A stretch of DNA of 64,000 nt from NCBI RefSeq assembly GCF_026914265.1, contig NC_069126.1:30455854-30519853 (forward strand), written 5' to 3'. Shown here piece after piece: positions 1 to 64,000 of this stretch. The notes under the pieces are model-generated. The model was not told where the DNA came from, did not search any database, and worked only from the letters and a program-made list of their open reading frames with translations. The first letter of the stretch is position 1, and each line of letters begins with the position of its first letter. A program made the translations under genes and the position numbers. This stretch comes from Mya arenaria. Lineage: Eukaryota > Mollusca > Bivalvia > Myida > Myidae.

Positions 1-3000
1 TTTGTATGTTGGTGCAAGAATAGGTCCCTATTACTTACATTTACACACTAATGTGTAACGTGGTGCACACAATGGCTCATCGCCATCAGCGAAACAATGG
101 TCACTGCAAGGCGTGCAATAAATGTCCATGTACTCATGAATCCCACATAGTATTAGGGCATCTGTAGAAAAGTTAATACATGCTAAAGATAACACAGCAG
201 TGGTTCAAGATGTCAATGTTTCTAAACGTTTGACATAAAAGGTTATTTACAACGATAGTGTCATCGTCGGATACCTCTGATACACACTACGCTATCCTTT
301 GTTGTGTTTTGTGGGCAATTTGGTTAGGAAAATCTCCTTATCATGAATAATTAATGAGGCAGTTTCATTGGTTCCGCAAAGAACCAGATGCGTTACGGTT
401 GAAAGATATTCTGACGATTGCCGAAGTTGAACCGGGTCTGCCTTCTTAGTACAAGAATATTTGGCAGAAGTCAAGACCACACGGCCACGGAGGCTACTGA
501 CACTGCATTATGTTATTGAACAATATTTGAGTTTAACATGCGAATTCGCTTGAAGAAGAGTTGTTTCTCCTGCCTCATGCATATTCATTAAAACGAGATT
601 GTGTCAGTGAATTGTCCCACGGTATGTTTAAAGTGTAACGGAAGAAAGCAACTTGGTTGTCGACGATGAAATAGTGTATAACATAGCAAAATGTATAGAA
701 TGTTTTTTGAAAGACTTAACGTTTCAAAACGGTTTCAAAACATAACTGTTCTGTCAGTAACATATCTTTAATAGAAAGAAAACAGGCAAATACACTACAC
801 TTGAATCAATGTATTGATTAAAGGCCTTAAGCAAGGCCGAACTAACACACCACCAGTGAGACAACGGTACAAGACACACATGACCATGTAAATGTTGAGG
901 TTACCGCATTGACACGGTCATTAAAAAGAGCAATAACTCAATTGTGATTTAACTTGTATTCGAGAGCTCAATCTCACGTTTGCCCCTTAATCATGGCACA
1001 AATAAGGCCGCCCAAACAATGTTAAGCAACATAATATGATTATACAATCATTGTTTGAGGCTCAATTAATTGATAATTATGGACATTAATGAATGTGTAA
1101 GATGACGTAGAAACTTCTTAAAGACGTATACGATTTTCTCACACTCAAAGAGTTACCTTTGTTCAGAAGCTCATGTAATCTGTTCGATTCATTTAGGAAG
1201 AAAACATGTTCCTCGTCTGTAGCAAAAGCTGGCCATGGTTCTCTGTCTGTAGTAGCTTTTCCAGATAATACTACATACGTTTTAATACCCTCGTCTCGAA
1301 ATGCACCGAGAATCTGAACCTTTGGGTCAGTCAAGATGATGCTAATCTTAGCTCGTTTTGGCCTTTTGCGGGGATAATTATGAAAGCATTGGATGGTATT
1401 GGAGTTCAACCTTGTGGCGGATATTTCATTTCCAGATGCGACGTTGTTGATACTTAGCACTTCTTCTTTCCATTTGATGTCTGTAGAATCCTGTGTAATG
1501 GTAATGTTTCTATAGTTGCCGTTTTGTTTCACAACAAAAATTGTTGCAATACTGCCTTCGGGCATATTTTCAATAAAATTTCCCAAAAAATCTCTTGCTT
1601 CAATAAACGTTTTTTGTTCGACAGAAGTCTGGAGCCAATTGATGCAAAAGATTGGTGGTTGCTTGACAGATCCTGAAAGGTGGTAAATATTTTAAAGCAT
1701 TAAAAACAATTCATAAATAAAAAATGAGCCGTTATTTTGACAAAGAATTATTGACAAAAACCTGCAACGTCGATGTAAAGGTTCTGTCTGTGACAAACGC
1801 CGCAGAGAATTTTGCATTGTTTTGTTAATACTGATTTATTTGTGCCGGATTGGATATTGAAGACGGCCGTCAGGTAATACGAATCACTCTCAAATCCGTT
1901 TCCTATGTAGATAGCAGTACTGGCGTACTTTTTTCTTTGGGGTGTGCGTGTGGGGGAGGGGGGGGAGGGCACGAATATGTACCCCTCGTGGGAACTTTTA
2001 CCCTTTCAGCAAGTTGAAAGGCGGTCGTTTTACACGTTAATTTATTGCAAATCCTAAGAATGTCGTTTCAACCCGAACCACCTTATAGACATCTACATCT
2101 AGGTCTGTGTTATTGAAAGATGCTATTAGCAGAAAATACTACTTAAACCAAAACCAGCTGCTGTATATAATTATAGGTAATATTTGTGCTTTTATTGCTT
2201 TAAAAAGTAGAAAAAAAAATAACACACCACTGAGGGCCATATGAAATTATAAGGACCGGCCAGTCAGCCAACGAAAGTGTATTTGGACCGAGGTCGGTCT
2301 TTATGATGCCATATGGCCCGAAGTGGTGTGTCATATTTCTTATATTATACCGAACACTGTTTTACCATTTAATAATTTTAAAGCGTCTTTGATGTGTTTT
2401 ATTAAAAAAATATAATGTTTACTTGCGATATTATATAGTGTCCTATTATATGACTTCATCGGTCCATATTATATTTTTGCGAGGTCCGGACCGGCAGAAA
2501 ACATGATATGGACCGCTGACGTCATAAAAACATGGATTTTTATTAAAATACATTGCTATACGGACCGATCAACTTTATATACACAAAGAAAGGACACATT
2601 TATGTAAGGTATGATATATAATTATAAGTCATATTTGTGCTTTTGTTGCATTAAAATGTACATTAAATATAAAGTCCGTATAGTTTGTATAGTTTGCTCT
2701 TTATGTCAACTGAAATCTGACGTTAAATTTCGTTTTAGCAATCATTGAAGTCCAAAAACAGAACATTTTCGGTTAAAAAATATACTTTCTTTTTCTACAA
2801 ATAAACCCATTCTAATAATACCAAACAAATATGGGGTCACCAGGCATTCAAAATTCACATCTGTGTGCGTCTCATTCCTTAAATTAAATTATTTAATGAA
2901 TAATATGAGACAAAAATAAACATTTAAAGCTGCACTCTCACAGATTGAACGTTTTGACAACTTTTTTTATTTTTTGTCTTGGAACGAGCCAATTTTTGCG

Positions 3001-3950
3001 AAAATCCATGGAAGGCAGAACTTTATATAAGACTGTTGACAAAAAATTAGAACGCAGATTTTTATACACAAGTTCAAAAATTGATGTTTTATGCCTATTT
3101 CTTAAACCGTTAGTAACGGTTTAAGCCATAAAACATTCATTTTCGAACGGAAATATAAAATTCTGCTATCTGATCTTTTGTCAGCAGTATTATATCATTG
3201 GTTTGCAGATATTTACGCAAAAATTTGCTCTTTTCAAGACAAAAATAAAAAAAGTTGTAAAAATGGTAAATCTGTGAGAGTGCAGCTTTAAGGCGTAAGT
3301 GAAATGGATATTCTACCTTTATTATAGATCTATACACCACACAACGTCTTGTTTTCCGACATTAAAACAGAAAGAAAAAAAGTTTAAAGAAGTTTAATAT
3401 AGGCAAAGTTAGACTACAGTTATACTTAAAACTTAAAAATCTTATGTGCCAACATTATGTCAGAAATAGTGAGGTTATCTTTTCGTAAGATATGTTCTTG
3501 TATCTATATATAGATTTATATAATTACACAAACGGGTTGTCCAAAGGAATCCCAATCTTTTTTTTAAAAAAGTGCAATGCAATACAGGAATCCCAATTAA
3601 ATGGAGGTTTAGGACATATTTGGGTATGGGAATTGTATGTTTGTGCAGATGTAAGCAACACTAATGGCCAAGCCTAGGAGCGGGATCATTTATGACAACG
3701 GCGGGTAGGTTAAAGGGCTGATGTGGACGATTTCACTAAATACTGCTTCTAACGTGACGTGTTTTGTACTGTTTATTATTGATGAGTAATGCAGGGGCTA
3801 CGGTCATACTGAAACAGTTACAAGAACACAATACCTTTAACATGTGGTCGGGCAGTTAATAACCAAGAATTGGTCAGTACACTTACCATAAATCACATTA
3901 ATCCGCCATGAAATAAGAAGCACAGCGAAATATAAATTAGATCGCTTCAT
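1..3950 (-). CDS. Gene A: signal peptide + vWA-like + TNFR-like receptor, 5' part only
   Basis: Three exons fit in frame: 3950-3887 (signal peptide MKRSNLYFAVLLISW..., donor GTAAGT), 1672-1157 (vWA-like) and 161-39 (six-cysteine domain, donor GTAAGT). All junctions are phase 1. The second exon has alternating hydrophobic strands and helices of the vWA fold, for example PPIFCINW at its start, ISIILTDP in the middle and HVFFLN near the end. The DxSxS metal motif is absent, although LTD of the second metal loop survives. The third exon shows C-x9-C-x2-C-x3-C-x8-C-x7-C, the spacing of a TNF-receptor repeat. The membrane and cytoplasmic exons must lie to the left of the window. By analogy with genes B and C it is probably a type I membrane protein; a secreted form cannot be excluded. 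Function and ligand are unknown. Confidence 0.72.
1770..1936 (-). other. Exon-like open stretch in intron 1 of gene A
   Basis: The minus strand reads an open stretch with segments such as STAIYIGNGFESDSYYLTAV and CKILCGVCHRQNLYIDV, followed by a possible donor (GCAG|GTTTTT). The amino-acid composition looks coding. However, the available acceptors give phase 0 or 2 at its left end and phase 1 at its right end, so it cannot be spliced between exons 1 and 2 of gene A without breaking frame. It could be a relic exon, part of an alternative transcript with a further exon, or chance. Confidence 0.25.
2219..2336. repeat. Short foldback repeat
   Basis: ACACACCACTGAGGGCCATA at the left is answered by TATGGCCCGAAGTGGTGTGT at the right, giving an imperfect hairpin of about 118 bp with the GGACCG/CGGTC motif further in. 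It lies in intron 1 of gene A. It resembles a small MITE or foldback element, and no target duplication was resolved. Confidence 0.5.
2924..3291. mobile_element. Foldback MITE family 1, copy 1 (TTAA ends)
   Basis: The element starts TTAAAGCTGCACTCTCACAG and ends CTGTGAGAGTGCAGCTTTAA. The inside is also largely palindromic: TTTTGTCTTGGAACGAGC near the left end is mirrored by GCTCTTTTCAAGACAAAA near the right end. Related copies are at 33096, 37233 and 58993. TTAA at both borders suggests a TTAA-targeting transposase such as Kolobok or piggyBac, which is inferred from the ends only. It sits in intron 1 of gene A. Confidence 0.75.
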
Positions 3951-6357
3951 GCCAATTTTATGTTAAAAACGATCTTCAATACAATGTGAATGCTACCGGG
4001 TATCGGAAAGTTTATCTTCGACTGCGACTGCGCATTTAAACAATTTAAAGCCATATAAGGTATGAAAGGTGAAACAAATCGGATCTACTCGGCCATTTAC
4101 GACTGATAACAACCTCGTATGTATATGAGCGGTTTACAATGGCAGAATTCTTAATATTTAACTACAGCGCATGTAGATCGCGAAGTGATTTCAATATAGC
4201 AGTTAAACCTAAGGACTGGACTCTAATGATTCTTAATTATTTATTATGTATTTTTATTATTATTACATTATCCTGTACACTTCACTGGCAAACGTCGTTT
4301 GAAGGACCAAAATTCAAAATGTTTGAAAATCTATTTTTATTTTGTTTTGAAGTTCAATATTTAGCAAGCATTATTCATATATACGTTGCAACTTGTGAAG
4401 CTGTATTTGGAGTTGGGCCATTTCTATGAAAGAAGATTTTATCAGATTTCCTATCAAAATGCATTTACGTTTTCACGGAAATGTCTTAATACAAAATGAA
4501 TATGTTTATGAGTCAAAAGTATCCGAACTACCCAAACAACAGTGTCTTATGCTGATTGCAGCTATTTAAAAAAAGAAATTTGCATTTCTGTAACCAGGAA
4601 ATAAATTTCATCCACTATTTTCCATTGTTTGTTTTAAATAACGTTCTTATTTCAAAAGATATCATCAAGGACTCTCGAGACATTAGGTAGTCTGGCGCAT
4701 TTTGACACATAAACAAAGTAATCATGTCGACAGACTTTTTCGAAAGAATGTGAACGCTTTTTGATCCAAAATCTGATAAAATCGTCCTTTGGAAAATTGG
4801 TTCGACTCCTTCCTACCCCAAAACATGTCACCAAAAATGTATGATTTACTCCCCAAAAAAGATAATTCCCAAAAACTAAATAAAACATGAACTTTTGAAC
4901 CGTTTAATTAGACTGCGCACCTTTACAGCAGATGTCGTGTTTTCCTTAAAGTTGAAAAATATTGTCAGATCTTCTTCACCCTGATTCAATTCGCCTGTTA
5001 AGCATTTAGTTTACAAAGAATGTATATTTGATGCTGCTACTGATAACGTGAAAGAATCTCACCATTTTAGTAAATTCCCGTGGTATTCAAGCACGTCAGA
5101 TGTGACCCGACCGGTCGGAGTCGGTACAACAAGTTTTGAAAACCGTCGTCTCTCTGTGCATGTGCACAATGTTCTTGCGGACACCGATGTCTTGTACCAC
5201 CATTGACAGTCGTAACTACGAAGGATATACAACTTCGTTTTCATGACACGTATTATCTTTGTCAGTTTATTCGTAACGAACCAATCCTTGTTATCGTCAT
5301 ATGAAGGAGCTCATTCGAATATGCTGCCTGCGTTTTTTTTCTCAATAATTCTGCTTATAGCAATATCATATTTACCAGTTCGTGAACCTATTGTCATTTC
5401 GACCAAGTCTGATTTTCGGCAAATAGTTCAATCACTTGAATATATAACACATACAAGTTACATTTAAAAAGTAACCTTCCACACGAATCCCATATTCATT
5501 TTGTTATCCACGTACACGGAGATTTTCAAAATCCAATTTCCATACTTTTCCTTTCGTTTTCCATGAAATTACAGCCACGCTACCAGTTGCGACATTTATT
5601 TGTCAATCAAATTTAAGTGAATGAATTGGCTATGATTCATTTAACCTTGGTTTTAAGTTGAATTATTTAAACACGAGTTCGTGTCGGTAGTTTAACTGTG
5701 TGGATTTATTACAAAGTATTTCTGTAGATGTGTTGTAAGTGTCGTTATTTTTTTTTTCTGTGTGGATTTATTACAAAGTATTTCAGCAGATATGGCCTTT
5801 ATAATGACCAGGATGGATACATTAAGCAGTACTACCCTAGGCCCAAAACAAAGGGTGCGGTTAGCCTAAGATCTTGTTCAAAAACAGGTAAGGTAGGTAG
5901 GCTTATCTGTAATTTATATATAAATACATTAAGCTTTATGTAAGAACTTTATTGTCATCATTGGGTTATGGCGTAAAAGTAATCAGCATATCATCATTTA
6001 TCAGTATTAAGCTGTTTAATATATTTTCAATTCTATGTTTAACCAATGGACTCAAAAATGCGGTACGTTTGGCGCCTAATTCGTAGGTAGGGTCGGGTAC
6101 CCCAAACCAGACGTATTTTGTTTCAGGCCTTATGCTCATATTAACTATAATTACATTACCAACCTATTTTTTTTATAATGAAATTTTCACTCAATGATCA
6201 GCAAAACGACTTTTAGAAGTACAAATAAAAGACATGAAGTCAATTTAACTTTAAGTGTTCACGAGATAAAATATATTAAGATCTTACACTGGAACAAGCA
6301 TTTTTTTCATTTTATTTTAAGCCTGAAAATGATAAAAAATCAACTGACTAAACACCA
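3951..6357. other. Intergenic, no gene seen
   Basis: Upstream flank of gene A. Open frames here are short, lack recognisable domains or splice context, and are not annotated. A 27-bp segment is directly repeated 62 bp apart (5697 and 5759). Confidence 0.5.
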
Positions 6358-6777
6358 GGCCCCAATATCACGAAAAAACTTAAGTCAAATCTCAAGCTCA
6401 ATCTTAACTCATTTTCCCACATTACAGTTTGACATTATTAAAACTTACTAATGTTTTACTATGTTTTAAAGCACATGCTCACATGCATTATGTTGATTAA
6501 CATATTTGTTCAATATTCTAAAAAAATATTTTTAATAGCACAAATTGTACTTGAGTAAAACTCAAAAATAATAAATTTGACTCAAGTACATTTTTTGCTC
6601 TCAATTTTTTTTCTATAAAATAATGAGCATTTTTTTAATCAAGATAATGAATGAGAGAATGCGATTTTAAAAAGGGTAAAATATTTACAATTTTGAATCA
6701 TATGATGTTGAAATTTGATAAAAAGGGTTGAGACTGAGATTGAGATTTGACTTGAGTGTTTTCGTGATATCGGGACC
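6358..6777. mobile_element. MITE with ~55-bp terminal inverted repeats
   Basis: The left end GGCCCCAATATCACGAAAA is matched in inverse by TTTTCGTGATATCGGGACC at the right, and similarity continues inward for about 55 bp (ACTTAAGTCAAATCTCAA versus TTGAGATTTGACTTGAGT reversed). It carries no coding region. A related right end occurs at about 8655-8711. It appears to interrupt another repeat, because ACACCA on its left and AGATGGT on its right reconstitute ACACCAGATGGT, found as a unit in the inverse copy near 41228. Confidence 0.65.
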
Positions 6778-7228
6778 AGATGGTAAAAAATAGGCATAAC
6801 AGTATTTCCTCAAAACGAGCCTAGAATTATCCATGCGAGCCAGTAGGAGACCGATAATGCATCATTTTACATGATTAAAACAATAAACGCAACAATCATG
6901 CTGCTGTCTCATCTGTGTTCCCCGATTGAAAAATATCGCATAATGGTTTCCCAGTTAAATCATACCTGATTATAAAAGTACAGAATGATAAATATACCTA
7001 CGCTATTTTTAAACTTATAGGGATTTACGTGGTAGACAACCCCAGTAAGTTTCGAATTGAAAAAAACCCATAAAAAACTGCCAAATATGCATGTGTCGTA
7101 AGAGGTGTGATGAATCAGTAAGTAATATCCGATGCGGTGTACACAACAATGTCGATTTTATGTAGGTTTTTGATAATTTACTGTTTTTTTCTGCAAGTGT
7201 ATCATCTGGTGTCTAGTCCCATTAAGAC
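6778..7228. repeat. Dispersed repeat, also present inverted near 41 kb
   Basis: The left part has CAGTATTTCCTCAAAACGAGC, TGGTTTCCCAGTT and CCCAGTAAGTTTCGAA. The same blocks in the opposite orientation occupy about 40980-41235. The right border has ATCTGGTGTCTAG, the inverse of the CTAGACACCAGAT motif expected at the left border. It is likely a non-autonomous transposon with inverted ends, degenerate in both copies. Confidence 0.5.
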
Positions 7229-7531
7229 AAGCGCGCACAAATGTTGCTCACATAGCGTCATCGTTGTAATTGTGCGCCCTCACTTTTGATTTGAACGTAA
7301 GGGCGAGCTAAAATTCCAAAGCAGTGAACTAGATCAAATGTCCTTTGTTTTTCACTGAAAAATCGTTATAAACCAGTAAATAATAGTCAATTATCTTGGA
7401 GCATACTATAAACATTCATTATGCAGAAGGGTTTACTTAAAACACAGACGCAACCTCCACATTATTTATATCAACCAGACACATAAATACATCACACACT
7501 GTGGTTCATTACATACGTTTACAAACAATTT

Positions 7532-7564
<33 letters not shown>
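7532..7564. repeat. (CAGA)n microsatellite
   Basis: About eight uninterrupted CAGA units. Confidence 0.9.
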
Positions 7565-9479
7565 ACTATTTATTACGACGTGTACATAGTTCATTGTCAA
7601 TGAATATATACATATTTCATGAAATGTACAAATAACATTCAACAAGACTTTGATGATATGTATGTATTACAATAAGACACGGTTGAATGATTAATACTTG
7701 AACTTGGACACCTAACATATAATGCAAATACTTTCTGCTTAAAGGCTAATTCTTTTAGTGGATCTTCAAGGTATCCGACCAACAAATATGTTACCTCATA
7801 TTGTTATGGTATATTAAATTAAAAAGTTTTCGAGTGCAGATTAAAAGAAAATGTGTTATTTCACTGAAAATAATTTAACAAACAAGTTGTTTTAGCCTTC
7901 CAAAATTGCAAAATGTGATGTTGGGGTTCAATCTAAGTTGAAATAAAGAACATTTATATACAAACTAAAATAACTTTATGTATGATGTACATTCGGTCAT
8001 TTAATTTACATATTTGTTATCAATAAGTTAGAACCATTCAAATGATGCCAAAATTATATGGGGACATCTGGGCTGGTATTCAATATTGGTCTTCACAAGA
8101 TCTAAGAACGATGTAGCTAATCGGACTACTTGTAATTAATAACTGACCAATAGAGTGAATGAAGTAAATGATGAAATACTATAAGATTGTATTAAGTTTT
8201 ATATTGAATGTGGAGCTTTTATAGAACTAGTTTATTTGTGGGTGGGATTCCTAAATTATACCTGTATTTGCATGATTTGAACTAAGACCTGTTTTAAATA
8301 TGAAAACACAACAGAATAACTTGTCTTTAAGATATTAGACCCACAAATATGTCGAGTGTAGGTGCCGCTGACCTCACATTATATTGATTTGATTGTAAAC
8401 GTTTTTTTTTCATAGAATGTGGTATTGAAATATTTTGACAATATTTCAAAGAAATCTTATCCTAGAGCAAAAAATATACTTGATTAATTGTTAAAAGGCA
8501 ATGAATTGATCTCAAGAACATTTTTGGCTGTAGAATATATGTTTCCATTGGAATCTAGACCGAAGGTTTTGATGAACAGATTCAATGAAAGGATGCGGTT
8601 TAAAAATTTGTAAAAACATATTTTTTTTCAAATCAATTTGATGTAATATGGTAAAATGAGTTGAGATTAAGACTGAGATTTGACTTAAGTATTTTCGTGA
8701 TATTGGGACCTAGTTCAGGTTAATGGAACTATCAGATTACCAGCTTATGATTCAAGATTCAAGATCTATTTACTGAATATCCAGAAGGCCATAGCCCATG
8801 TGGACAAATATATATACAATATAGTGTTTTCAGGTGATTCCATGCATACAAATAACAAAACTAGACAACAACAAAAAAACACAAAAAAACAACAACATAA
8901 ATATCAAATACGCAAATACACCAACTTCATAAGTTCAGTAAATCAAAATATGTTATAATGCAATCTATTAATTAAATTAACGTGTCAATAGCGTTATATG
9001 TTTATTCACAGATAAGTTGAAATAAATACATGTACAATAGTTGTTCTATAATGAGAGTTGTGTTTGCAAAATATCTGCAACTCCCTATATCGGACAACCT
9101 ATACAAAACGAAACTATAGGAAGCCTAAGGGAAATCACTTAAACTTTAAAATTCACTTTTGTAATAGTCATATCTGAATCAGGTTAGATTAGATAATGAC
9201 TGTAAATGTAACAAAATTTAGAGAATCATTGTACATGAACACTGTGTGCAAATATTCAGTCTAGTAACAATACAGACAGAGAGTGTGTGTCGAAGTGAAA
9301 AGTTATATTTAATAAATACTTATGTATTGGTCGAATTATTTAGTCATATTCCGTTATGTTTTTCTATGTATTTGCATGATTTGAACTTACACCGGTATTA
9401 AATATGAAAATACAAACGAGGAAATAAAAAAAACTATTACCATATTACCAAATTGCTGCAAATGCAAAAAAGTGTAATT
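7565..9479. other. Intergenic with repeat remnants
   Basis: No gene seen. A right-end remnant of the inverted-repeat MITE at 6358 lies at about 8655-8711 (TTTGACTTAAGTATTTTCGTGATATTGGGACC). The rest is AT-rich without recognisable structure. Confidence 0.5.
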
Positions 9480-9990
9480 ATTATATTCAGTAATCGTTAA
9501 ACCACAACCGCAACAAAGATCAAAGATATCTTAAGTCTATTATAGTAATTAATATAAATAATCAAATTGTAAACACAACCAAAACAAAGATCAAAGCGAT
9601 ATTCACAAACAACTATGAGTATAATCGAGATAACACAATCAAATCGTACACAAACAACCAAAAACAAAGATTAAAGCGATATTTACACAAACAACTATGC
9701 GTAAAATCAATATAACACAATTATATCGTAAACACATAACCAAAAAACCCAGATGAAAGTGATATTTACACAAACAACTATGAGTGTAATAAATATAACA
9801 CAATTATATCGTAAACACGTAACCAAAAACCCCAGATGAAAGTGATATTTACACAAACAACTATGAGTAAAATCAATATAACACAATTATATCGTACAAA
9901 AACAACCAAAAACAAAGATTAAAGCGATATTTACACAAACAACTATGAGTATAATAAATATAACACAATTATATCGTAAACACACAAAAA
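9480..9990. repeat. Tandem array, ~80-86-bp unit, about six copies
   Basis: Each unit has AACCAAAAACAAAGATTAAA, GCGATATTTACACAAACAAC, TATGAGTATAAT and ATAACACAATTATATCGTA. Neighbouring copies differ by only a few bases except the leftmost. No coding potential is seen. Confidence 0.8.
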
Positions 9991-10029
9991 AAACACATGA
10001 AAAATTCAAAAATCTACAAAATGTTACAA

Positions 10030-13000
10030 CTCAGATATTAACAAGAGATTGCTATATTGAAAAAGCGGCTATCTCCCCCATTGTCTGGTCGTATGTGAGA
10101 AATAATCAATGATGGACATGAAAATTGTACTTTTGGGCTGGAGACGAACAAACAAAGGGATCTTTACTGGGGATGACCTGCATACCAAGTATAAAGTATC
10201 TCTGTCCAAGGATGAAGTACCTTTTTCTAGTTATGAGCGGAAATAAGTGGACTTGTGACCAACAAAAAATGTTTTTCACCTGTGACCTTGATCTTCTGAC
10301 ATAACAAAATCAATTGGAGTTACTAGTATCTACTAATCAAGACCAACTACCAAACTAAGTATGAACGTCTTGGGCCATATCGCTTTATAGTTGTTCAGCG
10401 GAAACAGTTATTTTACATCGAGGTCAGACAGACCTTAAACCTTCTGGACTGAAAATCAATAGTGGTCATCAACCAGTCATGACCAACTGGCAAACCTAGT
10501 ATTTAGTACCTGAGTGCAGGAATTATTTAGTTATTTAGTGGAAACCGTTTTTTACCACACGGCACGTTCACTGCAACATTAACCTTGACCTTGACCTTTG
10601 ACCTACTGATCCCAAAATCAATAGTCAACTGGCAAACAGTGTATGAATATCCTGGGTGCAAGTTGTTTTTTTTCATTTATTATTAGAACTGTTTTCCTTT
10701 ACAGTCCACTGCGGGCTAAATCATTGACCTGATGATCCCAAAGTCAATAATGGGCATCTACTTGTCATGACTAATTGGCATTTCAAGAATAAAGATCCTT
10801 GGTGCAAGCGTATTTTAGTTATTAAGCGGAAACCGTATTTTGACATCACGGTTACCGCGACCTTGACCTTTGACCTACTGATCTCAACAGCAATATGGGT
10901 CATCTACTCGTCATGATAAACTTGCATACCAAGTATGAAGTTCCTGTATGCAAGTGTTTTCTAATTATTATTGGAAATATTTCCCCCTAGGATTGCCACC
11001 TTGACTACTGACCTACTGATTCAAAAGTGAATATGGGGTCATCTACTAGTCATGACCAAACAGCATATCAAAGTAATTAAATTGAAACCGTTAATTTCCC
11101 TTAAAGTCACCGCGACCTTGACCTTCGAATTACTGATCCCAAAACCAATAGGGTGTATCAACTAGTCTTGAACGACTGTCATACCAAGTATTCAGCCTTG
11201 GTGCAAGCTTTCTTAAGTTATTCACGGGAAACCGGGTTTTTTTCATCTTAAGGTAACTGAGGCCTTGACCTTTGACCTACTGATCCCAAAATCTGCTCAT
11301 CAACTAATCATGATTAACAAGCAAATTTAGCAAGACGTTCCAAGGTGCAAGCATTTTTTAATAAGTCATCGCAAACTGTTTTTTGCAACTCAAGGTAATT
11401 GCTACCTTGACCCCTTTGACCTATTGACCTAAAAATCAATAGGGATAATCTACTAATTAAGACCAACTACCAAACTAAGTATGAAAGTCCTGGGCCCAAT
11501 CGTTTTATAGTTAGTTGGCGGAAACCGTTACTTAACGTCAAGGTAACCTAGACCTTTGACCTACTGGCCTGAAATTCAATGGGGTTCATCTACTAGCCAT
11601 GAACAACTGACATTCTATGTATGAATATCCTGGGTGCAAGTTGTTTTTAGTAGTAATTGGAACTGTGTTCCCCTGCAGATCACTGCGACCTTAATCTTTG
11701 ACCTACTGATCCTAAATTGAATATGGTTTATCAACTAGTCATGAACAACTGGCATACCAAGTATTAAATTCCTTGGTGCAAGCGTTCTTAAGTAATTCAA
11801 TGGGAAACCGTATTTTCACCTCAAGGTCACCGCGACCTTGACCTTTGACCTACTGATCCCGAAACAAAAGTGGTCACCTACTTGAAATGATTAACTTGCA
11901 TTCCAAGTATTATATTTATTGGTGCAAGCGTTCTTTAGTTATTCAACGAGAAACCTTTTTGTCATCTTAATGTCACCGTGACCAATACCGCGCACTTTAT
12001 CTTTAACCCACTGATTCAAACAGCGAGTCATCAACCAATTATGACTGGTATGAAGTTCCTAGGAGCAAATATTCTTTAATTATTCAGCGGAAACCGTTTT
12101 TTTTTTCAATTCAAGATCACCGCGACCTTGTCCTTTGTCCTACTAATCCCAAAATCAAAAAGGAGGCATTCTACTCGTCACTACCAACTGGCATTTTAAG
12201 TATGAAGCTCTGGGTACAAGTATGTATAAGTCATTAATCGAACTGTTTTTCCCGTCTAGGTCACTGCGACCTTGACTATTGACCTACTGATCCTTAAATC
12301 AACAGGGCTTATCAACAAATCATGACCAACTGGTATACCAAGTATGAAGTTGCTAAGTGCAAGCATTCAGTAGTTATTTAGCGTTTTTCACCTCAAGGTC
12401 ACATTGACCTTGACCTTTGACCTACTAATCTCAAAATCAATAGGGATCATCCACTTGTCATGATCAACTATCATACCAAGTATGAAGTTCCTAGGTACAA
12501 GCATTCTTTAGTTAATCAACGTAAACTGTTGTTTTTCACCACAACTTTACCGCAACCTTGACCTTAACCTTTGACCTAATAATCCCAAAATCAATGGGGT
12601 TAATCTAATAATAATGACCAACTGGCATACAATTTATGAATATCCGGGATGCAAGTGTTTTTAGTTATTACTGGAACTGTTTTCTCCTTTAGATCACTGC
12701 GACCTTGACCATTTACCTACTGATCTTGAAATCAATATGGGTCATCAGCTAGTCATGACTAATTGTCATATCAAAAATGAAGATCTTTGGGGCAAGCGTT
12801 GTAATGTTTTTAAGTTGAAACCGTTTATTCACCTCAAGGTCACCTTGACTTTGACCTTTGACCAACTGATCCCATAATCAATAGGTTTCATCATATAGTC
12901 ATGGCCAACTTGCATACCAAGTATTAAGCTCCTTGGTGCAAGCTTTCTTTTGTTGTTCAAAAGAAAACCGTGTTTTTTATCCCAAAGCCACTGAGGCATT

Positions 13001-13600
13001 GACCTTTGACCTTCTGATTCCAAAATCGGCTCATCAAATAATCAGGATTAACTAGCAAGCATTCTTTAGTTATTCAGCGAAAACTTTTTCACCTGAATGT
13101 CACTGCGACCGTGACTTTGGTCCTTCTATATCCAAAATTAATAGGGGTCGTCTACTCGTCACGACCGACTTGCATACCAAAGATGAGGTTCCAGGGCGCA
13201 AGCGTTCTTTAGTTGTTCGGCGGAAACCATTTTTTTCGGCTTCAGGTGACCACGAACATTTCGTTTTTCACCTGAAGGTTACTGCGACATCGACGTTTGA
13301 CCTCATATACTGGTCATGACCAACTTGCATACAAAGTATAACGATCTTCAGTCATTGGGTGGAAACCGTATTTTGACCTCCAGGTCACCACGACCTCGAC
13401 CTTTAACCTTCTGATCTCAATTTCAAGGTGTAAACTGGTCATATCCAACCTGCATACAAGTATGAAGTTCATGGACCTTAGCGTTTTAAAGTTATTGAGC
13501 GGAAACGTACGGTCTGGCTAACTGACGGGCTAACGGACTGACAGACTGACTGACTGACGGGTACAAATAGTATGTCTCCCCCAGTCATTGGAGTAGACAT
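10030..13600. repeat. Large element with ~20 tandem units of ~145 bp carrying DR1-like motifs
   Basis: Between about 10260 and 13500 a unit of about 145 bp recurs, with degenerate blocks GCGGAAACCGTTTTT, CACCTCAAGGTCACCGCGAC, CTTGACCTTTGACCTACTGA, ATCAATAGGGGTCATCTA, CATGACCAACTGGCATACCA and AGTATGAAGTTCCTGGGTGC. Unique ends flank the array: GCTATCTCCCCCATTGTC at the left, and a hairpin (TGTCTCCCCCAGTC...GGAGTAGACA) at the right. This layout, with short ends around a core of tandem repeats, resembles the bivalve pearl/Helentron-like non-autonomous elements; that link is inferred. At least six units contain a perfect TGACCTTTGACCT on the plus strand (AGGTCAAAGGTCA on the minus strand). The array lies just downstream of gene B. 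Confidence 0.75.
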
Positions 13601-13627
13601 AATTATTCAATTATATATATATATATA

Positions 13628-16600
13628 TTAATCTGTAGCTTGAGTCCCTGCTGGTACCCTTCGGTAATCAGGATGAACATTCTCGACTCGTTCGGGAGCA
13701 TCCACTGCTGCAACTATTAAAGAAAATGTATCGTTTTCTTATTAAAATAAATATAAACTAATGAAAAACTGGAATCGAAACTAAGTGATCTTACTAGCTG
13801 ATTTCGATTTTTGCAAAATTTGGATTTTGCAAAACAAGAACGAGCTGAACATAAGTATAAAGACAAAACATGGCTGGTAGAACATGTTCTTTATATTAAA
13901 CATATCTGGACTGTCGAATACTGTGAAAAGGATATAACTTTAGACGTTTAATATATTGCGAACCAATATTAAATATTACCTTTCTGCATGTAATTTATAA
14001 ATTTTCCACCGGTGTCAATCATTAAATCACAATCGGAAGTGACGTTGATACAAGTAGACGTCGATGGTGGTTGAGTAGAACCAGATGTTGGTTGAGTAGA
14101 ACCAGATGTTGGTTGAGTAGAACCAGATGTTGGTTGAGTAGAACCAGATGTTGGTTGTGTTGAACCTGATGTTGGTGAATTAGAACCTGAAGTTGGTCGA
14201 GTAGCTGCATTATGTGATATACGTCCTTGTGTCCCGTTTCTTAAATAAACAAAGTATCGTAATATTAAAAGAACAAATGACTAACTATTAGTAAATAGTT
14301 GAAAAGACGCAGAAAAATAATCAGGTCATGTCAAATTTATTCATGATTAACGTCTTCTGGTCCCAGTTTTGCGAACGTTCTTAAGCTAAACAAGTTTAAG
14401 TAGCTTATTTTATTAAATCAGATTCCTTACTTAGTCTTGAATTGACTAAATATAGTATATCATGATTGTTATAAAGACATTTCTCTTTAAAGTCCAAAAT
14501 CTTTTACGAATGTAAATATAACAAAGAACAAGCGAAAACTAAAAGTGAGCATAGCTTTAGCATGGTATACGGGACTTAAGATGTGTCGAGAAATTAAGGC
14601 CTGGCTGGTAGGTCAGTTTGCTAAGGTATCTAAGTAGCCATATGATATAAACTTTTAAAAATATTTAAAAACGACTTAAGTTAATTGATAAGAGCCCAGA
14701 TTTGCATATCTTTTTATTTTCTTTGTTTGTTGCTCCACAAAATATCAATATGGTATAACCTTATTAGAAAAGCAATCTTCATTGCAAAAGTCCATTTTAT
14801 CATATCGCTAGACTAAGCAATATGCATAAACTTATCGTTGAGGTTTAGTGAGCCTTTTGAAAGTGAGAAACGCCTGATACACAAAAGGATGGTAGCCTCT
14901 CCGACATGATATTTTTTTAGAATATACAATTTAAGTTTTAAAAGCCAAATGATCGGGCTCAACACAAACATTTAAACAAAAGTAACAGTATTAAGTTGCA
15001 CTTAACGTTGGTTTTAATTTTACAATAGTATTGTATATCCCCATACCCAACGTTGTTGTTCGATAAAGATTCCTCTTTGTCTGTTTGATTTAAAGATTCC
15101 ATTTGTTCGCAGGCCTCTATTGATGAAAAGGATCTATTTTGGTTTCTGTTTTGTAACTGAAGAAAAAAAATCAGTTAAATTTTCAAAGAATAGTCCCTTC
15201 TACGATACCATATTTTTCGTATAACGCTTTTAAAGTAAATGTATATGAAAAAATAAATCAAGAAAAATATTCAACTACGACCTTTATCTGTGGACTTCTT
15301 ATATAAATCGAAAAAACAAGTGGATTAACGAGGAAAACTGAACAGATGAACTGAAAATGAAATAAATGGAAGGAACATTGCTCTCCATTTGCACATGCTC
15401 GTGTGTTCCTTCGGCGTACCATCGTGACGGCGATTACGATAACTGCAATAATGATAAGCGTAATGCCGACACTTATGCCAGCTGTTGCTGACGGTCGTAA
15501 CCCGGAATCAGAGCCCCTCGAACTGTCAATTTCATGATGTTTGTTTGGCGTAGTTCCAGTTGATATTGGACTTGGCAATGTAGTCGTATTTACCATTATT
15601 TGCCAAAGGTCCGTAAGGTCTGAAATACGTAAATATTCGTGAAGAGTTGTATTCACCGTAAACAAGTTAAAATGCTGTTGTTAAATGAGTATGATAATAT
15701 TATTTTTATATAACATAAATTTGTGAATAACAGGTTGTTTAAATGCATACGTGTGTTTTTTATAAACATCAGAATAATATACGTCCAGTGAGTAGTATCG
15801 GGGGTTATTCTATGCTTTCCGGTGGTATAAGAGAGATAAACCAGTAAACATGGTGTTTCAAATAGTGAAAGGATCTCTTTGATTCTGTTTTACTGTTGTA
15901 AAGGTTCAGCCTGCTTTCAGTTCCAAATCAAACGTCAGCGCAATGGGCTTGGACATAAACTCAACGATATTGTATAATATTGTATAATTAATTTTCATTT
16001 TATATGTATCCTTGTAAAAAATACAATACATAACTTTTTTGTTTAAAGTTGAGATCATAAACACAAAATGTAAACATTTTGCTCGTTCTGTGCCACTTTT
16101 TTGTACTCTCTACAAGCTAACACTGAAACAAACCATTATTCCCCATTACTTACATTCGCACTCTTCTGCAAAGGCTTTCCGGATGCAGTAGATAGATGGC
16201 CTATCATTACACACATCCGTACAAACCCTACATCCCTGTGGTATGCTGGTTTGAAAATATTCATATATTCTGCATATTTTATTTGAATCTGCAATGAAAT
16301 GACAATCTTTTTAAATACAGGTGATAATAATTTATTTTATTATATACCCATCAAAAATCCACACGCAATACATATCGCAAAATACGGTAGTCCGTATTCC
16401 ACTCCAGTGCAATACGGCTGTATTACACTCATGTGCCGTCACGTCATAACAAGTATCGTTGCGCGATGTTAAAATGACGTCATAAAACAAAATAGTGCGT
16501 CGTTAAAATGACATTTAATATGAAAACATCTGGCTTTTAAGTGATCAAACCAGTAATGTAGATAATAAAAGAGTTATTAGTACTGCGTTTTGATCCGGAA

Positions 16601-19600
16601 TGTCGTATTCGACTCTCGTGGAGTTTTGCAGATTGTGATTTCACTCGGCTTGCGCCTCGTGAAATCCGAATCTGCAGAAATCCACTCGAATCGACTACAT
16701 CCTCCCTGAGCAAAACGCAGTAATAATAACCCTATTATAACTCGATTGTGAAGACAGCTCGACACAATCAAGTCCGTTACCATGGTAGTACTTTTTCAGA
16801 GGCCATGAGGCTGCACGTATCCAGGATCATATTAGTCATTTCACAATCTCAATATCAACGCATTTTACCACATAACAAGATAAACTGATTTAAAATCGTA
16901 TATAGTTTTACATTTGTACAACTCGAGGGATGAAATGAAAAGGTTCAGTGCACTACCTTATAGATTAATAAGGTTGATAATAAATGGATCATAATTCCAA
17001 AGAAAAATAACTCTAGAGCCAAAATTGTAGTTTAGAAAAAAAAAATATTTTTGAGTTTTTACTCAATTGTTTCTTTTTTTGCTTTCGCGTTACTTTATAA
17101 AAACATATTGAAAAAATGTGTTTATCAACATAAGACATGAGATTTATGTACATTTTGCAAGGATTAAACTTTTCTAACATTATGAATTATGCTATGTTGT
17201 TCTATGGGACTATGTGTTGAGATAGAGACTGAAATATTAGGGCCTGGTACGACTCCAGTTGTCATACTCTCATTTACGGCTTCGGCCAAAAAGTGTATTG
17301 TATGGTCAAGACATATCATATATATAATAACAAGCAAATATGTCACAGGTATGAACATTTAATAATTAGTATATTGACTATGATAATTGCAGGCACTATT
17401 TTAATTGTGAAGTACGTTAACTATACATCGCGAGCAAAATAAATAACCCTAACATATATTGGAAACTTTTAAATGAAATTGTATAACATCATATGTATTC
17501 AAAATGTCTATAATACGATGGTAACACCATTCAAATGCGTTATGAACAAGTTTAATACTCATGATGAGTATGCTATTGCAATTAATTTAGATTATTGACC
17601 AGTAATATCACTGGAAACATAGATAATTTGAATTTAACACGATTACATCATACGAACCTTTGACAAGAATGCCATGTAGCAATGTTAAATTTGATGCCGA
17701 TATGATATGGTTGCCATCTGTAACAAAGGGAAGCCAATCCACTTTATCTTCTGCTTCCCCAAACGTTATTACATACCCCTTAATCTCCATGTTTCGAAAA
17801 CCATACGTTATATCCAAATTAGTTTGTCCAATTATCATAAATATTTCGGCCATGTCTGGTGTATGGCGATGAGCATTAGCTTTTGGAAAACATTCTAAGA
17901 GATTTGCATTCAGTTGCTCCGCTGAAATCTCACGACCAATCCCAACAGGCTTTATAGAAAGCAGGATTTCTCTGATATTATCCATATTATTAGATGTCTT
18001 TTCTATAACCAATTTCTCTTGGTTAAAAGAGTTAACCCTGAAAATAGCTATAATGCTTCCATCTGATAACCATTCGGCAAAACGAATGAGCCAATCACGC
18101 TGATGGGCAAATGGACTCTCTGCTAAAGCCGGCCACTGGATGCAGTAATGTGCTCGCTTTTGTATCATTCCTTCTACAGGTGCGCCTTCTGCAACTATAA
18201 AAGTAAGTTTTATACCCTTATAACATGCGTAAGAAAGTTAATATATAGTTTATATCAAGCAAAAATCACTGGCGAGATATTTGTCCTATAACTTGGTCCT
18301 TTTTTAATACAGGGATTTTGCTTAAAACTAACGTGTTTATTTTGTATTAAAATTGAACAAAAGCTATTCGAAATGTGTTATTAAACGTAGAAATGATTTC
18401 AACATTTTGTCCAACATAACTGTTACAATTATTTCCAAATATTTTAAGAAATACTACAAAAGAATAAAAAGGAACAACACAACGTATTCGTTGTAAATGT
18501 TGTTTAATCCAAGCAGAAACAAGCAGGTTAAGCAATGCTTGTGTCATGTGTCATTTAATGAAATAACGTTTATTGTAATAATCGAAATAAACATTTAATA
18601 CATTACTGAGTCTTATATTAACATTTGTTCCATCTTAAATTAAGCTTGTAAGGCATTCATCGATGCAATCTGCACAAGTCAATTGTAAACACGCCCCCCC
18701 CCCCCCCCCCTAGGTCCGGGGGTATACCGGAGATGGCCGGGGAAATGGGCCGTGTTTTTACCTTCCAGGCGGTGCCGAGTGAATGCGGTGGTTTTGTCGT
18801 CGCGCCAAAAATAGCGGGAATGGGCCTTACTTAGGGTTCCTGGGGTGCGGGGACATTTCGCGGTGATTTTACCGGCAGTTCGTCCCCGCAGGACGGGGAT
18901 TTTACCCGGGCTTCGCTGGCCCGGAAGTCAATGTCCCCGCTATTCCCCGGACCTGTGGGGGCGTGGTTACAATTGACTGGTGCATTAGATTAGGATAGCC
19001 ACAGCGTAGATAGTTTATTATTTTACGGTAGTTTGTACATATAAAAATATCAACTCATAATTATCTAACAGTTCCTATTCACCTTCATTGTTTGCGGTTG
19101 GTAAAGCGTAGCAAGAGGTACACTCTGCCATTATTCGCTATAAGAATCGTTTGCAATTATAGTATTTATATTGCAGGTCATTTTAAAAAAAAATATTGAA
19201 CCGTTTATGTCTTATTACTTTATATGATTTGCATCGCCGTTGACAGAATATCATTATTGTGTATAAGGCCATTATTCGTTGATAAGCATAATTTACAACA
19301 TATAGATTATACATTTTGCAGTCTTCCTGTCTTACCTGAAGCAAAAGTGCCAATCCAGCATCACTGGTATTCAATATTTGTCTTATATGTATTTAAGAAT
19401 GGTATAGCCAATCTCGTGTAATAAATAGCGGACCTAGTGAATGAACCCATTGAGGTCTGATCCTAAAATTGACTTAAGTTGAATATTGAATGCTACTCCA
19501 GTGGTCTAAGGGCAAATAAGTTTTTTTAGATCTTACATATAAGTACTGATACCGATACATATCGTCGCATTAGTGCTATAGTTTTCTTACTCCTTGTTTT

Positions 19601-22600
19601 CTTTCATTTTCAGAAAAATAGAGTTGTGTCTAAAAAAGACTTCGTAAAAAGATATTTTCGTAAATAATAACAAGAGGGCCAAGATGACCCTATATCGCTC
19701 ACCTGTATAAAACTTTGTGTTATAGACTAGTGGATAATTAAAGGGCAATAACAGGGATTTGGCTTCTCTGATGAATTATGTTCATTGACACCCCACCAAA
19801 TTTTGTGATGATTGGACAAATGCTTATTATTAAAAGTTTATTGATAGGACAAGAGAAATTTAAGGTAATTTATATAACTAAAGTGTAATAAATATGCGTA
19901 AAGCGCAATAACTCTCGGGAAACTACAGCAATTTTGCTAATTATCAAACACGTTCATACACATTCTGACCAATTATATGTCCAGTTTTTTTAAAACAGGC
20001 GTGTAAAACGTAGCAAATATGTATTTGTTTTAAAAAAAAACAAAGGGCTCTGTGACCTAGTTTTTGACCCCAGATGACCCATATTCGGACTTCATTGAAA
20101 CAACCTTTCTTTTCTGACAAATTTCCAGGATATTTGGGCTGAAAATGTTACCTCTAGAGTGTTAACAAGCTTTTTTCTATATTTGGGCTCTGTGACCTAG
20201 TTTTTGATCCCAGATAACCCATATTCGAACTTGAGCTAGAAATCAACAAAATAATATTTCTGACAAATTTCTATGATATTTGGGCTGAAAATGATACCTC
20301 AAAAGTGTTTACAAGGATTTTCCATATTTGGGCTCTGTGAACTAGTTTTTGACCCCAGACGTCCATATTCAAACTGGAGCTAGAAATCATTGAAACAACC
20401 TTTCTGACAAATTTTCACGATATTTGGGCTGAAAATGTTACCTCTAGAGTGTTAATAAGGTTTTTCCATATTTGGGCTCTGTGACCTAGTTTTTGACCCC
20501 AGATGACCCATATTCGAACGTGGGCTAGATATCATCGAAACAACCTTTCTGACAAATATTCAGTTATTTGGACTGAAAAAGTTGCCTCTAGAGTGTTAAC
20601 AATATTTATCTATTTTTTGGTCATGTGACCTAGTTCTTCAACCCAGATTACCTATATTCGAAGTCGTCCGAGTATTACTGGAACAAACATCCTGACCAAG
20701 TTTCGTGATAATTGAGGCAATAATGTGACCACTAGAGTGTTAACAAACTAAGTATGGACAGACGACAGACGACGGACGGCGGACATTCATCAATCATTAA
20801 AGCTCACCCTCAGCCTATGGCGAAGGTAAGCTAAAAATATGAGGGGTGCAGATAATTGTTAAAATCTACGACATTTTAAAACGCCCTATGGACTAAATGG
20901 ACATTTTGCCACTATATATATATTAAAAAACTTTAACAATGAATTGATATTTTGTTGATATAAGTTTTATTATATCTTACTCTATAACTATCCTTTCTGT
21001 GTTTTATATTGAATGGTTGCCTAACACAATCTCTAAGCTATAAAATTCCGGGGGGGGGGGGTCAACAGTAAAAGGTCATATTTTTGCTATGTTTAGTTTT
21101 GTATTTTAAACGAATAAATAAGCGTGTTTACTTAGAGAGATAATTGTTTTTTTCTACATCACTTGACCGCATATGCTGACACATCATTGGCAGACGCTCG
21201 CTGATTGGCTGATAGAGATTTAAGCACCAAATACGATTTAAGTTTAAAAGATAGAACAAAAGCGCCCTGCATATTACTAAAAATGAAGCCAAATACTAAT
21301 AACAGAAATAGAATTATCTCGAACAGACTTGTCTAGACAACGGTAAGCATATAAACAATTTGTCTGATTCCCAGCGTACTCTGCACAACAAGAGCACCGA
21401 TAATGAAATGGTAAGGGCAGGTAACCCAGGCTAATAAACGATATGCTTTAAACGTACATGAAACGTTTTTCTTGAAATGAGATCAATTCTATTTTGACAT
21501 CTCATGGTTTCCCAATACACGTAATTCGAAATGTTTACATTAAACTTCGTGACACAATGGATTTTAATGCGTGTAGTTTAAATGCATAAATACGCAAATG
21601 AAGTATTCCTCTTTCGGAATTAAGAAATATATTTCCAATAAAATTTGAATTAGAAGGTAAAAACAATTTAAATGTACAACGATACATATAAACTGACGTA
21701 AACCTGGGAGGAAACGTTCAACTACCCTATAATTACCCAAATGGGGTCATATTATCTGTTTATGAAAATAGCAATGACTGGGAAACCATCCGCATTACAT
21801 GTACGTAGCGATAAATACATAAATGTTAATTGGGTTTTACCGGTTTCTAAAGTGGTTTCCCATTAAAAACGTTTATATAGGGTTATTGGGTAAGTGCCAA
21901 GGGGAATGTTTAGTATTGTTTTCTCTCTCACATACTAAAATATCATCAGGTAGATTACAATTTGAACAAAAAGTTATACCGTTATTGAAATGAATTATCT
22001 GGATATATTATTTTCAGGTAAATAATGATCATTTATAACTTCTAAATTACTTAAACCCACTATCGAGTATGCCTAAAGAAAAACATTACGTATTTTCAGA
22101 CAAATCAAGAAAATGGGGGGAATCAAACCTATACAAGATCAGCAGTCTTTAATCGTTAAGCTACCATTTGAAATTATTTTTATCAGAGTACCTGGATAAT
22201 GTCCAACAATAAATGTATACAACGTTGGTGTTTTTAAAAAAAAAAACAAACACAAAAACAAATAAGACTTACCCAAAATATATCTCAAATCCACTAAGAA
22301 AACACAACAAAATTGTCACGTAACCGTCGTTACGTATCAACTTTAAAGTGTTACGTAACATAAAAGTTACGTATGAAACACTTTAAAGTAATTACCAAAA
22401 ATCAATAATAGAATTCAAAATTTATTTGTATCAAAAAGTAAATACTCCATATTTGTATCAAAAAGCAAATACTCCATCATGGGATCAAATGTAGATACAC
22501 TTAGATGCTGACAGTTCGTGATAGCCGCTGGCTATTAGACCAATTAGCGTGACAGTTCATGACTATAGAATACATCCCTTCGTCTGTAATAAGATATTAG

Positions 22601-25600
22601 ATATGCATACCTGTCACAAACTGGACGAGATCAGCAGTATATATGAACGCATGTTACTCATGTTAGTGAGATTAGATTTTGGGCGTGGACTAGACATATG
22701 GCCCGTATGATACTTTATTATATACTGATTATTATACTTAGAAAGAACGTGGAACAATAAAGACTTAGAACACTTGAACAGTTGTTGGTTGGTTACTGAA
22801 CGAACTATCACGAAAGTTAAGTGAACAGTAGCATTACGTGACACGTAAAAGTTTGGCGCCTGCTGACCAAGGATTCGAACAGGGTTGACGCGGAACACAA
22901 CGGCGAAGTACTAGACCACCTGAAACGAAAAAGGGGTGAGTGACAATTTCGGTTTATTGGATAACATAGAGAAATGGCAGAACCAGATATTAGTAGAATT
23001 TTTCAAAATTTAGGGGAACAATTACAAAATGTATCGGCTGTAGTAGGCACTCAGAGTATAGCATAAGTAGTACCATATTTTGACGGGGATACGAAACAAT
23101 TCAAATATTGGATAAAAAATATTGAAAAATACGGCGTTCTTACGGGTCTAGATAGCGAAAGGTTAAAAATGGTAGCTTATCAGTCTAGCAAAAATGCAGT
23201 TAGTGATTTTATACAAAGATATCTAAAAAGTAACCCTGATGATAACTGGGATACACTAAAAGGGGAATTAAAATCAAGATTTTCGGAAGTACAAGATCCA
23301 CAACATGCTTTCTGTCTATTAAGGGCAATAAAACAGACACCAGGGGAAAATGTTCAAATATATGCAGAACGACTTTTAACGATGGCGGAAGAAGCTTTTG
23401 TAGGTCATAACGGCGTCCTAATAGTTATTGAAAGGCAACTAATAGGGTTCTTTATTGATGGTTTGGCACATGATTTCCTAAAAATGAAAGTAATGCGAGA
23501 AAATCCAGATACTCTTCAAGCCGCGGTGCGTAGTGCAACAAATGAACAAAATCTTAGAACTAGATTTAATCTTCGAATAGGTAATGCGCCGAGTCAAAAT
23601 AACAGGCATGATATTAGCATCAATGATAGGCATGAACCTATGGAAATTGATCATTTAAGACCAAATAAATACTGCATATACTGTAGACGGCCCGGTCATA
23701 ACATAAAAGATTGTAAATCAAGAAAACGCGAAATAAATGCCATAGGTAAAGAATTTCAAGTTCAAAATAACCAAATTAGTGATAGGCCAAATAACGATTG
23801 GAAATCAAAGATTGAATGTTGGAATTGTGGGAAAATGGGTCATTTTCAAAGGGAATGTCGAAATGGCAGGAGACCATATTACGCCTCACGTAATCAAAAA
23901 AACTAGGAGTCTCTTATCATAAAGAAGTCGGTGATAGGAGAAAACATATGTCAACATTCACTATAGCAATTTGTGGGAATCCAAATTCATGTCTGATAAA
24001 AATAGGAAACATTTCTTTTAGAAGTTTAGTAGACACAGGTGCTGAAGTTAGTTTAATTAGTCGAAAGGCCCTTAGGTTATTACAAAACAAACCTAAACTC
24101 TCAAATAAACGCGCTCATTTACAATCAGTTAACGGTAATTCGCTACAAGTTGATGGCTCAGTACAATTAAAATTTAAAATCGGCCGAGTTCACAAAGTGC
24201 ACGAATTTTATGTTGTCCCAAATATAAATAGAAATATCATTTTAGGCAGGGATTTTTTATCAAAAAATGGGGTAAGACTCTATTTTGATTTAGAATGTAT
24301 GCGCATAGATGACAGTTATGTACCTTTGGAAGAAGATTTACATATTGCATCAATTGTGAGACTTCAAAAATGTACTGTCTTGAAACCACAAACACGGTAT
24401 TTATTAAATGGTAAAGTAAAATCCAATCCCAATATAGATACAAAAAAATGTTATGAGATTAAAAACATAAACAATTCATTTTTAGATTCTGAACCAGGCC
24501 TTGTAATTGTTAATTCCGTGGTTAAATTTCAAAGCAAACGTACATTTCCAATTGCAATTATAAATAACACTCATAAAACAATTAAGTTAAGGAAAGGCAG
24601 TGCTATAGGCAAAATCGAAAAATTAGAGGCTCAAGAAATTGCTTCTGTTCAAAATACTTCGGTTAAAGGTAATCCAATGACTGATGATGAAATTTTGACA
24701 GACTTACGAGTACCCAAAGATCATGCTGAAACGATCTTACCAATTATAATGCAAAATCGAAAACGTTTCGCTAAAAACGACTCCGATCTTACTCAAACTG
24801 ACACCGTTACCATGACAATCGAGACAGGAGATCACCCCCCAATTAAATTACGACCATACCGCACACCTTTGAATAATAGGAAAATTATTGACAATGCAAT
24901 TGACGAAATGCTTGAGGCAAATGTAATTAGGAAGTCACATAGTCCTTGGAGTTTTCCCATTGTAATAGTAGATAAAAAAGATGGCACTAAACGATTTTGC
25001 GTAGATTTCAGACAATTAAACAAAATTACAAAACCCACATCTTATCCTTTACCTCTCATAGATGACATATTGGCTATTTTAGGTAAAAGTTCATGGTTTA
25101 GTTCGCTTGATCTTAAATCAGGGTATTTCCAAATGAAACTTGCAGAACAAGATAAAGAAAAGACTGCTTTTACGACCGGATTCCGAGGTCTTTATGAGTT
25201 TAATACTTCTCCTTTCGGACTCTGTGGAACTCCTGGACGATTCCAAGAATTACTTAACCAAGTATTAGAAGGCTGTGAAAGTTTTGCCATTGCGTATTTA
25301 GACGATATCTTAATATTTTCAAAAACAAAGGAAGAACATTTGGTACATCTCCAAAAAGTATTCAAACAACTTGAAAAACATAAACTCAAATTAAAACTGA
25401 AAAAATGTCAATTCATGCAAGAAGAAACACAGTACTTAGGTTTTGTTATTGATAAATTAGGAATCAGACCAGACCCTAAGAAAGTAGAAGCAATTAGACA
25501 AATTCCAACTCCTAAATGTGTAAGAGATGTTAGGTCAGTCTTGGGAGCTGCCGGCTTTTACCGCCGATTTTGTCCAAAGTATTCCGAAATGGTTGAGCCA

Positions 25601-28600
25601 TTGATTAACTTAACTAGAAAAACAGTCAAATTCTTTTGGTCACCAGACTGTGAACGAAGTTTTCAACTACTTAAAGACAATCTGACGAAAATTCCCTATT
25701 TATCTTATCCTGACATAAACAAGCCTTACATTTTATATACAGACGCTTCAGATAAGAATATCGGAGCATGCCTCACACAAAAATGTGAAGAAAACGAGAT
25801 TGGGGATTATGCTAATGAAAAACCAATTTATCTGCTTTCACATAAATTGTCCGATACACAAACGCGGTGGAGTACCGTGGAAAAGGAAGCATTTGCCATA
25901 CATTACGCATTACAAAAATTAGACCATTATTTGCACAATGCTGAGTTTGTTATTAGGACCGACCATAAACCCTTAAAATATCTTTTAGAGTCTCCCATGC
26001 AAAACAAGAAAATTCAACTTTGGGCGTTAGGCATAGCTGGTTATAACTGTAAAATCGAATATATACCCGGAAAAACTAATATCATAGCAGATTTCTTGAG
26101 TCGCCCCCCATCGTCCGATACTAACCAAATTGACCCACCCACGGATTACGAACCGGATATAAGTGATAACACCTTTCAAATTTCCGAAAATTATGTTCCA
26201 GAGAATACTAAGCAAGTCAACGCCATCAATTCCCATTATCTAAATAAAAAACAGGTTGTTGATAAAGAATATGAGGAACAAGATTCTTTCGTAGAACCAG
26301 TGAAACAATTTGAAAGTATGTCAATGGCTAATGAACAAGATCTTGATGCCAATATTTTACAATTAAAGATGAAACTGCGACATGGTCAGCCTAGCAAAAC
26401 GGAGCAGAATAAATATATTGAAATAGACCGCATTCTGTATTACTTATCAAACGCTGATGAGGAGCCAAATTTGAGATTAGTAATTCCCAGCCATTTAACA
26501 CCTTTAGTCATTACGCAATATCATGATAATAACGGGCACCCGGGTAGCCAAAGGTTATTTGCAACCATTAAACAAAAATACTTTTGGCCTGGACTGTTTA
26601 AAGAATTACACGCATATGTTGAAAAATGCGTTACCTGTCAAAGTCGTAATTTAACCAAAATAAAAGCTCCCATGCAAGACCGTCTCAACATGGCACCATA
26701 CCCATTCTCAGTAGTGTCTGTGGATGTCCAGGGACCATTACCCATGACCAGTTCGAGGAATTGCTTTATTATTTGCTTCTTAGATATGTATTCCGGCTTT
26801 GTAGAGGCTTTTCCAGCACCTGACAAAAGTTCAGATACCTTAATACACTTACTGGTAGAAGAAATCTGTTGTAGATACTCAACTCCCCTTCGTTTAATCT
26901 CCGACAATGGTAGCGAAGTAACTAGCGGTGCTTTCCAGGCCGTTCTGAAAGAATTAAACATAGATCATGTAAAAACTTCCACCTACCACCCTCAGGCGAA
27001 CGGTCAAAATGAAAGATCTCATGCAACTATCAATAACATTTTATCAAAACTAGTAGAGGGTAATGTCCGACAATGGGATGTACATCTTAACATGACCTTG
27101 GCCGCAATGAGATTTTCAACATCAGAGAGCTCTAAACATTCACCCTATTTCCTTCTTTTTAATCGAGACCCGGTTCTTCCAATCGATAATCTACTTAAGC
27201 CCAGAATGAAATACCATGGCGAACAGTACTATCAAATTATGCTTAATGCGCAACATAAAGCATTTGTAGAAGTCCGCAGACAGCTTAAAAAATCTAAACG
27301 AAAACGAGCAGAGTATGCAAATAGGAATGCCAAAGACATACGCTTTAATTTAAATGACCCTGTCTATTATAAGAACTTTCAAAGACATAATAAATTGGAT
27401 GCTAAATGGAAACCGTATTATCGGATAATCGAACAGAAATCACCACTAACCTACCTAATAAAAAACCAACTTGATAACTCTATTGTTAAAGTGCACGCTG
27501 AACAAATACGACATGCAAAAATTGACGAATGGCCAATTCCCAAAACAACTAATAAACGACCTATACGAAGAGCAAACTATGTTGTCCCACCAAGTGATTT
27601 ATCAAGTTCTGATTCAAATGATTCTGAGCCCATTGATTCAGAACCCCATCAAGTTAATTTACCTCCTATAACAAAAAGAGTTAAGCAAGAACTTGGCACC
27701 GATTCTGATAGTGAAAATGAAATACCCCTCGCAGAACTCCAAAAGATTCTACGAAATAAATCTAAAGTCACAGAGATGCCAACAGAGGTGACAAATGATA
27801 CTCTAAGCAGTTCTGATTCTGAATCTCTTATGAGCGGCATCAATCTAAATAACCCACCCGCATATACAAATCATATTGATTCTGATAATCTGATAACCCC
27901 TGAGTCTAGCGACGATGAAGCAATGAATATTGAGGCTGTTTCAGCTCCCCCACTTAACGTCAAAAAACATAAGAAGGATTCGAGGCATAAAAAGAACGCG
28001 ATAAAAACAATGTTAAAATGTTTGTCCGTTATGCTGTAATCACAATACCTTTCTTATGAATACGATGTGCTAAACATCCGACACCTACACCTTGCGACTA
28101 CGAGTTGCTTTAAGAATGTTGACATATGTAGAAGACTTCACACTATATAAGTGCATTGTGTGAAAATACAGTAATCGTGTGAAAATACTGTAATGGTGCG
28201 AAAATACTGTCATTGTGTGAAAATACTGTAATTGTTTGTAAATACTGTAAATACCTACACATCGATTATTAATGATTGATTGTTATCAATTATATTGATC
28301 ATCTATTTTCAAAAACAAGGATGAATTATCTTAATTACCTTGTACTCTGGTTCGCGATTGGCATGAGTGATGTTTCAAAAACACACTGGCAATTAACACC
28401 GGCATTTGACACTAAGGTGTTTGCAAACTTTCTTGATCAAGTTGATCAGAGATTAATAAATTCTACGCGAATGATTACAAAAAAAAACGAACTCAATTCT
28501 CCATTCTAACTGAATTTGAATTACAATCTTGTGTACAAAACATTAGTCCCTTCTGCGAAGTTTGCTCGGCGCTTTATCAAATGAGTTTGTCCCAGTTCTG

Positions 28601-31191
28601 TATTACAGCCTTATTTATGAAACAAACAATAAAGTCAAAAGTCAATGCTCTACCATAACAAGACCAAATAAACGCCTACCAGCCGCGGAATATCTATATG
28701 ATGGTATTTGGATGATCGCTTCCAAAACGGACTTAACATTTGTAATCATATGCCAAAACTCCATTCAAACTCATAGCAAAAAGACAGTAGAAGCTCCTTT
28801 AAGTTTGCTATCGTTGCAAATGAACTGCAAAGCGTATAATGAACATTTTACACTGGGGTCATGGTTTACAAATAGTTCAAGACTGCTATTAAATAATTAT
28901 GAACATTATCAAGTACTTCCCAATTTCACATCACTTCAAATCTGGGAACCTCTCCATAAGATTCTTACTAACGTCTCAAAAATTGAAATGCCTGATGAAT
29001 TGAAACAGATACACGAACTTCCCTTAAGAGCTTTAATGAATAAATTAATTTACTTACCCAATTCTGTCCTTGACGTATCCTCTGGGTGGCCACTATGGAA
29101 AATAATTACAATCATAGCAGCTGGTGTTCTGCTTGTCAGTGTGACCGTTCTCATTCTTTGTAAATATCCTTCTGCCTTTCTCAAATGTATTCCTAACCGA
29201 TCGCGTCCCAAACCACACCCACAATACAGTCAGGTGGTCTACAAGGCCAGTGAGGAATCTACTCTCGCCCAATCAGAGGCGGGGCCTGAAAAACCGGGTA
29301 TCTGCAACCAATCAACGTCGTCTGCGAACCCGATGTCCGAAGCCATCCAACGACTTTATCCTTGCTTGGATCGAATGGATTTAAACCCTGAGGGCCACAA
29401 TTAAAATTGTTGACAGCCACTGGGACTTCTGATATGTCACTAAAAAGATCGTCAGCCGACGATACCACAATAGTGATGGACATCATTAATGGACTTGTAC
29501 ATAAGAATCGTTTATCTATTTATGGACTTATTCACTGAAGTACATGAGAAAATTCACCGGGTAGCGGCCCAACGCCAACTCCATGTCTGCGTTTGCTGCT
29601 CTGATTCCACAGTCTCTCGTAGATCGGTGAGAGCCCTCGCCAATAACCGGGCCGTGTTCCAAAGCGTTTGGACACGTGCCACAGCGCATCTAGAGCTGCC
29701 ACCTCAAGGACCAGCCGCGTCACCCCCCCCCCCTCCCGGTGTTGCCACTTACATGGACGTGCTCCGGATGCTCGAGTGACCGCCCACGGTCAACAACCAC
29801 GAACAATAACCTAGACGTCAATAGTGTCGACTAGAGACATCTTCAGTGACTTTTCAGACGTGTTTAAATATTATTATTTCAGTTTAGTGTATTGTGTTTG
29901 TTTCTGTTGATTATTTTTTTTCTTATTTGGTTTCGGGTATAATTTATGTGCATGTATTCTTGTTCTCTTCATATTTCATATAAAAACCAAAACAAAACCG
30001 TACCTTCTATTCACCATCTCCTTTTAAATTTTTGTTACCAATCATCTACTTTATCATTAATCGATTATAGTTGACAGAGTTTTTCTCAAGTTTAAATACC
30101 GCAGAGTATTTCTCTCAGATTAAAAGTCTACATTAACACCATTCCTGTTGACACCTCATCATTAGCAAGTGTCATCATCCTCGCGAGCAATTCACTTTGA
30201 CACCAATTAACCCTGCGGGTTTAAGTAATGATCGTTTCTCCGATCTTTACCGAAATAATTATCACCTCTTTATGACACTTCCTAAAAATAAGATTAGGGC
30301 GGAAACGCGTTGCTTGCGCCGCTTGTTAGATTTAAATTGGCGCTTGGTAAATTGATAAAAATTATTGGAAATAATTATTGGGATAAAAGGTATAACAAAA
30401 GGTATAACGCAAGGATTATTGGTGGCAAAACGAAACATTAATTTTTTTTCTCTGGTTTCAGATATCGAAACGAAATTAAATTAAAATATATTAAGCAAGA
30501 TGAAATAATTCCCATGATGAAATATTTCTTTTAAGAAAAATCGGACGAATGTCACGTAACCGTCGTTACGTATCAACTTTAAAGTGTTACGTAACATAAA
30601 AGTTACGTATGAAACACTTTAAAGTAATTACCAAAAATCAATAATAGAATTCAAAATTTATTTGTATCAAAAAGTAAATACTCCATATTTGTATCAAAAA
30701 GCAAATACTCCATCATGGGATCAAATGTAGATACACTTAGATGCTGACAGTTCGTGATAGCCGCTGGCTATTAGACCAATTAGCGTGACAGTTCATGACT
30801 ATAGAATACATCCCTTCGTCTGTAATAAGATATTAGATATGCATACCTGTCACAAACTGGACGAGATCAGCAGTATATATGAACGCATGTTACTCATGTT
30901 AGTGAGATTAGATTTTGGGCGTGGACTAGACATATGGCCCGTATGATACTTTATTATATACTGATTATTATACTTAGAAAGAACGTGGAACAATAAAGAC
31001 TTAGAACACTTGAACAGTTGTTGGTTGGTTACTGAACGAACTATCACGAAAGTTAAGTGAACAGTAGCATTACGTGACAAAAATTAATATTAAGCAAATT
31101 AAACAAATAGTGAAAACTTACTTTTCGAAAATCCTTCATCACTAAGAATTACACTAGTTAGCACCAGTCCAACATGCAGTACAGAGCTCAT
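13628..31191 (-). CDS. Gene B: vWA-like + TNFR-like single-pass receptor, complete model of 461 aa
   Basis: Seven exons fit in frame (1386 nt): 31191-31122 signal peptide (MSSVLHVGLVLTSVILSDEG), 18188-17658 vWA-like, 16288-16154 six-cysteine, 15619-15420 stalk and membrane span, 15156-15047, 14239-13980 and 13707-13628 cytoplasmic with stop. Phases are 1,1,1,0,2,1. The vWA-like domain (about residues 24-200) lacks DxSxS. The cysteine domain (201-245) is C-x13-C-x2-C-x3-C-x7-C-x8-C, TNF-receptor-like. The stalk has an NTT glycosylation site; the span is about 290-312 (GISVGITLIIIAVIVIAV). The tail carries six PTSGSTQ-type heptads. Intron 1 is 12.9 kb and holds the LTR element in opposite orientation. 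The weakest junction is the donor after the span (ATG|GTACGC). A cell-surface receptor role is inferred; the ligand is unknown. Confidence 0.78.
14067..14205 (-). repeat. 21-bp coding minisatellite (PTSGSTQ heptads)
   Basis: Inside exon 6 of gene B a 21-bp unit (plus strand GGTTGAGTAGAACCAGATGTT) repeats about six times. The middle units are identical and the outer ones diverged. In the frame set by the flanking splice phases it encodes PTSGSTQ five times after one PTSGSNS. A second frame is also open through it, but does not fit the splice phases. Confidence 0.85.
16578..16725. mobile_element. Palindromic MITE in intron 2 of gene B
   Basis: ACTGCGTTTTG at the left and CAAAACGCAGT at the right bound an imperfect palindrome of about 148 bp, with a centre GATTTCAC...GTGAAATC around TCGGCTTGCGCC. 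It is non-coding. It probably belongs to a foldback or MITE family; the target duplication is unclear because the surroundings are TTATTA-like. Confidence 0.6.
18671..18984. mobile_element. GC-rich inverted-repeat element, copy 1
   Basis: Starts TGCACAAGTCAATTGTAAAC and ends GTTACAATTGACTGGTGCA, about 20-bp imperfect inverted ends around a GC-rich core (GGTCCGGGGGTATACCGG, TTCGTCCCCGCAGG, TTTTACCCGGGCTTCG), in sharp contrast to its AT-rich flanks. A run of about 19 C lies near the left end (from about 18693). The second copy is at 41375. It sits in intron 1 of gene B. Confidence 0.7.
19669..20836. mobile_element. Pearl/Helentron-like element with tandem core
   Basis: Starts AACAAGAGGGCCAAGATGAC, then CCTATATCGCTCACCTG; ends AAAGCTCACCCTCAGCC... 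AAGGTAAGCTAAAAA, after a GACAGACGACAGACGACGGA-type tract. The core has about five units of roughly 145-155 bp with GGGCTCTGTGACCTAGTTTT, TGACCCCAGATGACCCATAT, TTTCTGACAAATTTC and TATTTGGGCTGAAAATGTTA. Terminal CTAA next to a small hairpin would suit a Helitron-type 3' end, an inference. It lies in intron 1 of gene B. Confidence 0.6.
22314..22843 (+). repeat. 5' LTR
   Basis: 530 bp, TGTCACG...GTGACA. The left part carries several TTACGTA palindromes (for example GTTACGTAAC at 22350) and two ACTTTAAAGT palindromes. An AATAAA-type signal (GAACAATAAAGAC) lies in the right third. Confidence 0.95.
22974..23905 (+). pseudogene. gag region of the LTR element (fossil)
   Basis: The region encodes a capsid-type segment followed by two CCHC zinc knuckles (CIYCRRPGHNIKDC and CWNCGKMGHFQREC), typical of gag in Ty3/Gypsy elements. 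It is in a different frame from pol. About one break is seen, so it is treated as a fossil. Confidence 0.8.
23948..28039 (+). CDS. pol polyprotein of the LTR element
   Basis: A long frame of 1363 codons with the Ty3/Gypsy order: protease (VDTGAEVSLIS, about residue 28), reverse transcriptase (FSSLDLKSGYFQ and YLDDILIFS, about residue 450), RNase H (ILYTDASDKNIGACL), integrase with a His-Cys zinc finger (HDNNGHPGSQ... CVTCQ) and a D, D-35-E core (VSVDVQGP, SDNGSE, NGQNERSH), a GPY/F-like module, then a Ser/Asp-rich tail. RNase H before integrase excludes Copia. Treated as part of a fossil copy. Confidence 0.93.
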   Translation: MSTFTIAICGNPNSCLIKIGNISFRSLVDTGAEVSLISRKALRLLQNKPKLSNKRAHLQSVNGNSLQVDGSVQLKFKIGRVHKVHEFYVVPNINRNIILGRDFLSKNGVRLYFDLECMRIDDSYVPLEEDLHIASIVRLQKCTVLKPQTRYLLNGKVKSNPNIDTKKCYEIKNINNSFLDSEPGLVIVNSVVKFQSKRTFPIAIINNTHKTIKLRKGSAIGKIEKLEAQEIASVQNTSVKGNPMTDDEILTDLRVPKDHAETILPIIMQNRKRFAKNDSDLTQTDTVTMTIETGDHPPIKLRPYRTPLNNRKIIDNAIDEMLEANVIRKSHSPWSFPIVIVDKKDGTKRFCVDFRQLNKITKPTSYPLPLIDDILAILGKSSWFSSLDLKSGYFQMKLAEQDKEKTAFTTGFRGLYEFNTSPFGLCGTPGRFQELLNQVLEGCESFAIAYLDDILIFSKTKEEHLVHLQKVFKQLEKHKLKLKLKKCQFMQEETQYLGFVIDKLGIRPDPKKVEAIRQIPTPKCVRDVRSVLGAAGFYRRFCPKYSEMVEPLINLTRKTVKFFWSPDCERSFQLLKDNLTKIPYLSYPDINKPYILYTDASDKNIGACLTQKCEENEIGDYANEKPIYLLSHKLSDTQTRWSTVEKEAFAIHYALQKLDHYLHNAEFVIRTDHKPLKYLLESPMQNKKIQLWALGIAGYNCKIEYIPGKTNIIADFLSRPPSSDTNQIDPPTDYEPDISDNTFQISENYVPENTKQVNAINSHYLNKKQVVDKEYEEQDSFVEPVKQFESMSMANEQDLDANILQLKMKLRHGQPSKTEQNKYIEIDRILYYLSNADEEPNLRLVIPSHLTPLVITQYHDNNGHPGSQRLFATIKQKYFWPGLFKELHAYVEKCVTCQSRNLTKIKAPMQDRLNMAPYPFSVVSVDVQGPLPMTSSRNCFIICFLDMYSGFVEAFPAPDKSSDTLIHLLVEEICCRYSTPLRLISDNGSEVTSGAFQAVLKELNIDHVKTSTYHPQANGQNERSHATINNILSKLVEGNVRQWDVHLNMTLAAMRFSTSESSKHSPYFLLFNRDPVLPIDNLLKPRMKYHGEQYYQIMLNAQHKAFVEVRRQLKKSKRKRAEYANRNAKDIRFNLNDPVYYKNFQRHNKLDAKWKPYYRIIEQKSPLTYLIKNQLDNSIVKVHAEQIRHAKIDEWPIPKTTNKRPIRRANYVVPPSDLSSSDSNDSEPIDSEPHQVNLPPITKRVKQELGTDSDSENEIPLAELQKILRNKSKVTEMPTEVTNDTLSSSDSESLMSGINLNNPPAYTNHIDSDNLITPESSDDEAMNIEAVSAPPLNVKKHKKDSRHKKNAIKTMLKCLSVML
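28276..29404 (+). pseudogene. Envelope-like third region of the LTR element (fossil)
   Basis: After pol comes a region whose beginning shows a hydrophobic signal-peptide-like stretch (MNYLNYLVLWFAIGMS). Its end shows several N-glycosylation sites (NSS, NFT, NVS), a membrane span (WKIITIIAAGVLLVSVTVLI) and a cytoplasmic tail with YSQV. This order fits the envelope-like genes of errantivirus-type Metaviridae. No clear furin site or fusion peptide was seen, so the assignment is tentative. About one break. Confidence 0.5.
29489..29779 (+). other. Small open frame after the envelope-like region
   Basis: A frame of 96 codons in a GC-richer stretch of the LTR element, with Cys-rich VCVCCSDS, many Arg, and a Pro run near the end. 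No domain was recognised. It may be an accessory frame or chance openness due to base composition. Confidence 0.2.
30550..31079 (+). repeat. 3' LTR
   Basis: 530 bp, reads as identical to the 5' LTR. No strong purine tract precedes it; AAGAAAAATCGGACGAA is the nearest purine-rich stretch. Confidence 0.95.
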
Positions 31192-33095
31192 TTTTCGTGA
31201 CAGCTGTATTCTAAATTGTTCGAAAAAAGGAAGGCAAGGCGGAAGTTACCCGTCACTTTATAGGACGATATAAGTGCGTCATGGTATATTTCTGATTGGT
31301 TTAAAGTTTTGCACGATAAAGAATTCGAAATTTTGCCAACATGCAATGAAACTGAAACGTACATGTATGTAGTTGATAATGAATTACTCGCCCATGATTA
31401 ACAAGAACCATTAATTAAAGAGATGCGTGCAAAAAACCTGTCGGATTTAAAAGATCTCTGCATCCTAAATAACTACCATGACATTTTTTTAAAGGTGAAT
31501 ATAAGGATTCCCTCAAAATGATTTTTATTTATGTATTAAATTCATGTAGGACATTTTGTGTCTTCACTGACCGTGCAAAGATAAAAAACTAAAATAATAG
31601 AATATGTTCAACAGGCAAATTACTGATACATGTATTAGCATCTTCCATAGAATCAACGATGATCATTGCATTCCTCACTTCACGCTATTAAGTTTCAACT
31701 ATGGAAAAACCTAGTTTGGTGTCGTTATCACTCTTGAAAGCTTTAATACCTGGCACCGTATCAATACAGCAGCTCAGAGCAATACCATCCAATGTGTGGT
31801 CCGTTGTTTGCTTTACGTCAGCCTGGTTGCTTGCTGATTGTTGAACTGAATGCATAAGGTGTTTCTTCACTATCAATCTAAACTCATAGGCCATTTTCAA
31901 TTCAAAACAACCTCAGATGTTTGCCGGTATAACAGCAGAATTAGTTTTTAACTGATTGCCAATGAAGTGTATTATTGCATAATTAATTAAGATTCCCGAG
32001 AGTGAAGTTATTACGTTTAACTGCTAAATTGAGATTACTATGCGAACTACTTGCAGCATAGTTAATTGTAAATAAATTTGACATTATAAACCGTCAATAT
32101 ACATTCGAGGTTGTTTAATATTGAAAATGTTCGAGGTGTTCCGAATGTCTTTTCTATGCGCTACATGACTTTAATCCACTTTAAGCTCGCATGAACAGGG
32201 ACCGTATTTCTTCTTTTCGTCTTTACATTGATGAACAATGAAAGAAACTTCCAAACTGCTTAATTGTGTTTCATACTACATAGTTACTATTACATGTTGT
32301 ATTTATTTTGCGGCGTAAAATGTATATACGGGTAACCGCTGATTATTGGCGATCGGGTACACATTTCCGAAATATTTAACCGTCCATGCCCGAAACGTAA
32401 TGGGTATATGGGAAACGAAATCGATTGTTGAGGGGATTCGACTATGGAATATATTGAAGGGTTAGTGTTAGATTTAAATTAAGGGGTTTGTTTTGATTCC
32501 CGTCTATTAATTAAAAAGAAAGCGAAAACATTTCCCATATAACATTGACCTACTTAAAAGACAGGCATTTGCAAAATCAATTTCCTAGTAGAATGCAGTA
32601 CATAATAATGCGTTAACTGACCGGTCTCTATTTCGCTAAACACCAGTAAGCATTACATTTCGAACATCTCTGATGTTTAATAGCATGTTCATTGTAAAAA
32701 AATCACTTTAAACCTACCAGTAGTTGATTATGTTTTTTGTGTTGTGTTTTTTATATTGTAAAGATAATGAATATCATAAAAAATAATACGAAATGAAAAA
32801 AAAGAAGATAAAACAACAGCTTAGGAAAAGAGAGTTTATTTAAGAACAGTTAAAGATAAAGGTAAAGAATAGCACATTTTCAACAACAGATATAAACAAC
32901 GGAAGAAATAACATTTTGGGATACCTGCTATATACATTTCATTGTAAAAATCACACGCTATATGATGCTAGCAAAAAACTGCACATTGTAAAACATTGTT
33001 CACAAAATATTTCTATGTTTTTGGCAACTCTGGTGTGTCTCTTGAATAAGTGCAAAAAATCCTGAAGACAACAATAATGTAGTTTATGTTTCATG
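31192..33095. other. Upstream flank of gene B, no gene seen
   Basis: AT-rich, with no exon-like stretch or repeat recognised. It should contain the promoter of gene B, but no clear TATA or initiator could be fixed. Confidence 0.4.
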
Positions 33096-33536
33096 TTAAA
33101 GCTGCACTCTCACAGAATGAACGTTTTGACAACCTTTTTACGCGATAAAAGCGATAAATAACTACGCAATCCATATAGTGGATATACTTTCATGTTTATC
33201 TTTGATCGTGCACTCTCACAGTTTGAACGTTTTGACAATTTTTTTTTATATTTTGTCTTGGAACGAGCCATTTTTGCGAAAATCCATGGAAACCAGTAAT
33301 ATAAGACTGCTGACAAAAAATTAGATCGCAGATTCTAATATATAAGTTCAAAGATTGATGTTTTTTAAGCCATAAAACATTAATTTTTGAACGGTAATAT
33401 GAAAATCTACGATCTGATTTTTTGTGAGCAATCTTATATAATTGGTTTGCAAGTATTAACGCAAAAATTTGCTCTTTCCAAGACCAAAAATAAAAAAAGT
33501 TGTAAAAATGGTATATCTTTGAGAGTGTAGCTTTAA
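33096..33536. mobile_element. Foldback MITE family 1, copy 2, with extra segment
   Basis: Starts TTAAAGCTGCACTCTCACAG and ends GAGAGTGTAGCTTTAA. An extra block (CGCGATAAAAGCGATAAATA, ACTACGCAATCCATATAGTG, GATATACTTTCATGTTTATC) stands between the outer end and an inner repeat of it (GTGCACTCTCACAGTTTGAA). The same block is found inverted after copy 3 (37582-37650), so copies 2 and 3 derive from one longer form. Confidence 0.7.
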
Positions 33537-33821
33537 AGGTAGTAGTTACTGTTACCAAAACCAAAGTATTGTACTTATAGTCAAGTGTAAAACGGAGATA
33601 GTGTATAACCTACTTTTCTAGGGTGGTATGTGCAGTAACTGTTTTGTACCATGTTGCCAAGAAAGCTGTTCAATGGTGCATGTATGCGTATATTGAACTA
33701 TCATTGTCAATTATCTGCACGCTAGCTATTTATTGTAGGGTGTGGATACACTCAAACTTCAAAGTACCCTATAGCTTATACACCTCTTGTGTTAACAAAT
33801 CACACTATTCATTAAAGTGAC

Positions 33822-34184
33822 ACTCTTATTCAAAATCAAAACATACACATGTATAACAAAAATCAATTTTGACTGATAAACCTTTAACTACTTACTAAAT
33901 AATGCATTTATGGAAACTATTAATAACTGATAATAAGATTGTAACGTGTTTGCAGAAAGCACAAAAATGTTAAATGATAGGTGAATGCTAAAAGATTTAC
34001 TGTGGTCTACTATATTAGTCTCATTAGGTGGAAATACCATGTTTTATGCACCTTTCTTTCAAATTAAACTAGGTATCCTTCATAAGAACCATTGTTTACG
34101 ACATTTATTCATCCTTCTTTTGAATATTTAAACAATAGTATTAATTGTGGTAAATCTCATTTGGTAGTAAGAGTGCATCTTTAA
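33822..34184. mobile_element. TTAA-flanked MITE family 2, copy 1
   Basis: Starts TTAAAGTGACACTCTTATTC and ends AGTAAGAGTGCATCTTTAA, inverted ends of about 18 bp. The second copy is at 37882-38254 with clear similarity throughout (ACATACACATGTATA, TAATGCATTTATGGAAA, AGAACCATTGTTT). The ends resemble family 1 (TTAAAG.TGCACTCT), which suggests use of one transposase. Confidence 0.7.
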
Positions 34185-34559
34185 TATTTAATTCCCATGT
34201 TTGTTTACATTCACTATTATTTTCATCACTTATAGTATATAATGAACTGAGAAATACCTACCTTGGTAATATCATATCACGTGACAGTTTTGTAAATATC
34301 TCCGATCTAGACAAACTTGTTTTACTTATGAAGGACTATGTGAGACAATTATCCAAGTATATTGTTAGTGCTTTCACTCTGAGAAAACCCACACTGTTTG
34401 CTTAAAAGTATTGCTAGTTATTAACATTACATCTTTTACGTTGAAAGTTTGTTCATGCAATGTCCTTAATATGTAAACTCACTTATAAACGTATTTGATG
34501 ATATAAACATTTCCTTTATAGATATGTATAATATTCACTTTAAACCTTACATACATATT

Positions 34560-34738
34560 CGTTATGTTTAATTTATGAAAATTTGTATTTCATATATGTG
34601 ATATCTAGGTGACTTATAGGCCCGATGGGCCGGGTGTAATTGCTTAAACTATTTATATTTGTATTGATTTGTAATGATGTATATATACACATGTCACTAT
34701 AATAAATAATTACTTACTTACTTACTTACTTACTTACT
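34560..34738 (+). mobile_element. Possible retroposon 3' end with (CTTA)n tail
   Basis: GGCCCGATGGGCCGGGTG, followed by AT-rich sequence and AATAAATAATTA, then about seven CTTA units (34711-34738). A simple-repeat tail after a short GC-rich block is typical of LINE or SINE 3' ends; the family was not identified. Confidence 0.35.
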
Positions 34739-35094
34739 ATATATGTTTAATTGATATGCTTTCCTTTTCTTGTGTTTCACAAGTTCTGTATGCTCTATGA
34801 CCAGTGGTTAATGTGTGATATGCAAGTTTGCCTCAACGAAATTAATTTTGTTATCGTTAAGAATGTTATTATTGCTGCTGTTGTTGAACAGTATGATCTC
34901 TCATGACCTGTTTCCGTGTATATATGAAAATTAATGAAGTAACGAAAACAAAGATTATATGCAATATATCCAATGTGGTACAAAATACAATATTTAAAAT
35001 AAGGCGGCAAAACAATTTCAAGAGATTCTTAACATGTTATGGATGAGAGATTCGTAGTATCAAATATTAGTCTTGATATAACTGACCAGTAGCT

Positions 35095-35337
35095 AGTTGT
35101 CATTCAAGCAATCAGTTGACCTCGCCAGTTGTCATTCAAGCAATCAGTTGACCTCGCCAGTTGTCATTCAAGCACATAGTTGACCAAACACAGGATCACG
35201 GATTGTTTTAAATAAATGAAAGCACATGGTTACATTAAATAATTGATATTCAAACTTGCACAAAATGATCTCGACAACAATTGTTTCGGCGACTGATCAG
35301 TTGAGGATAACGATTGCTTCGGCGACTGATCAATTTA
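35095..35337. repeat. Two short minisatellites
   Basis: A 32-bp unit (AGTTGTCATTCAAGCAATCA + GTTGACCTCGCC) repeats nearly three times at 35095-35185. At about 35275-35337 a unit with TGCTTCGGCGACTGATCA is present twice. Both lie downstream of gene C. Confidence 0.75.
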
Positions 35338-35727
35338 GGCTTGGCCCATATTCACTTACATTTTACGCCTGACTTTGAAACCCAGGCTCAGAAAACTATT
35401 TTTTTAAATGTTTCAATAATTATTATGATATAACTTTCAATTTCGACAAAAGACGTGTGCCTGATAAAACCGATTATATTTAAGAGACACAGCATTTTTT
35501 TTCTGCTATTAACAAAATTAAAATTTGCTCAAACTCAGACTCCAGATATTAGTCAATATGTGCCTTTTTATTTCATATGTAGATCAGGCATACTGGTGCC
35601 CAAATATCTGACATAAATATTTACAGTGAACCAAAATATCAGGCATTAATAACTACACTGTGTCCTAACATTTCTTCATCACTTAAAACATACCCTTTGT
35701 AAAGACAGTTTTAAAATACATAACCAA

Positions 35728-38700
35728 CTAACTAGTTGCTTCTACTGAAAGCTTAACTGAACATTCAACGACAGTCTCCACCGACGATTTTTCAGTGTTT
35801 TGTTCATTTACTCCTTGCTGCATGTCTAAACGTTTAACATCAGTCTCATCCGACGGTTCTTCAGTGCTTTGTTCGTTTACTCCCTTTTGCATGTCTAAAC
35901 GTTTAACATCAGTCTCATCCGACGATCCTTCTGTGTTTTGCCCATGGACTCCTGTTTCCGTTTCTTCACCCTTTTTCTGCACACACAGACTGTTGTGAAT
36001 GTCACGGAAAGGCTTGTCAGTCCATACGTCTTTTTCTGAATATAAAACAGTAATTCCAATTATCTATTAAACACATGTCTTGCACAAGGGTGACTTCGTA
36101 CATGACTTCAAGTAATAAAAAGTACCGAGTCTGTTATATTTGTATAATCACTCTGTATTCAATGGATTTTGGACAATGATATCATGTTTAACTTACCTCT
36201 TTTAGGCTTTAAATCATCAATTGAAGAATCTCCGTCTACACTCATGTCGTTTAACCTGTGGCCTTCTAATAAAGGCTCATCTTCAGAAGTTCCATTCTCA
36301 CAGTTAGGGTCTTTATTGTCTGCATTTTCTTGATCCGAGTTTTCGCGCGCCTCCTTATCGGTGTGGGCAACACCCGACCCTGGTCTACGAGGAAAAGAAC
36401 AATCATTCCCACCATCCGAAGATTCAGAAGGAGACGAATATGGTCTGGTGACTGGTGAGGAAGTAATACTTCTTCGGTCAATTGATAATTGGTCTTCCGG
36501 AGGAGCAGAAGGTTGAGGGCGTATTCTAGTGCCTGGTGTTGGCTGGTTGATAGCTGAATTCTTACTTCCTATTGTCCCAATTGAACTCAACAAGGACCTC
36601 GCAACATAAGCCTGTAATAAAACATTAGATAAGTAGATCGTTAAATAAAGATTAGAGATTGAGCGTGGATTATGTGTTCCGCCTCTCAACCAGGAAACGA
36701 CCATCAGTGTTATTAATATGATCATAATCAAGCTTAATTGAATCAGTATAACTGAAATCATTATATTGAAAGTATTTTAGAACCAATACCAATTCTTAAA
36801 ACTATATTTTAAAAAATAATCTTCATTTAAAAGCAAAAAAGGTTGGAAATACTCAATTTTAGCATTATATAGTTTATAATTATATATATGAACTTTATAT
36901 ATATATATATAGTTATTATAAGGTGCGAAGAAACATACCACAGGTGGTATAGTCCTGCTCTGCAATAGTCGGTTATATATTTTTGTCCCCAAAAATGCAA
37001 ATATTGCAACAACACAGGCTCCTATGGATATCCAGACGAGAAACGCAAGGTGTGCATTCCGCGTATAGATTTTAGTAATTGCTTCCACTCCAACAGTGGT
37101 TCCGAGCGTAGATATGTCTCCAGTACTATATGATTCAGTTGTTGGTTTAGATGTATCTTCTTCACTTCCAACGTCTGGTCTCCAATCTATTTAAAAAAAA
37201 TACGGATCAATTCCAGTCAATTTCTCAAAGCTTTAAAGCTGCACTCTCAAAGATTTACCAATTTTACAACTTTTTTATTTTTTGTCTTGGAAAGAGCAAA
37301 TTTTGCGTAAATATCTGCAAACCAATGATATATGATTGCTGACAAAAAAAGATCGGAGATTTTCATATTTCTGTTCGAATATTAATGTTTTATGGCGTAA
37401 CAAACGGTTTAAGAAAAATGCATAAAACATCAATTTTTGACCTTAAATATAAAAATCAGCGATCTATTTTTTGTCAGCAGTCTTATATAACTGGTTTCCA
37501 TGGCTTTTCGCAATAATTGGCTCGTTCAAAGACAAAATATAAAAAAAAATGTCAAAACGTTTAAACTGTGAGAGTGCACAATCAAAGATAAACATGAAAG
37601 TATATCCACTATATGGATTGCGTAGTTATTTATCGCTTTTATCGCGTAAAATATAAATTATAATAAGAAATGGTTAGTGTGTAATATGAATTGAATGACT
37701 TACACATGCAATCTCTTGTGGCATCACTATTGGTTTCGCACAAAATCCTGCCATCTTCTGTGCGTTTACAGTTCAGATCAGAGCAAGACTTGCACATATT
37801 GTCGTTATAATACTGGTCGGTTTTGCATCGCATTTGTGTGTCTATAAAGTAAGAATTGTGTAACTTTCTAAATCGTGGTTATTAAAGTGACAATCTTACT
37901 CAAAATCAATGCATACACATGTATAGCATACAATTTGAGTGATAAGCCATTGAGTAATTAATAAATGATGCATTTATAGAAAAATATTAATTACTGAAAA
38001 CAAGATTGTAGCCGTGTATTTAATAGCTGAAAACGAAAGATATTTAATGATTGTTGAGTGCTTGTAAATTTACTGTGATTTACTATCGTCTCATAAGGTA
38101 GAAATTCCGCGTTTTCTGCACCTTCCTTTCCGATTAAAAAACTATCCTTCACAAGAACCATTGTTTCGACATCAATTCATCTAAAGTTTTGATATATTGA
38201 AACAATTGTACTAATTGTAGTAAATCTTATTTGGAAGTAAGCGTACATCTTTAAACAAATGCAAAGAAACATTTATTTACCTATTGTTAACAACTGGTAC
38301 AACTCTTCCTTATTGTCCATGTACAGAAAGTGGTCCATGTCGGTAGCATGGGACGTCCATATATCATCAATAAGCTTTTCATCCTTAGTCGTTATAACAA
38401 AAGTCTTGACCAAGATTTTATCCAGCTCACCTTGAAGTAAAGCCTCAGACGAAACAAGAAAAATGGCAATACTAGGAAGACCATTATCGTACACTTTTGA
38501 GTACCATTGATTATCTATGGTACGTTTAATAGCCGCAGAGGATACAAACTTGCTTGCATTGATTGTTTCTAAATTCAGCTCCAGTAAAGCATCTGAATAT
38601 GTGTCGATCCCAGCTTGTTTAGTGAAGCTCAGGACGAGCTGAGTAGTTAAAACGTTGAAAAAGAAGATGTCGACGAGGCTTCCATCCGCAATATCATCAA

Positions 38701-40497
38701 TGAAAGAGATAATCCAGTCCCTCTGTGTCGATAAGTATTTTGTAGACATCTTTGTATTGATCCACAGAACAACATAGTTGGCGGGTTCAAGGCCGTTGGC
38801 ACTATTTCTGTTTGAAATGCTTCTTGCTGTCAAAAGAAGTAACCTATTGATTTCATCATTTTAATTAAACAATGTACTTTAATTAAAGAGACTCGCTCAT
38901 ATGTTTCATGTTTTCCCGGTAATGTTTCTGAAAACACTTATTTTTTTCATTATTGTAATCTACAACAATATTTTGGTTTTAGTGGGGTGCGAACCCACGC
39001 CGGTAAAGTCAAGAAAAAAAGATAACAGACGCCTAAACCCGAAATAATCACGAAATAATGTCAATCAACCAATAATGCCATAACGGATCGCTGAAAGCCT
39101 AAGTAACGCTATTGAAAATTGTGTTCTTCAAAGACGATATTTGAGCAAATATCAACATTTGCTGAAGTCAATCAGTCAGCATCTTACTTTTAACACTCCT
39201 AATGATTTGCCGCACTTTATTTCGTAGTAATAAAAAAGTCCATTTTGCAAACCATGAGCGAGTACCTTTAATACATCAATTGAACAACGGTAACATTAGT
39301 TGTTTTTATCAGCTCGTTTGCCCGCTGTTGTTTACATGTATTTGGCCTCGGAATTTCTCTTAAAGGGACTCTGCTCGAAAAAACTCAACTTGTCCGATAA
39401 AGCGATCAAAAGATAAAAGCCAATCTACTCAGGACACTTAAATCAAATTACATACAACAGATCTTGTTATTGTCAAAGAGTATAAATTTAAACTATCTTC
39501 AAATGGTTTCCCATGGAATAATGTTAGACCTTATATATGTTTGGTTTACCATTACAGTCTATTAATATATGCCGGTGTACCATTAATGTTTGACCCCGTT
39601 AAAAATAAACCATTGGACATTTTTCACGTTGAAAGTTGATCCTTCCGACATTTAAACGTTAAATCTTGATTAAAAAAGTTGATGAAAACCTCATTCGGAG
39701 CTCCTCTGCCATTTCTGTCGAAAACAATAACACACTTCACTGGCAATCAATCAATTTAAACATAGATAAATAAATACAACTCTAAAACACCACATGTAAT
39801 TAATGATTTAATTCAAAAGTTTACGAACTACTTTTAAATTAAGAGATGTAACGGCATACATACGAGGTTGTTTTCGATGGAAAAGGGCCAAGTAGTTCCG
39901 AATGTGTTTAATTATGCTCAGAAATGAGATTTATTTTTTTACGCAAGCATACAAGCAAGCTTCCTCACATACAATGCCTAGCCGGAGCTCGAATCTACAA
40001 GTTTCAATACCGATTTTAATCACGGATTTTTAGATGCATGGTAATCTTAAGGATCTATTGGCGATCTATAAGAAAGGGAGCGAGGCCGCCGGCCAAAAAT
40101 ACACCAACAATGCACCATTCCGGACTAGAAATTGTTAGTTTTTTCTTCATGGGCGGGGGAGGGTGGGGGGAACACTCTTACCCAAATAAATATCCGTTAT
40201 GAGGTAGGGGCGCAAGTCAAATCTTGGATCCGTCCCTGGGGTAAGTTTTCAACGTTAAAAATGATTTGTCATCCATTGAAAAATGACCCCAATGGTCAAT
40301 ATTCAATGGGGTCAAAACTTAATGTTACACCGGAACTACTCATATAAATTGGAATCCCAAAATAAATCGCCAATTTCTGATTAAATACTTAAAAAATTGT
40401 AAAATGGTATATAAACTTTGATCCTACCTTCAATTCTAATCACACCCGACGTCAAAATAATCCAAATGCAAATGGCCAAATGCACTTTATTCTCCAT
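35728..40497 (-). CDS. Gene C: vWA-like + TNFR-like single-pass receptor, complete model of 574 aa
   Basis: Six exons fit in frame (1725 nt): 40497-40428 signal peptide (MENKVHLAICIWIILTSGVI), 38826-38281 vWA-like, 37841-37704 six-cysteine, 37186-36939 stalk and membrane span, 36611-36197 and 36035-35728 cytoplasmic with stop. Phases are 1,1,1,0,1. The vWA-like domain (about 24-205) has YVVLWIN, SLVDIFFFN and PSIAIFLVSS strands but no metal motif. The cysteine domain (206-251) is C-x10-C-x2-C-x4-C-x9-C-x9-C. The span is about 297-318 (HLAFLVWISIGACVVAIFAF). The 256-residue tail is Ser/Pro-rich, has an EDEPLL acidic dileucine motif (endocytic sorting), an SDQE stretch loosely like a TRAF2 site, and three related repeats of about 23 residues at the end. 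No death domain or enzyme domain is seen. A receptor role is inferred. Confidence 0.82.
35765..35985 (-). repeat. ~69-bp coding tandem repeat in last exon of gene C
   Basis: A unit encoding about 23 residues (with DETDVKRLDMQ and GVNEQ.TE) occurs twice almost identically and a third time diverged before the stop codon. Confidence 0.85.
37233..37650. mobile_element. Foldback MITE family 1, copy 3, with extra segment
   Basis: Starts TTAAAGCTGCACTCTCAAAG, with a palindromic inside (TTTTGTCTTGG...CAAAGACAAAA). The inner end GTGAGAGTGCAC is followed by the extra block shared in inverse with copy 2 (CACTATATGGATTGCGTAGT, TATTTATCGCTTTTATCGCG). It lies in intron 3 of gene C. Confidence 0.7.
37882..38254. 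mobile_element. TTAA-flanked MITE family 2, copy 2
   Basis: Starts TTAAAGTGACAATCTTACTC and ends AAGTAAGCGTACATCTTTAA. Homologous over its length to the copy at 33822. It fills most of intron 2 of gene C and ends about 26 bp before the vWA exon donor. Confidence 0.7.
38960..39035 (-). mobile_element. tRNA-like SINE fragment
   Basis: On the minus strand CCGGCGTGGGTTCGCACCCC gives a T-arm-like stem and loop (GTGGG TTCGCAC CCCAC) with a polymerase III B-box, followed by ACTAAAACCAAAATATTG. No complete tRNA can be folded, so a SINE remnant is more likely than a gene. Confidence 0.35.
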
Positions 40498-40784
40498 CAC
40501 GTTTTAAATACGTAAAAAATATCCAAAACCAGGTCTGAGTCCGGGCTCTTTGAAGGCCGGCATTGAAAAGATCGACACGTGGCACTCTTTGAGTACTTAT
40601 CAGATACGTTACTTTATATAGGTACACGAAATATATTTTAACTCTTTGGTATGGCGGGATAAGAACATGTGTAGGTAATGATAATTCGGTCTTCAAAATA
40701 GATATAAACGTATTTATTATGCAACGATTGTGATACGAGCTAAAACAATATCGTATTAATCACTCTCGTTTGAACGATGTTTAC

Positions 40785-40890
40785 GCGTGATTGTGGCCAG
40801 GTAATGTGTGGAAATCCGGAATACCTGGAGGAATCCCACTTGAGCGGCTTGGTGACCACAAGTGCGCTAACCGGAAAATCGTTACAATGG
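40785..40890 (-). mobile_element. SINE fragment
   Basis: The minus strand has CGGTTAGCGCACTTGTGGTC (A-box-like) and GTGGTCACCAAGC, shared with the SINE near 58190. It is short and degenerate. Confidence 0.35.
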
Positions 40891-40979
40891 GCTAGAAACA
40901 TGTATGTGCAGTAATTGACACCAATATGGTCAGACAAGCAACTTGCTACTTAATTACTAGTTTACTACACATGTCTCTT

Positions 40980-41235
40980 ACGCAGTTTTTGCTTTTTTCC
41001 CAGTTCGAAATTTACTGGGTTTGTCTACCATTTAATTTAAAAGTAGCGTCGGTATATGAACTGTATACTTATCACGTGACTTTCGAATGCTAAATATACG
41101 CACTTTAAACTGGGAAACCATTATGTGCTATTTTGAACGGGTGAACTCGGCTGATGTATTATCGGCCTCATACTAGCTCATATTTCCATGCTTGTTTTGA
41201 GGAAATACTGTTTTGCCAATTTTAGGACCATCTGG
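40980..41235. repeat. Dispersed repeat, inverse copy of 6778-7228
   Basis: CCCAGTTCGAAATTTACTGG, AACTGGGAAACCATTATG, TTGTTTTGAGGAAATACTG and ACCATCTGGTGTCTAGG match blocks of the 6.8-7.2 kb repeat in reverse. It lies upstream of gene C. Confidence 0.5.
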
Positions 41236-41374
41236 TGTCTAGGCCCTTTAAACCAATATTCCTCAATGAATGTTGATGTAGACGGACACACAGAAAGTGC
41301 AAGGCTAATTCCAAGGCTGTCGCCCCTAAATATTCCAAGGCGGTGATCCAAACATTAACGTTCAATGTCTGTTA

Positions 41375-41631
41375 TGCACCAGTCAATTGTAACCACGGTC
41401 CCCAGGTCCGGTGGTATACCGGGGAAATTGGCCGTGTTTTTACCTTCCCGGTGGTTTTGTCTTCGCGCCAAATATAGCGGGGAAAGGGCCTAGGGTCCTT
41501 GGGGTGCGGGGCATTTTACCATCAGTTCGTCCCCGCAGGCCAGGGATTTTACCCGGGCTTTGGCTGTACCGAAAGTAAAGGTCCCCACTATTCCCCGGAC
41601 CTGGGGGCCGTGGTTACAATTGAATGGTGCA
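41375..41631. mobile_element. GC-rich inverted-repeat element, copy 2
   Basis: Starts TGCACCAGTCAATTGTAACC and ends GGTTACAATTGAATGGTGCA. The core matches copy 1 at 18671 (GGTCCGGTGGTATACCGG, TTCGTCCCCGCAGG, TTTTACCCGGGC) with internal deletions. Confidence 0.75.
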
Positions 41632-42167
41632 TTAAGTCTAAGCATTAAGCCTTTTAACTGGATCTTTATTGACCTGTATTTTGCTAAGCCACTTGTATAT
41701 AAAATAGTCCTTGTGACGTTCACCATGTGTTCGTTCGCAATAGTTGCCAAATATCAGTCCAAAGTTAAGGTGTTGGACGTATCGATGGAGCATACACAAA
41801 ACCTTTACTCAACGATTGAAAAAGTATTGTGACAATATTGACACTATGTCGCCTTGGATCGAAATTGTATATACACGTTTAATTAAAAAGTTTCATTAAT
41901 TTCAAAAGCACTCGAATTGATGTAAGAGACACGGCGAGCTGTTTGACAAATTGACCTGCTTTTTGACCTGATGTGACACGGTGACAACATAGCGCACGGT
42001 CTAGCCAAGTTGTTTGGAGATTTTGTAGAGAATGGTCTCTCGAGTTACATGTATCAAGCAAAATATCGACGACAGACGACGTTCATCAGCAACCAATTAT
42101 ATATATATTATTTTTTTTGGTTTGGTTCAAATTAGTGCAAATGCTAACTGATTGGTTAATATTCATC

Positions 42168-43322
42168 AAACAAGAGGCCCAAAAGGGCCTATGCTCTACT
42201 GGCATGGCTTTTGTGGTCATATCAATTCAGAGCATGTATGTATGGGTAAAAGGCAACAGACATATAGTTTATGTTTTGTGTTCGGGTTACCTGAAAACGT
42301 AGCACGTTCAACATCTGAGCCCAGAAAGTATTGTAAGCAGATTAGTTGCATGAACTATTTTAATATGTGCCAAGTAAAAGTCATCTGACAAAAAAAAAAT
42401 GCTTTTAAAACTGTACTCATAGTAAAATTTTCTGTAGTTTTAAAAGTTAAAAAAAGTTGGTCAAAAGGTCAAAGTCAGGGGCATCCTAGGACAACATTGA
42501 TCAATTTGAACAAACATTCACAATCATTTGTGCTGAGATGGATGCACGAACACACAAAAAGATTTTCAAACCTTTCCAGATTTATGTTTACCAAACCTGT
42601 GAACCCTGGGTGTGGCCAGTAATGACACCAGGTGCATAACTTAAACATTCACAATCAATTTTGTTAAGATGAATGCGCAAACTACAGAACTTAAAGCTAA
42701 AAAATGGCCTTTGGGCTTTCAACAAGAACAAGGCAGAGAAATTCACAAAATCAACTGCAGAAGCAAAAAGAAAATTGTCTCTCAAAATCCTAGCCTTGCA
42801 AATTGTCTCCCTTAACTCTAGACTTGAATTAAAATATACATGTAAACTTGGCTAAAAATAGAATTCGCTCATGCAGACCTGGCTAAAAATAGAAAGCATT
42901 TCTTTAAAACTTTCATGGCCCATAATCTAGGCATTCATGGGCGGATCTTGCTGGTTTTCGAAAGGAACCAAGCTCTAATGGATATCTAGATACTGTACAA
43001 GTTTCATCGAGATATAATCAAAACTGAAGACTGTATCGTGTTCACAACCAATTGTTTACACAATAGCATTTTTTTATACTATCAAGGGCCATAATCTAGG
43101 CATGCATGGGCGGATCTGGCTGGTTTTCGAAAGGAACCGAGCTCTAATGGATATCTAGATACTGTACAAGTTTCATCGAGATACAATCAAAACTGAAGAC
43201 TGTATCGTGTTCACAAGCAATTGTTTACAGACGCACGACCGCACGGACGCACGGATGCACATAATACGTACACATTACCATCGCATAAGCTCTTCTGGCC
43301 TTTGGCCAGTAGAGCTAAAAAA
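42168..43322. mobile_element. Pearl/Helentron-like element, second type, complete ends
   Basis: Starts AACAAGAGGCCCAAAAGGGC + CTATGCTCTACTGGC; ends GCTCTTCTGGCCTTTGGCCA + GTAGAGCTAAAAA, with a hairpin (CTGGCC TTT GGCCAG) a few bases before CTAA. The core has two units of about 165 bp (AATCTAGGCATGCATGGGCG, GGTTTTCGAAAGGAACC, ATGGATATCTAGATACTG, TACAAGTTTCATCGAGATA). Short degenerate repeats of ACGCACGGACGC type lie before the right end. Confidence 0.6.
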
Positions 43323-44187
43323 TAATTCTGACCAAGCAAATTGCTTGCATGTGCAAACTTATCCAAAATATCCTGTGGATAAGTTATCCAGTTTTATCAA
43401 ATTTGCCCCTGATCCTATTAGCTTAGTTATAGTGAATAAATCATGAAGACTAATATGACTGTCCTGATGGTTGTTGTTTATGTATACATTTATAATTATA
43501 ACCATACATATGAAAACAAACATGACTTATACCACTTTAATTATATATATATCTACATTCAATAACATTCAACAATAAATGAGCACTATGTATTACATAT
43601 TCTAAATTCATTCAATAGTTTAATATTCTTTCAAAAATACTTTTGGAGAAGATTTCAGTGTCTAAGAATTCTTTAAACACATTTTTAAAAGCCTATAGCA
43701 TTTGAGTTGAGATTGAAACATATATAACTTTATGGCCAATGACATTAATCCATTATAGTTTGCCAGTGTTAATTGAAAAACATAGCTTCTACCCAATTGA
43801 ACCATCTCATTAAGGAGATTTCATACAATATAACACAAGATCAACTAATTCAGTTGAATACATGTATTTAAAAACATGCAGAAATAAAGTTAAGATTTTA
43901 ATCTGTAAATTCAAATTAGCCTTGTCATTCATTTCCATTCAAAATAATTGTTTCAAAATATATCTCATTACAATTACAAAAATACAATATATTCGCTAAC
44001 AATGGACATGTAGAGGAGACACACCTCCATTAAATTGTAAAACATCACAGTGAAGAGAAATCCCTTTACACTTGTGTACATATTTCTACCAAAATGCCCT
44101 TCAAATACATCGACATGTTCTGTACCTACATGTACACACTGAAGTGATAACAATTCATTAATAAAGTCACATTCACAATCATTTTTT
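43323..44187. other. 3' flank of GNL2, no gene seen
   Basis: AT-rich, without recognised structure. It probably contains the 3' untranslated region of GNL2. Confidence 0.4.
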
Positions 44188-46731
44188 TCATCTTCTATTG
44201 CTTCTGTTCTTGACATTAGCAGAGGCGTAGAAATGATCCCCAATCTTTTTCTTCTTCATATCTCTCTCCATCTGTCTCCTCTTCTTGCTGGACAACTTTG
44301 GCTCAGCAGTAGCTCCTCTATCATCATTCAATCTACGTTTTCTGTCTCCTCTGCCTGTTCCACCTCTTTGGACCTCTTTTTCCATGTCTATCTTTCTGTT
44401 GGTGTTTTCTGCATTCAATTCAACACAAGCAACATTTTCATTCTCTTGCACAGAAAATACTGTCATTCCTTGCTTACTATGCTTTTTGTATTTGTCCATG
44501 TCTTTTGTCTTTGCCTGCATATTCTTCAGAAAGTTTGTCTGAGGAAATCTTTTAATCAGAGATGAGGCTTCAGCCTTGAATTTGTTTGCATCAATTTTAT
44601 TTACTGGTGCATCAACTATTTCAACATCATTTGCAACTGATGTAGATGCAACAATGTCTGAGTTAACTTTTGGAACTTTACCATCTTGTTTTGCCTTAGC
44701 AGTACCTTTCTCTTGTTTCGTTTTTGTATTTCTCTTTGTCTGTCCTTGTTTTCCCATCTTTTTAAATTTTCCTTTCATCTCCTTCAGTTTCATTTTCAAT
44801 ACAACTTCATTTTCATCTCTTTCCTTCTCTTTACTGGCTTTCACATTCTTACTCTTCTTTTCTAACTTTGACCCTGTCACTTTCTTGCTCTTTTTGCCCT
44901 TGAGTTGACCAACTTTAGATTTAGCCACATCTTTCTTACTTCGTCCAACTTTACTACTCTCATCAACATCTTCATCAACCTCTTCATTATCATCATTATT
45001 CTCATCTGAATCAGGATTACCCTCTCCTTGCTCATCTTCATCATCCTCTTCCTCATCCTCATTATCATCATCTGATTCAAGTTCTTCTTCAGATTCATCA
45101 GGCTGAGTATCTTTAAATTCAAATCGTCTAACATCATCTCCAGTAAAGTTGGGTTCAACTCTGATTCTTTGGAAATCTTGGATAACCACAGGAACAGTTT
45201 TAGTTTTCTTTTTCAAATCAGTTTTCACAGCCTCGTTTTCAGCAGTTGTTTCAGCACTTTTAGTACTCTCAGCCACAGTATTAGCCTTCTCATTGTCAGT
45301 CTTTTCCTTGTTTCCCTCTTCTGTGTTTTCTGATCCTGGTGGTCTTACAAAATATGGAATGGTGCCCCTCTGCCAGTCATTCAGAATCATTTTCGCTGCT
45401 GTGCTTATATCAGCTTCCCCTCCTTTAAGCAACCTGCCAGACCGTTTAGCAAACTGTGTCAGGAAATCCTCATGGTCTGTCCATTCATAGATGCTGTATG
45501 TTCTTTGGATATACTCTTTCTTTGCTCTGTTCAACATTGCTTCAATGTAGTCCTCAGGGGTTCTGATGTTTTCAACCCTTACCACGCCTTTTAGGACACA
45601 GTCAGTAGGTGTGGAACCGGTTGGATAAACAACACCTGGACAATCCACAAGGTAGATTCTTTTCATCAGTGTGACATACTGCCATACCTTGGTTTCCCCA
45701 GCAAGGGGGGCAACCTTGCAGACCTTCTTAGCTCTCAGTGTGTTAATAACTGAGCTCTTTCCAACATTTGGATAACCAACAAAACCAACGCTGATCTGAC
45801 GCTTGTCTGAGTGCAGTTTTGAGAACTGTCTCAACAGATTAATCAAAGAACCTTTACCGAATGGGTTCATGATGCTTGCATGGAAAGCCAGAGTTGGGTG
45901 TATTGCAGACAGAATAGCCACCCACTTTTGGGTTACCCAAACTGGTACAAGATCGACTTTATTCAGAACAAAGATTATGTGCTTATGTGGCTTTTCCTTT
46001 TTCAGAAACTCTTCCACCTGGTAACATCTTGTGCCATTAGGATCCCTAGCATCAAGGACATTGATCAGAATATCTGAAGAATCTATGACTTTATGAAGTT
46101 CATTCCAGATTCTCTTCGACTGTCCAGCTTTAAACACAAATTCTAGTGTTTCATCCTTGAAATCTGGTACCCCTCTATCAAGATCCCTATCAGTCTCTGC
46201 TTTATAAGTATCACCAGCTTCTTTCGCCTTTTCAACCAGTGCATCCATATCAGCAACTTTCAAATTTGGCCTTTTCCTGGTCTTCTTTTTGCCGAAGGTC
46301 GATTCAAACGATTCAGTATCTAACACATGGACTCTCGCTTGTTTACCTTTCTCATTCAGCAGTGATATTGGAAGCTTTGTCTGTCGCATGACAAACTTGT
46401 AGGGATCTTTCTTCACCTTTGTCATTTCTTCCTGGAAAGTCTGCAAAGCGTTCTGGGTAATAACTCTAGTATTCCCGAACCATTTTCTGTTTGGCTCGAC
46501 CCTTGCAACGGTTCCAGTGGGTAACCATGACTGGAAAGGCGCTGGCGTTAATATTTTCCCAACTTTGTCCCGCTTGGCTTTGAAGTTCTTGTACATCTTA
46601 ATGCGATTTATAGTCGCCTTGTCCCTCATGTTTGTATTTCCATCACTTTTCCTGTCCGGGTTCATACTGTGCCCGGCCTTGTTGACCCTATCCTGGATCT
46701 TCTTTTTCTTTATAACTCTTGGTTTCCCCAT
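44188..46731 (-). CDS. GNL2: Nucleolar GTP-binding protein 2
   Basis: 847 aa, homologous over its first ~470 residues to animal GNL2 (yeast Nog2), a GTPase that acts in nucleolar and nuclear assembly of the 60S ribosomal subunit. The G motifs are in the permuted order of this family: DARDP at 227, G4 NKVD at 257, G1 GYPNVGKSS at 319, G2-like PLAGET at 342, G3 DCPG at 363. The N-terminus has the conserved NMRDKATI and GTVARVEPN blocks. The C-terminal third is an acidic tract (about 545-600), then Lys-rich segments suited to nucleolar targeting; it is longer than the roughly 730 aa human protein. The start is supported by conservation. The coding region has no intron. A strong acceptor (ATCATTTCAG) 27 nt upstream of the ATG suggests a spliced 5' leader. 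Confidence 0.96.
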
Positions 46732-46758
46732 GATGGCTGTTGTATGTTGGACCTGGTT
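46732..46758 (-). other. GNL2: 5' untranslated part of the GNL2 coding exon
   Basis: On the minus strand TATATCATTTCAG is followed by AACCAGGTCCAAC and, 27 nt later, the ATG. This predicts an intron in the leader; the upstream leader exon was not located with confidence. Confidence 0.5.
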
Positions 46759-47160
46759 CTGAAATGATATAATGATACATGTTTAATTGTTATAACTTCA
46801 ACATATAAAATACAAAATTGGAATTTCCCGGAAACGCCAATCAATGACAAAACTCCCTTACTTGCTTATACTCCGCTATATATTAGTATGTTAAATGAAT
46901 ATATGAGATGAATGGCCATGTTTAGATAAACAGTAAAACTGCAATCGCTCGAGGACACTGGGCCCCGAGCTAAAACCTTGAGTGATCTGATATTTATGCA
47001 AAAAGCATGTTTTGAACGACCCAAGTTTTCATTTTTTAAATATCTGCGATGAAATGTCTTTTAAAAGTTTGAAGTCATCAAACTGATGTACCGGTATTGC
47101 GTTGTGAAAACCACTAAAATGTTCAAAGGCTGTCTTTTACTAAATGAGAACACATAAAAG

Positions 47161-48432
47161 AACAAGAGGCCCAAAAGGGCCTATGCTCTACTGGCATGGC
47201 TCTTGTGGTCATTTTCAATCCAGAGCATGTACGTTTGAGTAATAGGCAACAAATATATAGTTCACTTTTTGTGTTTAGGTTAGCTGAAAATGCTGCAGGC
47301 TCAACATATGTGGACAGAAAGTGTTGTAAGCAGATTAGTTGCATGAACTATTTTATTTAATAATATGTACCAGGTAAAGGTAATCTGAGGGTAAAAGATA
47401 TTTGCTTTCAGAACTGTACTCATGGTCAAAATTTCATTTCTGTAGCTTTAAAAAAAAAGTTGGTCAAAGTCAAGGACATCCGAGGACAACATTGATGCTC
47501 GTTTGCAAAACTGTACACATGGTCAAAATCTCATTGCTGTAGCTTTAAAAATTAAAAAAATAAGTCAAAAGGGGTGGGGCCAGCTTTTGCCCAAGGGGAA
47601 TAATTTCAAATGTTTTGCTAGACGGTCATCATATGATGCTCCACAACAAATATCAAAGGTATGGGCCTTGTGATTTGAAACAAGAGGATTTTGAAAATAT
47701 TTCTTAAATAAGTCTCTAGGAAACTTGTGACCCCTGGGGCGGTGCCAGTTTTGACCCAAGGTGCATAATTTGAACAACCATGGTAGTGGACCACTAAATT
47801 AAGCCTTGTTCAAAATAGCAAGGATCTGCATAGCTGTTTCAGACAAAAAGGTTTTAACATTTCCCAATTTAAGTATACGAAACCTGTGAACCCAGGGGCA
47901 TGGCCAGTATTGACCCCAGGGGCATAATTTGAACAAACATTCACAAGCAATTGTGACTTTACTTGCAAACTTGGCTAAAAATAGACTTAGCTAAAAATAG
48001 CATTTTTTTATACTTTAAAAAGGCCCATAATCTAGGCATGCATAGGGCGGATCTGGCTGGTTTTCGAAAGGATCCAAGCTCTAATAGATATCTAAATACT
48101 GTACAAGTTTCATCGAGATACAATCAAAACTGAAGACTGTATCGTGTTCACAAGCAATTGTTTACACAATTAGCATTTTTTATACTATCAAGGCCCATAA
48201 TCTAGGCATGCATGGGTGGATCTGGCTGGTTTTTGAAAGGAACCGAGCTCTAATGGATATCTAGATACTGTACACGTTTCATCGAGATACAATCAAAACT
48301 GAAGACTGTGTCTTGTTCACAAGCCATTGTTTACAGAAGCACTGATTTTTTTATATTTTCAAGGCCCATAATCCAGACATGCATGGGCGCATCTGGCTGG
48401 TTTTCAAAAGGAACCGAGCTCTAATGGATATC
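47161..48432. mobile_element. Pearl/Helentron-like element, second type, right end missing
   Basis: Starts AACAAGAGGCCCAAAAGGGC, as in the copy at 42168, and has about three core units with CATAATCTAGGCATGCAT, GGCTGGTTTTCGAAAGGA and GAAGACTGTATCGTGTTCAC. The last unit stops at about 48432 after CTAATGGATATC without the expected right end, so the copy is truncated. It lies upstream of GNL2. Confidence 0.6.
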
Positions 48433-50049
48433 AGAGATTCCTATGTTGGATCCTTATGGTCGTGCTTTATTCATATGTTTATTTTCATTTCTCATGATTA
48501 AATTGTCATCATTAATTTCTCCCAATTATCTTCTCAAATGCCCTTATCAAGTAATAGCGATCCAGTGATTTTTTTTGGAATTATTTTTACCGCCTGTGCC
48601 TAATAAAAATATAAAATCAGGCCAAAATAGCTAATATAATGGTAAATATAAATGTTCTCACTTTTTTTATGCATACATTATGCTATGAAAAAGTTAATAT
48701 TGTCAAGATTTTGTTTATATTTCAAGAAATTCATTGCTTTTTTATTCATATACTTAATATACATGAATCATATGTGGAAAAAAACATAAAATTTGGGGAA
48801 AAATGGACATTTTTTCGCAAGGGGAAACAGCCTTTAGAAGGCAGTAAATTGCACAAAAAAAATCACTGCGGTCATGCGGAAATGAAGATAAATGGCAAAA
48901 CTGACAATTGTTTGTTTATTTTGGAACATGCTTTCAGGAAAATGTGTGAAATTATTACATCAAGGTAATCATAAGGTTTTGCACACTATTTGTGTATTTG
49001 GGACCAAAAATATGGCTCAACTCCATGAGTAATTTAGGTATCGATCCAGCGTCAGTATATTTTATATGGAAATGGAAGCAATAATGGTCAGGTTTATGCT
49101 TCGATCTCGACTGACCGCCAGTTCTCAAATGACCGCCTCTTCGGACCACTGTAGTTTAACTGTATACAATAACATACATGCAATATCCCCCAGCGGATGA
49201 AAAAATCCACCAAAATGTATATTATCATTTTTTTTAGAGACATTTTACAACAGGCACTAAGAACAAAGTGAAACAACGCGAATGAAACTGAATGTAAAGA
49301 AACATCTCCACATTGGAGAAAATGACTTCACATGAATTTCAATGAATAATTATTTTTTTTGATAAATGCAAAAAGGAAACATGACTATCAATTTCTAAAA
49401 GTAATGATATATTTATTTGTAATAAATTAATGATCAAAGGCAAATCTAATATTACTATTTGGGAAATGGAAAAAAAAATTAAGGTCCTGCAATGCAGTCT
49501 ACATTGCAGGACTGGACCAGTTTTTGCAGGTCCCAAAACTTACTGTACATTTTAGTGAAATTATGTTGTTTTGATCAAGTAAACAAAAGATTTCCCCAAA
49601 AAGATCATGGCCAGACATGCGGGCTTACAATATCGTGTTATACAGAACTTAATAGTGTAAAAAAAGAGCCGGATGCTTCGATATTTCAATTTAGTGATTT
49701 AAAAATAAAACCGAAAGTGATATAGTAAATTAACCATTTTCTTTGAGACCTTTTCGTCCGCGTATCATCGGGTTCATTTCAGATGCTCATGGCAGCAGAA
49801 TTAATCCAAATATTGTGTGTAATGGCAACTTGGCGAAATTTAGCCGACAGAGATAATTCTTTGTACAGAATGGATTAATATGCTTAGGATTAATATATCA
49901 GCTAGTAAATTCATGTCTGAATTGGATGTTGATCTTTTCATGACAATTTGTGTTTTGGAAAGTCTCTTCTGTTGTCAATTATATAACCTTAGTGATATTT
50001 TATCTTTTATAGTATGTTGAAATATCGTCAACAAATCATAATTAATACA
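48433..50049. other. Intergenic, nothing recognised
   Basis: AT-rich. Several short open frames without domains. CTGCAATGCAG and CTACATTGCAG form a small local palindrome near 49485-49510. Confidence 0.4.
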
Positions 50050-50653
50050 AATGAGCCGCGTCGCGCGATTTTGGGCCTTCGGACATATAACAATGTTTTA
50101 AGGTATTTGAATGCCATCTAATTTCAGAAAGATATTCTGAAATTTTCATGATGATATCACTTAAATTGCGTAAGTTGTGTGTATACATGTGAGATCATGT
50201 ATTGCGCATTTTGAATACTAAATTTGACGTCATTCAAATGACGTCGTAATGAAAGTGCATTATTCAAATGACGTGCAATTATTGTATCAATATTACAACC
50301 ATCTTATAATTTAAATTATTTTCTTATCACAGAATCTTTAAGGAACATAAATTAAGATAAAAATAATGAATCATTTTTGTAGTTTTAATACATTTTGCCG
50401 TTTTAAACACAGACTATCAATCCAGTCAAAATATGTCGGGACGAAATCCATGGTTGCTATGGAAACATGAGTAAACCAATGGTCATAAATTATCGAGAAA
50501 ACGATGCACCAATGACAAACCTTAAATAGAAAGAAGTCAGGAAGAAATTGATTTACATAGAAAAAAATCATTATTTTTGGCATTTTTTATTAATGATTAT
50601 TTCATTTGTAACAATTATGTCCGAAGGCCAAAAATCGCGCGATGCGGCTCATT
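50050..50653. mobile_element. 604-bp MITE with ~36-bp inverted ends
   Basis: AATGAGCCGCGTCGCGCGAT + TTTGGGCCTTCGGACATA at the left is mirrored by TGTCCGAAGGCCAAAAATCG + CGCGATGCGGCTCATT at the right. The CG-rich ends contrast with an AT-rich, non-coding inside that also contains GACGTCATT-type repeats near 50230-50275. It is a non-autonomous DNA transposon of unknown superfamily. Confidence 0.75.
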
Positions 50654-52784
50654 AATGTAGTTGTATTGTGCCCCAGTATGTGATAACTAGCCCATAAAAT
50701 ATTGTATTTTTGTTCATTTTCAGGGTCAAGACTGATTTTACCCAACTGAGGCCACAGGCAACTACTTAACCCTTCAGCACATAGACAAGAGGCCTGTTTA
50801 CATCTCCCAGTCAATAGCCAACTTACTGATAAGCAGTCCTTATCTGTATAGGCATTTTAGGGGTATTGGAAAAGTGCAAATTTACACAGCAGTATGACCT
50901 TTATATCAATATTACTCCCAATAATTGTGGCTAAATCACTTTTATGTGAATATGTTTTTACAGATAATTAAATTATCCAATAAATGGTGTCAATGATGAA
51001 ATATTAAATTATTTTATATCATTTGTCAAGGCATTTCCATGATGGACTTGTACCAAAATTTCATTCAATCAATTTTATTCAAAGGATAAAAAATGCTGGG
51101 ATCGATCTACATTTTATTACCCCTTTCATAAAAAAGACCCATCCAGATAAAAAAGCCAACCATGTTCTAGTGTATAATACACAGAAATACAGCAGGAATA
51201 TCCTGTGTCATCCAGAAGATTGATTGAGTCCCGTGTGTTTATTTTACTTTATGACCCCCTCATAAAATTGTTTACAAAAAGAAAGCCATGACTGATATTT
51301 CCGTTATGAATAATGCAGCCTGATCATCCAGATGCTTGCATATTTGCAGAAGACAATTTGTTTACCTGACCTATTTTATGGCCAGAACCATGCAGGACAT
51401 GTATCAGCTTCACAGTGAATTTATTCATTGTTTTCTCATCTACATATTATTTCAATTGTTTTAAATAAAATTTAATCTTAAAATAATTATTATCCAAATT
51501 TTTTTAAATTCTAAAGTGATCTGACGTTATGTATTTGATGATTAACGCATGAATGAATTTGTGGGATTTTCCATTATCAGCCTCATGGTCTTACATCACA
51601 ATGGAATATCAAACCTGTGATTGGCAGCATAAATAATGACCTTCTTATTTTATGAGACCAGTCTTCCCGAAATTGTAAAAATTTGGAATTTTTTACCTAT
51701 CCAAACAAATATTTGCCTGTCCGAACAAATATGTCATAGTATACATAAAGAGTAAAAAAAAATGAATGTCAGCTGTTTTTAATGCCTTCCTGATTTAGTT
51801 CACAAAAAATAACAACATATAAACACTACATTCACATGTCGTTAAGTAAAAAATAAACACACTTGGTCTCGCAAATTTTTTTTTTAAACACGGCCGCCAT
51901 TAAGGTGCTTTCTGCTTTTTCGGTCATCTGGTAATTCCACCAACCGTCGCCATTTTGACTGCAGACGATGTAAATTGAGTGCCGACGATTTTGTTTGTAC
52001 TTTGTTGCAAACCAAGAACCTATCAAAACTGTTTTAATAAAATGCCTTTACTGATGAATCGTATTTACTTGTTTATCCCCGGGAATCAACATCATGAAAG
52101 CATATCGGAAATCTGAAATGGCCGACTTTAGGCGATGTTATGTGACGTCAATATCAGTATGGGATCTACTAACTATCACAAAGGCAAATAATCAGCTGAT
52201 GTTTTTATAGATATTTCGGTTTCAAATACTTTTTCGCTAATTAGTCGTCTAAAAAAATGTCGGCCATCTGGACCGTCATTTTCGGAAGACCTGCCGGACC
52301 CATACAAAAGTTGCCAGACATGTCCGGCGGACCAGCACATTTCGGGAAGACTGTGAGGCGATATTTTCCTTGGAAATTCAATACCCAAAATGCATAGCTT
52401 TACTTTTATAAACATCTGGGATAATGTTTAGAAAAAGAAAGATTTAAATTTGAAATATTAAAATCACCCTTTTGAAATGCGGGTGAAGCATCCAGTAGTC
52501 GATAGAGGTGGCCAAATGTGTATGCATGCGCAAATGGGCAATGTCGGCCAATTTCATGTACATGCGCTTAAGGGTTAAAGTAAGCCAGGGTCAGATGTTG
52601 GGATCTGTATCATACTTCCAAGTCTCTGTGGGTAAAATGACTTTCATAGTCATTTTAACCTCGTCACTTATTGAGGAATATAAAGTATCTATCCATGAAC
52701 ATAGTTGGTCCCATGTAACAGATTAATCATATTTTAGTATTCATAAATATATCAATATCATGTCAAAATGGCCATACTAGTCTT
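50654..52784. other. Intergenic, nothing recognised
   Basis: No exon with conserved domain or convincing splice context was found on either strand. Confidence 0.4.
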
Positions 52785-52793
52785 CATGTGCAT

Positions 52794-53490
52794 ATAGTCC
52801 AAATAATTGTACGTTGACGGATTTTTTTTAGATTTTTGATATGGCAAATCCTTCACGTACAAATTGTTTAGTATCAAAAGTGGGTAGTTGTTCCGATCAG
52901 GATTCCGGGTTAAAGCATATAGCGTCTATAAAATATCATAAAAACAAGAAATATTACCTGATAATGTTATTTTATATTAGTTCCGTACACAAAAAATAAA
53001 TATCCAACTTATAATTATGAGTTTGACGTCTTTTCTTCATTTCATTCTGTCAAAACATAACGATATATACATGAAGGGCACCTGCAAGGCTTCAGGGCAC
53101 AGTTTTAAATCGCTCGGAACATTTCGGCCATGGCCGAGTTGTTACGATTGTAGAACGAGGTCTATCTCGAAACTTTGTCGGAGGAGGCCGAGTTATTACG
53201 ATTGTATCGAGTTGTTCCCCTTCGCATAATTGTTGTCTGTGTCAGTCAACTTTCGTTTTATTGGAAAGGTAAACAACTTGTTTTAATGCATTAAATGCTT
53301 GTTTAGTGCAAAATAGCATTTCACTTACATGGTAAAATATGAATATAACTCTTTATGATCAATTTCAACCATAAAACACTTCACCGAAAACAATTTCAAT
53401 ATTTTTAAAACACCCCCGTTTTTTGCACATTCCCGTTTAGACGTTAGGGATTGGAAGAATCCCGTATAATACGTCTAATATTTTAGACTA
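52794..53490. mobile_element. TAGTCY transposon, copy 1
   Basis: Starts (A)TAGTCCAAATAATTG and ends TATTTTAGACTA, giving short imperfect inverted ends (TAGTCYAAA). The flanks carry CATGTGCAT at 52785-52793 and 53491-53499, a 9-bp target duplication. Inside are GGCCGAGTTGTTACGATTGT and GGCCGAGTTATTACGATTGT in direct repeat. There is no transposase, so it is non-autonomous. Copy 2 is at 56243. Confidence 0.8.
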
Positions 53491-53499
53491 CATGTGCAT

Positions 53500-55857
53500 G
53501 TATCCGAATGGAATGCACGTCCGAATTATTTACATTACTACACAAATCATATTCTGACAAGTCCATCTATGTATTGAAAATAAAATGAATCGGTTGAAAA
53601 TTATTACATTGTCTGTTGTCAATAAGATTGATTTAATAAGTATTGCCTTAAAACGTACCAAATTATTGTTTGTTCGTTACGTCAACACGTGAGCAGGAAG
53701 GTAAATGCAGCAGACAACAGTTTTGTAGGAAATTTAGCAGACAAATTTATTGTTTATCCAACATGTCACAATTTAAAGTACTTAGCTCTCCGTCATAATA
53801 TTTATCATTGTGTTAATAATAAAGCAGATTTAATATTAACATATGCACGGTCAGAAATACTCTTGTATCTTCTCTGACAATATTGAAAAGAGGCATAAAA
53901 CGCTTTGGTTGAGGTTTATCACATTCAAAGCTATTTTATTATGCCCATAAAATCCAGCATTACACAGAGTGCTTATTAACGGAACTAATAATACGACACT
54001 TAATTACTTGTACGTAAAGTTGCTCACGGTGTTAACAATGTAATACAATATATGGTAAGATGAAGATAAAGGAACTCGAGGAGGATACAGTGGTGGCAGC
54101 TAAGATAAAGGTAAGGAAAGAGGGGAGAGCTAGTATAAGATAAGACGGGGTTGGGGTATAGTGAGATGGAAACAAAGGGCTTGGTGATATAGGTGATAAA
54201 GGGAAATATGTAAAAGCAAAGCTATTCATATTTTAGGAATATATTAAGAAGGACTGTACATAGTTTAAGCACCAGTCCACTTATATTACTAATATATATT
54301 TTATAAATATAAATCGTTACTACATTAAAATTGCATACTGCAGCGCGTTTGGTCATTTTAAGGTGCCAAAATGTCCATGAATATTTTTTGAATAATGATG
54401 AGTGTTTGATATCTGTTTTGGAAACATTATATGTCACAATATGTTTTCAACTCGCCGATATGGTTTTGTAATGTATTTCGATTATTTTTTAAAGAACGGG
54501 CACTTAATTATCAGTGTTTCCACTGTTTTTGATCCACATCTTTTTCAAAGGGGAGTGTTTCTTTTCCAGACTCGGGAACCTAATAAGTTATTGTTCAACG
54601 TTAGACCATTTTAGTACGAGCATTCAAAAAAAACGGCAAAAAAACGTGTTTAGTTCCTCAGGCACCGCCGCACTAGCTTTTTATATCCGGCTACATTGGT
54701 TTTCAACGTAAAAATGGTGCATGCTCTGTTTTTAGTCAAACCCTTTTTAAAATGGAAGTGGTATGCAGTTGATGCTAACTAAAATTCATTAATTACACAA
54801 ACGTGTCAAATTTGAACTTTGTATCATGGAGTAGGATTTGTTATTGTCCCAGGTTGTATATACTCTCTTAAATGCTTTGAATATCTTAAGATGATGTTGA
54901 TTTATGCCTGACAATATATTTCTCAATTCTCATGATGAAATTGTTCAACTGCTAAAGTATCTTGAGCAGTTTCTTCAAGAAAATTCGCATGTGCGCTTTA
55001 GATAGATTCTCACAATGCTCGTTATCTTTTGTATATTTTAACGAATTCACGTTTATGGATGAGGTCACTCAACCTCCTGTAGTTCTAACGCCTAAATTGA
55101 GCTCTAGCATAATGATCTTATTATTACATGTAGGTATTATACACATAAAAAGGGCTTAAAAAGGCCAACAATCGAAAAGATTTCTAGTTCGGTAATCTTA
55201 AAACATTTTAAATAAGTTAATTATATTTCCTTACTCGAGTCATTTTCCTATGTTAATCATTTCACTGGTTATATGATATAAAAAAATTAAAATCATCTAA
55301 AACGCTCTATTCTCCTTGATAAGGTAGTATAAAAACTTTTTTTGTAAAAAGGCATGCACTTTTCTTTAAATTGACAATGAAATTTTTCGACTTAAGATAA
55401 GAAATTACTTAATATGTTTTATGAATACCGGCCCAGCTCTATCAAAGGCTCTTGGCCAGATGGGTGAGATAATAGGGAGGTCGCCGATCTCCTGTTTCAA
55501 CGATGGTTCTACATTCAAAAAGTGTGGTCTACAAGTTGGACTTCAAGTAGGATAAACTTCTTCGATCGAAACAGTTGTTATGGTGATTCACAAATCTTGA
55601 TCTCTGACAGTTGACATTTACCCGTTGATATTGACTAATATGCATTCCAATGTGTTTCAAACATTTCGTTTTGCTAGATAATTCTTACGATGTTACTTTA
55701 ATGCGATAACTCAAACCTTTCTATGCTAACTAGTGTCATCGATCAATATTATACAGAACGTAATAAAACGACGCGGTGGTACTAAATCCAAAAATGTTGC
55801 CTGCTCCTAGACTGTAACCGCACGAAAAATATTTCTTTGGGTTAAAAAAAATCCATA
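53500..55857. other. Upstream region of COPA, no gene seen
   Basis: Mostly AT-rich. A purine-rich tract on the plus strand occupies about 54055-54215. No exon was recognised. Confidence 0.4.
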
Positions 55858-55867
55858 ACCGGAAGTG
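55858..55867 (+). promoter_or_regulatory. COPA: ETS-type site in the COPA promoter
   Basis: ACCGGAAGTG, the core consensus for ETS factors such as GABP, lies 104 bp upstream of the COPA start codon. Such sites are common near the start of TATA-less housekeeping promoters. The function is inferred from sequence and position. Confidence 0.45.
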
Positions 55868-55970
55868 CCATCACATCAAAACTCCGGCGACTCTGACACG
55901 TTGGAAGTTGACAGTTTTCTATCAAATACAGATAATTTAACGTTTTATTTGTTGCAAGACTGATGCAGCA

Positions 55971-64000
<8,030 letters not shown>

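What the first reader, a model, noticed from the sequence alone, without database searches (positions are those of the whole stretch)
1..40497. Tandem family of vWA-like + single TNFR-like repeat receptors
Three minus-strand genes share one architecture: signal-peptide exon, vWA-like exon, exon with one six-cysteine TNF-receptor-like repeat, then (in B and C) stalk, membrane span and a low-complexity tail. The exons fit in frame across all junctions (B 461 aa, C 574 aa). The vWA-like and cysteine exons are both phase 1-1, the symmetric type that moves easily by exon shuffling. The paralogs diverge strongly in sequence but keep structure and phase, as expected of fast-evolving surface or immune receptors. 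I know of no named family with this domain order.
Basis: partly seen in the sequence, partly recalled or inferred. Interest (0 to 1): 0.88.

Follow-up and report, generated by a model that had tools for sequence, protein, structure and literature searches.

The report
Fast-changing clam surface receptor family
The soft-shell clam carries a family of cell-surface proteins that join an adhesion-type module to a single module of the kind found in tumour-necrosis-factor receptors; the outer parts differ greatly between copies while some tails are identical, as one expects of recognition receptors, but their job has not been tested.

Summary
The window is from Mya arenaria. Genes A, B and C each carry a vWA-like exon followed by a six-cysteine exon. 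The C model (574 aa) equals an NCBI "uncharacterized" protein letter for letter; A agrees where it overlaps; B's first exon and 461 aa were not reproduced.

Genome searches (three protein queries answered) found 14 such vWA exons on C5, C8 and C12; 14 of 14 are followed by a six-cysteine exon. Profiles support both domains: vWA (mussel PTMP1, E 2.9e-12) and TNF-receptor repeat, closest to BCMA (E 0.0015). The metal-binding DxSxS motif is absent in 14 of 14. The four protein homologues found (capped search) are all Mya.

Two pairs are mosaics: in A/A2 the vWA exon differs at 17% of bases, the tail exon at none; F1/F2 diverge in the vWA half only. A flanking gene in the same duplicated segment differs at 4 of 847 residues. 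I read them as type I recognition receptors with a diversifying vWA head. Expression, function and polymorphism are untested; the inverted copy of the cluster may be a retained haplotype.

The parts
3887..3950 (-). Gene A exon 1: start codon and signal peptide MKRSNLYFAVLLISWRINVIY, phase 1 donor GTAAGT
   Evidence: the A2 copy has a similar exon MNYLFVSVFLILSWINVVAC, which is in NCBI protein P0003. Signal peptide judged by eye, no predictor run
1157..1672 (-). Gene A exon 2: vWA domain, phase 1-1
   Evidence: Pfam VWA 26.9 bits, cut-off 23.8; splice sites
39..161 (-). Gene A exon 3: six-cysteine TNFR-type repeat, phase 1-1; the gene runs on to the left of the window (stalk, membrane span, tail)
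   Evidence: NCBI P0001 contains the exon 2-3 junction and the rest of the gene (exons placed)
17658..18188 (-). Gene B vWA exon, phase 1-1; first exon of B not found
   Evidence: no signal exon
16154..16288 (-). Gene B six-cysteine exon, phase 1-1
15420..15619 (-). Gene B stalk and membrane-span exon (donor GTACGC, my reading of the sequence)
   Evidence: conserved in B2 (88%) and weakly in B3 (41%)
13628..13713 (-). Gene B probable last exon (VAAVDAPERVENVHPDYRRVPAGTQATD, then stop)
   Evidence: conserved in B2 (82%) and B3 (68%); exons between it and the membrane span not settled
40428..40497 (-). Gene C exon 1: signal peptide
   Evidence: identical in NCBI P0002
38281..38826 (-). Gene C exon 2: vWA domain, phase 1-1
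   Evidence: homologous to the A and B exons
37704..37841 (-). Gene C exon 3: six-cysteine TNFR-type repeat, phase 1-1
36939..37186 (-). Gene C exon 4: stalk and membrane span
   Evidence: P0002
36197..36611 (-). Gene C exon 5: cytoplasmic tail, holds the sequence EDEPLL
   Evidence: P0002
35728..36035 (-). Gene C exon 6: repeat-rich acidic end of the tail
   Evidence: tandem repeat 35772-35940

Best explanation
These are type I, single-pass cell-surface receptors of the soft-shell clam: signal peptide, a MIDAS-less vWA head, one BCMA-like TNFR repeat close to the membrane, a Thr/Ser-rich stalk, a membrane span and a tail without a known signalling domain. The most likely mechanism is that the vWA head binds a varied ligand (microbial, or on other cells) by a protein-protein face rather than by a metal ion, the cysteine repeat acts as spacer or as a dimer or ligand contact, and the tail passes the signal on or directs uptake through short linear motifs (proline-rich stretches in A, EDEPLL in C, DYxxV near the end of A and B). 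Duplication and conversion between copies keep some tails alike while the heads diverge. Shown: architecture, copy number, divergence pattern. Inferred: surface location, ligand binding, signalling, recognition role.
For: Architecture. 14 of 14 vWA exons found are followed by a six-cysteine exon. Fold by sequence profile: PTMP1 vWA E 2.9e-12 and TNFRSF17 E 0.0049 (13 of 14 copies in the profile); cysteine exon alone, TNFRSF17 in the first 10 of 20 rows, best E 0.0015, TACI in 2 rows at 0.29 and 0.35 (11 of 14 copies). Foldseek on the second model: 12 of 13 matches at E <= 0.001 are chains that hold a vWA domain (8 are CMG2/ANTXR2 or an integrin I domain by name; Gal/GalNAc lectin, alpha-2/delta and inter-alpha-inhibitor heavy chains by my knowledge), 1 is a C11 protease. 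Divergence: seven subfamilies at 19-33% identity to each other over 83 cross-pairs, the six with more than one member well supported. Mosaic: A/A2 vWA exon 88/516 differences, tail exon 0/303, last exon 0/72; F1/F2 vWA part a 32/327, part b 11/171, cysteine exon 0/129, downstream 1/1102. A/A2 vWA exon differs more than the next 250 intron bases (88/516 against 18/246, Fisher p 2e-4). The GNL2-like gene in the same pair of segments: 4 of 847 residues, dS 0.017, against dS 0.25 for A/A2 vWA and 0.16 for C/C2 vWA (NG86).
Against: No pairwise dN/dS above 1 where it could be estimated (0.21-0.91 over parts and two methods), so no direct proof of positive selection. C/C2 vWA does not differ more than its flanking introns (p 0.83); D1/D2 exons are more conserved than introns; B/B2 hardly differ (4/531). 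Elevated dS as well as dN in A/A2 could come from conversion with an unseen copy rather than selection. Structure models are weak (mean pLDDT 57 and 44). Only 4 of the 14 genes (A, A2, C, C2) came back as annotated proteins (capped), so gene status of the other 10 rests on open frames and splice sites. No expression, ligand or polymorphism data. Published tests found no sign of allorecognition between mussel haemocytes (PMC12956514, passages), which speaks against the self/non-self version in another bivalve.
Confidence: 0.5

Rival explanations
1. Matrix or adhesion proteins: the vWA head anchors cells to shell, byssus or extracellular matrix, and divergence is drift in a relaxed family.
For: Best solved-structure match of the vWA part is the mussel byssus protein PTMP1. 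vWA proteins are common in molluscan shell and mucus work (search listing and starts of abstracts; passage in PMC6836662).
Against: Signal peptide plus membrane span plus long tail; the MIDAS motif used by many vWA adhesion domains (recalled) is absent in 14 of 14; very unequal divergence along one gene.
Confidence: 0.2
2. True TNF-receptor-superfamily members that bind TNF-type ligands through the single repeat, with vWA as an accessory head.
For: Cysteine spacing C-x9-13-C-x2-C-x3-4-C-x6-11-C-x6-9-C in 14 of 14 and profile match to BCMA and, weakly, TACI; that these bind ligand with one or two repeats is recalled.
Against: No member of 11 tested matched a Pfam TNFR model; no death domain by Pfam in the four NCBI proteins; loop lengths vary between copies. 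TRAF-binding motifs not tested.
Confidence: 0.12
3. Gamete-recognition proteins: sperm or egg surface proteins under sexual conflict, which also diverge fast.
For: Fast divergence of an ectodomain with conserved architecture is also typical of gamete proteins (recalled).
Against: Nothing here bears on tissue of expression; 14 copies with some identical tails are less typical (recalled).
Confidence: 0.1
4. Part of the copy number is an assembly effect: the inverted cluster at C5:31.35-31.44 Mb (A2, B2, B3, C2), and perhaps E2/F2, are the second haplotype left in the assembly, so A/A2 and C/C2 are alleles. This cuts across the functional readings.
For: Blocks from window 693 to 64000 match that region in inverted order, those right of gene C (43.4-64 kb) at 85-99.9%, mostly 94-98%; the GNL2-like copies differ at dS 0.017; the reference was built from one clam with FALCON-Unzip and purge_haplotigs because bivalves are highly heterozygous (PMC10663159, passages).
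Against: A2 and C2 differ from A and C far more than the flanks do, B3 has no counterpart in the window, while B/B2 are 98% alike; D1/D2 sit 7.4 kb apart and are unlikely to be alleles.
Confidence: 0.45

Closest known systems
BCMA (TNFRSF17) and TACI (TNFRSF13B)
   Same: Single TNFR-type cysteine repeat; best PDB profile match of the cysteine exon. BCMA's first five cysteines are spaced 12, 2, 3, 8 (alignment), inside the family's ranges and equal to D2. Type I topology of BCMA recalled
   Different: No vWA head in BCMA or TACI (recalled); the tails here gave no match to a known domain above cut-off
Anthrax toxin receptors ANTXR1/ANTXR2 (CMG2)
   Same: Receptor with a vWA head (recalled); CMG2/ANTXR2 vWA leads the Foldseek list of the second model
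   Different: Here a TNFR-type repeat sits where ANTXR has its Ig-like domain (recalled), and the MIDAS DxSxS is missing
PTMP1, proximal thread matrix protein 1 of mussels
   Same: Molluscan vWA domain, best PDB profile match E 2.9e-12
   Different: PTMP1 matches with two vWA stretches and its match does not reach the cysteine repeat beyond the first cysteine; a byssus matrix protein (recalled)
Integrin alpha I domains (alpha-M)
   Same: vWA fold; weak profile match E 0.09
   Different: Metal-ion adhesion motif absent here; no integrin context
Hypervariable recognition receptors (Hydractinia Alr, Botryllus BHF and fester)
   Same: Works-like only: strongly varying recognition proteins (recalled, and passage in PMC12956514)
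   Different: Those use other domains (recalled) and have shown polymorphism and function; nothing of that is shown here

Membership tests
vWA domain superfamily | Sequence-profile match | tested here: met
   A above Pfam cut-off (26.9 against 23.8 bits); 2 of 13 members matched Pfam VWA at E <= 1 singly, A2 at 14.2 bits, below cut-off; family profile matched PTMP1 at E 2.9e-12
vWA domain superfamily | Predicted alpha/beta Rossmann-like vWA fold | tested here: inconclusive
MIDAS-type (metal-binding) vWA adhesion domains | DxSxS motif in the first loop (motif recalled) | tested here: not met
   0 of 14 in the first 60 residues
TNF receptor superfamily | Six-cysteine repeat with CxxC core and aromatic residue after the first cysteine | tested here: met
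   14 of 14 spacing, aromatic residue read from the same list; profile match to TNFRSF17 and weakly TNFRSF13B
TNF receptor superfamily | Match to a curated TNFR model | tested here: not met
   0 of 11 cysteine exons matched a TNFR Pfam model at E <= 1
TNF receptor superfamily | Type I membrane protein | tested here: met
   Signal exon and membrane-span exon in A, A2, C, C2; read by eye from sequence, no topology program run
TNF receptor superfamily | Cytoplasmic death domain or TRAF-binding motif | tested here: inconclusive
   No death domain by Pfam in four proteins; TRAF motifs not tested, and not all TNFRs have a death domain (recalled)
TNF receptor superfamily | Binds a TNF-family ligand | not testable with these tools
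   Needs binding assay
Anthrax toxin receptor family | Ig-like ANTXR extracellular domain after the vWA head | tested here: not met
   A six-cysteine exon stands there in 14 of 14; no ANTXR model among Pfam matches of four proteins
Allorecognition or polymorphic immune receptors | High allelic polymorphism in a population | not testable with these tools
   One genome only
Allorecognition or polymorphic immune receptors | Effect on self/non-self or infection outcome | not testable with these tools
   Needs experiments

The most novel reading that the evidence does not exclude
A/A2, C/C2 and E1/E2-F1/F2 are highly divergent haplotypes (or haplotype-like copies) of a germline recognition locus under long-term balancing selection on the vWA head: a histocompatibility-like receptor family in the very clam that hosts a contagious cancer.
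Probability: 0.1. Interest if true: 0.92.

Novelty: new variant of a known kind. Interest (0 to 1): 0.58.

Why it matters
It gives a concrete, unnamed receptor family, with gene models and 14 addresses, in a species with a transmissible cancer (PMC10663159, passages) and, as far as I recall, no known histocompatibility system. Because the heads diverge while some tails are shared, the ligand-binding part and its selection can be tested at once with resequencing data. It also adds an unusual domain order, vWA followed by one BCMA-like repeat, to animal receptors.

Tried and rejected

Rejected: that the cysteine exon is EGF-like (no EGF row among 20) or a chance pattern (14 of 14 co-occurrence); that the vWA exons are decayed (no stop inside in any of the 14).

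Rows dropped before counts: alignment A3 holds 13 of 14 (B2 left out, 98% like B); A5 holds 11 of 14 (B2, C2 and one of the identical F1/F2 repeats left out); A4 holds 10 of 14 (B2, C2, D2, F1 left out). A6 was made and replaced by A7 because one row misaligned. The intron alignments contain stretches that do not align truly (divergence 0.26-0.7); from those I drew only that D1/D2 exons are better kept. In A/A2 the stalk exon was tested against the 250 bases before it (22/250, p 8e-6); the 250 bases after it differ more (38/250) and were not tested. The wider A/A2 exon-intron test (153/811 against 120/959, p 3e-4) includes intron 2, which has a large gap.
Full report
What and where. The window is C5:30455854-30519853 of a 1.216 Gb genome in 18 contigs. 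It is Mya arenaria: all four proteins found by the protein search are named Mya arenaria and lie on a contig of 80,778,335 bases, the length of C5, and the published genome is 1.22 Gb in 17 chromosomes (PMC10663159, passages).

Gene models. C has six exons and 574 aa, all internal splice sites GT-AG, and is identical to NCBI LOC128235338. A has a signal exon, a vWA exon and a cysteine exon in the window; NCBI's LOC128235340 isoform X2 starts inside the vWA domain, contains the vWA-cysteine junction and goes on beyond the left edge with a Thr-rich stalk, membrane span and proline-rich tail, so A is a receptor like C, not a truncated gene. The exons of that part were placed. B has vWA, cysteine, stalk/membrane-span and a conserved last exon. 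Its first exon was not found, also not in the near-identical B2 copy. The NCBI proteins A2 (LOC128234677) and C2 (MAR_020470) contain my A2 and C2 vWA-cysteine models. Whether reads support each NCBI junction was not visible to me. The other ten genes did not come back from the protein search (capped), so they may lack annotation or fall outside the words used.

The family in the genome. Queries with C, A and D2 gave 6, 14 and 4 matches, 14 different places in all: C5 window A, B, C; C5:31.379-31.438 Mb C2, B3, B2, A2 in inverted order; C8:50.053 and 50.061 Mb D1, D2; C8:55.787 E1, 55.830 F1, 57.463 E2, 57.522 F2; C12:60.547 H. Other queries did not complete, so 14 is a lower bound. All 14 were read, and all 14 have the cysteine exon after an intron of 316-1369 bases on the same strand. 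F1 and F2 have an extra intron in the vWA domain. F1, F2 and H also show a membrane-span frame downstream, by eye. Subfamilies share 19-33% identity; every subfamily except H has at least two members and each such group has strong support, while the order among subfamilies is unresolved.

Divergence. Blocks across the window match C5:31.35-31.44 Mb in inverted order. A GNL2-like gene (window 44188-46782; name recalled from its sequence, no call) differs there at 13 of 2541 bases, 4 of 847 residues, dN/dS 0.11, dS 0.017. In the same two segments A/A2 vWA differs at 54 of 172 residues with dS 0.25, C/C2 vWA at 29 of 181 with dS 0.16, and B/B2 vWA at 2 of 177 with dS 0.018. So the receptor genes have mixed histories inside one segment. 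Along A/A2: vWA 17.1%, cysteine exon 17.0% of aligned bases, stalk/membrane exon 24.4%, tail exon 0 of 303, last exon 0 of 72, last intron 4 of 1414. Along F1/F2: vWA-a 9.8%, the intron inside the vWA domain 8.6%, vWA-b 6.4%, cysteine exon 0 of 129, downstream 1 of 1102. Both point to conversion or recombination that homogenises the 3' half and leaves heads different. In A/A2 the vWA exon differs more than the intron after it, and the stalk exon more than the intron before it (p 2e-4 and 8e-6, sites taken as independent); C/C2 shows no such excess (p 0.83), and D1/D2 shows the opposite. No pairwise dN/dS exceeds 1. I read this as fast evolution with conversion; diversifying selection is suggested in one pair, not shown.

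Mechanism. Surface receptor with a variable head is the most economical reading of signal peptide, membrane span, domain order, copy number and mosaic divergence. The tails have no Pfam domain above cut-off (four proteins). Short motifs I noticed by eye (EDEPLL in C, DYxxV near the ends of A and B, DVW in A and C, proline-rich runs in A) are leads only. Rivals are listed with odds; the haplotype question cuts across them, since alleles this different would be more remarkable than paralogues.

Known or new. Both domains are well known; the order vWA, single TNFR repeat, membrane span was not found in print by searches (listings, starts of abstracts and passages), and the NCBI entries are called uncharacterized or hypothetical. 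Only open-licence papers were searchable. Hence: new variant of a known kind.

Noticed in passing
window 22314-31079: LTR retroelement between genes B and C with gag-like (23067-23906), pol-like (23894-28039) and an extra membrane-protein-like frame (28547-29404) (names by eye); its two 530-base LTRs are 100% identical and the inverted copy of the region lacks it, so it looks like a recent insertion. Described only.
   Followed up: partly
window 44188-46782: GNL2-like nucleolar GTPase (name recalled) in one uninterrupted frame of 847 aa, with a second copy on C5 that differs at 4 residues.
   Followed up: partly
C5 about 31.428 and 31.434 Mb (script coordinates 98105 and 104057): The signal exon of A2 occurs twice, about 6 kb apart, with the same peptide; a second A-type gene or a partial duplication may lie there.
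   Followed up: no
C5 about 31.3999-31.4004 Mb (script coordinates 69978-70420): Stray copies of gene C tail exons upstream of B2, perhaps a remnant of a tandem duplication.
   Followed up: no
window 37232-37576, 58992-59333, 2921-3291, 33209-33790: A dispersed repeat of about 350 bases that matches the same places of the inverted copy; perhaps a short interspersed element.
   Followed up: no
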